In this document: positions 1 to 64,000 of the stretch, piece after piece
Numbering within the stretch: position 1 is the first letter of the stretch
How the letters are laid out: every line of letters starts with the position of its first letter
NCBI GenBank assembly: GCA_030272155.1
Contig: CP126199.1
Location: forward strand, 1,798,001 to 1,862,000
Length of the DNA stretch: 64,000 nucleotides
Reading direction: 5' to 3'
From: Tetradesmus obliquus
Taxonomy: Eukaryota > Chlorophyta > Chlorophyceae > Sphaeropleales > Scenedesmaceae
The notes under the pieces: model-generated
What the model was told of the DNA's origin: nothing
Databases searched by the model: none
Seen by the model: the letters and a program-made list of their open reading frames with translations, nothing else
Translations under genes and position numbers: made by a program

Positions 1-385
1 ATACCTGAACTGTGGCAGCGGGCGTGTCAGCGACCGCCCGTGATGGTACCTTGATGCGGTGACAAGCCTGCCTGCACGTTGAAGCACGTTCTAGCCCATT
101 GTCCTAAACGCTTTTGCAGTTAGGCATCTTTTTTGAGTTGTGTTAGAGGACGACGCTGCTTCGGTCCTGACAAACCCTACGGCATTTCAAGCAGGAACAG
201 GCAGCCTAACCAGCGAAATACATGTTCTTGACTTTTGTTTCATCTGTGTGTGTTGTCTACTGCGGCAATCGGGCCTTCAGTGAACATTTGCCCTCCCAGC
301 AGCAGCTCAAATCCAGTTGCATGACGACTGGATGTGCATCTGGACACGCATACCCGCCAACTTGACGCGGTTTGTGGCAACTTGA
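1..385. other. Left flank, no gene assigned
   Basis: No complete gene is seen. A short open stretch around 300-380 on the + strand reads like leucine-rich sequence and may hold a further upstream exon of the LRR gene, but a stop at 383-385 separates it in the frame used downstream. Three copies of the 10-mer cttgacgtgc lie at 381-410. Confidence 0.3.
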
Positions 386-3300
386 CGTGCCTTGACGTGC
401 CTTGACGTGCAACTTGACAGCCTGGTGACCATAGTGCCCCTGAGCACCACGGACGTCCGCATCAAGGTAAGCACGAGGACGCGTCTACGTACCCCTCCAT
501 CGAGTCCGCCACGCAACCCAACTGACCCGAAACGTTTGCTCGCAGGGTGACTGGTTCACCGGGGAAGATGCAGAATCAGCAGTGCAGCACCTGGGAACAC
601 TGTCAGCTCTGTGGAGTCTGGAAATCAGCCAATGCAGCAAGCTGGAGTCACTACCAAAGCTACTGATGCAGCTGTCAGCACTGCAGTGCCTAACTCGGCT
701 GACCGTCAGCAACAGCCAGCAACTGGAGTCACTGCCGTGGTCGCTTGGGCAGCTGTCAGCACTGCAGCACCTGGATGTCAGCCACTGCTCAACGCTGAAG
801 TCCCTGCCACACTCGCTTCGGCAGCTGTCAGCACTGACGCACCTGGATGTCAGCCACTGCTCAGCGCTGATGTTCCTGCCAGAAGCGCTTGGGCTGCTGT
901 CAGCACTGCAGCACCTGGTTGTCAGGCACTGCTCAACGCTGATGTTCCTGCCAGAATCGCTCGGGCAGTTGTCGGCGCTCACCCACCTGGACCTCAGCGG
1001 CTGCAAGGCGCTAGCAGCGCTGCCAGAGTCGCTTGAGCAGCTTTCAGCATTGCAGCACTTGGACCTCAGCAGGTGCAAGGGGCTGACAGCGCTGCCAGCA
1101 TCTATGGGGCAGCTGTCAACGCTGCGGCACCTCAACCTCAGTGGGTGCAGCGCGCTGGCAGCGCTGCCAGAGCTGCTTGGTCAGCTGTCATCACTGCAGC
1201 ACTTGGACCTCAGCGGGTGCAAGGTGCTGGCAGCGCTGCCAGACCCACTTGGGCAGCTGTCAGCACTGACGCACCTGGATGTCAGCTACTGCTCAGCGCT
1301 GAAGTCCCTGCCAGGCCAGCTTGGTCAGCTGTCAGCACTGACGCACTTAAATCTCAGTGGGTGCAAGGCGCTGGCAGAGCTGCCAGGCTCGCTTGGACAG
1401 CTGTCAGCACTGAAGCACCTGGACGTCAGCGGGTGTGAGGCACTGTCAGCGCTGCCGGCGTCACTTGAGCAGCTGTCAGCACTGCAGCACCTGGACCTCG
1501 CGCCAAAAACGCCGCCAATGTCAATCTGGCAGCTAGCGCTGCAGCGCCGGGACAGCAGCAGGAGGCACCAGGACCGCGGCGGGGGCATAGCAGAGGCAAA
1601 GCTGCCAAAGTCGTTACTGGCCAGCATTGATGACCCAAACCTAGACAGTGACATCAGCGGCTGCGGTGCGGCGGCACCACCGCTTATGTCTTATCAGAAC
1701 AGGCGGCAGTACCCAAGCCTGCAAGAGGTGCTGGGTGCTGGCTGCTCAGAGCAGTGGGGACTCTTCATTTCTCTCTGGCTTTGTGGACTGGCACTCGTAA
1801 TAGCATGTATAGCAGCTGCTATGGCAGCGGCGCCAGTTGCGGCTGCAGCAGGCAAAGCAGCTTCTGCTGCAGTAAATGCAGCAGTGGATGCAACTGCATT
1901 TACCGCGGCCGCATTTGCCGCATTAGTGACTGAAGTACTGCTCATCGCAGTTGCTGTCCTCATTGCGCTAAAAATAATGGTGCGCAAAGCACATGCACAA
2001 TCATTCAAGGCATATGCAACAGCTGCAGTCTTTCCATCAGTTGCTGCAGCTGCTGCAATGGCTGCAGCACTTGGAGGTATGGGGTCAGTAAGAGCATATG
2101 CAGTTGCAGAAGCAGCAGCGACAGGGGCAGCAACAGGAGCAGCAGTCGCGCTCATTTTTGCAGCTTGCGCACTGCGAGAAGCTCGTGCAGGAGTAAGAAG
2201 CCCTTTCAGACTTATGTCAATAGTAAGGCTTTCACTGCTTGTAGCACTGGCATCATCTGCAGCAGTAGCAGCGTTTGCAGCATCAGCAGCATGTGCGGCA
2301 GCAACATTCCATGCAAATCACTGGCAGCAGCCCTTGCAGCAGCAGCTGCAACAGCAGCCTTTTCCGCAGCGGCATTTGCAACTAGCCAAATGTGCTGCTT
2401 GGCTGCGGCAGTCGATTCGGACTTGTCTCCACTTGATTTTAACATGGTGACTACAGTGTTGCAAGCAGCAGCAGTTGCTGTACGCAAGCCAGGAGGTTAC
2501 TCCACGATCCGCACCCCCAAGACTGCTGTTGTGGTCAGCATCCTGCTGGTTGCCACTGCTACTTTGTGGGGTGGCCTGTCAGGCCCCCGCCAGATGCTGG
2601 ACTGCATGGACTCTGCCGTGACACTGGCCAAGGGTGCACCCTGGGTTGTGGACGACCTCAGGGACAGCGCACACTCTGGTGGCTTCCCTGCTCTGTCTGT
2701 GTGCGACATGAAGGTATGCTCAGCAGCAAAGCAGGCAATGATGGTGTTGTTGCACTGCGTTGCACTAAACTATGTTCATCAGCAGCATAAGCAACCTGGT
2801 GTGCACTGTTTGCACCTTCCCATGTCTGTAAGCAGCATGTAACTGATCTCAGCTGTCACAATCCTTGCGCTTGCAACAAATGTGCGAAGTCCAATGTATG
2901 TGCTGGTTGCTGTAATGCACAAGACTCCAAACGTTTGTGTTTGTGCCGTGCAGTACCTGGAGCGCGCTGGCCCAGGCGCTGGAAGTCTGCTCAACAGGGC
3001 ACACATGGTGTGCGACTTTGTTGAGCAGGTGCTGCAACACCCGAGCGTCACACCCTGGACACGCGAACAGCTTACAAGGCCCAGCAATCACTGGACAAGA
3101 CCGCTTAACAGCCTGTGGCTGCAGCTGCTTGCTGTGCCGAGTGCGCTGCCATACCTGCAGCCTGAAAGGTCTGCAGCAGATGTTGCGCTTGGGTGCATGC
3201 ATAGTGTTTGTGCGCAGCTGAAACATGCTCACGCCCACAGTGCTACTGGTGTCGTCACAAATCTGCCTTTGCCCAGCATCAATGGCAAGAGCAGCATAGA

Positions 3301-4798
3301 CAGTGGCAGTGACAGCGGAGGGGGTGGCCCGGACGGCGTTCAAGCACCCCAGGGCACCACGGCAGACAGCAGCAGCGGCAGCAGTGGCAGCAACAACAAT
3401 GACGGCAGCGGCAGCAGCAGCGGCAGCGGCGGCAGCAGCGGCAGCGGCGGCAGCAGCGGCAGCAGCGACAATGGCAGCAGCGGCAGCAGCAGCGACAATG
3501 GCAGCGGCGGCAGCAGCAGCGGCAGCAGCAATGGTAGTGGCAGCATTGACGGTGCCGGCGGCAGCGGCGGCGGCAGCGGCGGCAACACCAATAACAACGC
3601 TGGCGGTGATGCTGGTGGTGGTGGGGGTGGCGGTGGTGACGGTGAGGGTGGTGGCGGCCCTGCATGCAACAACGATGGCAGCAGCGGTGGTGCTGGCGGT
3701 GGCGGCGGCGGTGGCGGTGGCGGTGGCGGCGGGGGTGACGGGGATGGTGGGGATGGCGGGGGTGGTGACGAGGATGGTGGGGGTGGCGGCGGGGGCGATA
3801 GCGGGGTAGAGGGTGGGGGTGCAGCAGCCCATGGGGAGAGCTGCCAGCAACGAAGTTCTTCATGCAGGGGATCATGTGTAGTGCCACGTGCGCATAATCC
3901 TACCCCTTTTGATTTGTACTATGTTCGTGATACAGGGCCTGGTTGGTGGACCAATGGAGACTTGAGGTTTGGGGTGTTACGTTTCTCTCGTGCGTTTGAC
4001 CCCTTCACAAGTCAAAGGCAGTCGCTAAGGACCATCGACGCCACAGAGGACATACACTTCAAAAGCATGCCTGATTTGTTGAAGCACATGAACAGCAGCA
4101 GGCGCAACATGGATGAGATTATGTTTGCCATCCAGGGGTACAATGTGAAATGGGAAGGCACAGTGCCGTCTGTTTGGGGTCTGTACCGTAACGTGCTCTG
4201 CTGCCATGGTCCCCGCATGCCTGTGCTGGCATTTGCATGGCGATCTATGGCTGGAGAGTTTGGTCAAGAGACCTTGTACCCACTTGACAAATTTTATCGT
4301 ATCACCCATGTTGGCAAGATCAGCTTGCTTGCCGTCTTCGGCGCCCTTCTACCATCCGTGTCTGTTCATGTTATTGCTCACAGCATGGGGAACAAGGCTT
4401 TGGTTCGTGTACTAAAAAGCAGCCAGTTTCTGCATGGTCCCCATCGCCACAACTTTGCTTTTGTTGCCCCTGATGTGGATGCCAAGGAATTTGCATCAGC
4501 CGCAGCATATTTCAAGTTTAGGGGCAATGCATCCCTCTACTGCAACCAAAAAGACGATGCATTAAGCTACTCCGCCATGATAAGAGGCTGGCGCAGCCGA
4601 GCAGGGGGGTGTCAGCCGCAGCCGCTGGTTATTCAGCCGCCGGCACACATTGCGCACTTCAACACTGTGCATGTTGTTGGATACGGGCAGTCAAGCAGTG
4701 ATGCTCATGTGCATTCGCATCATGTGTATTCGCCTCCTGTGGGGCAGGACATGTACCATTTCATGAGTGACAACTTTGCTGCCACGTGTTGTTGCTAA
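386..4798 (+). CDS. LRR - membrane - DUF900 alpha/beta hydrolase fusion protein
   Basis: Supported exons are (386)-466, 546 to about 2713 and 2954-4798; the start is not located. Exon 2 encodes about 12 leucine-rich repeats of roughly 24 residues with a Cys at the usual place (consensus LSALTHLDLSGCKALAALP). After them comes an Ala-rich hydrophobic region with several possible membrane spans, then a Ser/Gly linker (about 3300-3830), then a hydrolase domain. That domain carries the nucleophile elbow VIAHSMGN near 4373-4396 and resembles the DUF900 alpha/beta hydrolase family (family recognition from memory). The 466/546 and 2713/2954 junctions are in phase. The frame changes between the LRR part and the second half of exon 2, somewhere in 2185-2340. 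An unannotated intron (for example 2185-2327) or a one-base indel would explain it. The hydrolase substrate is unknown. An LRR-hydrolase fusion anchored in a membrane is inference. Confidence 0.75.
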
Positions 4799-5945
4799 GG
4801 GGTGCGGCACACACGTACAGCCTGTTGACGTGAAGCAGGGCTGTGGGCATTGGCTGGAGCTGAATGTCGAGGGTTCAAAGCAGGTGTGAGCATTTGGCAG
4901 CAGCGGTTGCTCTCAGCGCTAGTGCGGCATGCACAGTCCCAGCCGTACTAGGCTGTGTTTGGGAGTATGCCAATCAATGGGCATGCCCTGACATGCAGTG
5001 TTTTGCAGCATAGTTGTCTGTTGGATTGGGATCGGCCACGCTAGACGTGAATCTTTGAGTTCTGCTTACCATCAACCTAAGAACATTCAAGTGAGTTGTT
5101 CTGCATTGTGTTGTTGCGCGTGAGATGTTGCACTACATTACATTACATTACATGCTCCACTCAACGAGGAGTTTGAACCACAGTCAGGAGCCAACGAGAG
5201 GCTCATAGGGGGAGGAAACATCGAAGGACAACTCATCATCATCCCAACCGTCAGAAGAAATCGCAGAAAAAAAACTCATCAGCATCATCAATAACTTGAG
5301 CAATATCCTGACAGGACAGAAGGACCTCAGGATCAGTGTCCGGGTGACACCGCATCTGTGCCAACAATTGGCTGGGAGTTGCAGCGGCTGTGCAGTTGGC
5401 CCACCACAGTGCGCTGCATTGCCTGGTGCATAGTGTGTTGGGCGGCCGTAGTTCGGCAAACTACTGCAGACACATCACTACTGGACATATGTAATGTATA
5501 CAATATGCAGGGCGACTGGATGCAGTTCAAACGACTGAGCGTGGTAGCATTTGTTCAACCTCCTCATGCTGCTGCTGCTGCTGCTGCTGCTGCCCACTGC
5601 TACATACACAGTGAAGTTCAGATTCTGTACACCTGTATCAACGATGGTTAGGCTGGTCACCTCCTAAGCAGCTTCGGTCTGTTGCTGAGATGTCTACTGC
5701 AACTCATCTGCAAGTTCTTGCAGTTGAAGATGTAATGGCACCATTGTGCTGCTGCTGCCTTCGTCCAGCCTGCTGCTGTTGCAGCATCGATGGCGAACAG
5801 CTATCTGTAGTATCGGTTGCGTGGTTTACTGCACGAGCAGTGAAACTTTCACGTGTGTAACACAAATTAAGTTCAATGGTGCAAAGTCCTCAATCGCATT
5901 AGCGTTGATGCAAAACTGGCCCTCTCAGCCAACAGCCTGATGCTG
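4799..5945. other. Intergenic region
   Basis: Space between the LRR-hydrolase stop and the kinase 3' region. It holds an ACATT pentamer microsatellite at 5135-5153 and a short GCT run near 5568-5592. No convincing exon was found on either strand. Confidence 0.5.
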
Positions 5946-6300
5946 CATGCTGCTGCAGCGCCGCCAGTGCCGCCACCGCCTCCGGTATTGCCGGCCGCTT
6001 GCGCCACTCAGCTCGCTGCACGCCAGCGCTAACATGGCAAAGTCAGCTGGCACCACTGCCATGCTCGTCAACATTTGACACTGCAAGAGTGTTACCAGGT
6101 GGTCAGCACGCTCCTTCGAGCCCATCCACTGCTTGGCATCTTGCACACGAAGGCCATCACGCTGCACTGCGCTGCGCAAACCAATCAACCAACATGCTGC
6201 TGCAGCGCAGCCAGTGCTGCAACGACTTCCTTCATGCCTGGCCGCTTGCGCCGCTCCGGCTCGCTCAGGCCAGCGCCAGCATGGCAAAGGCAGCTACCAG
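5946..6300 (-). repeat. Two degenerate copies of the kinase terminal exon edge
   Basis: Minus-strand sequence at about 5946-6055 and 6196-6300 repeats the end of the kinase last exon (6456-6570), including the segment encoding FAMLALACSE and the following basic stretch. The copies carry frame disruptions. They lie tandemly downstream of the true stop codon. Confidence 0.75.
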
Positions 6301-6455
6301 TAGCACAACTGCAGTGCTCCGAGCACGAGTCATCAACATTGCTGAAGCGCAGACGTCATCAGGTGGTCCGCAGGCTGTTTTCAAGCGCATCTTCATCAAA
6401 GGCTTGGCACCCAGCATACGAAGGCCACCATGCTGTACTGCGCTGCGCGAGCCAA

Positions 6456-6650
6456 TCAGCCAACATGCTGCTGCAGAGCAGCCAGTGCCGCCACTACATC
6501 CTTCATGCCTGGCCGCTTGCGCCGCTCAGGCTCGCTGCAGGCCAGCGCCAGCATGGCAAAGCCGGCAGCAACACACGGCGGCCACTGCCCAGCTGTGGGG
6601 TCCAGCATCTTAACAAAGACAGCCGGCACATCAGCAGCAAGTTTTGGCAC

Positions 6651-6682
<32 letters not shown>

Positions 6683-7605
6683 AGGACTGAGCCTCTGTTG
6701 CACGCCCCGTTGCTGCCGGCACCTGTCTGTGGGGTGCTGCTGCTGCTGCTGCTGTACTGCTGGCAGCAGCCCTGCTGGATCCTCCCGACACAGAGGCGAC
6801 TGCTGCTGCGGCCTTGCCATGCACAGCTGCTGCCGCAGTGCTGCTGCTGAAGGGCAGTTGGCGTGGTTTGGCTGGTGCTGCTGTGCGTGAGGCAGCAATG
6901 GTGGCCCAGCTCTTGACCCCACCAGTACCAGCTGCTGCTGCTGGTGTTGCTGCAGCTGCTGCTGCTGTTGCTGCTGCAGCAGCTGCTGCTGCTGGTGTTG
7001 CTGCAGCAGCTGCTGCAGGTGGTGATGTGGTTGCTGCTGCTGCTGCTGCTGCCTGCGAATTGGGCAATGCTGCAGAACGCTGCCCGGTGGCAATAGCATT
7101 GCAGGGCGATATGGTGCTGCTCTTGCTGCTGCTGCTGCCAATGCTGTTGCAGTTGGCCATCACTCCAAGCCACCAGCAGCTAGCTGAACTGTCCGTGCAG
7201 ATGCTGCTGCTTGCTGCTGCCCCACTCAGCGCCGCTGCTGCCACCGCACCAGCAGCTGCAGCATCACCAGCAGCAGGGGCACCAGACCCTACCCCTGCCA
7301 CCAGCACCCCTGCTGCTGCTCCAGGTGCTGCTGCTGCTGCTGCTGCTTCCAGGCTGGCTTCAAATGTTGCCAGGGCTTCAGCTAGCTTCCAGCGCAGCAG
7401 CCGCGGCTTGCAGAAGAGGTCCCCAGTGATCATGTTGACCAAGGTCAGGCCGAAGGAGAAGGTGTCGAGGCCACAGCTGACAACACCATCTGCAGCCAGC
7501 AGCCAGCAGCAGCAGCAGCAGCAGCAACAGCATCAGCAGCAGCATCAGCAGCAGCAGGAGCAGAGTGTAGTTGTTCTGATCAGCTGCATGTGCCTGGTCA
7601 GCCGG

Positions 7606-7644
<39 letters not shown>

Positions 7645-7919
7645 CACACCAGGTTGCAAGCTGCACAACACGCAGTTAACATGCTGTTTCACTGAGATGA
7701 GATCACTGGGACTGGGGCAACATAAACGAAAGTCCTTGATGATCCAGGACAGCAGTGCATCAAAGATGCATGTCTACCAGCAACTCACATATGTTGTACT
7801 CGTCTGGGAGGTAGTAGAAACACCCAGGAGTGCTGGAGCTGGACTGCACATGTGTCAGGTTGACCGGCAGGAAGCGGCTCAGGCCGACATCAGCTAGCCG
7901 AGCCGACAGCTGCAGCCCA

Positions 7920-7950
<31 letters not shown>

Positions 7951-10018
7951 CATTGCAGCTTGCGGCTCCATTGCCGGCGGCTGGTTGCTGCTGCTGTCGC
8001 TGCTGCTGTGCAGGAGATCCGCCACCCGAGTGCATGCAGCTGCCGCTGCATCCACCGCCGCCGCAACCACTGCAGCCGCCGCTGCAGGGACTTGTCTCCT
8101 GTGTTATGAGTATGTTGTTGGGCTTGATGTCCCTGTGGATGATTGGCTCTGGCTGACTGTGCAAGTACAGCAGCGCAGACGCCACCTGGTGTGCCAGCTG
8201 CAGCCGCTGCCTCCAGCTGAGCTGTGCTCCTTTTGTGAAGCTGTGGCGCCCCACTAGCCAGTCCTCAAGGGAGCCTCTGGAGCAGTATTCAAACACCTAG
8301 AGCAAGCAAGGAATTGCACGGGCCGTGGAACGTTGAGTGTGATGTGGAAACAGGTTATTGCAGTGCTGTACTAGCCAGTCCTCAAGAGAGCCGTGGGAGC
8401 AGTACTTGAACACCTGGCGGCATGCAGCAGAAACTTGCAAAGATTCACATTTACAGCTGGCTGTGCATATGGTCCAGCAGGTGAGTGCGGCAGTGCTGCA
8501 GCTGCAGTTGTGCCTGGACTGAAACTCAGAAGGTAACTACGCGTTATTAGGCTCATCAGGTGACTAAGTGGGCCTGTCTGGGCATCAGGTGACTAAGTGG
8601 GCCTGTCTGGGCATCAGGTGACTAAGTGGGCCTGTCTGGGCATCCAAGGCTCGCAGGCAAGCAGTGGTGCACGTGTGGCTGCAGAGACATCCTGGATTCA
8701 CACAAGCATGTACATTGCTTCACATCTTTGCTCACCAGCACACGCTTGGAGAGGCAGTATCCCTGCAGAAGCACATATGGCAAGCGGGGCAGCAGAAGCA
8801 TCATGAACATGCAGATGGGTTTGGGCTGTGGCAGAGGTGGAGTAGGGCTGACACAGCAATAGGATGCACACCCCACCAGTAACACCAGGTACACAGTGTG
8901 GGACTTAACTACATGAAGTAGGGAAACAGACAGAGTGTTCAATGCCGCCAGGTGCTGGTGCTACATGTGGCAGCAGCAGGCGCAGCCAGACAGTACACAG
9001 CTCAAGTAAATCAAAAAGGGGTCTCATGTGCGTGTGCAGCTGCCGCACCTTGAGTGCCACCAGGTGCTGGTGCCTGCAGTGTGCCATCATCTGCAGCTCA
9101 CGCACAAACTCAGCAGCATTGCACTGCCGCGGCGGCAACACCTTCACTGCTACCATCTCCGCTGCTGCTGCTGCTGCTGCTGCTGCTCCGTTGCTGTTTG
9201 CTGCGGCTTCAGCTTGTGGCTGCGCAGCAGCGCCAGAAGTAGCTGCACCTGCGCTGCTGCTGGTACCGATACTGCTGCCGGCACTGCTGCTGGCACTGTT
9301 ACTGCTGCTGCTGCAGCTGCTGCTGGTGTCTGCGCTGCTGCTGGGCAGCAGGTCACCCATGCGGCAGCCATAAACCACCCCAAACGAGCCTGCAGGATAG
9401 GTGATGGCACAACAGCAGCACATGACAGCAGCCAGCAGTTCAGTTGGATGTGCTGCTGCTGCGTCATCATCGCCTTTATCAAAGAGACATCCCTAAAAAG
9501 CAGTGTATTTTACACTCTGCAAGCATCACGCATAGCAGCACCCACATCCATAGCTGCCTCCACACACAAAACGACACGCATGTGACGGCAGTACATCCAC
9601 ACGTTGCAGCTGAGCTCTCGCCTGCCATACACACATGTAGTCCAGGCTGTTGCTCACCCCTTCCAAGCTTCTTTGGCGGCTGCTTGCTGGCTCCTTGCCC
9701 CTGAAAAGCAGCCACCAGCGCCTCAGGTGCCAAGTTAGGCAGCTGCAGCTGCTGCAGCTGCTCAAGCAGCGCAGGTGACAGCTCTAGGGCTGCTGCTGCA
9801 TCAAGCTCGCTGCTGCTTGCTGTTGAGGGCGTTGAGGTCATGCTGCCTGTCAGCTGGTCAAACAGCTCATCAAAAGCATCACGCGGCTGCTGCCGCTGCC
9901 GCCTGTGCTGCTGCTGCTGCTGCTGCTGCTGCTGTGATTGTTGAGGCTGCTTGGCAAAGAGGTGGCTGACGGCTGCTGCAGCTTCTAGGCCTGCTGCGGC
10001 TGCGCCGTTGACAGCCCC
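6456..10018 (-). CDS. RLCK/U-box-type protein kinase with low-complexity insertions
   Basis: Exons in gene order: 10018-9658, 9389-9049, 8762-8736, 8296-7789, 7489-6456. All phases close, giving 756 residues. Motifs: Gly loop GRGSFGVVYG (split by an intron), VAVKV lysine, GYCLSKRVLVFEYC hinge, HRDIKPNN catalytic loop, DVGLSRF in place of DFG, FYYLPDEY activation-segment end, DTFSFGL and a C-terminal LALACSE helix. DVG is typical of plant RLCK/U-box kinases, as is the FCYIDPEY-like end, so activity is plausible. Three low-complexity insertions interrupt the fold: about 55 residues between Gly loop and lysine, about 75 between catalytic loop and DVG, and over 200 in the C-lobe. The hinge comes from a 27-nt micro-exon. 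An internal Met at 9841 could start a stand-alone protein, but the frame stays open to the 10018 acceptor, and a phase-0 join to the hnRNP U-like gene upstream is possible. Confidence 0.88.
8369..8420 (-). repeat. Partial copy of kinase exon start
   Basis: A diverged copy of the acceptor and first codons of the 8296-7789 exon; it would read VFKYCSHGSLEDWLV. It lies in the intron directly upstream of the real exon. A second fragment at about 8940-8975 copies the 3' end of the 9389-9049 exon. Confidence 0.75.
8558..8645. repeat. 29-bp tandem repeat, three units
   Basis: Three near-perfect 29-bp units start at 8558, 8587 and 8616 inside a kinase intron. No coding role is apparent. Confidence 0.9.
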
Positions 10019-10301
10019 CTGCAGGAATCACATACACGGTGTAAAAATGGTGAAAGCTCTTGGTGTGTTCCAGTGTATTATGTTGGCCGAAATCAAAACA
10101 GCATTCGCATGGTGCCAGACCTGAGAGAAAGATGTGCAAACAACTTTGAATCTGCAGAGGGTGACAAATGGCACAGACAACACAACCGATGTTGCTTAAG
10201 GTCATGCATACGTAATTATTGGGGGGCATGGCTTGGGCACACCAGCCACCCACTTTGGGTGGGCAGGGGCTGGGGTGGAAACACCAAGTGGCGTGCGGTG
10301 G

Positions 10302-10903
10302 CTAGATACAGTGATAAATGCGCTCGTAAACCCCCCCTGTAATTACGTATGCATGACCTTCAAATGCATACACACTTACACTTGTGGGTGCTCCTGCCGT
10401 CTTCTGCTTATCCTCCTCAACTGCAGTGCCTTGGCATGCTGCAAAAGGAGAAAGAGGGGCCTTGTGTGCTGCTGGCTGCTGCTGCTGCTGTTGCTGTTGT
10501 TGTCGCAATTCTGGCTGCTCTTGCTGCTGCTGCTGCTGCTGCTCCTGCTGCTGCTCTTTCTTCTGCTGAAGACCGTCTGTAGCTTCCTTTGTCTTGCTAC
10601 TATGAACTATTGATGCATACACTGTGCACAGGGCTGGGAATTCTTCTGTGGCTGATGCAGGTCCCTGGCTGCTGCTGTCAGCGGAAGCAGCAATCAGTTC
10701 TGTTGAGCATGCGCGTGTTCCGGCTCCTGCTGCTGCTGCTGCTGCTGCTGATGCTGTGGTGCCCCACCCTCTACTGCTCTTACTCCACTGGCTAACCGCT
10801 GGCGGTTTGCTCAACTGCGGCACAGGCTGCTGCGGTGCCTGCTGATGCTGCTGTTGTTGCTGTGCCTCTTGAATTGCATAGCTACCTCTCCAGTCAACAC
10901 CAC

Positions 10904-10943
<40 letters not shown>

Positions 10944-12182
10944 TGTGCTGGCAACAGCAGCAACTGCAGGCTGAGGACCCACCCATGACGGCTGCCGCAC
11001 ATACATGCTGTTTGCCCCACTAAAGCTGCTACTGCTGCTGCTGGGCTGTAGCTGCATGCCAGCATTTGCCTGTGGCCCGGGTGGTGCAGCGCCTGGCTGC
11101 TGCTGCTGCTGCTGCCCGTAGCTGCTGCCTAGCCTCTGCTTTGCCAGATCATAGGGCAGAGCATACTGCTGGTTGTACTGCTGACTGCATTGCTGATTGT
11201 ACTGCTGTGAAGCTGTGTGGAACTCCGAGCCAGAGCCAGTAGCATGAGCTGCAGCAGCAGGTGCTCCTGCATATGGAGGCAGCGCAATGCCTCTCAGCTG
11301 CTGCTGCTGCTGCTGCTGGTTGCCAGGCCAGCCTGGGTGCCCCACAGGCGTCTGCTGCTGCTGCTGCTGCTGCTGGGTGGGTGGGCGGTACAATGCATGG
11401 GTAGGGTTCCAGGGAGTGTTAAAGGCGCTTGGAGGCGCACCATAAGCCCCGACAGCTGGCGGCAGGGCGCTGCTGAAGCTGCCACCGCTGCTTGCGCTGC
11501 TCGTGCGCCTGGAGACACTGCCAGGGCTGTAGAACCCTTGTGAAGGGTTCCTGCCGTATGCTCGGCTCGGGGGCAGCCGTGCTGCTGCTGCTGCTGCTGC
11601 TGCTTGGGAGGGACCATATCCAGCAGTATCTGCCTGGTACCCAAAGCTGCTGCTGCTGCTCAGGGCGTTGGCTAGATCGCTAGAGCCGTACTGCTGCTGC
11701 TGCTGTTGCTGCTGCTGCAGGGCTTGCAGCAGCAGCCGCCAGCTGCCTCCCAAGCAGGCATAGTTCCAGCCGGAGTCCTGCAGCGCCTGCAGCTGCTGCT
11801 GTGCGCTGCAGCGCATGCTGTGCACCAGCTCTGCTGCTGCTTGGGGTTGTGTGAAGGCTGTGACTCTGCTGAGCAGCGTCACCTCATCAAACTCCTCTGG
11901 GCTCACTTCTGGCAGAGCGAAGTTGGCTGCAAACAGAACAGACAGACATACGGCAGCAACCAACTTCAGTGAATGAGTAGACATGCAAAGCAGGGCAGGT
12001 ACGGCACACTCAGCCTGCACAGCAACCTGCAGACGCAATTAAGGAGCGACGCACACAAACGGCACACTGCTGCTATAGGCAAGCAGGACGCTGCGAGCAC
12101 TGCTGAGCCCCTGCGGCATCGTCGCCAAGCACTGCTGACGCCTACCCTGCATTTCCAGCAGGTCCTCAGGTGCAGGGCACAG

Positions 12183-12214
<32 letters not shown>

Positions 12215-13494
12215 CCCCCCATCAGCTTTGCCCCTTGCTCCAGCACCCTGCAACCCGTCATGCCTGCGCCCCTGCAAGTCTACCCTTCCAGCAGCCCTCA
12301 AACCCTAGAATCGCCCTGTAAACCTACCCTGCATGTCCAGCAAATCTTCGGGTGCGGGGCACAGCCCCTGCCCGCGGCGCGCCAGCCGCCGGTGCAGCTC
12401 TGCCTCCTCCTCCAGAACCACGGCAGCAGCAATGCGGAAGCCAGCTTCGCGGAAGGGCGCCAGGCGCCGCCGGCGCTCATCACGGCTGACACTGCACAGC
12501 GACAGTCAACCAGCGCAGCCGAAAGCGCTGAGAACACATAGCTGTGTTGCATCAGAGATGGTGTCTTCAAATGAAAGATGGCTAGCAATCTGTTGTTGCA
12601 AGTCTTGATTGGGGCAGTCAAAATGTTGTCCTGAGCCGCCACATCGCCGCCGCCGATTATGACTCAAAGACAACACATAACCCCAGAGACATCATTGTGA
12701 TGTAGCAGGACAACGGCCTTACTTTGAGCGTATGTGGTTGCCTGGCCTGCATGCAGCCGCCTGCAGCAGCCGCTCAAAGACCCCAACACCACACTGCCAC
12801 AGGACACATCATCATACTGCAGCAACCACACATGCTCAATTGGGGCAGTCCAGTATGTGGTTGCCCTGCCTGCACGCAGCCGCCTCCAGCAGCCAGTCAA
12901 AGACAACACAGCCCCGCAGGTACTATTGTTTGGAAGCCTGGAGAGGCTCCTCACCCACTTGCGGCATTTACGAAAGGCACATTTTTGTATGATGCACAAA
13001 TAAAAGACTTACTTGGGGCAGTCCAGTATGTAGTTGCCGGGCCTGGCTGCAGCCGCCTCCAGCAGCCGCTCAAAGACCTCCTCAGCCTGCCCCAGCAGCT
13101 CACTGGTGCGCGCTGCGGAGGCGCCGGCAGCACCGCCGCGCCGCAACCCAGTCACCTGCAGCAGACACAGTACATGGATTGCAGTGTTGGTCTGCAGGTT
13201 ACAGTATTTGGGCTTGTCTGTGTGCCCAGCAGCTCACTGGTACGTGCTGTTGAGGCGCCAGCACCGCCGCCGCGCCTCAGCCCAATCACCTGAAGCACGC
13301 ATGACGCGCATTGCAGTGCACGTGGGGTTGCAAAGACTTGCTGAACAGTGAACGTGCTTGCCGTATGAAGGCAGGCTAAGCAGTCTAGTTCAGGTCAGCC
13401 GCAGCTATGAGGCCCTCTGCTGTTGCAGCTGCCTACAGGCCCTGCTCGCACCTTCATCTGCTTGACTATCGCCTCAGTGCTCAGCAGCAAGTAC

Positions 13495-13526
<32 letters not shown>

Positions 13527-16003
13527 TGGCTGCTGGTGCAGCAGCGTCCTGCTGCCCTGCGGCTGCAGCTTGGCACTCTGCGGAGACATCATGCGGGCTG
13601 CATGGTGCGACTTGCCGCTGCCTGCATGCACACAGCACAACCAGCAACAGCAGCAGCAGCAGCAGCAGCAGTGCAGCAGCAAAAAGTGCAAGTACATCAT
13701 TGTGGCAGCTGACGGAGCATGACTGCTCTTGTCAAATGATGACAGCAGGAGTAAGCAGGCCGCCACACCAGCCACCGACTTGTGCAACACAGCATGGGTT
13801 GCACATCATCAGCGTGCGGCGCGTGACGTGTAATGAGACGCAGCTCGCATGCAGTAAGCGCATGACAGCAAGCCGGCATTAACTAAGAATAAACACATGA
13901 GCAGCCGCACCTGGCAATCCCACCATCATCACCACTGTGCACTGCTCAAACGGCCGCATCACAGGGCCCAGTGCGACAGGCACGTCAGCCGCCACACTTG
14001 CCTGCAGGAGCAGAAGCACAGTCGCAATGGGGGTAGGTCTACCGGAAGGCAGCAGCATGCATGCGCTGCACGCATTGATGAGTTGGATTCTGATCACACT
14101 GGTTGGATGCATGCGGCACAAAGAGCGTTACAGAATGCGAGGCTGTTTCTGCAGCAGCCACAGCTGCCAATGCTGTAGCTGTACATAGCAGCGTTGCTGG
14201 CCCAGATCATTGTCTCCTGATTGAACTGCAGCACCCCATGCAAACACAAAACAACTGTACAGCATAGCATCATGCAGGCAGTATATAAAAAAACAGCCCC
14301 ACCTGCCATGGCAAGCAGCCCAGCCAGCTGCCACTCCACTGCTGCTCCTGCGGCCAACCCCGCGGCTGCTCGCCTTTCAAATTCACAACGACAGCCACAT
14401 TCTTCAGCAGCACGTGCGGGAACAGCGCTGTTGCTGCATTGCTTGGGTCGGGCTTGTGGAAAAGCTCGAAGGCGGTGCCCAGATGCTGGCAGTTGACTGC
14501 AAAGCTGATGCTTGCAATGCTGTTTGGTGCTGCTGGGGACAGGTCAACAAAGCAAGCCACCTCATCGCCCGGTCCGAAGCAGCGGCGCTGGCGGCGGCAG
14601 CAAAACATTTGTTTGCAGGAAGAGGTTTGCAAGAGACGGCATGAGGGGAAGTTTGTTGTGGGGCTTTGTGTACTGAACAGAAAAGCTTGCCGGCACAGCC
14701 GAGGGCAGCCGGCTGCAGCAATATGTGCAGCAGTGTGTACAGGACAGAGAGAAGTGCTGTAACCAAAGCTGTAGGTGCGTCCTGCTGCTGCTGGTTAGCT
14801 TCCTAAATATTGCTAAAGCTCACCTGGTTTGCTGGGTACGGCTGGTACATGTTGCCTGTTGACTTCTTGCCTGTGCTGCCGTAGCCCCAGGACTGGTGGC
14901 TGCCCAGGCTGCCCACATCAACAGACGGCCGTGACACGCCAACCCTGCAAGCAGAACAAGCAGCAGCATGCTTTAAAACCAACAACCAGGTGCATGCAAC
15001 ACTGCTGGTTTTGATGATGCTGGGCTCTAGCCGGCAGCTGTGCCTTCGGCTGTGCCACAAGAGCTGCTGTGCACACAACACGCACGCCGCTGTGGCCACT
15101 GCTGTAGCACTGCTGTAGTCAGCTGCACCGCTGTAGCACTGCTGTAGCACTGCTGTAGTCAGCTGCACCGCTGTAGCACTGCTGTAGCACTGCTGTAGTC
15201 AGCTGCACCGCTGTGGCACTGCTGTAGCACTGCTGTAGTCAGCTGCACCGCTGCCACGCAAGAGGCAAGAGCCTCTTAGAGGCAAGAGGCAGAGTCTGTG
15301 CAACTGCTCCTGCAGCATTCAAACACAGCGCCCCAGCAGCGACCGCCTCTCACACCTGCAGCAGTGGATGGTGTTTGCTGCTGTCTCGTCATCGTTGTAG
15401 GCGTCAGCAGACTCCCCAATATTGGCTGCTGTTGTTTCAAGCGGCTCCAGCACCCTAACAGAGAACCAGAAGCGGCCCGACGTGATGCCATGAGTAGCAC
15501 GCACTCCTGCAAGGGTGATGTGCGATGCAGAAGGCTGCTGTGTTAGGTGGCTAGGTTGAATACAGCGAAGCAACATGTGTGCTTTACATGCTGCACTTGT
15601 CTTGAGTTGGTGATTATGCTCAGGATAGAAGTCAACAGTACGCCATGCCACAAGTGGACGCACTCCTGCAAGTAGAGGTGATGCAGTAGGCTGCTGGGTC
15701 GTGTGGCTGCGGTGAGCCTCGGTTCTTTGTTGGCTGTGCTGTATGCTGTATTTGCAATGATAAGTCATGCACAGTATGCAGGGATTAATCTGGTCGTTTG
15801 CAAGCATAGTGTTTCCAGCTACATGAGGCGTGTTTGGCACCAGTACCCACCACTCCACAAGTAGCCAAAGCCTTCATCACTGAGCGTGCTGGCCACAGGC
15901 CCCTGCAGCTGGCAGTCAAGGCTGCAGTCTGCTGGGTTCAGCAGCACATCTGCCGCCATGTGGCAAGCTGCTGCTGTTGGCGCCATCAAAGACAGCGCTT
16001 TTC
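10302..16003 (-). CDS. hnRNP U-like protein: SPRY plus P-loop (AAA_33) domains, Q/S/A-rich tail
   Basis: Exons in gene order: 16003-15851, 15506-15356, 14944-14824, 14587-14303, 14001-13911, 13621-13452, 13155-13013, 12491-12328, 11926 to 10380 (donor) or 10302 (stop). Every junction is in phase; 936 codons run from the first Met (15986) to the donor. SPRY signatures: GYLWSGVRATHGITSG, SYGYG-like WGYGSTGKKST, GPGDEVACFVDL, ALFPHVLLKNVAV. Then VVMMVGLPGSGKS, a Walker A motif split by an intron inside GLPG/SGKS, followed by EAIVKQMK, NYILDCPNVSRDERRRR and NFALPEVSPEEFDEV. This is the domain order of animal hnRNP U, a nuclear RNA-binding protein; no SAP domain is seen. Residues after about 420 are Gln/Ser/Ala/Tyr-rich, like a prion-like tail. 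The N-terminus may lie further upstream. The alternative 3' end (donor GTAAGT at 10379) would join it to the kinase. Confidence 0.87.
12139..12180 (-). repeat. Copy of hnRNP U-like exon 3' edge
   Basis: Repeats the end of the 12491-12328 exon with its donor: CPAPEDLLEMQ here against CPAPEDLLDMQ in the exon. It sits in the following intron, about 150 bp downstream in gene direction. Confidence 0.8.
12183..12210. repeat. Homopolymer C run (28 bases)
   Basis: An uninterrupted run of C on the + strand (G on the transcribed-sense strand) within an intron of the hnRNP U-like gene. Its length may be unstable in assembly and it could form a G-quadruplex in the transcript. Confidence 0.85.
12720..13292 (-). 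repeat. Partial copies around hnRNP U-like exon 13155-13013
   Basis: Fragments at about 12722-12775, 12840-12905 and 13215-13290 repeat parts of the exon encoding the ERLLEAAAARPGNYILDCP region and its edges. They flank the intact exon on both sides. The exon is the only copy with both splice sites and an open frame. Confidence 0.75.
15101..15250. repeat. 40-bp tandem repeat, about 3.7 units
   Basis: Units start at 15121, 15161 and 15201, with a half unit before and a quarter after. They lie in the intron between the first two SPRY exons after 15506. The core is ctgtagcact. Confidence 0.9.
15640..15685 (-). repeat. Partial copy of SPRY exon start
   Basis: Repeats the acceptor and first bases of the 15506-15356 exon, then diverges. 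It lies in the intron immediately upstream of that exon. Confidence 0.65.
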
Positions 16004-16869
16004 CTGCAGGAAGGAAGGTTGACGGACAGCAGCACTGGTGATGTGAGGCTCATTCCTGACTCAGCTTGCAGCCATCATCACATACTGCTGAAGGAAATTG
16101 AGAGGTTTGATGCTTATTCTGAGTAAAGACTGATAATTGTGACGTGGAACAGGGGAAGGGTGGTTGCTGCTGGGTGAGCAGGATGCTGAGCAGTAGCTGG
16201 TGACAGGTGGTATGCAGGGCAGTGCTAGGGTACTCTGCTGCACGTATCTGAATGTCACCGGAGATCACGACACTACTGAAAGCTGTAATCGCTTGGAGAT
16301 CACCTGTACAAACACCTTTAGCTCGTCATGGGTCTGTACAGCACTCCGGAACAGAGTGAACACAGCTCAGGGGCTTGGTGAATAAGATTAACATACTTTT
16401 GTTCGGTTACTGTTGTTGTGTTTTCAGCGGTCGAAGTAGCACAGGGAACGACATCGGGGTGACTGTGGTCACTCGAGGTTGTTTGGATCTCTTTTCTGTA
16501 CTTCTCTGGCCCTTATGCAATTAAAGGCAAACTAAATCGGTTGATTATAATTTAATCAGCATATCGGGCAGACACAGCTACCCAAATCGAAACCGTAAGA
16601 CCTAACCAGTCCAGGAAGGTCACCAGGCCCTCTGACACCTTCGCTGCATGACCGCCAGGGGCCCCTTAGCGAGCACCCAGGAGTGCTGTGCCGCACCCAG
16701 ACTAGACGCCCACCGCAGAAAGAACACACGATATGAAAACAGCCGCAGCAAGCTTCCCACGAGGGAAGCATTGCTCTGGCGACCAAGCCAGTGACTGCCA
16801 CACCAATGCTGACTCGGTTTGAAACACATGCACGCAGCAACCTTCATCCAGCCAGCTCAACACCCCCAC
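16004..16869. other. Intergenic region
   Basis: Lies between the first supported exon of the hnRNP U-like gene and the stop of the membrane protein gene, both on the minus strand. It should hold the 3' end of the latter and the promoter or first exon of the former. An AT-rich patch is at 16515-16565. No further exon could be supported. Confidence 0.45.
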
Positions 16870-17335
16870 CTATTCAGCATGCACAGCATCCGCCGCAGCT
16901 GCTGGCACATGATCCAAGCTGACCGCACTCTCCAGCAGCTCAGCCGCACCCTCCTCCTCCCAATCCTCCTCCATCTGCTGCCCTGCCAGTGCTGCTGCTG
17001 CTGCTGCTGCTGCCTGCTGCTGCTCTGCCGGCAGCTCCAGACCTTCAGCTGCCAACTCCTGCCGCATACCGCTGCCCTCATCGGCGCCATCCACTGACAG
17101 GAGTTGCTCTGCTGCTGCAGCTAGCATCAACTCCTCCTCCTCCTCCTCCTGAGGCATGTCATCTTCCATGCTGCGCCGCACTACAGGCACCCGGCCAATG
17201 TCATCACTGCCAGAGTCAACGCCTGCAACCTCATCCTCACTGAACCGCACACGCCTGCCTGCTACTGCTGCTGCACCCCCTGCCGAGGCCCTGCTGCTGC
17301 CTGCAAGCCCACCCCGCACCCCCACCCCCACCCCA

Positions 17336-17382
<47 letters not shown>

Positions 17383-18362
17383 GCGAGCTGATCCACCAGC
17401 TGCCATCCTGCCTCCAAGCCCCACCTGCGCTGCGCCTGAACCCCGGCTGCCGCCGCTCCCAAAACCTAAACCTCGCCCAGAGCCCCGCTCTCTGCCTTGC
17501 ATTGTTTGCCTCGCCCTGCGCCTTGCTCCCAGCGCTCCAAGCCCCCCATAAGGATCAAATGCAATCTCCCGCTCCCTGTTGCTGCGCGGCCCAGCATAAG
17601 CCCCAAACTGCGTATCTAAGCTGCTAAAGTCCCCTAAACCGCCACCACCCCGGCCGCATCCAAGCCCTAAACCTGACATGCCCAAAGACCCCAGATCGTC
17701 AGGGTCCAAGCCCTCTAAACCGCTGTACCTGGTGCCTACCCCTCTACGCTGACCTGCTAGCTGCTGTTTGCTGCTCGCTCGCAGGAACTGCCACACGCCA
17801 ACCAAAATCATCATAACAATGACAAAAGGCTGCAAAAACCTTACCCAATCAAGGCTCGCAGGAGCCTCACTATCTGAACCACTAAAACCTGCACCTGAAG
17901 CCGCGCTAGCTGAACCCCGCTGAACCCCAGCTGTGCCGAACACTGCGACAGCCTTGTCGCCAAGCGGCAGTAGCAGCAGGCCGCCGGCGGCTGTAGCAGG
18001 CAGCGGAGTGTCTGTGTCCCAAGCTGTAGCATGCAGCAGGCTGCCAGCACAGTTGCCATTTCCACTGCTGCTGCTGTCAATGCTGCTGTCTGCTGCTTCT
18101 CCAGCAGCTGCTGCAGCTGCCTCTTGCAGCCCCACCTGCTGCTGCTGCTGCTGCTGCTGGATGTAGTGCCTGCCTAATCCATACAGCTGCCACAGGTCTT
18201 GCCAGGTGTGTGATACCAAGTGGCTGTTAGCCAGTTTCAGGGGGTTGCTGGTGTTAAAAGTGGCAACGCCTGCTGCATGCAGCAGCACCAGCCTGTTCTT
18301 TGAGGCGATGAGGCGCACAGGGCCTGGGGGCAGGCCGAGCGGCAGCCGCTGCACCGCCTGGC

Positions 18363-18424
<62 letters not shown>

Positions 18425-21400
18425 AAGAGCAGCGCGGATGCAGGATGCAGAGACATCAGAAGCCGACAGAGTTGCAGTACATGCCAGTGGCAGCCGCTGC
18501 ACCACCTGGCAGCAGCAACAGCAGCAGTGAATGCAGCATGTGAAATTGCAGAGCCAACAGAAGCAAGCAGAGTTGCCGTGAATGCACGTGGATTGAGGAG
18601 GAGCAACGGTGCAGAAGCCGGACAGCATTCAAAGTGCATTCGTGGTCAGCCGGCGGGCGATTGTGCATGTGCAACGCCTCGCATGCGATGAACTCCAGCA
18701 GCAATATGCTGCATCTGCTACGTTTCTAACCATTCCATCACCACAAGCACCAGCAAGCAGCAGCTGCGCGCACCTTGCACTTCATCGTCCGCTGTGATGA
18801 CGGCACCACCATAGCCAGCAGCTCCCCTCCCCGGGTCACGCCAAACACCCTGAACGCCCGCACCGGGTCAAACGCAGCAGCCACCAGCACATCAGGCTGG
18901 CCTGAGAAGCTGCCAGCAGCACTGCTGCTGCTGCTGCTGCTGCTGCTGTCAGTGCTGCCATCTTCACTGCTGCTGATAGATTGGGTCTCAGTGGCATTGC
19001 TGCTGCTGCTGCTGCTGCTGCCGGCTGGACTCAAGGGCTGCGCCAGGCCAGTGCAGGGCCTCACAATGCGGCCACGGCCCCTGTGCATGAGCACGATGAA
19101 TGAGGCGTGGCCTGACTGCACCACCAGCTGGTAGTCGGCTGCAGCAGCAGCAAGCAGCAGCAGCAGCAGCGGACGGCACAGTGGTCATGTGCTGAGAAAG
19201 AAACAACAGGTGACAAGATGGGTCATACACAACGGCGCGACTTGCACGGATCAGCACACAGATAGCTCAGCGTACAAGAATGTTAGGACCAAGTGGAGAG
19301 CGGTCTGCTTTACTCCTTTTGTGCTCGTGGACGGTATCCACACTGAGCGAAGACGTTTGGGGGACTGTATGATCGTGCTGCTGTCAGCAAGGCTGCTTCA
19401 GCATGTACACACAGCATAACCCAGAGCCACAAACACGATCAAACGCAATCTGTTAACAAGACGTATCACCGCATAGCTGCAGCACGGCTGCGCTCACTGT
19501 TGCGGTTCACTGCCAGTGGTACCGCATCCGCATTGAAGCAGCATCAGCTGGAAGCACAAACACACTTGCAGATATGCTGCATTGCTCAACGTCACAGCAT
19601 TACAGCTGCACTCACTGTTGAGGTTCACTGCCAGCGGCGCAGCATTCAAGGGCCGTGACAGCATCAGCCAGCACCACAAACACACTTGCAGACATGATGC
19701 ATCGCTCTGCGCCACAAGCATTACAGCTGCACTCACTGTTGAGGTTCACTGCCAGCCGCGCAGCATCCGCATTGAAAAAGCATCAGCCGGCACCACAAAC
19801 ACACTTGCAGATATGCTGCATCGCTCTGCGTCGCAACATTACAGCGGCACTCACTGTTTAAGTTCACTGCCAGGGGTGCCGCATCCAGGTGCCGTGACAG
19901 CATCATGCGGCCGCTTGGTGGCAGCAGCGCCGCGACTTGGCCAGCTGCATCCAGCAGCAGCAGCATCTTGCGCTGCTTGGCAGACCTGCAGCCGCGTGCA
20001 GCGCAGTGCAATCTGGAGACCTTTTCATAAGGATTGCAGCTGGTGCAGCACCCCTACTGCAACTCGGCGTCAGGGCAACTAACACATACCTTACGAGGAT
20101 CCAACACAGCAAGAGACACACGCACATACTGCAGAGTTCACTCACTTGGTGAAAGCTAGGTGCCGGATGGCCTGCTGGTAGGTCTCTGGAGCGGAGCTGT
20201 TGGCCTGGCGTGCTCTGTCATCTGCAGTTGACGTCATGACGGTGCGGATGCTGCTGACGCCGCTGCCATCTGGCGACCTGTTGGCACCGCAGCAGCAGCA
20301 GCAGCAGCAGCGGCAGCAGCAGCAGCGGCAGCAGCAGCAGCAGCAGCGGCAGCAGCAGCAGCGGCAGCAGCAGCAGCAGCGGCAGCAGCAGCGGCAGCGG
20401 CAGCAGCGGCAGCAGCAGCGGCAGCAGCAGAGAGAGACTTTTACATATGAGCCCCGATACACTGCAGATACGTAATGTCCACGCAGGAGCACTCCCTTCC
20501 GCTGTGGCTTGTCATGTGGCTTGTCATTTGGTACTGCTTTGCTGCAGCACATCAGCAGCGTCACTGCAGCAGCTGACAAACCAGGTGGCACCACCTGCCA
20601 TGCGCAAAATAGAGAAGAGACGTGCTGTTGTGCAGAATGCAGAAGCGCTGCACGCACTTTATGCTTTCATGAGTCACTTCCAGCAGCAGCACCGTGCCCT
20701 GCTGCTGCCCCACAGCCAGCTGTGTAGTGTTGCTGCGCAGCAGGACCGAAGCGAGCGCTGTTGCTGCGCCACCAGCACCTGCAGGCAGCAGCAATCAATC
20801 AAAATAGAAGGAATTGAGCATATTGTTCTTGAGCAGGGCTGCGGTCTGCTGTACGTTTGGCTTATTTCCTGTACGGCTGCCAGCTGCTGTTTGTGCTGTC
20901 TGCATACATCACCGCTGCAGCAAGCCATCCTCTCCTGCAGTCACCACCAGCATCTTCAAATGCTGCAAATATGCTGCGAACCGCCATCAACTGACTGTTT
21001 GAACGAAACAAATCAGCCAGTGTACAGCAGGCGCTGACAGTTGTCATCACCTATGTCATGCTCAAACAGCAAGTGGCCCGCTGCTGTGAAGAAGTACAGC
21101 CGCCCAGCCGCATCCCCAAGCACCGCGAACATGCCACTGCCGCTGTTGGGGCGGTCTGTTATGACATGTGACACTGTTACTTTGCTGTCGGCTGACACGG
21201 CGCTTGAAAATGACCAGTGCTGCGGCCACAGCGGCATGCGGGTGGCGAGTGTACGCTGCAAGTTGCCTGTGGGTGGCACAAATGAACGCATCCCTGCAGT
21301 ACAGAGAAGGAGGATCAGATAACTATTTCAAGTTTAAACCTGTCTGGTCTCATTTGGTGCACTGAACTGTCTAGCACTGGGTCACTGCAGCAGCACTTCC

Positions 21401-21710
21401 CATGGGGCAATGCCATGTGTTGATAACATAGATCTCGCAGGCAGTCGCTTCCGCCGTTGGTTGAATAATTCGTTGTTGGTGCACTGAATGTCTCACAGGC
21501 AGCTGCATGCTTCTCACCTGCAGCTGCAAGATCTTGTTCCAGTACTGCTGCTCCATGCAACTGCTGCCTGAGTGCCTGCACTTCTGCTTCCAGATCGTTT
21601 ATGCGTTGATCCAGAGGGCTATTTGCTTCTCCGATTACAATGCTGAACGCAAAGCAGCTGTCAACAAGCAACACGACAGCCCAACGTGCCAGGCGCGAAG
21701 CCCTACGCAT
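16870..21710 (-). CDS. Single-pass membrane protein with propeller-like luminal region
   Basis: Exons in gene order: 21710-21518, 21293-21051, 20778-20658, 20277-20146, 19985-19855, 19138-18774, 18357-16870. All phases close from an ATG to a stop, 890 residues. The N-terminus has a hydrophobic stretch after MRRASRLARWAVVLLV (signal peptide or anchor) and a short heptad-like coil. The middle has repeated beta-strand patterns of a quinoprotein or WD-like propeller, for example AVLGDAAGRLYFFTAAGHLL, QLAVGQQQGTVLLLEV and FRVFGVTRGGELLAMVV. A membrane span follows (FLQPFVIVMMILVGVWQFL), then a cytosolic tail rich in Gly, Arg, Ala and Glu, with an acidic patch. I do not recognise the family; similar single-span plant proteins with luminal propellers exist. 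Function is unknown. Confidence 0.8.
18361..18423. repeat. (GCA)n tract, about 20 units
   Basis: Reads (CTG)n on the sense strand and ends directly at the 3' splice site of exon 18357-16870. A partial copy of that exon start lies beyond it at about 18480-18515. Confidence 0.9.
19494..19800 (-). repeat. Three tandem copies of an exon 3' edge with donor site
   Basis: Copies at about 19495-19560, 19610-19665 and 19735-19790 repeat the end of exon 19985-19855 (encoding AAPLAVNLN) with its gtgagtg donor. Spacing is about 115-125 bp. They lie in the following intron. Confidence 0.85.
20290..20433. repeat. Long (GCA)n/(GCG) compound tract
   Basis: About 140 bp of GCA units interrupted by CGG-type units. 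On the sense strand it is CTG/CCG-rich and lies a dozen bases upstream of the acceptor of exon 20277-20146. Confidence 0.85.
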
Positions 21711-22173
21711 CGTGAGGGCGTTTGGTTGGTAGGTTCGTCTCAGCTTCCGTTCACAGCCTTATAAGAGGTGCATGTTTAAGCTCCAAGTCATATGCAACAT
21801 GCCTTGCTCGAACAGAGGAACGGCGTGTGAAACAGAGTGTCACAGAGGGTGCAGAAGTTCTCCAGCAGCTCAACGGTCGGTCCGTCGAAGTCGGCAACAC
21901 ATGCTTTCAGAACAGCTACAGATGGCGACCACAAGCGCTAATAGAACTGCTGCCGGCACCAGACACTGGTGACAGGTAACACTGTTATGGTCACTTGGGG
22001 TTAAGAAAGGGTTCAATGATTCAAACAACAGCACAATTTGCTTCATGGGGGATGCAACGGACATGATTACAGGCAAACCTCCCATAAGAGCTCATCCAAG
22101 AGCAATAGTCTGCATGCCCGACACGTGTCTATCAGCACATGCTGCACTTCTGCCAGAAGAGAGTCCCTCGCTG
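21711..22173. other. Intergenic region
   Basis: Between the start of the membrane protein gene and the stop of the F-box/LRR gene, both minus strand. It is expected to hold the promoter of the former and the 3' UTR of the latter. No motif is strong enough to name. Confidence 0.5.
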
Positions 22174-23202
22174 CTAAGCCAGCTGCAAGCACGGCAGCTG
22201 CATCACGCCTTCAGGGATCACCCGCAGCCGCTGGCAGTTTGTAACAGCCAGCTGAGTCAGCAATGACAGCCCTGCCAGCTCAGCAGGCAGCGCCCACAAG
22301 CCCCCACAGTCACTGATCTCTATCTGCCGCAGCTTCGGCCAAACTATGGTACTAACACTGTTACTAACACTGCCCGAACCCGCCTCGGGCAGCAGCTGCA
22401 GGGCATCACACCCGCACAGCACCAGCTGCTGCAGCTGCTGGCAGTGCAGCAGCGATGCCGGTAGTGCTGCTAGTGAGCTGCATTCATACAAGCTGAGCAG
22501 CTGCAGACTGCTGAGGGATCCTAAGTCGGCTGGCAGCGTGTGAAGCGAGGAGCAGCCGCACAGCACTAGCTGCTGCAGCTTTGGCAGCTGGCAGATGCCC
22601 TCAGGCAGCTGCTGCAGGTCCCTGCAGCCTGCATGGAGTTACAGGGGGTAGAAGGAAGCAGAAAATGGGCAACAGCCTGAGGGTTGACAGTAGCATGCTG
22701 TGTGTGGCAGCGGGCAGATCAAATAGCAGCTGCTACGTCTTGCACCTTGCGTATGTGTTGTCACAACATCACGGTGATGCTGTTGCACCGTCAACTGAGG
22801 TCCGTGTGCAGTTGAGAACAAGTGCATTCAACCCTTGGCTCACACAGAGACCCCATGCATCTGGTGCACATGCAGGCACACACAGCTCCAACAGAGATCT
22901 AGGCGTGCACGCAGTTGCAAAACACATGGAGCAACCGCAATCAGCACCTTCCACGATTCCCTCACCATTCACATGCAGCAGCTCCAAGGCTGCATTGCTG
23001 CTGCCCAAGTCCTCAGGTAGCTCCGCAAGCAATGCACAGTCTGTCACTTTGAGCTGCTGCAGGCTGCTGAGGCCCCCCGCTGCTGCAAACAGCCTGCGCA
23101 GCCCACTGCAGCGCCACAGGCTGATGGCAGTGAGTGACGTCAGGCGAGACAGTGCATCTGGCAGGCAGCGCAGCGACGAGTAGTCTGCAGGTATTTACAG
23201 GT

Positions 23203-23240
<38 letters not shown>

Positions 23241-24934
23241 TGTGAAATGTGGTCGGCAATGCACAACAGCCCACTGCAGCGCCACAGGCTGATGGCATTG
23301 AGTGACGTCAGGCGAGACAGGGTATATGGCAGGCAGCGCAGCGATGGGTAGTCTGCAGGCATTTACAATTGCAGCAGCAGGAGCAACAGCAGGAGCAGCA
23401 GCAGCAGCAGCAGCAGCAATGAAAGTGTGGTTTGCAAGTGCAGAACAGCCTGCGTAGACCACCGCAGCGCCACAGGCTGAGGGCAGTGAGTGACGTCAGG
23501 TGAGACAGCGCATCTGGCAGGCAGCGCAGTGACAGGTAGTCTGCAGGCATTCTCAATTGCAGCAGCAGGAGCAGCAGCAGCAGCAGCAGCAGCAGTGAAA
23601 CGTGGTCGGCAAATGCACAACAGTCCACTGCAGCGCCACAGGCTGAGGGCAGTGAGTGAAGTGAGGCGAGACAGCGAATCTGGTAGGCAGCGCAGCGACG
23701 AGTAGTCTGCAAGCATGTAAAATTGCAACAGTAGCAGGAGAGTATGGTCAGCAGATGCACGTGGCGGCCATCTATCTGCCACAGCAGACGCAGAGTATGG
23801 TCAGCAAGTGCACTGTTAAGGTAAGCCTTGCAGGGTGTGCTGCATCAGTGATGCAGCTGCATGCTAGACCGGCTAACACCAGGGCGCTGATCGACCCCAT
23901 ACAGAAGCCTAGTACTGCATCTATGCAGCCCCTGCCATGCGCAGTTTGAAACCTTGTGTCGCACAAACGTACACGCCCGTGTTCCAAATCACGTACCGAT
24001 GATTGCCAGCTGCTGCAATGCCGGTAGATCACCCAGCCCATCTGGCAGCGGCGCAACTTGATCACATGCCGCCAGCGTCAGCTGCTGCAGCTGCGGCAGA
24101 TCACTGCTGCTGCTGCTGCTGTCGCCCAGCGGCAGCTGCTGCAGTGCTCGTAGCTCACTGAGAAATAGCTGCTGCAGGGAGGGTGGCAGGGCGCTAGGGA
24201 TGTTGACGAGGCACTCGCAGCCGTAAACTGACAGCTGGCGCAGTGAGCTGAGGTGGCAGAGGTGCGGCAGGGCAGCCAGGGAGGGCAGGTCTCCGATCTT
24301 GAGCTCCTGCAAGCAAGCGTAAGACCAAAAGCCCAGATCTTGTAGCACTGATACGCAGTAGCGTAGCAGGTGTCGATGTTGAAAGAATGCAGTTGCTGCA
24401 GCTGCCCCAGCCCCTCAAACGAAGGCAACATACATATGCCCGTGCTGTGCTTCTACACTGCTGCACATAACACACCACAGCATTTGCCTGCTGCTGTATC
24501 TCATGCCTCACCTGCAGGTGCTGCAGCTGCCCCAGCCCCTCTGATGAAGCAATCATACAGATGCCCGTGCTGTGCTTTACACTGCTGCACATCAACACAC
24601 TACACCACTTGCCTGCTGCTGTATGTCCTGCTCCCTGCACTCACCTGTGAGTGCTGCAGCTGCCCCAGGCCCTCAGGGAAAGCTGTCACGCAGACGATCA
24701 TGCTGTGCTTCTTCTGCACTGCTGCACAACAACACTCCCAAGTTCCCTGCTGCTCTGGTTACTGCCTCACCTGCAGGTGCTGCAGCTGCCCCAGCCCCTC
24801 AGGCAGTGCAAACAGCGCACCGCAGCCAGTGATGGTCAGCTGCTGCAGGCCTGTGGCCAGGCTGACACCTAGCGAGGCAGGCAACTCCTGCAGGGAGCGG
24901 CAGAGGCTGATGGACAGCTGCTGCAGGCGCGCCA

Positions 24935-24968
<34 letters not shown>

Positions 24969-25529
24969 TTGATGATGTGGTTGGGGTGGGATTGCTGTTG
25001 GATTGCTGGCTGCAGGTTCAGCCGCACCAGGCCAGAAGTGCTTCAGGCTGCAGCACAACAGGTAAAGCAGCAGCATGTATCAGGTGGAATTCCACAGGAC
25101 AGCTGTAAATGTGGCCAAGCTTGATGAGCCTGGTGTTGATAATTGCTGCCCATTGCATTTAGGTTGCACAAACAAGTGCTGCTGTCAGGGGTAGGCGTGC
25201 CCTGAGTGTCCCGTGTGCAATGCGCCAGCAACTGCTGTGGATGCTAAAGGATCATTGCACTGCATGTCAAAACGCCCTGCTGAAATCAACATTCACAGCT
25301 CTCAAGCATATCTAGATAGATAGATCTATACTTTTGAATGCATATCACGCACTTGCGGCAGTTGTGCAGCGCCAAGCTCTGCAGCCTTCTGAGTGCCGCC
25401 ACACTGCGGGGCAGCTCAAGCAGATTGTGGCAGATGCTCAGTGACAGCTGCTGCAGCGATGTCAGCTGCCCCAGCTGCTCTGGAAGGGTGCTGCTGACGG
25501 GGTCTGAGAGCTCGAGGGTGTGAGCTGCA

Positions 25530-25580
<51 letters not shown>

Positions 25581-26075
25581 GTGTGGATGAACAGTGACGG
25601 ACAGGTGCGTGTGTTCTTTGATGTGCGACAGGTGATGCAGATCAGGGACAGTTCCAGTGAACAGTTTCTCGATCAACCGTACTCGCTAATCATCTGCTGT
25701 ATTGAGCAACTGCCTGAAAAGTGCATTGCGTGTGGCATGTGCATGCGTACCTGCTTCAGCAGCAGGCAGCAGCTCCAGCACATCCTGCCGGTGCGAACCC
25801 AAGCTGCGGCCACACTCCACGAGCTGCAACTTCAAAGACTTGATTCTATGAATGTTCTGCCGCAGCCATGCCGTGTGCGCGTTCGAGAAAAGCCTGAGAG
25901 AGACATAGGGCAGCAGCACTGGTGTGGCAGTGTCCTCTGCGGAGATCACCGCCCTCCAAGCATGGCAAACAAGTGCACAGTTCAAGATGTCTCGCGTGGA
26001 AGACAGGTAGCTGAACACGATGCCGAGAACGTCAGTACAATCCGCAACCGGCGTGTCCAAGTTTACGCTGTCCAT
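22174..26075 (-). CDS. F-box/LRR protein
   Basis: Exons in gene order: 26075-25751, 25524-25353, 25047-24771, 24306-23997, 23184-22966, 22628-22174. Phases close from ATG to stop, 585 residues. The N-terminus matches an F-box (VLGIVFSYLSSTRDILNCAL then VCHAWRAVI). The rest is Cys-containing leucine-rich repeats such as LTSLQQLSLSICHNLLELP and LQQLVLCGCDALQLLPEAG. A Gln-rich loop interrupts the repeats in exon 3. F-box/LRR proteins usually present targets to SCF ubiquitin ligases (family knowledge); the target here is unknown. Several LRR exons have partial tandem copies in the introns. The chosen exon at 23184 is the only one of four related copies that continues to a phase-compatible donor. 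Confidence 0.88.
23290..23712 (-). repeat. Three extra copies of an LRR exon start
   Basis: Copies at about 23275-23352, 23460-23543 and 23622-23705 repeat the acceptor and LRR segment of exon 23184-22966 (SSLRCLPDSLSRLTSLTALS). CAG tracts lie between copies. Each keeps a ctgcag acceptor on the minus strand but loses the second half of the exon. Confidence 0.85.
24396..24695 (-). repeat. Three extra copies of an LRR exon 3' edge
   Basis: Copies at about 24396-24425, 24510-24550 and 24645-24690 repeat the end of exon 25047-24771 (encoding EGLGQLQHLQ); the two upstream ones also keep its donor. Spacing is about 120-130 bp. They lie in the following intron. Confidence 0.8.
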
Positions 26076-26490
26076 TGTTCAGTGGCAGGGTGAAGACGGC
26101 ACCTGGCCATATCATCAACTACGTAAACAGCACGATCGACAGAATTGTAATGCTAAGATTGGCACTACACCAGTGTATTCCGTAAGCCCTGCTGTGACAG
26201 GCTGGGGTCACGTGAAGGGGCACACCAGTGCTTGGCTATCCTCTTTGAGCCACTGCTAAAATTCAAGCAGGATCAACAACGCCGGACGGACAGAAGACAG
26301 TGAACAAAGGCAAGCATTGCACTCACAGTGCCGCAGCACAGAGACAAGGCAATGCATGTGGCACAGGACACATGACAATAATACAAAGCAAACCAGCAAC
26401 ACAACTCGACAACTGCAACCAGAAGGGCAGCAGGCGCTGCAGAGAACGCAGGATAGCTCAAACCTTCAGCTCAAGCAGCAGCCAGCTGCC
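26076..26490. promoter_or_regulatory. Probable promoter region of the F-box/LRR gene
   Basis: A 415-bp gap between the F-box gene start and the sirtuin stop, both on the minus strand. No TATA-like element is decisive. The assignment rests on position only. Confidence 0.4.
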
Positions 26491-26768
26491 CTACAAGTTG
26501 AACCGCTTCGTGCGCTTGCGCGGCCGTCCCGTGCTGTTCTGGCCGCCCTGGCCTGCAGCAGCCTCAGCGTCACTCAACTCCCCGCTGCCCTCATAATCAG
26601 ACCCGGTATCTTCTGCTTCGTCTACTTCTTCTTCGCTGTCATTGCCATCTGCTGCATCTTCATCTGCATCACTGCTGCCCTCGGCATCATGCACCTCTGC
26701 TGCAGCTCCACTCGGCTCTTCCCTGCTGCCTGCTGCCGCTCGCTGCAATGCACCAGCTCCTTCTGAGC

Positions 26769-26809
<41 letters not shown>

Positions 26810-28066
26810 CTACCTGCTAGCAAGTTTGGCTCTTGCTCTGAAGCCTCACCTTTACTCGCTGCTGCAGCATCGCTGTCTGCAGAGGCCCCACTTGCAGCAC
26901 CTCTGCTGCGGCTGCGGCTGCGACTGCTGCCATCTCGCTGCTTCGAACTGCTGCTGCGCTTGCTGCTGCTCTTGCTGCTGGCCCGCTTGCGCGGCTTCGC
27001 TGCAGCTGCTGCTGCCGCCTCAGTAGCAGGCGCTGCTAGCCGAGACTCTTCTGCTGCTGCCTGCAGCTGCGCAATGAGCTGCTGCTGCTTATCTGCATAA
27101 TCCAGCTGCTGCGTTACAAACTCGAACACCTGACTGCCATCAAGCTGCTGCTGCTGCTCGCCAGAAGCAGCGCGGGTTGACCGTGGCCTACCACCAGCAG
27201 CCTGCTGCTGCTGCTGCTGTGGCATGTCGATCACATACTGCACCTGCAAGCACCAGCGGACATCGGGTGGCTGCGTTATGTGCTGGATGTCGACGGATAA
27301 GGAGTGCGCAGCACTGAAGCAATCACGCGGCTGTGTCGCCCAGGGCAAGCCTACCCATTGGCACCAAGGACCAGCCTCAGCACCTATGTCACCATGCGAT
27401 AGCGGTGAGTGATCATATCAGGTGCCTCAGCACCCACACGCCTGTTCCGACATCGTGTGCACCTTCGCGCAACATTTGCAACAGAAGCCGACTAAGAATA
27501 GATGGCAATTTCACTGTGTCAAGGCATAGAAATGCACGTCACGCGCTGCGGCTGCCCTCGTCAGCAGCCTCCACTAGCGCCAAATCCACCTGCTGCAGCC
27601 TCGCAGCAGATGGCGACTAAATCTAAAACACTTTTGCTGCTTCAAGACAAAGATGCATGCACCTCATGAACTCACCGTTGCGCTGCGCCTGCCTTCATCC
27701 GCAGCATCCACCAGTGACAAATCCACCTGCAGCGCCACCTGCTGCAGCCCTGCAGGGCAAGTCCTAGTCAGCCGCCACGGCAGCGCCCCTGACAGCTGCC
27801 GAGACTTCAGCCCTGCTGCTGCTGCATCCCCAAGGAATGACACACTTGCAGAGGCCACCATCGGCAGCGGGCAGCTTAGCCCATGTAGGCTGTTGATGGT
27901 AAAGGTGAAGCTCCAGCTACTGCTGCTGTTTAGGCTGTTGCTGTCGGCAGCGGCAGCAGTGTCCGTTGCCCCATTGCTGGCGGCTGCGCCAGCGGCTGCT
28001 GCTGTTTCCTGCAAGCTGCCTCCGTTTGTTGCATCAGCTGCTGGGACGCTCATCTCTTCCTGTTCT

Positions 28067-28111
<45 letters not shown>

Positions 28112-31016
28112 TCATCGCTGCTGTTATCGTCAGCTTGCTGCTGCTGGCGGCTGCTGCTGACCAGCTTTGCGGTATGTGATAGCTGCACGCGGTCCGTGCG
28201 AATATACACTGGGATAGGGATGCCCAGCTGCTGCATAATCACTGACATTACCTGCAGCATCAGCAGCACCGGCAGCAGCAGCAGCACAGTCAGGCTCCCA
28301 CAGCAGGCTGCTACCACTACACACAACAGGCTGCAACCAGCAACTGCAAAAATGTCGACAAAGCATGACGGCACGCTTTGCAGGGACAGCCCATGCACGC
28401 CACCTGGAGCACCAAATCACATCACAAACTGCACACAAACACACCCACCTGCAACGCTACAACGCTACAACTACACGCAACTGTAACCAGCAACCTCCAC
28501 ACCGTCATCAAAGCGTGACGGCACGCCCATGAACGCCACCTGACGCAGCATCAATTCACACTGCAAATCAAACGAACACACACCCACCTCGTCGACGCGT
28601 GCATGTATCACGCAGTGTGCTTTTTTGTCCTTTGGTGTTGCCTGCAGGTTGACGATGCCCAGCTTGCCACCCGCGCGCACCGTGCGCAGCGGCAGGTTGG
28701 CTGCGGGGATGATCTGCAGGCTGGTGCCTAGGCACAGCGACAGGTTCTGTGCACAAAAGCAACAAAGAAAACAATATAAGAGGCAGGTAGGCAGACAGGC
28801 AAGCAGCAATGACGTGGTGAAGGAAGGTGGAGTGCTAGCAGGAGGCAGCCAGATACATGCCGCAGCAGCTACACCTGTTGCCAGCCCGCCTCTGTCTTCA
28901 ACCTTGCCACACTGCACGCAGCTCACCGCGCTGGAGGCGTGCTGCTCTGCGGAAGGCAGCGCATCCAACCAAACACATGTGGAGTACTTCTCATCTGCTT
29001 TGCTTTCAGTGTTACAGAAGCCCACTCAATTGCTAGCGTGCTCTCCATGCACTCACCGCGCTGGAGGCGTGCTGCTCCGTGGCCTTGAGCTCTGCGGGAG
29101 GCAGCGCATCCTCCCAGTCCAAGATGTGGTCCAGCAGCACGCCGCGGCAGCCGGGCTTGGTGCAACGCCTGCCTGTGGGCTTGAATCCCACCTGAGGCAA
29201 CATCACCCAGCAGCCACAGGTGCACGGGTCACACAACTTGTAAAAGTGGACAAGCAATCAGGATGTGGTCCAGCAACAGCCCACTGCAGCCGCTGCAGCG
29301 ACTGCTTGTGGGCTCAGGAAACCCACCTGAGGCAGCATGGGTGCGTAAAGCGGGACACACGTGCATGTGTGGAGGCATCATGGCAGTCCCGGATGAGGTC
29401 TACTGCATGCTGCAGCAGCCTGCTTTTCTGCAGCGCCAGCCTGTGAGCTTCCACACACCATAACAGTTACAATACTAAGCCACAACTACATGGTGCAGTT
29501 GCGATGCCGCAGCACATGCACAACTCAGCTGGAAACAATGAACAAATAGCCGCCAGGTGCCTGGATAGTCTGCATGACCGCGCCGCTCACCGTGTCCATC
29601 TCAAAGTCCCGCACGTACTCCGCCTTGCACTTCTTGCAGCGCTCAGCAAAGCAGTTGCCGTGCAGCTCAGCCAGCTGGCTGCGCGGAACACCTGCAGCAC
29701 AAGCCCCAGGCGAAACTTGAGTTCATATCACTGCCATGGGCTGCTAGCTGCCCCACCAGCTGCCCTGCAGTGCACTACAGCTGCCATGAGGAGCTAGAGC
29801 AGGCGAGGCACGCCTGCAGCACACGTGGCCCTTGCAGAATCAGTAGGTGCAAGTGACGGACGTTATGTCATGCGCTGCAGCTACAGCAAGCACTGCGGTT
29901 GCCCTGCGGAGCCACAACATCTCCAAATAAGGTCAGCTGCTCCTCTGCCCTGCCATCTGCCGACCCTGCTGCTGCCACTGTGCTTGCCACCGCAGCTGAC
30001 AACATGCTTACAAACACAACTGCTACCCTCCTAACTGCTGCAGCTGCTGGTCAAGCGTTTGAAGCAACAGCCACTAGCGCAGCAGGCGTTCTTCGCTACC
30101 CACTACCTACGCACTACCCGCCACCTGCTGCCCCTGCCACTGTGCTTGCTGTTGCAGCTGCTAACCTTTAAGGACCTTAAGCAGTAGAAGTCATGTGTGA
30201 CGAGCAAGCACGGCTCACTGCCACACCCTCCGCCACCGCCACACACCCACCAGAGAGCAGGTGCCACTGCCAGCTGCCCTGGCTGTGGCCCTGCCACCCG
30301 CTGTCCCTGCTACTGTGCAGCTGCTGCAGCTGCTCACCACTCCCGCATCATTCAACTGCGCGCATAACATTCAAGTGCTTCTTAGCAGTATCAGTCAACC
30401 ACCCAGGCACCCACCAGAGCGCAGGTGCAGGCTGTCAACGTTCTGGCTGCAGATGTACTGCAGCTTGCCCTGCTGCATCAGGCCCAGCAGTGCTTGGTGT
30501 GTGAGGCTGGGCTGCGCATACACAAAGCTGGTGTGCAGCTTCGGCAGCGGCAGGCCCTTGCGCTGCAGCGTCCACACTCCCTGGGGCCCTCGGAAGTCTG
30601 GGATGCCTGCTGCTGTTGATATGCCCGCACCGGTGAAGACCACCAGCTTTGACGCCTCGCGTATCTGAGATGAGAGGTGGATGGGTTTGTACGGCGGGGA
30701 GGGAGTTTGACCATGCCCGGTGAGGTTTGACCAGGCAGATGTGATGCTGGATTCCGTGAGGCAGCCATCTTGCAGGAATGAGCATGCATGCTATGCAATG
30801 GCACAACAGAGAGCAGCTGCTGCTGACACTGCCACCGGTGCTGATGCTGCTGTGATGCGTGCACAAGCAGCAGCAGCTGCAGCTGCTGCGCACCAGCTCT
30901 GCCAGCTCCTTTGACTTGTCAAGCACGACATGTGGCGCCTCATGCAGCTCTGGGTCTCCCAAGCGGCCTCCTAGATCCTCCCTATGGGATAGCCTCTCTG
31001 CATAGCCCAGGCTCAT
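26491..31016 (-). CDS. SRT1: SIRT6/plant SRT1-type NAD-dependent sirtuin
   Basis: Exons in gene order: 31016-30894, 30664-30415, 29691-29591, 29191-29057, 28746-28588, 28251-27676, 27243-26491. All phases close, 698 residues. The N-terminus [16 protein letters not shown] is the plant SRT1 start. Catalytic motifs: [22 protein letters not shown] (QNVDGLH is usual), a zinc site formed by CKKC and [24 protein letters not shown] and IVNLQ. Class IV sirtuins remove acyl groups from chromatin proteins using NAD (family knowledge), so a nuclear site is expected. After the core comes a poly-Gln stretch, then a beta-rich domain ([13 protein letters not shown]) that plant SRT1 also has. The long acidic, Gln/Ser-rich tail ends in [12 protein letters not shown], a likely nuclear localisation signal. 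Partial exon copies lie in at least three introns. Confidence 0.93.
27540..27612 (-). repeat. Copy of sirtuin exon 3' edge
   Basis: Repeats the end of exon 28251-27676 ([12 protein letters not shown] there, [12 protein letters not shown] here) without a usable donor. It lies in the last intron. Confidence 0.8.
28335..28530. repeat. Two related intronic segments in the sirtuin gene
   Basis: Segments near 28345-28440 and 28495-28590 share blocks such as catgacggcacgc and cgccacctg. The second runs into the donor of exon 28746-28588, so this looks like a duplicated exon edge that has decayed. Confidence 0.5.
28920..28978 (-). repeat. Copy of sirtuin exon 3' edge
   Basis: Repeats the last part of exon 29191-29057 (QHASSA plus the gtgag donor). 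A second fragment at about 29280-29340 copies the acceptor side of the same exon on its other flank. Confidence 0.75.
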
Positions 31017-31431
31017 GGCTACAACTTCGAGCAACTATCTGATGTTGTCACTCTGACTTATACATGAACATTCTGACGGAAAGGTTTGAAAGATAGCCAC
31101 GCTGAGGTCCTGCCACAGCAGCTCGGCAGCAGTGCAGTGCAACCACCTCAACACAACTACCTGGATGGCAACACAGGTTAAGTCCAGACAGCAACAACTT
31201 TTCGGGTAAGATGGTCGTGTACACACTTCAATGGAGCAGCAGTGCCCTGGACAACCCCGATGTCAGCAATTTGTATCGCCTGTCATGTGCCTTCGGCATG
31301 CATTGCTGTTGTGTCGAGGTGCAGCCGACCAAGGAGATCAACTAATGAACTATTGACATTGTTGGGCCCTTACCCACAGGATCGTCGGGAGGGCAGCAGC
31401 AACAAGGGCTTTCTGGGTGATCAGCACCACG
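31017..31431. promoter_or_regulatory. Shared promoter region, sirtuin and PDH E2
   Basis: The sirtuin start codon (minus) and the E2 start codon (plus) are 415 bp apart and divergent, so this interval must hold both 5' UTRs and promoters. No known box is clear. Confidence 0.6.
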
Positions 31432-32904
31432 ATGGCATCTAGGCGTGCTGTCGTGGGTGGCTTGACACGCCTAGTGTCCCTGGTCAACGGCAGAAGCAGC
31501 GGGCTCGCAGCTTCCACGCGGTGAGCGTGCAGCACGACTTGCAGCACACCAGCTGGACCCACGTTTTCCTATGAAACCCCAACTAGTTCTGGCGTGCCTT
31601 GCAGGTTTTGCGGGGTAAAGCAGCAGCTTTTCTCGTGGCAGCTTTTGCGTGGCTATGCGGACCTGCCCTCCCACACGGTGAGTGCATGCCTGTCAGCAGC
31701 AGACAGCAAGCCAGGCAGAGATAGCTAGATCCACCGCTGCTGACACCCATTGCTTGCGTCCGCACGTTGACGACACTTGGAATGGCCAGTTTAGCTGTGG
31801 TATGAGCAGCAGTTGATTGGAGACATTGCTGCAACGTGCCGCTTTTCCTCTCTGCCGCTGTACTGCCTGTTCTGTGCTGTGCAGAAACTGGCGATGCCTG
31901 CGCTGTCTCCCACGATGACGCAGGGCAACGTAAGCTGCCCTGCAGGGACCAGCAAACACTGCATACGCATAGCATACTGCAGCTATGTGCAGCTGGCAGC
32001 AGCAGGAGCATGTCAGTCAGTGGCAGTGCAGCAGTAGTTGCAGCCCATATCGCCTGCTCCAGCACTCTCCTACATCACATTCTGTCAGAAAAGCAGCAGC
32101 AGCAGCAGCCGCCATACAGATCACACGCAGCTGTGTAGCTTGCTGGTGGATGCAGGGCTTCCCTGGCTGTGCAAACTGGCAGACGTTTAGCAGCAGCAGG
32201 AACGGCAGCTGGTGTAGCAATCAGCAAGCAGGGCGTACCATGCTTCTCCCCTGCACAACTGACAGCAGTGCTGCCGGTCATACCACAGTTATAAAGCAGC
32301 CTTGCTCTTATCATTTTAGCTGATACCTTCAACGCATTACACCTGCTCCTTATACCTGCCTGCAATGGCATGCTCAATATACAATCGTGTGCACCTTCCT
32401 TTCGCAGATCGCCAAGTGGTATGTAAAGGCCGGCGATGAGATCGCAGCCGGCACTGTGCTGGCAGACATCGAAACAGACAAGGCCACGCTGGCCTTTGAG
32501 AACCAGGAAGATGGCTTCATTGCTGCCATTCTGAAGCCAGACGGCTCAAAAGATGTGCCAGTGGGCGAGACAGTAGCTATTGTAGTGGAAGAGGCGGCTG
32601 ATGTGGCGGCCTTTGCAGGATACAGCGGCGGGGAGGCAGCAGCGGCGGCGCCGGCAGCAGCATCGCCAGCAGCAGCAGCACCAGCAGCAGCAGCAGCAGG
32701 GTCCTTCCCTGAACACGTGGTGAGTACTGGTGTCCTGTGTGACCTGCTGGTACCTAGCTTGATTGCATGCTTGCAGTAATGAAGCCTACATCAGTGGCGA
32801 AGCTCTTGAGCAGCATCCCCTGTGCTGGCTGGCTCTGCTCCTGCCAACTGACGGGTTCTGCTGCTTAAACTGTCTCATGACCCATCCTCCTCCGCCTGCT
32901 ACTG

Positions 32905-32935
<31 letters not shown>

Positions 32936-33160
32936 CGCTGCTGCTGCTGCTGCTGCAGGCGCTGCAAATGCCTGCGCTGTCTCCCACCATGGAGCAGGGC
33001 AACATCGTGAGCTGGCAGGTCAAGGAGGGAGATGAAGTAACAGCAGGCACTGTGCTGGCTGAGATAGAGACAGACAAGGCCACACTGGCCTTTGAGAACC
33101 AGGATGAGGGCTTCATTGCCAAGATCCTGGCGCCAGCCGGCAGCAGGGACATCAAGGTGC

Positions 33161-33193
<33 letters not shown>

Positions 33194-33895
33194 GGTTACG
33201 ACAGGGTTTGCGGCAGCCGGCTGCAAGGGCGTTGCCAGCAGCAGCAGCAACAGCAGCAGCAGCAGGTTTTGCGGCAGGTGTGGCTGCAAGGGCGTTGCTA
33301 GCTCGCTGCTGCAGCAGCTGCTGTAGTGGCTTACGCTCAGGGGGGATGGTGCTAGTAGTACCGGCAGTGCTTGGACTGTGTACTGTGATGCTGCCTGACT
33401 CGCACTTCCTGCTAGCTTGAGTGTGAAGTAATCAAACTTTAACCGTGTTTAACAATTGACAATATGCACACTGACACTGGGATATGTCTCGCTGCCTTGC
33501 ACACTGTTTCAACTGCCCTGCCGCAGGTTGGTCAGGTTGTGGCGATCATTGTAGAAGACGCAGCAGACATCCCAGCCTTTGCCAGCTACGCAGCAGGCGG
33601 ATCAGCAGCAGCAGCAGCAGCAGCACCGGCAGCAGCAGCACCAGCAGCAGCAGCAGCAGCAGCGCCCAAGGTGAAAGCCAACAGCAGGTTAGGCCCTGCT
33701 GCTCGGGTGGCTTTAGAAGAGGCCGGGTTGACAGTAGATGACATAGCAGCGCCTTCCGGGCCCAATGGCATTGTAACCAAGGCAGACGTGCTGGCAGCAG
33801 TTGCAGCTGGTGTAAAGCACGGCTCAGCAGCAGCAGCAGCAGCAGCAGCGCCTGCCGCAGCACCCAAAGCAGCTGCTGCACCAGCAGCAGCGAAG

Positions 33896-33947
<52 letters not shown>

Positions 33948-35675
33948 AGCCCGCTGCGGCTGCGGCGCCAGCAGCAGCAGGGGCAACATTCACAGACGTC
34001 CCCAACACGCAGGTGAGGCAGGTGCTGTGCATGTGCTGTACACATGCTGGTGCCTGATAGTCATTTGTGCGACGGTGGTGACAAACGGCAATGACTCAGA
34101 GCATGGGCTGGTGTTTTGGCGGGTGCTGTTCGGGTAAACACCCTGCACACTGTAGCCACACTCTCACAGCGCATGAGCGTAGTCTTACAGCCATGCACTC
34201 AAACACATACACATGACAACACGTAACCACTGTGTCCACACGACAAAAGCACATCTTGATTAAACCTGTATCTCACACTGATGCTGCAGGTGCGCCAGAT
34301 CATCGCGAAGCGCCTGCTGGAGTCAAAGCAAGCTCGCATGACAAACACATGACCCCCTTGCTCACAAATCTATATATAACATATATCTATACCACACTAC
34401 TCTCTGCCCTCTTTCACAGGTGCGCCAAATCATCGCGAAGCGTTTGCTGGAGTCAAAGCTCACCGCCCCGAGCCTCTACGTCAGTGCACACGTGACCCTC
34501 ACAGCACTGGACACACTGCGGGCCTCCCTCAAAGCCTCCGGCGCAAAGCTCTCAGTGAACGACTTTGTCGTGCGCGCTGCCGCGCTGGCGCTGCGGGACG
34601 TGCCGGAGGCGAATGCGTTCTGGGATGCGGCGGCTGGGCAGGCGAAGCAGCAGGCGGGCGTGGACGTTTGTGTGGCGGTGGCGACGGACGGCGGGCTGAT
34701 CACGCCGATCGTGAAGGCGGCTGATGGCAAGGGGCTGGCAGCGATCAGCGCAGAGGTGAGGGGCAAAAAGGTTTTTTGTGAGCAATTGCTGGGGATTGCA
34801 GGGGTCCCGCAGGGGCCGCTTGTTACCAAGGGTCCGTGATATTTTTCTGGGCTTGCAAAGGATCGTGGTAGGTTGCCAAGGCGGCTGACGGCAAGGGGCG
34901 CGGACGTGTGCGACGGACGGTGGGCTGATCACGCCGATCGTGAAGGCGGCTGATGGCAAGGGGCTGGCAGCAATCAGCGCAGAGGTGGGTGCTGCGATGT
35001 GCAGTAGCAGCCATGACAGTGATGCGTTCCCGCAACGCTCGCTAAGGCTTCTTTTACAACCTTGTTGGGGGAGTGTTTCTGGGTCGCATGAGGAAAGAAG
35101 GGACTATGGCCTCACCGCAGCACACATGCTGCGGCGGCTGCTGCTGCTGGGGCCCCGTGCTACTCACATGTAACATCCACACGTGACAACTTCATGATCA
35201 TGCAAGTAACGCAGCCTGCCTGCCATGTCTGCTGCCTTGCTGTACACTCGTCTGCAGTTGCGGGTGCTGGCCGTCAGTGCGCGGTCTAGTCTTAACTTTT
35301 ACCACATCATAACGTACGTGCCGCCCTGCCTGCTGCACTCCCCTGCAGGTGAAGGAGCTGGCCGCCAAGGCCCGTGCCAACAAGCTGCAGCCGCACGAGT
35401 TCATGGGAGGGTCCTTCACCATCTCAAACCTCGGCATGTACGGCCTCTCAGAGTTCAGCGCCATCATCAACCCTCCGCAGTCGGCCATCCTGGCTGTTGG
35501 CGGCGCGCAGAAGCGTGTAGGGTTTGGGCCCGGGCCGGCCGGGGTTTTGGGCAGTGAGAGTTACATGACGGTTACGCTGAGCGCAGACCACAGGGTTTTT
35601 GACGGGGAGCTTGCAACGCGGCTGCTGGACGCATTTACAAAGTACATGGAGAACCCTGTCAGTATGACGGTGTGA
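31432..35675 (+). CDS. Mitochondrial pyruvate dehydrogenase E2 (dihydrolipoamide acetyltransferase)
   Basis: Exons: 31432-31520, 31605-31677, 31885-31929, 32408-32719, 32959-33156, 33527-34012, 34420-34755, 35349-35675. All phases close from ATG to stop, about 621 residues. The N-terminus [20 protein letters not shown] is Arg/Ser-rich and free of acid residues, as in a mitochondrial presequence, and RGYADLPSH follows. Two lipoyl domains carry MPALSPTM and the lipoylated lysine in [13 protein letters not shown]. Ala-rich hinges follow, then an E1/E3-binding domain ([15 protein letters not shown]), then the catalytic domain with [25 protein letters not shown] and the active-site motif DHRVFDG. 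The enzyme moves the acetyl group from lipoate to CoA in the pyruvate dehydrogenase complex. Partial copies of three exons lie in introns and beyond the stop. Confidence 0.95.
34286..34348 (+). repeat. Duplicate start of E2 catalytic exon
   Basis: An acceptor followed by sequence encoding [13 protein letters not shown] nearly identical to the start of exon 34420-34755, then divergence and a stop in frame. It could act as an alternative exon, but would truncate the protein. Confidence 0.85.
34866..34992 (+). repeat. Copy of E2 exon 3' edge
   Basis: Repeats the end of exon 34420-34755 ([20 protein letters not shown]) with a gtgggtg donor. It lies in the next intron. Confidence 0.85.
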
Positions 35676-35834
35676 AGAGTGGTGCGCTGTTTGCATCAAG
35701 CGTGTGCTGCAACACAGTGGTGCCGCAGTACTGTGAGCATGGCGGTGTGATGTGATGCAATTGTAGTGCCGCACTGCTTGTCTGAGTGGGGCAGATGCAA
35801 TCGACGTCAATGGTGTGTGTGTCAACGGCACAGT

Positions 35835-36150
35835 GTTTGACGGGGAGCTTGCAACGCGGCTGCTGGATGCGTTCACAAAGTACATGGAGAACCCTGTCAG
35901 TATGACGGTGTGAAGCGTGGTGCGTTGGCTGCATCAAGTGTGTGTTGCAACGCAGTGGCGCCGCAATGATGTGAGCATGGCGGTGCGATGTGATGCGTTT
36001 GCAGTGCCGCACTGCTTGTCTGAGTGGGGCGCCTGCCTGCAGCATCAATTGTGTATCAACCGCGGTGTTTGATGGCGACGGCGGGCTGGAGACGCGGCTG
36101 CTGGACGCGTTTACAATTCACATGTATAATTTAGTGAGCATGGCGGTGTC
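35835..36150 (+). repeat. Two copies of the E2 terminal coding edge
   Basis: Copies at about 35835-35912 (near identical, with stop) and 36069-36150 (diverged) repeat the [20 protein letters not shown] segment. With the gene end they form a tandem array of period about 235-240 bp that includes 3' UTR sequence. Confidence 0.9.
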
Positions 36151-37042
36151 AGGCTTCACATTGTCTTTGTGTGTGCTGGGTGTGATTGAAGTAAGGATAC
36201 TGGGTTGGTGTTATGATGCGAGCTCTAAGCATGCTTGTGCAATGCACAGACAGGGTTGTGTGTGGTGTGCATGTTACTGTGGACGTGCAGAGGGCTTGTG
36301 GCTTCTCTGAGCCTTGTGGTGTTGGTGGAGCCTTCTGTGTGTCACACAGCCGCAGTGCGGCGCTGCTGCAGCTTGTTTGTCTGCTGAGTTTACTGCTGTC
36401 ACCACGTGCTGAGCAGCAGCTGTGTTACGTTCACTTGGTGGTCACGTGGCAGCCACGTGGAAGCAGCTGTTCAGGGCGGACGGGTTCTTGCGGAGGGGCC
36501 TGGCCGTGTAAAGAGTGTGCCTGAAACCCGATTCTGCACCCAGTTCTGCATCAGTTGTATCGTCAAGGTTGCTTATGAGGGCAGAAGACTGCTGCGCAAC
36601 TGCGCAATTTGGTTGCCAAGCAAGCCCACGACTGCAGTCCATCAGCAGCTGATTGTCAGTGCTAGTCAAACCACCACGGTCGTCTGTACCTCTAGCAGTA
36701 TGCGTTGTTCTCTCGCTCCAGACCGTGCTCTCGCTCCAGGCCGTGCGATGCACACGGCACTGTGCAAACCTTCTGTCAGGGCGTTTGGGCCAGATCGCAC
36801 TTCCAGCCGGGTGAGCTTTCTATATATGACAATCTCACTCCCAGCAACCACTGATGCGGCTGACTATGCACCGGAAAGGGTGCCTGCAGGTCTGCATAGC
36901 TGCTGCTGCCTTGCAGCCCTGTGCAGTGCAAGCTTGAGCAGTTGCCTCATCATGCTAGCTGTGGTGCAGGTCTGTTTACTTGTGCTCCTCATGCTTGTGT
37001 ACAGCACTCCATCGCCTTGTGTGGCTGTCGTTGCTCCTGCAG
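36151..37042. other. Intergenic region
   Basis: No exon could be supported in this stretch. Short open frames exist on both strands but lack family-like sequence or a consistent splice chain. Confidence 0.4.
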
Positions 37043-38217
37043 CTCCAGGTTTCGGCCTTCAACAACCCAAGTGAAGGCGAGGCAGCAATGTTGAAGGCCG
37101 TACTGATGGAGAGGTTTGACAAGCTTGATGCAAAGCTTGATGCCAAGTTTGACAAGCTTGATGCAAAGCTTGACAACCTGGCCACAGATGTTCAGCAGCT
37201 TAAGCTGGGAGTAGAGGTGAACACCACAATCATCAGTGTGTGCTGTGTACATGCAAACACTGGTAGCGCTGGCATGACTTTCTTTCGATCTGTTTCACCA
37301 ATGGTGTGTTTGCGTTGTATACAGTGCTGCAACTCTGTTAGGCTCTCAAGTGCTCCAATCAAGATGTGCGTGTTTGTCTTGATGTGCGTCATGTTTTGCT
37401 GCGGCAACAGCGTGATCGCATGTGGATTCTGCACATTATCACTGTACTGGTCAAGTGCTTGCACTGGAGATGCACCAGTCACATGCATACACTGTCCCAG
37501 TGCTGGTGCTGAAAGTCACATGCATACACTCAGCAAGCTGCGCTCAGGCTGGATGCATATAGTGCTGCATCTTTTACACATGTGCCACAGCAAGTCACTT
37601 GCAGTGCAGCTGGCAGGTTGCTGAGCAGCAGCAGCAGCAGCAGCAGCTGACTGTCTTGCTTATTGTTCACTGCTTCAGGTCTGTGCCTGCTGTCCCTGCT
37701 GTACATTACAGGAACTGCGAGGCTCTGCAGTTGGCACTGCAAGCACAGCATAGGTACCTCGCAGCAGCAGGAGCAGCAGCAGCAGGGGCGGCAGCAGCAG
37801 CAGGACACCAGCATACAGGTGTTGTTACGCTTGCTGCAGGGGTTGTGGCCTTGCCTACTGGCAATTTTAATGATGTATTTTATCTGTATATTGAGCTACA
37901 GCAGGAGCAGTGACTTGCTTGCCAAGCAAGTAAGCCTATAGGCTTTTAGTGTATCTATATGTCCCCACTGCAAGAAAGCACTGAGACTATTGTGCACTTG
38001 CAGCTGGCTTTTGTAGCTGCTTAAACTTGTGTCTTCCTTCTTCTTCTTGATGTTTCTGGTCAACAGCGATGAGTGATGATTATGGTTCGAGTGATGTTCA
38101 TGCTACATCTGTTGAAGATCTGACGCCGGCGTATTCTCAAGATGCCGATTCTGTTTCCTTGATGGGCGATAGCGGCAGCAGCATGGAGCAGCAGCCACAG
38201 CACATGCAGTCCCAGTG
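37043..38217 (+). CDS. Hypothetical coiled-coil protein, fragmentary model
   Basis: The best exon is 37043-37216, phase 0 at both ends, encoding a heptad repeat built on FDKLDAKLDAKFDKLDAKLD. Candidate later pieces are an Ala-rich exon starting after the acag at about 37711 and a short open frame at 38070-38217 (MSDDYGSSDVHATSVEDLTP). I could not join these with confident phases, and no start was found. The internal FDKLDAK duplication is an imperfect DNA repeat. The product is unknown; it may be a small coiled-coil protein or a decayed gene. Confidence 0.35.
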
Positions 38218-38545
38218 ACGTCTGTACAAAGAGATGAGATTTTCAATGAGGTGCGAGCTTTGTCTGGTTGTGCTGCAAAATTGCGTAACTTGTTGTCTAT
38301 CACAGATGCTGAGGTGAAGGGGAAGCGGTTTATGTCGGATGTTGCTTGGGGTTCTGTTAGGTTAATGGTGTCTAGGTTCACTGCTGACTTTTTTGAAAAG
38401 GCTTGGGGTGTGCGTAATGCTTGCAAACATAAACGTACATGTGCGCAATGCTTGCAAACATGATGGGTCTCCTTTCAGTTGCTGCTCCATTGGGGCGCGG
38501 GGCCGATGGCGTTGATGCTATCGCTTGATAAGTAACATGATTGTC
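38218..38545 (+). mobile_element. LINE 3' end, 5'-truncated, plus orientation
   Basis: Encodes EIFNEVRALSGCAAKLRNLL and AWGSVRLMVSRF, closely related to the minus-strand LINE copy at 39114-40271, and ends with the same gcgcggggccgatggcgttg 3' region. It starts abruptly at gacgtctgt. No clear target-site duplication was found. Confidence 0.75.
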
Positions 38546-39099
38546 CTTATTCCAGAGTAGAGGGAGAGGGGGGAGGGGCGGAGAGCACCGGATGATGATG
38601 GCTAGATGCATCTGCATCATCACCATATGGCGCCACCCAAACCACCATGGCTGAACCTCTGATCGTCATGTCTGCGGCTTCACCTGCGTCAACCTGTTTC
38701 AGTCACCTGAGATTGGGCCATCAGGCAGCAGCTCGTTGTGTCCTGCAACTCGCAGGTCTGCCGCGTAGCGGTTTCAAGGTGGGGTAGAGCGTTGGCAGAG
38801 GGTCAAACAGCCATTGCGCTGTGGCAGCCATGATGGCCTGGGGAGCCGTCTACTAGCTATGTAAATAGGACGATTATAGGCATAGTAAAAGCATAACTGC
38901 GCACCTTCAAGCAATGCTGGTCCAGAAGCCCCCCGCCCTAGGGCTCCTGGCACTCCGAGTGGGCGTAGCATGCAGGCACAGCAGTCCAGAAGCACAGGTT
39001 CTTCCGACAGACATACCTGTAGGCGCAAAGAAGGTTTACAGGGCAGCAGCAACGTCAACAAGTGGCACAACCCGGGCGGGAAGGCACTTGTGACTGCTG

Positions 39100-40285
39100 C
39101 CCCCAGCCTTCATCATCATCATGTTACCCATCAAGCCATAGCACCAACGCCATCGGCCCCGCGCCCCAATGGAGCGGCAACAAAAGGAACTACACCATCA
39201 TGTTTGCAAGCATTATGCACACCCCAAGCCTTTTCAACATAATCAGCAATAAACCTAGACACCCGTAACCCAACAGAACCCCAAGCATCATCCTACACAA
39301 ACCGCTTCACCTTCACCTCAGCACCTGTAATAGACAACAAGTTACGCAATTTTGCAGCGCAACCCGACACAGCCTTAATCTCATTGAACATCTCATCTCA
39401 TTGCACAGACGTCGCAGCACAATCAAACAACAAATGTGAGAATGACTCCACACCAGAACCACACGCCGGACAAGCTGCATTACCATCAGCTCGCCTGCCA
39501 CCATACGCCTGGTGCGTTCATGTACAGCCAAACAACCCAAACGCACACGCATAATCAACTCAACACCACGTGTAGGCGCCCCAGACCGCAAAAAAGGCCT
39601 GACCCGCTCAAACGTCATAGCATCAGCATGTTTAGGGTGCACATGTGTGATTTAACTCAACAAAGTGGAATGCTCCAGCGATTCACACATGATCCTATCT
39701 GCATGCAACTTCTTAATCTGCCCTGAAATGTGACTCTTGCAGCAACTTGCACGCCCTGCCGCTGTCTCTACATTCACACCATACTTGCACAATAGACTCT
39801 GCACATACTTGTGCCACGGAGTTACTATCATTGCTCCAGTCGAACGCCTCCACTCTGCAGAGAAGACTTGCTTTGGCAGTCTAACACCATCCATGTGCTG
39901 TATCCTGAAATAGTACTCCATAGCTCGCTGATGTAACCACATATGCAAAGGCTTCACACCCCATTCAGCCAAAACAGCCGAGGAACATGGACGCTCCTGC
40001 CACAGCGCATTGCACATTTGATTATGTCTGTCTGCACCTGATCAATCTGCTGCAGCTGCCTAGCTGTTGACGGGAACCACACTTCACTGCCGTACTCCAC
40101 AACTGGACGAATGCAGGTCAACAGTACAATACGCTTCACTTCAACACTGATATGACGGCTCTTCCATATGGGCATAAGCCCAGCTTTCACACGCTGCACT
40201 TTGGCAAGCATCTTGTCAAAATGCGTACTCCAATTGCATGCGTCGTTAACCACAAACCAAGATAGTGATACCCCCCAGCCTTCAT
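39100..40285 (-). mobile_element. LINE fragment (reverse transcriptase C-terminal part) with target-site duplication
   Basis: Minus-strand reading gives the end of a non-LTR reverse transcriptase: a YHYLG-like motif, VVNDACNWSTHFDKM, CIRPVVEYGSEVW, then a CPACGSG zinc-knuckle-like motif. Frameshifts and stops show it is dead. A 14-bp direct repeat (CCCCCAGCCTTCAT) bounds it at 39100-39113 and 40272-40285. The 3' end has an ATG microsatellite tail. It is strongly 5'-truncated, typical of LINE insertion. Confidence 0.85.
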
Positions 40286-40319
40286 GTAGTCCAGGGTAGA
40301 CCGTGGTAGCTATGTGAGT

Positions 40320-40392
40320 ATGCATAATGTTGCATTATGCGTATGCTTGTAATGAATGCAATCAGCAACTTTCTTTATATTGCAGCCTGCCA
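40320..40392 (-). repeat. Fragment of a dispersed repeat
   Basis: Holds a block (about 40325-40380, with ttgtaatgaatgcaatcagc) that is also present on the minus strand near 56385-56425. It borders the LINE insertion. Confidence 0.6.
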
Positions 40393-40554
40393 GGTGGCAG
40401 CTGAATGCGGCATTCGGCGGTGGGGTAACATGATGATGATTCGGCGGTGGGGTGCCACTGCCAGCTGGCAGTTGCTGCAGCATCCTGAAAGAGGCTTTGC
40501 AGGGAAGCGCTGCGTGGCATGGTGCTTGTTGCTCGGTTTCAAAGGCTGCGGAGC

Positions 40555-40977
40555 TCATAGTACAAGACTATTGAGCGGCTTGGTTGTAGCAGCGTCTTGA
40601 ATTTGGCAAAGGGATGACAACATTCTGCTGGTGACTGTACAGCGACCAGCTGGTGTCACCTTCAGGGTTTTCTTACTCTTTCTTGTATAGTACTGGCGTA
40701 GCCAGTACAACAGGTCGGGCCATATACAATTTCTTCTGTCTTGCTCAAGTATACCTGTCGGCTTGCAAAACTGTTGCTGCTTGCACAAGAACGACACAGG
40801 CGAGTTCCTGCGAATCTGCTGCTTAAAAAGTTCACCAGCTTGCCGGCAATCCCCTGATGCAGTCAGAAAAGGGTGATACCAGCAGGCAGTATTCAAGCTA
40901 CGCTTGTCCATGCGTGACTGGACTGGTGCAGGCCGGGTAACTCGCCCGTTGCCACGCTGCGCTTTCGTTGAGCACAC
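40555..40977 (-). CDS. Hypothetical ORF, 140 residues
   Basis: An uninterrupted frame with mixed composition (not a low-complexity shadow), starting MCSTKAQRGNGRVTRPAPVQ and ending TTKPLNSLVL. It may be a piece of a mobile element, given the LINE next to it, but no domain is recognised. Coding status is uncertain. Confidence 0.3.
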   Translation of the reverse strand: MCSTKAQRGNGRVTRPAPVQSRMDKRSLNTACWYHPFLTASGDCRQAGELFKQQIRRNSPVSFLCKQQQFCKPTGILEQDRRNCIWPDLLYWLRQYYTRKSKKTLKVTPAGRCTVTSRMLSSLCQIQDAATTKPLNSLVL

Positions 40978-41272
40978 TCACGCCTGCGTCAGATTCACAT
41001 ACTTCAGCATCGGTAGACGGTCTCTCTCGGCGCGAAATCCGGCAGTCCAAGAGGAATCCTCAGGGCAGCAGCAGCAGCAGTAGCAACGGCAGCAGGTGAG
41101 GGAGCAACGTGCGACCGGTAGCGCCGTAGGGCTTCTAGCACGACAACTTGCACGGTCCAGTCAACTACCAGCCTGCTGCTGCACCTATCCAGCCCGCTGA
41201 AGCACCTTCTGCACCTTCTGCACCCGTTCCCAGCCTGACACAGCCTGACCGCTGCTGCTGGGCCACTTGCAG

Positions 41273-43489
41273 GGTGCAGGCATCAAAGGCTCCCCACAGC
41301 GCCCAATGCTCAAGGTGGTGGCCAGCCACCAGCCTCCTTTAGTGTTTGTACAAGAGGCCCCAGATGGCAGCAAGAACTTCACTGGCTTTCTGGTGGACCT
41401 GCTACCGATGCTGCTGGAGACAGCGGGCCTGCCGCTCAACTACTCCATACGCTACATCCCTGTGAGTGCTTTGGGCAGCAGCAGCAGCAGCAGCAGCAGC
41501 AGCTGGCGGCCACTGAGTAGTTGTGCTTAGTTCTCAAGCCAAACAACAGCAGCAGCGTGTTTGTAGCAGTAGGCTGCAGAAGCACCGCCTGAGCAGGACA
41601 GCAGGGCGCAGCTGCATCACATCAGCCTGTTTCATGCCACACAGACGTGGTGCACTGCTGCTGCTGCCGTCCGTCCCAACAAAGTAGCTGTTCCACCCAT
41701 GCCGCAGATCATCTAGCAACTTTTCGCCATGCTTGTGCACCAACCATGCTGCCTCTGGCGGTGCTCCCGGCACCACCCTACAACCTGGCTCCAAACTGCA
41801 CCCGCACCCCGCCCGCATTTGCACACCACATTCAAGCCCTTGCAGGCAGCAGGGGCGCGCTGGCTGGACAATGGCAGCTAAACAGGCATGATGGTGCATT
41901 GCTGCTGCTGCCATCCACCTCAGCAGAGTGAATTCTCACCCATTTTGCACATTGCACAGCATCTTTGCAGCACGCCTGTGCATCAACCACGCTGCCTACA
42001 CACTGTTCAAGGATTGATCTTGCACCCGCACCGCTGCCTGCATCTGCGCCACATTTTTCAAGCCCCTGCAGGCAGCAGGGGGGGGCGGCAGCTGGACAGT
42101 GGCAGCTGGACAGGCATGATGGTGCATTGCTGCTGCTGCCATCCACCTCAGCAGAGCGGATTCTCACACAATTTGCACATCGCACAGCATCTTTGCAGCA
42201 CGCCTGTGCATCAACCACGCTGCCTACACTCTGTTCAAGGATTGATCTTGCACCCGCACCGCTGCCTGCATCTGCGCCACATTTTTCAAGCCCTTGCAGG
42301 CAGCAGGGGGGGCGGCAGCTGGACAGTGGCAGCTGGACAGGCATGATGGTGCATTGCTGCTGCTGCCATCCACCTCAGCAGACGGATTCTCACACAATTT
42401 GCACATCGCACAGCACCTTTACAGCACGCCTGTGCATCAACCACGCTGCCTACACTCTGTTCAAGGATTGATCTTGCACCCGCACCGCTGCCTGCATCTG
42501 CGCCACATTTTTCAAGCCCTTGCAGGCAGCAGGGGGGGCGGCAGCTGGACAGTGGCAGCTGGACAGGCATGATGGTGCATTGCTGCTGCTGCCATCCACC
42601 TCAGCAGACGGATTCTCACACAATTTGCACATCGCACAGCACCTTTACAGCACGCCTGTGCACCAATCACACTGCCTACACTCTGCGCCAAATATTGATC
42701 CTGCACCCGCACCCTGAATTTGCGCCACATTTTCCAAGCCCTTGCAGGCAGCAGGGGGGCGTCAACTTGAGAATGGCAGCTGGACAGGCATGATGGGCGA
42801 GCTAACAAGCGGCAGGGCTGACTTGGCGTTGTACCCCATGACGCTGACAGCGCAGCGCGCCAAGTACATCCAGCACATGCAGCCCTTTCAGGACGGCGGC
42901 TACGGGCTGCTGGTGAAGATGCAGGCGGTCAACACAGGTAAGCGTTCTTTTCTGTGTTGACCAGGTTTTGAAAGCTTTGTGTAGGCGATTGGCAGCGTGA
43001 ACAGCGCGATTTGTAGGTGAGTGGCCTGCTGGTGAAGCAGCATGATGGGCCGGCTGGCAAGCGGCAGGGCTGACCTGGCGTTGTACCCGATGACGCTGAC
43101 AGCGCAGCGCGCAAAATACATCCAGCACACGCAGCCCTTTCAAGATGGGGGGTACGGGCTGCTGGTGATGACGCAGGCGGTCAACACGGGTGAGCGTTCT
43201 GTGTTGACCAGCTTTGAAAACTTTTTGTAGGCGATTGGCAGCCTGAGCAGCATGATTTGCAGGTGAGTGGCCTGCTGGTAAAGCAGCTTATTGGGCCAGC
43301 TGACAAGCGGCAGGGCTGACCTGGCGTTGTACCCGATGACGCTGACAGCGCAGCGCGCAAATACATCCAGCACACGCAGCCCTTTCAGGACGGCGGCTAC
43401 GGGCTGCTGGTGAAGACGCAGGCAGTCAACACAGGTGAGGCAGCAGGATGTATAGGCTTTATCAGCTGTAGCGTGTAAGCTGCTGCTGA

Positions 43490-43522
<33 letters not shown>

Positions 43523-43697
43523 CGCAGGCTACTCCTTCCTGCTGCCCCTCACGTGGCAGGTGTGGCTGCTGTTCCTCATGGCAATGCTGCTGCTGCTGAT
43601 ACTGCTGCTGCTGCTGCTGTCGCAGGCTACTCCTTCCTGCTGCCCTTCACGTGGCAGGTGTGGCTGCTGTTCCTCATGGCAATGCTGCTGCTGCTGA

Positions 43698-43739
<42 letters not shown>

Positions 43740-45516
43740 CGCAGGCTACTCCTTCCTGCTGCCCTTCACGTGGCAGGTGTGGCTGCTGTTCCTCATGGCA
43801 ATGCTGGCTGTGGTGCTGCTGCTCACTGGCATGGACCTGACCACACGCAAGGCCAGGCATGCAGCACTTGAGAAGGTGGATAGCCGCAAGGTGCAGCGCT
43901 CGCGCAAGAGAGGTGTGTGTGTGTGAGTGGTTGCAAGAGAGGTGCGTGTGTGTGAGTGGTTGCAAGAGAGGTGTGTGTGTGTGAGTGGTTGCAAGAGAGG
44001 TGCGTGTGTGTGAGTGGTTGTAAGAGAGGTGCGTGTGTGTGAGTAGTTGCAAGAGAGGTGCGTGTGTGTGAGTGGTTGCAAGAGAGGTGCGTGTGTGTGA
44101 GTGGTTGTAAGAGAGGTGCGTGTGTGTGAGTGGTTGCAAGAGAGGTGCGTGTGTGTGAGTAGTTGCAAGAGAGGTGCGTGTGTGTGAGTGGTTGCAAGAG
44201 AGGTGTGTGTGTGTGAGTGGTTGTAAGAGAGGTGCGTGTGTGTGAGTGGTTGCAAGAGAGGTGCGTGTGTGTGAGTGGTTGCAAGAGAGGTGCGTGTGTG
44301 TGAGTGGTTGCAAGAGAGGTGCGTGTGTGTGAGTGGTTGCAAGAGAGGTGCGTGTGTGTGAGTGGTTGCAAGAGAGGTGTGTGTGTGTGAGTGGTTGCAA
44401 GAGAGGTGCGTGTGTGTGAGTGGTTGTAAGAGAGGTGCGTGTGTGTGAGTGGTTGCAAGAGAGGTGCGTGTGTGTGAGTAGTTGCAAGAGAGGTGCGTGT
44501 GTGTGAGTGGTTGCAAGAGAGGTGTGTGTGTGTGTGTGTGTGAGTGGTTGCAAGAGAGGTGCGTGTGTGTGAGTAGTTGCAAGAGAGGTGCGTGTGTGTG
44601 AGTGGTTGCAAGAGAGGTGTGTGTGTGTGAGTGGTTGCAACGCAGCGCAGCGCAGCGCGGTGCGTGCGGTTGGTAACTGGCAGCTACTACTTTGCCATCA
44701 CTTGTGCAGGGCGCAGGTAGCTTGCTGCTAGGCAATGCAGAAGTGACTTCAACAGCTTGTGGGCGCAGCTGGTGTAGCCTGAAATCTAAAAGCCGCAATG
44801 GCTTGATGCCTGATTGTTGCTGCGCGCAGACAAGCTGATGGGCCACGTGATTGAGACGATCATGATGGCGGCCAAAACACAACGCATCACATGTGTTTTT
44901 TTGTCTGGTTGCTGCACACACGCATGCAGACAAGCTGATGGGCCACGCCATCGAGACGATCATGATGGCGGTCAACAGCGGCGCCGCGCCTGCCTCCCGC
45001 AGCCTGGGTGTGAAGCTGCTCTTCATTGCCTGGGCCATCTTCAGCGTCATCATGCTGGCAGCCTACACCGGTGAGCGCCTTCAACCACTACATCGCCAAT
45101 CATACAATGTAAAGCTATTGTATGTCTATCATGTACATCGCCTGGGCCATCTTCAGCGTCATCATGCTGGCGGCATACACCGTTGAGCTCGAACATCAAG
45201 CTTTTTTGACCAGAACCTAATTGTATTTATACAGCCAAAGTCTTTATGCACGCCTATCTCTCATGCCGCGCCGCTGCTGCTGCTAGTGTTGCCGCTGCTG
45301 CTGCTGCCCTTCTTCAGCCAACCTAACTGCCAACCTCACCGTCAACCAGTTGGCAGTGGAAATCGGCTCCCTGGCTGACCTGACGCAACCCTCACTCTTG
45401 CTGCTGCTGCTGCTGCTGCTGTTGCCTGCCTGCCCCCAACCAACCTGACTGCCAACCTCACCGTCAACCTGGCAGTGCAGATCGGCTCCCTAGCTGACCT
45501 GGCGCAATCCTCACTC

Positions 45517-45551
<35 letters not shown>

Positions 45552-45618
45552 TGCCCCCAGCCAACCTAACTGCCAACCTCACCGTCAACCAGCTGGCAGC
45601 GCAGATGGGCTCTTACTC

Positions 45619-45665
<47 letters not shown>

Positions 45666-47909
45666 TTTCTGCCTGCCCCCAGCCAACCTAACTGCCAACC
45701 TCACCGTCAACCAGCTGGCGGTGCAAATCGGCTCCCTGGCTGATCTGGCGCAATCCTCAGCCTTTTTTGGAGTGCCGGCAGACAGCAGCGTGTCAAGTTA
45801 CTTCACTAGCAGCCTCGACAAAGCAGCGCTGCTGCTGCGGCCGCGCATGATCGAGTACAAAGACACAGACGATGGCGTGGCGGATGTGCGGCGCGGCAAG
45901 ATTGCGGCGTTTGTTACGGACCACATCAACGCGCTGTACTTCACTCAGGTGCGTGGGAAAGAATGAGAGGACGATGCAGCTCTATTTGTTTAGCTGAGTG
46001 TGCATGCGGTGCACACACAAGCGAAGTGACAACCAGCTGCTGGAAATCCGTCAACTTAGCAGCCTGTCTTGCTGCTTTTGCGCCTCGCTGCTTCGCTGCC
46101 GCAATGCATCCCTTGATCATGAGATCTGCCCCATGCTTGGCGCTGTCCCCTACCTTTGGTGCGGCCGTGTGACCTGGCGCTGGGCTCAGAGGTGGTAATT
46201 ACCAATACCAATACTTTTACCAAAGTACGGAATGGACCCACCTCAGGCACAAGCCCAGCGAGCCGATCTACCGCTCGTGAGGTTAAATCTGGCAGCCTGG
46301 TGCTTGCGCTGCTTATCACTGAACGGCATTCCTTCTCATCTTATCACCTGTTGACTGCTGATGTGTACAGGTACGGCTGTGTGACCTGGCGCTGGGCTCG
46401 GAGGTGGTTGGCTCCGGCAGCCTGGTGCTTGCGCTGCCTGCTTCTCGTATTGCACCGCTTCTCACTATAATACCTGTTGACTGCTGTTGTGTCTAGGTGC
46501 GGCTGTGTGATCTGGCGCTGGGCTCCGAGGTGGTTGGCTCCGGCAGCTTGGTGCAACTCCTGCTTTCTTTGTGCCTCAGTGCCCCCAAAGACTGCATGTT
46601 GCACTTCTCTCACTTGCCTCCCCTCCGCCACCTTAGGTGAAGCCGTGTGACCTAGCGCTGGGCAGCGAGGTGGTTGGCTCCGGCAGCCTGGTGCTGGGGC
46701 TGCATCCCAACTCCACCATACGCGGCAAACTGGACGATGCGATGCTGAAGCTTGCAGAGTCGGGGCAGGTCCCAGGTGGGCAGGATTCTGTGCTGCCTTA
46801 GTGCTGTGGTATGTTATTATGTTACGTCGCATATGTTACATACTCATGAGCAGCTGGACGACGCAATGCTCAACCTGGCAGCGCCAGAGGTGCCCCGCAA
46901 GCATTCTAGGGCACGAGGGTACAGCATGCAAGGCAGTTTGTTGTGCATCCAGCTCTGCAGCTTGCTCTGCCGCATGCTAGCAGCCTTGCTTCTGACGGTG
47001 GTTTGTCCAAACCCTTCTGCATTTTAACCGCATGCACAGACCTGCGGCGCAAGTGGTTCCAAGATAACAATGAGTGTGACAGCGAAGCAACAACTGAGGG
47101 AGGGAGGCTCAGCATGGCTCAGGCCTGGAGCGTATTTGTCATCCCAGCGGTTGGGGCAGCAGCCGGCATCCTCATTGCTGCAGCAGAGGTGTTCTACTAC
47201 AACAAGATGTTTGTAGGTGAGGCGTGAGAATGCGCATGCGCGTGCTACACACGTGGAAGCTCCCAGCGCAACCATCAGTTAGTATGCATCAGGCCTCTTG
47301 ACTGCAGCACCAGCAGCAGTGCGTTCAGTGATTTGCACCCAGCAGTCGTTGTTGCCTGACCTCGCACAGCAGTCACGTTTGCCGGTTCCTACCCTTGCAC
47401 AAGGCTAGAAACCGAACACTCATCCTCTGGGACACATGCTGCTGCTGCTGCTGCTGCTGCAGGCGTCCAATCGCTGCGCCAGGACCTGAACACGATGGGC
47501 GCCAGGGTGGTGCTGTCGAGGCGGCTGCATCGACAGCAACGCAGCATATCAAAGTCGCTGCGCTTTGGGTGAGAACGGCTGCGATGCTTCATGCGTGCGG
47601 GCTTTGTGCTGCGCACTACCATCTGTGGTAAACAGCTCATGAGCTTTCCAGACATGCTGTTCTTCTTGACATGGACAGTCTAGCATGAAAAAAGCAAGGA
47701 GCTGTGCTGCTGGACGCCGTATGCCTTTATTCTTTGTAAGGCATTTTCATTTCCTGCTGAATGGGCTGCTGTTGCTGCTGCAGGTCTGCCACAGATCACA
47801 CGTTTGATGTTGAGAGCCCTGTGCCGGATGCTGACGATGCAAACAGCCAAAAGTCCGCTGCTGACAAAGCTGCACCCCGCGATGGCAGCGGCAGCGTAAG
47901 CAGCAGCGT

Positions 47910-47940
<31 letters not shown>

Positions 47941-47958
47941 GGGCAGGGTTCAGAGTGA
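41273..47958 (+). CDS. Glutamate-receptor-like ion channel, copy 1
   Basis: Exons: 41273-41461, 42748-42937, 43745-43912, 44930-45070, 45683-45948, 46637-46775, 47040-47216, 47463-47568, 47784-47958. Phases all close, 516 residues; the first exon with the start is not found. Order: ligand-binding S1 half (VASHQPPLVF, TGFLVDLLP, GSWTGMMGEL, TLTAQRAKYIQ with the ligand-binding Arg), M1 (FTWQVWLLFLMAML), pore loop and M3 ending AAYTANLTANLTV (the iGluR SYTANLAAF signature), S2 half (FFGVPADSSV, KIAAFVTDHINALYFTQ, GSGSLVLGL), M4 (WSVFVIPAVGAAAGILIAAA) and a short Gln-rich tail. No amino-terminal domain is seen. Channels of this family are ligand-gated cation channels; the ligand is unknown. Confidence 0.92.
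41830..42740 (+). repeat. Four tandem 221-228-bp copies including an exon start
   Basis: Copies end-to-end before exon 42748-42937 repeat its first 40-50 bp (acceptor, GSWTGMM region) plus about 180 bp of intron. Anchor catgatgg occurs near 41887, 42115, 42342 and 42568, then 42789 in the exon itself. Confidence 0.92.
43035..43437 (+). repeat. Two copies of the S1 exon 3' part
   Basis: Copies at about 43041-43190 and 43285-43437 repeat the LASGRADLALYPMTLTAQRA part of exon 42748-42937 and its donor. The second has a one-base deletion near the AKYIQ codons. Confidence 0.9.
43526..43744 (+). repeat. Two copies of the M1 exon start
   Basis: At about 43528-43590 and 43627-43690, gtcgcag acceptors are followed by sequence for YSFLLPFTWQVWLLFLMAML, then CTG runs. 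The third, complete copy is exon 43745-43912. Confidence 0.9.
43909..44640 (+). repeat. 29-bp minisatellite built on a 5' splice site, about 25 units
   Basis: The unit is about gcaagagaggtgcgtgtgtg plus tgagtggtt. It begins at the exon 43745-43912 donor (AAGAGAG/gtgtgt) and repeats that junction through the intron, alternating gtgcgt and gtgtgt forms. One unit near 44520 has extra TG dinucleotides. Confidence 0.95.
44829..44876 (+). repeat. Copy of the pore exon start
   Basis: Repeats the acceptor and DKLMGHVIETIMMA codons of exon 44930-45070. A copy of that exon's 3' end (FIAWAIFSVIMLAAYT, with YIAW here) follows at about 45133-45182. Confidence 0.9.
45310..45620 (+). repeat. Three copies of the S2 exon start
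   Basis: Copies at about 45318-45400, 45439-45515 and 45561-45612 repeat the acceptor and ANLTANLTVNQLAVQIGSL segment of exon 45683-45948. CTG tracts separate them. Confidence 0.92.
46158..46560 (+). repeat. Three copies of an S2 exon start
   Basis: Copies at about 46160-46196, 46370-46438 and 46496-46560 repeat the CDLALGSEVVGSGSLVL start of exon 46637-46775. The unit spacing is about 125-210 bp. Confidence 0.88.
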
Positions 47959-48869
47959 ATGCAGGCAGAGTAGCACTGCAGTTGCTAAACAGGTGTGTGG
48001 ATACGTCAGGACTATTTGGTGTGCTCAACCTGTGTGATGGCGATGTGAGTGGGGTTGTGTGTCATTGCTACAGTGGCAACTGATGTGCAGGCTGATGATT
48101 TGCACGTGTTGCGCAGGTTTGACAAGCCAACTTGAGCAAGGTAGTGGGATGGTTTGGCAAGCAGTGGCACATTCATGGCAGTGTGGAGCTCTGCATGTGT
48201 TTCAATGTCAATGGTAATGACTGCGCAGCATGCAGAGTGGCTGCGCAACAGACAGACGGCAATCTGCTGTGGCACTATTGATGCTCGTTGCATGGCAGCG
48301 CTGAGCTTTTGCACACCATCTTGTGCTGAGTGCTGCACCTCTGCAAACGTTGCCGGTAATACTTCACTGGCACCCAGGGTGGGTGATAAAAACTGCAGCA
48401 TTATGAATCCTGCAGCATGCGAAGAGGGGCTGGGTCACATTGCTTTGCTGTGTGTGCATGCATCACAGCCTGCACTGATTTGCATGGCAAGCCACTGAGA
48501 GTGCGTTTGCAGATGCTTTGGGTACTGTGATAAACTGTTATTTGGGGAGCATTTGCAGATCAGTTTGCAATGGCCATGGCTGGAACGCAGGCCTTGGGCT
48601 TGTAGTAAGGACCAGGTCATGCCTTCGAGCTTGGAAGCATTGGCTGGCATGATTGTGAAAGCATGACCCTACTGTTGCAGCACAAGCGTCCACGCTGCAT
48701 GCCATGGCAGGAGCTCCTTCACTGGGGCAGGTGCTGCAGCCTGTGTCCTAAATGCACTCATGTGGTGTGTATACCCCAAGCCCCTTTGGGTGTGAATTGC
48801 TGGTTGTCGCTGCTTTTGGGCTGTCGCGGCTTGGGGTACCAGTGCTGCAAGTCTTAAAAAATACGTGAA
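47959..48869. other. Intergenic region
   Basis: Follows the stop of receptor copy 1. No exon chain or recognised repeat is seen apart from generic short frames. Confidence 0.45.
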
Positions 48870-49011
48870 ACAACGACAAACAATAATAATAATAATAATA
48901 ATAATAGTCTTCATGTAAGCCATACCTTGTCATCGGCATCGGCAACCGCGCCCCATATGGAGCGGAAACTACGACTATTATTGCCTCTCTCTTGGTACAA
49001 CGACAAACAAT
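48870..49011 (-). mobile_element. Short retroelement 3' tail with 15-bp target-site duplication
   Basis: Perfect direct repeats acaacgacaaacaat at 48870-48884 and 48997-49011 bracket a 112-bp insert. Read on the minus strand the insert ends in an ATT microsatellite and its body (ggggcgcggttgccgatg) resembles the 3' end of the LINE copies at 38.5 and 39.1 kb. It is either a strongly truncated LINE or a SINE using the same tail. Confidence 0.88.
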
Positions 49012-49059
49012 GCTTTACATTTTCTAATTGTACCGCTTACTCGATAATCAGGCTGCAGA

Positions 49060-49250
49060 GCACCACAGTTGCTGCCAGGAGTTCAACTACAACTTGCAGG
49101 TAATACAAAAGACACATAGTTCGTCATTTTGCATAGCAGAAACAGGAGCTGCACATGCTTGCAGTGTGAGGTTCAGCAGCCATGGTGGCCTTTGGGGGAC
49201 CACTTCAGGCCATGTGAGTACTCATTGTGCTGCATTGTACTTGCAATGGT
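49060..49250 (+). pseudogene. Gene-fragment repeat, plus copy
   Basis: Sequence encoding AETGAAHACSVRFSSHGG and a gtgagta donor is shared with the minus-strand fragment near 56440-56540. It probably derives from two exons of one unidentified gene. Confidence 0.6.
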
Positions 49251-50058
49251 TGACCTGCATGCACGTATAACCATTGAATACTTGGAGGAGGCTCCTCCAG
49301 TATACTACGTGGTATGCACTGGGCCTGGTCCAGGGTTGCCTGCCCGCCTTGGCATTGGCAATACTGCTCGTGCAAACCACAGGATGAATAACAGTCAGTT
49401 AATAAGCGTATTTAACTCCTGAAAATGACTGCAGCGGTTGCTCACAACAGGTTCGCATCATCTGGAAGCTCGCTGCTGTAATGGTTACCGTGGTCAACTG
49501 GTGAGCGACCGCACGTAACTGCAGACGATTTCAAATTGATGACAACAAAGTAACAAATTGCGCTTTCGTCGGTGAAGTCCCAGCAGGCCTGCAAGTAGTC
49601 GCATGAACCCTGCTGCAAACTCCAGCAAGCCTTGATACCGGGTGTGCGAGTGAGCTTATACTTGGAATGGTGATATGTTTCTAGCACTATTTCTTTGCTA
49701 AAGACTCTGCAATGGTACTACCTGCGCGCGACAACGCTGTTGCAAAGGTTTGCTAGGCCGGGCATCACCAGCAAAGGTTTTCACGACAGCAGCTAGAGAG
49801 AGCTCGATACGATCGACTCAATGCACTATAAACGTTTCGGGGACAGTGCGGCAGCACAGCTGTACTAGGGGTACCAGCCCGAAGCAGCAGCAGGAGGAGC
49901 AGCAGCAGCACCAGCACCAGCCCTGTCACCAGCACAAATCTCGTAGGCCCCAGGCTATACATTATCGATTACAGCGCCGTAAACCTAGTCTGCTACTGCC
50001 CAGAGGAAGGGGACCTAATGCTCCGCATGCTGCAGTAGCCTGCGTGCCAGGCCTGCAG
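49251..50058. other. Region upstream of receptor copy 2
   Basis: Should hold the promoter and first exon of copy 2. Gln/His-rich open frames occur at 49750-50058 but do not join in phase, so no exon is claimed. Confidence 0.4.
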
Positions 50059-50087
50059 CACCCACCGGGCAACAGCACCACCAGCAG

Positions 50088-50118
<31 letters not shown>

Positions 50119-50119
50119 G

Positions 50120-52159
50120 ATGGCAGTCCTGCGCGTGCTTGCCGCGCACCGGCCGCCCCTCTGTTTCATCGAAGGCGGCGAAAACGGCAGCACACCCATT
50201 TTCTCAGGCTACCTCATCGAGCTGCTGCCTACATTACTCAACCAAGCAAACCTGCAGATCGTCTACGAGCTGACTGCTTTTGCCGGCAGCGGCGGCGGCA
50301 TGCAAGCAAATGGCAGCTGGACAGGTGTCATGGGGGAGTTAGTAGCTGGCCGCACGGATTTAGCGCTGTTTCCGCTGACGCTGACGTCGCAGCGCGCGCA
50401 GTACATCCAGGCAACGCCGCCTTTCATGGATGATGGGTACGGCATTCTGGTCAAGACGCGGCGGCTGGACTCAGGTGAGGAAGCAAGGATTGGTCCTTGT
50501 GCGGCTGCCGGCAACATAGCAGTGCAGCAGAGTTGTCATTGTGCGTGATGTGCGGAGGCAGTGCTATGAGGACCTCAGGGCGTGCTGCTCAAGCAGGTGC
50601 TGCTGCTGCTGCTGCTGCTGCAGGCTACTCTTTTCTGCTGCCGTATACTGGCTTTACTTGGGCCATGCTCATGGTGGCACTAGTGTCCATCATGCTGCTG
50701 CTGCTGCATGTTGTCTTGCCTGCAGGCTACTCCTTTCTGCTGCCCTTCACAGGGTTCACCTGGGCCATGCTCATGGTGGCACTAGTTTCCATCATGCTGC
50801 TGCTGACGCTGCTGCTGCTGCTGCTGCTGCTGCACTCTTGCCTGCAGGCTACTCCTTTCTGCTGCCCTTCACAGGCTTTACCTGGGCCATGCTCATGGTG
50901 GCACTAGTGTCCATCATGCTGCTGCTGACGCTGCTGCTGCTGCTGACACTGCTGCTGCTGCTGCTGTGTGTTGCTGCAGGCTACTCTTTTCTGCTGCCTT
51001 TCACCGGTTTCACCTGGGCCATGCTCATGGTGGCACTTGTGTCCATCATGCTGCTGCTGACGCTGCTGGACGCTGTCACCCGCAATGCGCGGCTGCGTGC
51101 ATTTGAACGGCTGCATGGCACACAGAAGCTGACAAGAAAGCGGCGAGGTGAGGCTGGCAAAACATTCTGTGCATTCGCTGCTGTGCACGCCTGGTAACGC
51201 AGCTGTGTGAAGATGCAGCACGATGTGGTGTGGCTGTGCAAGAAAACACAGATTTTGGCACCATGGGGAGCACGTCAGCTGACATGCCGTGCAGCAGCAC
51301 AGCGAGAAAGCACGTGCAACAGTCGATGCTGTGCGTGCACCTGTGCTGCCGCTGGCTCACCGGCTGCTGGCACTCTTTTACGCACGTCAGCAGCTGCATG
51401 ATGGCTGTCCCCACACCTCACTTGCCTGCTTGTTCACATGTGTGTCTGGACTGTTTTGCGCTTCAGCATCTTGTGTTGTGAAGACGCCAAGGTCATGAAC
51501 CATGCCATTGAGAGCATCTTGATGGCTGTCTGCGCACTTCAGTTGCCTGCTTGTTCACATGTGTGTCTGGACTGTTTTGTGCTTCTGCATTTGGTTTTCT
51601 GCAGACGCCAAGGTCGTGAACCACGCGATAGAGAGCATCATGATGGCAGTTGGCAACGGTGCCGCCCCCACCAGCCGCAGCTGGGCGGTCAAGATCGTGT
51701 ACATCGCGTGGGCGGTGTTCTGCGTCATCATGCTGGCGGCTTACACCGTGAGTTCCAAGTTCAAAGTGTTTGTGCAACATTTGGTATGAAGTTCTCAGTG
51801 TCTCAGACAGCTGGGCAGTGAAGATTGTGTACATTGCATGGGCGGTGTTCTGCGTCATCATGCTGGCGGCTTACACCGTAAGTGTTATTGTCTTCTTTTT
51901 TGGCGAGATGTCGAAGTTCCCAGTGCTGCAGGCAGCTGTGCGGTGAAAATCGTGTTCTGCGCAACCATGCTGGCTGCTTACATAGTAAGTGTGCATTGTG
52001 GGAGTTGTTTTGTGGGGCACTCACGGGTCACCAACATCTGCACCCGCACACCACAGGACTTCTGTTGACACGCTGCGTGCCTTCACAAACTGAACGCCCT
52101 GCTGCTGCTGCTGCTGCTGCCGCCGCCGCCGCCGCTGCTGCTGCTGCTGCCACTGTTGC

Positions 52160-52240
<81 letters not shown>

Positions 52241-53215
52241 TGCTGCTGCTGCTGCAGGCCAACCTCACAGCCAACATGACTGTGAGCCAGCTGGGAGTGT
52301 CATTCAAAACGCTGCAGGACCTGGCACAGAGCAGGCTGCCGTTTGGCGTGCCGGCAGACAGCAGCATTGCAGCTTACTTCTCTAGCAGCGCTGACCAGGC
52401 AGCGCGGCTGCTGCAGCTCAAAATGGTGAGCGGCATTTGCCTCCTGGTGTTGGCAAGTAGGATGGTTTTGCATTCAATTGGAATCAGACGAGGTGGCAAC
52501 ACAAGGGGACGGGAAATCAGGGCGGTTGATGCGTTGGCATTTGATACCTCTCTGCACAGCACAGCAAGCAAACAGCAGAAGCAGAAGCAGCCGCAGCTTG
52601 GTTGGTTGGCGTGACCCACATTATGTCGACTCCCTCTTGTCTTGCCGCTGCCGCTGCCGCTGTTGCCGCCGCCGTTGCTGCTGCTGCTGCTGCTGCTGTA
52701 ATGCAGCGTGAGTTCAAATCTACTGCTGATGGGGCGGAGGCTGTCAGGGAAGAGAAGATTTCCGCCTTCATAAATGACTATGCAACAGTGCAGTACTTCA
52801 CACAGGTGGGCAGTCGGGCAGGCTGCAATTGTCGGTTTTGTTAAGCACTCAGGCTGCTGTTGGTGCTGTTTTGCACGTGGTGCCTGTGCGAACGCGCTGT
52901 GTTTCTGCGCAGGTCATGTCAGCGTGACGAATGCACGGTTGCAGAGCAGCGTGAGCGACACGTTTTGCGCACAACGGCCGTCACGCCGCACACACAGCAT
53001 GCGGTACGCCGCAACACAAGTCACCTAGTGTCAGCAGCATGCATCACTCAGTGCAACATACCTCATGCCACGTCCACCTCAAAGTATAACATCACAAAAA
53101 CAAACAAACAAACAATCCATCCATATGCTGCTGCAGGAACCTCCGTGTGACCTGGCGCTGTCCCTTGAAACCATTGGCAGCGGGCAGCTGGTGCTAGGGC
53201 TGCCGCGCAACTCAC

Positions 53216-53302
<87 letters not shown>

Positions 53303-53628
53303 AGGAGCCGCCGTGTGACCTGGCGCTTTCCCCGGAAACAATCGGCAGCGGGCAGCTGGTGCTGGGACTGCCCCGCAACTCCACGCTGCTGCCGAAACTC
53401 AGCGCAGCGCTGCTGCAGCTGAGCGAAGCGGGATACATGGCAGGTGGGTGATGCTGCTGCTGCTGGTGCTGTGCAAATTGCGCTGCATGGGGTCAATGTG
53501 GCTGGCCTGTTGCCTGTTACGGAATGACAGCGGTGCTGCAGTGCAGCTGAGGACCCAGCTTGCCCATTGCATGGGTCTAAAGCACCACACTGTCCTGTGC
53601 ACAACACTTCCGCTGCCGCCATCGCCGC

Positions 53629-53667
<39 letters not shown>

Positions 53668-53840
53668 AGAGCTGCGCCGCAAGCGGTTTGTGGACTCCAG
53701 CCGCTGCACATGTTCTATCTCACACAGAATCTCACACTGTACTGCTGCTGCTGCTACTGCTGCGTCAGAGCTGCGCCGCAAGTGGTTTGTGGACTCCAGC
53801 CGCTGCACATGAACTGCGTCTCACACGGAATCTCACACTG

Positions 53841-53877
<37 letters not shown>

Positions 53878-54962
53878 ATCACAGAGCTGCGCCGCAAGTG
53901 GTTTGTGGACTCCAGCCGCTGCAGCAGTGACACCTCAGCATCATCCGGCAGCGGGCAGCTGCACCTCAACCAGGCTTGGAGCGTGTTCATGATTGTGGCT
54001 GGAGGCGCTGCGGTTGGGCTGCTGGCTGCTGCTGGGGAGATGCTGTACTACCGGCGCCTGTACACACGTAAGTTTCAGAGTTATTGACATCAGAGTTGTA
54101 CACACGTAAGTTTCAGAGTTATTGACATCAGAGTTGTAAGTACAAAGCTGTGCTGCAATTGCTGAGTCGTTCTTGCCATACATGCTGCCCAGCTGCTGCT
54201 GCCCATGCTGTGCGCTCAACTTGCTGGTGTCGCTGCTGCTACAGGCATGTTTGCGCTAAGGCAGGATGTGTCAGTGATGGGCTACGGTGCTTTGCATTGC
54301 ACTCACTGCTGGTGTGACGTGTTGCTGCAGGCATGTTTGCGCTGAGGCAGGATGTGTCGCTGATGGGCTGCTGTGCTTGACGCCATGCTCAGTGGCTGGT
54401 GCTTCTTGCTGCTGCAGGCATGTTTGCGCTGAGGCAGGATGTGTCAGTGATGGGCGTCCGTGCAGCTGTCAAGAAGCGCGTGACGTCTGGGCGGCACATC
54501 ATGCCCAACGTCAGCATGCACTCAGACAGGAGTGGGGTGTCCAATGTTACTGGGCCGACAAGCTTCAAGTCTGTGCGGTTCAGGTGCGCGCGTTGTTATG
54601 ACAATAGCTTGGCTGTCGCCGCAGAAAGGCCCGGCACATGTGGGCCTCTGACAGCAGAAATGCATCCATGCATGCATTTGCGAGTGCCGGAACAGTCGAT
54701 GACCAGCTTAAACTTGCATGCCTTGTTGATGCTTCTGCAGCAGCAGGGTTGTTGTGAGGGCTTGCGCCTTGCCAATGACGCTGTCTTGGACAGCAATTGC
54801 CAGCTTGCAATTTCGCAGCAATGCAGGCACTGCACCAATCCGCCTGCAGACCTGTCACCACCTGTCCCTGCCACTGCTGCTGCTGCTGCTGCTGTCACTC
54901 CACGCTTGCAGCGACTCCCTGGAGAGGTCAGCGGACGTTGACCGCTGGGCAAGCGCATCATC

Positions 54963-54995
<33 letters not shown>

Positions 54996-55359
54996 GCCAG
55001 ACACAGCCCTCGGCCGCTACAGCCCTGATGCCCTCGCAACACCTCAGCGCCTCCCTGACCAAAGCAGAGAAGGCGCTGCTGCTGCTGCTGCTGCTGCTGC
55101 CAGCACCAGCACGCACGACGCATCAGCAGCAGCAGCAGCGGGCAAGCATCACCCGAAGCTCACCCCGCAGCTGCTGCGGCAGGCGCAAGCAGAGCTGCAG
55201 CAGCGGCATCAGGAGAGCCCTGCCCAGCATTATGCGCAGCTGCAAGAAGAGTTCTTGGGTATGGGCGGTGTGTCGCTTTCGCCAAGCGTGGGTGGGCAGA
55301 CAGAGAGGGACCGGCATGAGCTGATAAGCACGGACTCTGACAGTGACTCTGATGCGTGA
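50120..55359 (+). CDS. Glutamate-receptor-like ion channel, copy 2
   Basis: Exons: 50120-50474 (perhaps from an acceptor at about 50058), 50980-51147, 51605-51747, 52258-52425, 52707-52805, 53305-53443, 53885-54067, 54418-54583, 54912-55359. Phases close, 622 residues from the Met at 50120. It has the same order as copy 1: S1 (AAHRPPLCF, SGYLIELLP, GSWTGVMGEL, TLTSQRAQYIQ), M1 (FTWAMLMVALVSIMLLLTLL), pore and M3 ending AAYTANLTANMTV, S2 (PFGVPADSSIAAYF, GSGQLVLGLP), M4 (WSVFMIVAGGAAVGLLAAAG) and a long Gln/Ala-rich cytosolic tail ending DSDSDSDA. Most intron positions match copy 1; the S1 and S2 exons differ by one intron each. The head-to-tail arrangement marks a tandem duplication. No amino-terminal domain or signal peptide is in the supported exons, so an upstream exon is probable. 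Confidence 0.92.
50622..50935 (+). repeat. Three copies of the M1 exon start
   Basis: Copies begin after tgcag acceptors at 50624, 50725 and 50848 and repeat the YSFLLPFTGFTWAMLMVALV segment. The fourth, complete one is exon 50980-51147. Confidence 0.92.
51483..51532 (+). repeat. Copy of the pore exon start
   Basis: Repeats the acceptor side of exon 51605-51747 (DAKVMNHAIESILMAV here). Copies of its 3' part with donor follow at about 51809-51880 and 51925-51990. Confidence 0.9.
52095..52257. repeat. (CTG)n tract ending at a 3' splice site
   Basis: About 150 bp of CTG with CCG interruptions run up to the acceptor of exon 52258-52425. It is the longest such tract in the window. Confidence 0.95.
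53134..53304 (+). repeat. Copy of an S2 exon start plus CTG tract
   Basis: At 53138-53220 a second EPPCDLALSLETIGSGQLVL segment follows a ctgcag acceptor, then dissolves into 80 bp of CTG that ends at the true exon 53305. Confidence 0.92.
53665..53815 (+). repeat. Two copies of the pre-M4 exon start
   Basis: Copies at about 53668-53712 and 53767-53812 repeat the ELRRKRFVDSSRC start of exon 53885-54067, each after a CTG or CTA-rich tract. Confidence 0.9.
54060..54375 (+). repeat. Duplicated donor and exon-start fragments
   Basis: The donor of exon 53885-54067 is repeated once at 54098-54137. Copies of the next exon start (MFALRQDVSVMG) lie at about 54244-54285 and 54333-54370 before exon 54418-54583. 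Confidence 0.88.
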
Positions 55360-55440
55360 GCAGCTGCAGCAACAGCAGCAGCAGCAGCTGTGTTGAGGTG
55401 CTGTTGTAAAGGGAGAGCTTTCACTTTACAACATGTAAGC
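55360..55440 (+). terminator. Probable polyadenylation region of receptor copy 2
   Basis: TGTAA, the polyadenylation signal of chlorophycean green algae, occurs at about 55403 and 55434, within 80 bases of the stop codon. Confidence 0.55.
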
Positions 55441-55944
55441 AGGGTTGTCCGCAGCAGTACTGGCTACTTGTTTCACTGGGGAGGTGCAGCACTCACCTTT
55501 GTGGCAGCTGGGATGCATTGCTGCAGTTGCGGTTATTGGGCTTTCTTTGAACAGATAGATGAGTGAATAACTGCCGGCGCAGCAGTTGCAGGAGACGGTT
55601 GCTTGCTTTGTACATACTTGCCGTTGCGTTGCTTTGCGCAGTTGCGTTGTTTGGTTCGGGCTGGTTTGTTTTCATTGGGTGCATCAGCATTTTGCACTGG
55701 CAAACTTGTGCATTGGCTCTCATAACTGCATGCAGCCACCGAGTGACTCAGCAGTCACTGGCTTTCAAAGGTTAAAGTTTGATTAAAGTTTAATTGCCAT
55801 CGTTTTTGTGATGGGGCGCTGGGAAAGTGTAGGGTGTGGCAGGGAGGGGTTGGAAGCCCCCTTTGAGTCCATTTATCATTCAAGGCAATCCAGCTGGATT
55901 GCTGCAGCTTGTTTCTTTTGCCTTGCTGCGTCACTGCAGTCTGC

Positions 55945-56115
55945 GCATACTGACACCTACTCTGCAGTGACACCTGCTCCGCAGTGACACCTGCAAGTGA
56001 CACCTTCTCAGCTGTGACACCTGCGAGTGACACTGCTGCAAGTGACACCTGCTCAGCAGCGACACCTGCAAGTGACATCTGCTTAGCAGCGACACCTGCT
56101 AGTGACGCTGGAGGT
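55945..56115. repeat. Degenerate minisatellite of agtgacacctgc-type units
   Basis: About ten units based on gcagtgacacctgct, of 12-20 bp each, lie between receptor copy 2 and the next fragment. Read on the minus strand it stays open (repeating SLAGVAAEQV), but nothing else supports coding. Confidence 0.8.
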
Positions 56116-56279
56116 GTTGGCAGCTGAACAGCAAGGAGTCTGTCGGTCGAGCTACTGTGTTTCAAAGACTACAGTGTCATTTGGTGCAGCGCACAAAACA
56201 CACCAGCATTGGTGACATTGCACACCGAGCTCCGAAGTTTGGAGTTCACCAGCAAAGTGTCAAGGCGTTACACTAGAAG

Positions 56280-56760
56280 AGGGTGTTGAACGTATCCTGA
56301 ACACCACAACAGCGTTGCCCGTGACACACTGTGCGCAGAATAAGCACGTGAGCTCGAATGCACCAAAGCATCTACATATAAGGAAAGTTGCCGAATTGCA
56401 TTCATTACAAGCATCAGCATCATGCAACATAATGCGCACTCACATGGCAAGAAGTGGTCCCCCGAAAGGCCACCGTGGCTGCTGAACCTCAGATCAGCAT
56501 GTGCAGCTCCTGCTTCTGCTCCTACGTCGTCTAGTATTACCTGCAACCATAACAACACCTGGTCAGCGCCGTCCCGAAGAGCCACGATGCCCTTCGGGGG
56601 CAACGGCACTGACAGTCTTCCATCCTCTTGTAGTCCTTGGTAGCCTGGGTAGTGACACCTTGTCAGTGACGCCACTTGGTTGACACCGTAGCTCAGATTG
56701 AAGGTGAAGTTTTCCTCGCAAGAAGCAGGAGTGGCAGTAGTGTAAATTGCATGTAATGGG
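56280..56760 (-). pseudogene. Gene-fragment repeat, minus copy
   Basis: Minus-strand pieces encode NFTFNLSYGVNQVASLTRC, PLPPKGIVALRDGADQ, then VILDDVGAEAGAAHADLRFS and SSHGGLSGDHFLP with a gtgagtg donor. The last part matches the fragment at 49.1 kb. The PPKGIVALR segment recalls the C-terminal sheet of alpha-amylase-like enzymes, but this is a guess. No start or full chain was found. Confidence 0.45.
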
Positions 56761-58236
56761 GGAATGTGTATGCCTGCTTTACCGTTTCGTACTACTGTCA
56801 TTCAAAGTTGACTGTCCTAGTGGCCATGTATGGCATGTTGTAAATTTTGTCGTCCTTTATCAGACGACGGGCGCTCAGCGCTCCCCATCGTCACGTGCGA
56901 GTGATCGTATGGGATGTGTTATATGCATTGAGGATACCTACATCTACATCCTACTTCCTACGAGGATGTAGCGCACACAGATACACCAAGGACATGATCT
57001 GGTCTTTGCGTGTTACCTTGGGAGACACCCGGCAGCAGCACGCAGTGCCGCCACAGACGAAACAAAACTTTATTCGCCAATAATGTCATAGTATGTAAAT
57101 GTGCCGATGACAGAGCTGCCGATTGGCAGTCCATGCACTAGATGTGTCACCAGGGACCAAGTGGAAAGCTGGCGATGATGTTCTACATGATGTTCTAACA
57201 CACAACATCACAAGGTCCTATGAACTGTCAGGTCACTCTCACAAACAGTTGTGTTGTGCTTGCAGGAACACAGTGCATCACACATTGCGTGTGTGCCTGG
57301 GCTGCCTGACAGCTATATGGTCAAATTGTAACAATGTAACAACCTTTTAAAAGAACGGCTGAGAGCTGACCTGCATGTGCATATCAGCAGGTGAGAGAAG
57401 CAAGCGAGCCAGTAACTTTGAGGTGCATAGCGCTGACAAGAGCAGCACGACATCACCCGAACGCTGAATTAAAACAATCAATGTCCAAGCCACGCTCAAG
57501 AGGCTTAAAGGGCTGAGAAAACACAGCAGCCACGCGCCAAGGACAGCACTGCTGTGAGTCACAGACCACACATGATGCAGAAGGATAGTGATTCTTGCAC
57601 CCTGCACTTGACAATCAGCTGGTGTTGATGCAGCTCGTATGAACTGCGACAGCGTGTCTTGCGCAAACAGGCCATGACGTGCACGCATTTTGCTGCACAT
57701 CGATGCATGGCTGCGCCCGACAGTTGCTGCAACGAGCACGTATGTTGACCCACACGTGTGTAACCTGTTGATTGTGCCACCACAGGCGATTCCACACTCC
57801 AACAATGCTGCACCAGAAACGCAGCAGAAATGCACGACTGGGCTTCCAACATGCAGTAGCCCGAGCTTTCACGCACTGCACAACCTCACTAAGCGGCAGC
57901 CAATCTGCATGCCGTAGGCGCACAATTAGCGCACATGTGGATCTGCGCAGAACATTGCACCACACTAACTGGTGTAGCTGCAGGGGCATTGCACCACCTG
58001 CAGAAGCGCCACCAACCTGTTGTTGTTTTGACCCCCATGAAATTGTTGCTGGCACCCGCCGCTGACCCGCGCAAACACAACCTGGAACAGAACCCCTTTC
58101 CACGTGCACCTGCCAGGCACAGCAGCTAGCCGTTACGTCAGGTGTGCTGTTGCATTATCAAATGCATGCACTGTATGCTGTCAATGCACGGGCTTACGCA
58201 GCCCGCGAGAGCGCAACCAATCCAACTGAACCCTGC
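56761..58236. other. Intergenic region
   Basis: A 164-residue minus frame at 57615-58109 and others nearby have mixed composition but no motif or splice partner. The 3' UTR of the Cys-rich gene should occupy the right end. Confidence 0.4.
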
Positions 58237-61200
58237 TTAGGCGCACACAAGATTGTTGATCCCGCTGACTGTCCTCCAGAACAACTGGCAGTCACCCAGT
58301 GATCCGCTCGTGCAGCCCTGGATGCTGTTGTCAGGCAACTCCGCCTGGTTTGTGAAGCCTGTTGCAGGGCAAGCTGTAGACGCCTTGAAGCAGGACTTCA
58401 AGGTCACAGCGGCAATGTTTGGGATATCCACGGTGAAGCGAGGGTAGGCGTCAATGGAGCTGGTTGCAGCTTGGTTGCACCTGGTAGCGGTGGTGAAGGC
58501 CATGCAGCCGTCGGGCGCAGCGCACTGGCCAGTCGTAACGATTGCATCCTTGGCGTCTCCGCTGCACATCGTCACTGTGTGTGTCGCTGGGCAAGCGCCG
58601 CCTTCCAGTGACGCCTGGCACGAGTCCAGTGTTGCGTTGATCGCATTCAGCAGGAACTTGGAATGCTCCTTTGGGCAGGCAGCAGCTTTCACGCAGCCAA
58701 GCAGGGCATTGCCGGGAACGCCTGCTGCTGAAACCTCTGCATCATAGCCCGCAGCACTAACGCCGCCAGCAAGGACAGCACTGCAACCCTGGGAGAGTGC
58801 TACTGCACCCAGGCCGGACAGGCATGCAGAAAGCACTGCCGTGGAGTCCGCAGCCGATGTGCGGTCATACAGCGCAAAGCTCCACGCTGCTGGCACGACG
58901 GAGCTCGGGCACTTGCCGGTTGCTGCAGCGCCAGTGATAGGGTTGTAGCAGCCAGCCAGGCTGGAGCCGTCTGTGAGGGATGTGGTGAAACCTGTGACAG
59001 TGCTGCAGTTGGTGGTGCCTGGTGCACGGAAGATGCAGCGCGTGAGCACTGCACCCTGCGTGGTGGCGTCCTGGCTGTACAGGGACAGCGTGCGGTTGCT
59101 GACCTTGCTGCAAGTCGTGAAGTTGGCAGCTGCCTTCCAGCATTGCTCGTCTGCGCTGCTGGAGGTGAGGGACGCGGCGATGTATCCTGCTGGGCAGTTG
59201 CCGGTTGACGACTTGCACGCAATCAGCTGGTCACCCTCGCTGCAGAAGGCAGCAGCAGGGCAGGAAGAGAATTGATGCAGGGCAGAGGCAGCGGCGTTGA
59301 GTTAGCACACTTTTAGCAGTCACGCAGCAACAGCACAAATAATGTCGTGCTGCGCATGCTCCGCTGTGAAAACGGGCACTTCCAAACATAACACTAATGT
59401 TCACAGGAAATGCTGACAGGGAGTGTTCACAGAGATGTTCACTCACGTGTACAGCGGCACGGGGAATGCAGCGCCGCCAGGTGTGGCAGTTGTGGCACAT
59501 GTCGCGCCTGCAGCAAGGCTGGCACGGCAGTGCTTTGCTGTGCCATCGATGAACGTCAGCGGGAAGATGGATGGGCAGATCGTGTTGCTGCTGACGCATC
59601 CCACCAGGTCATCGCCTGCCGGGCTGAACACCTCCAACCCGTTGAAGTTTGTCACGGTGCAGGTCAGCACACCCTTGATTGGCGCGATGCATGCCTCCAG
59701 CTGCGTAGAAGCAAGGCTGAAGCTGTTGACGCCGCTGCAGGATGAGGCGAGGCTCTTGCACTCGAGCACCTGAGTGCCGACGGAGGTGGAGACCTCAACA
59801 GGGAAAGCAGCAGGGCCTGTGGAGAGCGGGCGGCGACAGCAGCAGCAATGTGAGTATCATGCCGCATGCCTGCAGCGCAGGGTGCTGATTTGCTGGTGCT
59901 GTCACTGATGATTGGTGAGTAGTAGTATACCATTTACTACTTGGTGCGCAAGCTTGCACACCAGCCGCAAAGGAATGAGGGACAAGTGGGGAACAGCAGA
60001 GCAAGTCTCATGCAGGTAGCACGGATCACTCACATACTGTTGTGGCGGTCACGCAGCCGGACAGCACGGCGCCGTTGTAGGCAGGGACGTTGAAGACCGT
60101 GGCGGTGCTGTTGCAGGCGTTCAAACCCAGCGCCCTGCACTCCTGCAGGGTCTCGCCGGCACCCATGGTGATGTAGCTGAACGGATAAGCAGCCGGGCAC
60201 AGCTTGGCGTCACTCCTAAGGAAGGCGACAACGTCAGCGCCGTTGGCGCTGCGTACGAACTTGTTGTATGTCCCAGATGTGGGGTTGCCGTTAAGCAGTG
60301 CGGCCGCATCCGAGCTGATGGGCATGCCGTTGATGAGGTCCACGTCAGCGGGCTTGTAGCACTGCGTGAGCTGAGACTCACCGACCTTGACCTCGGTGTA
60401 CATTGGGAAGGTGTAAGCGCTGAAGTCAAAGTTGGTGCCCTTGGCGCCGCAGGTGAGGTTTGCTGCAAGGCAGCCGACGGTCAAGCCAAATTTGCTGCGC
60501 ACAGTGATTGGGAAGTCGTCATTGCTGCGAAGATACACAGAAACGTCGGGGAGGGTGGAGCGGCGGGGCAGCGGAGCATAAGGAAAGTGAGCCATGCGAG
60601 TTGAGTTTGTAAAAAAATGCAGCAAACTGGTCTGTGCTAGCTGGCAGACACACGGACAGCAGATACGCTGCGGCTCGACACGCCGCAAAGCCCGGCTCTG
60701 CTTGCTGTGTTGTTAAGCCACTGGATGCCTCAGCGCTTGCGTGCAAGGCAGGGTGCGTCTTCAGCGGGCTGCTGTGTGTGCGAATATATGCACAGCTCAG
60801 CAGGCTACATGAACCGACTGCCACCAGATGAGTTGCAAGGCAGGGCGAAATGCGCGGCTGCATTTGCCGCAGTGCGAGGGCTCACCACTTGAGGGTGGCA
60901 GTTGTCGCTGAGCATGACACCACGGATCCTGTGGCATTGACAAAAGGAGCCTCGCCGGAACCGCACACCAGAGGCACAATTGGGGCTGCTGGCTCGCAGC
61001 CTGTGAGGACGTTGGCGCCATTCTTGGTCTCCTTGGGGTAGTCAGCAGGGCACTTGGTGCTGTCGGACCGCACACACCTGCAGGACACACACAAAGACAC
61101 AGGTGCATGCAAGGTATGGTCGGTGGGTGCTTGATTTGCTGCAGCCAGCTTGTCACACAAACACGAAGGAGCATGACATGGGCGCTGATCAGCAGTCTCA

Positions 61201-63805
61201 TTCAGAGAATAGCTCATGGTGCTGCATGCAGCTGCACAGCAGCTGCAGCAGCAACCACGCCATACCCGAAAACTCACCCGACGACGGCACCATTCTCTGT
61301 GACTGTGATGCCATAGACACCGTTGTTCACATCGTAGAGAACGGCGGCGTTGTTGCCCATGCCTGTTGCAGTCAGGTCGCAAAGGCCACGGCTGGGACGG
61401 CAAGCGACCGTGGTGGGCACCCCTGCGCCAGCCGACAGAGCGAGGCTAGCCGATGCTGGGCAGGAGGCGGTGGCCTGCAGGCAGCAGCAGCACGCTCTGT
61501 GAGTATGGCACCGCTGCCTGGTTGTCCAGACTGTGCTTGACCATGTGGTGTGCATTTTGTCCAGAGCTGACGCACAACGATGTTGGTCTAACCACGTGAA
61601 GAACCGATCAGACAGATTCTTTTGCAAACAGCGGCGAGTAATCCTTCATGCAGCTGGCTTCTGCTTGGCAAAACCTAAAATGGCGCCTCATCATCAACGT
61701 GGGCAGTACGACTGCATGCACAGCAATGCAGCAGCAGCAGCAGCAGCAGCAGCACACCTTGCGGCACTCCACAGTGCGGGTGGAGCCGGCCGTGGTGTCA
61801 AATGTGCACGGGATGGTGCCGCCGCAGGTAGAGGGGTTGCTCGCCATCACTTCGAGCGGGTACTCCAGGTTCAGCGCAGCCACATTAGGGCATGCATTGT
61901 CGGCACCCAGAGTGAGGCAAGCAGCCAGCTTTCCGTCCAGACCACGGGCAGGCACAGTGTAGCTTGCAGCACCAGAGACAGGGAAGCCTGGGCACACGGA
62001 GACGTCCTTGCACTCAGCCAAGAGGTTCCAGTTGGTGGCAGAACGGAACGCCACAAAAGGGCAGCCATCGGCGCTCTTGACACAGCCTGTGGAGGCAGCA
62101 GCAGCAGCGGCAGCAGCAGCAGCAGCAGCAGACATGATGCGGTGGTTGAGGAGCCTGCCATGATTAGGCCTGTGCTGATGGTAGCAGCCGGATGATACTC
62201 TCAGCTGCCCTTGTTGCTTGTAAATATCGGTGTATGCAGCATCACTGTTTATTCCAGCAAGTACTTTGAACCAGTGACTGCCCGCAGGTCATTAATCATA
62301 CATCCCTCAGTGCCCTACTATGCCCTCCCCTGCAGGCAGCTGTCGCTGCATGTTGCTGCTGCTGTCACGCTCAACTGTGCTCTGCTGCATGACAGGGTGT
62401 CATCATCAGCAGCTGTTGTCATGCCCAGCAGCAGCACTCACCTAGCAGCCTGCCGGCACTGTCAAAAGCACTCGTGTCATAGCCCTGAACATTGCAAGAG
62501 GATGTAGTGATGTTGCGGCACTCCGTGATGACCTGTGGCTTGCCATTCCACAGCCCAACAAAGCCAGCAGGGCAGTTGCTGCCTGGGGTGCTGCAAGCCT
62601 CGAGCTTAGCACCGTTGCGACTGGCCACGCTGTGAGAAGCAGGGCATGTTGTGGTTGCTGATGTCAGGCAGGCGACCAGCAGGGTTGCGTTGTACTGCTC
62701 AATGGGGTTTAACGCGCTGTTGCAGAGGCAGGCCTTTGCGGTTTCGTCGTAGACGGCGCCGGGGATCTCAGTGCAGGTCTGCAGGCAGCAGCAGCAGCAG
62801 CAGCAGGCAGGTGAGAGGTTTGGGTGACAGCGTGCCTTGAGGAGCTAGGCAGTGTAAAGGCTTCAGTGGGTGCTTTGCCTTGCTGCAGTGTGCTAACAAT
62901 GGAGCATGGAAGGCAAGGTAGTGGAAACAGTAAGCAGGCGATGCTGCGGCTGCCGCTGTCACAAGCAAGGCAGCACATGCAAGCAAGCCACACGCCTGCA
63001 GTGCCTGCAGTGCTTGTCTGCGCGGCAAAAGTGAAATACCGCTGCGTTGTTTTAATTATTCCATTACTTGGAGGCGGGTCTCTAACCCTGCTTCTAGATT
63101 TAAGCGCTTCTTCTGCTCACCGGGGCGGGGCTGGGGCTGGGGCTAGGAGATGGAGATGGGGATGGTGAGGGGGATGCTGGCTCTGGAGAGGGAGAGGGTG
63201 ATGCGGGGGTGGGGCTGGGGCTGGGTGAAGCGGGCTTGGGGCTGGGGGTAGGCAGAGGGCATGGTGCCGCGTATGTCTCGGCCACATTCCGTTGCGAGGC
63301 AGCTGCACGTTACATCAACAGATGGCAGCAGGCAGCAGGGGTGAGGAGGGGCAGGCGGACGTTTTGAGCAAGCATTCTGCTGCTGCTGCAACTGCCCAGT
63401 GTACTAACTCAACTGGTTTGTGCGGTGTGGTTCACTTGCAGAGTTGCTGCGAGGCATGCTGCACGCCTGATGGGCGTGCACTTCAAACCCAGCGCTAGCG
63501 CAGCACTCTGCATGGCACCACGCACCTCTGCACTGTGCATTCACTGCAGCATGCAGTTGCTGGAGCTTTGATTTGTATTTGGTCAACTCACTGTTGGCGA
63601 GCGCGCGCCTCTTGAAGGTGTTCAGGTAGGTTTTGGTGCTTGCATACAGGGTGGCGTCGTAGCCGCCGGCGCAGCCAGCGCGCGCTCCCGCCGCACGCAG
63701 CGTGTTCCTCCTGGTCAATGCAGTGGCCTGCACCGATGAGTTGCCGGTGACAACCGCCCTCACCCATGCCCTCAGTGAGGGGAACAGTGGGGGAACGGTC
63801 TGGCC
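58237..63805 (-). CDS. Large secreted Cys-rich repeat protein with Ser-Pro hinge (cell-wall-like)
   Basis: Exons in gene order: 63805-63592, 63302-63121, 62778-62442, 62086-61758, 61474-61278, 61077-60886, 60524-60034, 59816-59447, 59239-58237. Phases close for 1,104 residues; the 5' end is beyond or near the window edge. The N-terminal part has NSS and a Cys. A hinge of repeated SPSPSP follows (63121-63250). After it come about 10 extracellular-looking modules of 60-100 residues with regularly spaced Cys, a CP-aromatic-P start (CPAAYPFSY, CPAAFPVEV, CPADYPKE) and a GCV-type end (LSGCVTATTVC). Ser-Pro hinges are hydroxyproline-glycosylated in green-algal wall proteins such as pherophorins; the modules here are not a pherophorin domain I recognise. 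Extracellular location is inference, because no signal peptide is in the window. This gene has CTG tracts before acceptors but no exon-edge copies. Confidence 0.85.
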
Positions 63806-64000
63806 CTGCAAAGAGCAGCAGTGAATCACAACGCAGCAGCAGCAGCAAGAGCAGGAGCAGCAGCAGCAGCAGCAGGCGGGAGTGTTTAACCCTCAGGCAC
63901 ACCCCAACTGAGCGCTGCAGACCTTGCGGAGCCGGCATACCGCAGTGCGCCTAGTGCAGACAAGCAGCAGCACATCAGAATGAATACACCTGCAGGCGCA
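63806..64000. other. Right edge, possible 5' exon of the Cys-rich gene
   Basis: Sense-strand CTG tracts lie just before the acceptor at 63805. A short frame starting MPAPQGLQRSVGVCLRV on the minus strand (to 63938) may be an upstream exon, but its donor is unclear. Confidence 0.3.

Follow-up and report, generated by a model that had tools for sequence, protein, structure and literature searches.

The window analyzed here, 64,000 nucleotides of Tetradesmus obliquus DNA, covers positions 1,798,001–1,862,000 of contig 9 in a genome of 104.66 Mb on 17 contigs. The PDH E2 gene offers the clearest case of exon edges copied into introns because its exons are known from homology. The working exon of its acyltransferase domain (34420–34755, plus strand), supported by Pfam 2-oxoacid_dh, by homologs, and by our gene finder, is copied at both edges, each copy lying in the adjacent intron. 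Its first 40 bp, with the CAG acceptor, recur at 34287–34329 (plus strand), 130 bp upstream of the original and 93% identical to it, with 3 silent and no replacing differences. The last 75 bp, with the donor GTG, recur at 34910–34987 (plus strand), 229 bp downstream and 97% identical, with 2 silent and no replacing differences. All five differences in the two copies are thus silent. The intron stretch at 34330–34416 (plus strand) separates the acceptor-side copy from the working exon, and a query containing it matched nothing in the genome besides its own place. Neither of the two gap stretches searched beside these copies has a match elsewhere in the genome, and on this ground a mobile-element origin and copying from another intron were rejected for those two gaps. 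Among the matches listed, the nearest E2 protein is that of Scenedesmus sp. NREL 46B-D3, at 72% identity.

Other likenesses within the E2 gene are of a different kind. The tandem duplication at 35595–36154 (plus strand, period 238) covers the end of the coding sequence and the 3′ UTR. The near-identical copy at 35835, which a sequence-only reading of this DNA had counted among the exon-edge copies, belongs here and does not involve a splice edge. The pairs 31894/32968 and 32408/33004 are, judged by eye, the two lipoyl domains of the gene (the homologs carry PF00364).

Copied exon edges occur at many other places in the window. The first is a tandem duplication at 5946–6561, detected by window self-comparison (offset about 246, no strand assigned), whose predicted exon part (91% alike) differs by 7 silent and 2 replacing changes, and whose intron part carries more indels. 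On the minus strand, the array at 12141–12364 holds a copy of a predicted exon end with its donor (12141–12182), 86% alike to that end (12323–12364), with 5 silent differences and 1 replacing. Also on the minus strand, copy alignment shows a predicted exon end and its donor three times over at 12730–13092, and self-comparison identifies an old pair at 15480–15715 (15480/15640), 75% alike, whose 27 exon bases differ by 5 replacing changes and no silent one. A four-copy array of period 118 spans a predicted donor at 19479–19911, and a predicted exon start with its TGCAG acceptor is present in four copies at 23084–23724 (spacing 166–188, about 92% alike), both again on the minus strand. On the plus strand, receptor-like gene 1 contains a long array at 41648–43439 that includes predicted acceptor and donor edges (periods 226 and 252), followed by three copies of a predicted exon start at 45348–45759 and four copies of another at 46146–46703 (spacing 126–206). 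Receptor-like gene 2 carries a four-copy array at 50622–51048 (period 102–132), in which no exon edge was called and no strand assigned. The array at 51392–51999 (plus strand) includes three copies of a predicted exon end; by eye, its first two copies differ silently and begin to diverge right after the donor. Finally, a predicted exon start with a TACAG or TGCAG acceptor is present in three copies, spaced 86–87, at 54214–54463 (plus strand).

The sequence-only reading had described intronic copies of exon edges in this window. They are real and extend beyond it, and the noted places (5946–6561, 15480/15640 at 75%, 34287/34417, 34681/34910, and 35595/35833) were recovered by window self-comparison. 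Its impression of a continuous process also stands, as the copies grade from 100% identity to barely alike. A gene at 58–64 kb had been singled out as free of such copies, and self-comparison indeed shows no local direct pair there; apart from simple repeats, the one entry that Tandem Repeats Finder reports in this gene is a 27-bp unit at 63196–63247.

The sample beyond the window consisted of 30 stretches of 10 kb from the same genome (300 kb; L001–L030). A simple exon–intron gene finder, self-trained on the window and L001–L020, was used throughout; L021–L030 served as a hold-out, fetched later and decoded without retraining. The gene finder learned the donor CAG/GTGAG and the acceptor TGCAG/G (the slash marks the splice edge). 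Compared with the homology-based exons, it reproduced those of E2 between 32408 and 34755, cut the last exon short, and called one copy as an exon. Two earlier gene finders had been dropped because they had come to favor very small exons and CAG repeats. All exon edges are predicted from the DNA sequence, those of PDH E2 also from protein homology. Positions 1–1700 of the window, with leucine-rich repeats inside an exon, were excluded from the endpoint, silent/replacing, pair-placement, and partial-copy counts and kept in the test of arrays against edges. Also left out were exons below a script-specific gene finder score, exon overlaps under 25–30 bp, and redundant pairs from the same array.

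The local repeats are overwhelmingly direct. Self-comparison of the window, with simple repeats masked, gave 66 direct pairs and 1 inverted pair less than 2.5 kb apart, and 11 pairs farther apart; the 30 random loci gave 187 direct and 12 inverted local pairs. The best-pair offset lies between 98 and 250 bp in 55 of 66 arrays. Local direct copies occupy 16.6% of the bases of the window, 7.5% in L001–L020, and 12.7% in L021–L030, which makes the window richer than average. A local direct copy of at least 80% identity exists for 5.6% of exonic bases in the 30 loci, or for 2.5% when only copies outside predicted exons are considered, and 41 of 529 well-scored splice edges have an intron-side copy.

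Exon edges fall within copied DNA more often than expected from random shifts within each locus. In the window, an edge is included in 22 of 25 arrays (null 13.9, P = 0.0004), in L001–L020 in 29/41 (null 21.0, P = 0.0034), and in the hold-out in 31/35 (null 19.2; none of 5000 shifts as high); over all 30 loci the count is 60 of 76 arrays (null 40.3). A direct local copy was found for 64 of 441 splice-edge segments (14.5%), for 19/265 segments from exon interiors, and for 94/1034 noncoding segments (9.1%). Support is weaker for the proposal that exon edges are the target of copying: edges are enriched for copies over random placement, but only 1.6-fold relative to noncoding DNA and twofold relative to exon interiors. 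The enrichment is real but modest over noncoding duplications. One may ask whether random local duplications in a genome with short exons, one copy being neutral, would suffice. The copying of noncoding segments and an enrichment of about twofold or less agree with such a view, but it is contradicted by the edge, endpoint, and silent-excess tests, all three of which the hold-out reproduced. Barring serious errors in the gene models, we regard it as very improbable.

The ends of the copied stretches are informative as well. They lie 0–9 bp past a predicted splice edge in 53 of 564 cases (null 7.9, sd 2.8) and in 21 of 191 in the hold-out (null 2.9). When one member of a pair is exonic and the other noncoding, 40/44 pairs include an exon edge, as must be the case for exon–intron duplications with a single junction, and 4/44 lie inside an exon (null 16.7). 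The likeness ends between 1 bp short of the edge and 9 bp past it in 21 of these 44 pairs (null 5.5), and many copies extend 2–9 bp into the intron.

The intron sequence flanking the copies was compared in two sets. In the wider one, which takes in a few edges of predicted exons that are copies themselves (e.g., 34946–34984), the flank is alike in 26 of 55 testable cases; had the exon and intron portions decayed at the same pace, 48 would be expected. Where the likeness ends at the splice edge, the flank is recognizable at p below 0.05 in 7/52 cases, of which chance would account for 2.6, and in 4/24 when identity is at least 90%. Tandem duplication that includes an intron part is thus clearly recognizable in about half of the wider set but seldom visible among the edge-ended copies. 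The earlier suggestion of intron growth by local duplication gains support from copies that are direct and close, and from the flanks that are alike. Synchronous tandem duplication followed by plain decay is not the whole story, because the flanks are too unlike; in many cases the exon part must have been refreshed, the flank replaced, or the copy pasted without its flank. The sharp end at the splice site can arise from slower decay of the exon part, a point that the flank data do not settle.

It is conceivable that the copying itself is directed by the splice site, with template switching or an RNA intermediate copying the edge up to the splice consensus and pasting it into the intron. The clustering of ends at the splice consensus would follow directly, as would the rarity of a shared flank among edge-ended copies even at 97–100% exon identity. 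On the other hand, nearly half of the wider set retains like flanks, the extension of many copies 2–9 bp into the intron excludes spliced mRNA as their source, and none of the 441 splice-edge segments has an inverted local copy. Microhomology at TGCAG alone was rejected as an explanation, since the motif is equally common inside exons and in noncoding DNA and could not pick out an edge. We consider splice-directed copying improbable and take the endpoint at the splice site to be, by inference, a footprint of selection.

Evidence for selection comes from the differences between copy and exon. Silent and replacing differences were counted per exon, for copies outside predicted exons, and pairs were dropped if the other copy was predicted exon by more than a tenth. 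Under the null, the copy evolved neutrally and the exon under full constraint, at rates specific to base and CpG context that were taken from noncoding pairs. At identities of at least 85%, 112 silent and 55 replacing differences were observed in 32 pairs (null 73.5 silent, sd 6.4), and the hold-out at the same identities gave 41 silent and 24 replacing in 10 pairs (null 28.7, P = 0.00125). Below 85% there is no silent excess (48 silent and 81 replacing, 11 pairs), and over all identities 160 of 296 differences are silent in 43 pairs (null mean 126.7). Eight genes supported by Pfam (formate-THF ligase, ketoacyl synthase, PDH E1, PDH E2, an amino acid transporter, a VTT protein, and two glycosyltransferases) contributed 59 silent and 32 replacing differences in 19 copies (P = 5e-5 against 0.44); these eight alone were queried against Pfam, with models edited by hand beforehand. 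Several window copies outside E2, in the receptor-like genes (2:3, 2:5, and 1:3 silent to replacing) and at 23.1 kb (4:5), show no silent excess. Copies more than 85% alike are thus under partial coding-like constraint, with about two-thirds of their differences silent, and the dN/dS of copies at least 85% identical is roughly 0.3, given a silent-site share near 0.29 and 0.1 assumed for the exon. Assembly error was rejected as the origin of the copies, because they differ by patterned silent changes.

Silent differences might instead predate the duplication. If unequal exchange between homologous chromosomes, in a hybrid or between diverged alleles, had moved the edge of the other allele into the intron, silent-only differences beside unlike introns would be accounted for, and a related strain has been described as likely diploid (PMC7955037). 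However, silent divergence, estimated from few sites in each pair, runs from about 0.02 to more than 1, a wide span for alleles, and the first junction would still require a misplaced break. An allelic origin likewise appears improbable to us, and slightly more so.

The constraint could also mean that the copies are used directly, as redundant or mutually exclusive exons or as alternative edges, with both copies under selection. The silent excess would be expected, and several properties of the splice sites agree. The AG or GT dinucleotide is kept in 35 of 38 copies more than 85% alike, and the mean splice-site strength of the copies nearly equals that of the working site. Retention is equally high (8/9) among copies below 85%, and it is therefore no marker of constraint. 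Whole-exon copies do occur, accounting for 6 of 40 copies at identities of at least 85% and carrying 21 silent and 7 replacing differences; in the formate-THF ligase gene, one exon is present in three copies. A complementary splice site at the exon-internal end shows a weak excess (12/34 against a background of 21.6%), and splice sites are found on both sides of the copy in 5 of 33 cases, compared with 5.5%. This slight excess leaves it possible that some copies are used.

Several observations argue against use as the general explanation. The remaining 34 of the 40 copies are partial, and open frames do not extend past the copies: in 14 acceptor and 13 donor cases, the median lengths beyond the copy equal those of noncoding controls. 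Use alone need not predict that the silent excess is missing below 85% identity, and several of the affected genes encode ordinary enzymes. That the copies supply cryptic exons is possible in view of the splice dinucleotides, but the frames lend the idea no support. Read-through use was rejected, since the offset is not a multiple of three in 44 of 66 arrays and frames stop with the copies. We regard direct use as the reason for the constraint as unlikely, though the least so of the alternatives considered here.

Copies within an array exchange sequence, as in concerted evolution, whether through unequal exchange or gene conversion. Eight arrays contain four or five copies and two or more informative sites; among their 28 pairs of such sites, 18 are incompatible with any one tree. 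Simulations without exchange, with divergences and trees chosen by us, gave 3.5% incompatible pairs on average, and none of 2000 reached the observed fraction; 11 of the 2000 reached 18 incompatible pairs, by way of more informative sites. In the five-copy array of L020, three kinds of intron flank stand, by eye, in mixed order beside similar exon ends. We favor exchange as the reason for the unlike flanks because exchange between copies is supported independently, although the step from one to the other is still inferred.

We propose that the duplications, their association with exon edges, their ends at splice sites, the coding-like constraint, and the exchange between copies have a common explanation, to which we give an even chance: local tandem duplication over exon–intron boundaries, followed by recombination between spare and working edges that keeps the spares coding-like as their intron parts decay. 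Short direct duplications would arise at many places in the genome, and often one of the two breakpoints would fall in an exon and the other in the adjoining intron. Each such event would leave the working exon unmoved and add a spare edge with its splice site to the intron, which thereby grows. Unequal exchange or gene conversion would then continue between spare and working edges. A bad spare edge could be copied or recombined into the working place, and selection would purge replacing and frameshift changes from the spares for as long as these remain similar enough to recombine. The unprotected intron parts would decay, and the surviving likeness would come to stop at the splice consensus. 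Once identity has dropped under about 85%, exchange would cease and the spare would decay freely; a fall of recombination at low identity would explain why the silent excess is absent below that level. Recombination load would in this way be the cause of the constraint, and the faster loss of intron parts the cause of the sharp end. The stronger statement, that the genome holds a standing reserve of spare edges recombining with working edges, and that load, not use, keeps these putatively non-expressed partial copies under coding selection, we advance tentatively, as the less probable part of the proposal.

Related processes are known. The sequence-only reading knew of no described process with this signature, a statement that is too broad: a tandem duplication crossing an intron–exon boundary, with formation of a new intron, has been described (PMC4974935), there as a single case. 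The same source cites the Rogers model of intron gain, which shares with our observations the boundary-crossing tandem duplication and the duplicated splice signals. That model calls for a new intron between two AGGT copies at a site where relatives have none, and the copies seen here lie inside predicted introns. In comparison with that case, the copies here lie in existing introns of several genes, with one to four spare edges each, and spares more than 85% alike are constrained and exchange sequence. Capture of nearby DNA during repair (Pace et al. 2009, PMC2671141) likewise yields short, closely linked duplications, some with exons or splice sites. That study lists 824 linked repair duplications in vertebrates, with donors including 4 partial exon/intron segments, 2 full exons, and 2 exons with introns; two complete exons are discussed, one of them inverted, and the Ka/Ks of both is not different from 1. 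In contrast, we find no inverted local copy of any edge segment and a silent excess in copies more than 85% alike.

Tandem exon duplication and mutually exclusive exons (PMC9013439) resemble our case in that exon copies, some unannotated, lie in introns beside the exon; the difference is that here mostly partial copies of one edge are found. The share reported there is about 2% for human, 0.08% for fly, and 0.06% for worm, by a method other than ours, compared with the 5.6% (or 2.5% outside predicted exons) given above. Introners, reported from many eukaryotes, also generate intron content by duplication (PMC9860276), whereas here no shared family was seen, each of the two gap stretches searched matching only its own place in the genome. 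In the titles and opening lines of abstracts that the literature searches listed, mostly outside subscription journals, nothing describes partial exon copies in introns, or spare exon edges on a wide scale, that are constrained like coding sequence.

Because copies of every age are present, each with its working exon as a built-in reference, intron growth can be followed in this genome, and one of its sources becomes visible and testable. If the load explanation is true, coding-like conservation would be no proof of expression, which would serve as a warning for gene annotation. Under the same condition, the value near 0.3 for the dN/dS of the copies would be a measure of population size times exchange rate, a product that a simple haploid formula puts at about 1. 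In this lineage, spare edges with splice sites of near full strength will probably mislead gene prediction and the alignment of spliced reads; the gene finder of the present analysis itself called some of them as exons.

The formate-THF ligase gene, located on the minus strand of another stretch of this genome (L027, 238-7102), carries edge copies (partial exon copies with the splice site) or whole-exon copies. Such copies were observed for five predicted exons, and one exon edge is present five times at a spacing of 114-144 bp. Noncoding arrays of local direct copies, about 90% alike and without predicted exons, occur at L014:8271-10000 and L012:1-1146 in two further stretches, where the best-matching copies are offset by 312 and 191 bp, respectively.

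CAG/CTG runs are very numerous across the whole window, and some of them fall within coding exons, where they encode Ala or Gln runs. Masking of short-period repeats removed 6552 of the 64,000 window bases before self-comparison. With simple repeats masked, the window self-comparison listed a sole inverted local pair, 38217-38541 and 39118-39413, matching at 79% over 325 columns. The open frame at 471-2447 contains leucine-rich repeats with a 72-bp unit, which are in-frame and part of the protein.

The genes at 42742-46778 and 50280-53446 form a tandem pair of paralogs, termed "receptors" in the sequence-only reading. One exon of this pair gave a Lig_chan match in Pfam, which fell below the cutoff. 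A minisatellite at 43904-44640 (29-bp unit, about 25 copies, 94% matches) adjoins the arrays of the receptor-like genes. Since what seems to be the same exon start is multiplied in each paralog (46.1-46.7 kb and 53.1-53.4 kb), the arrays could be compared between the two genes.
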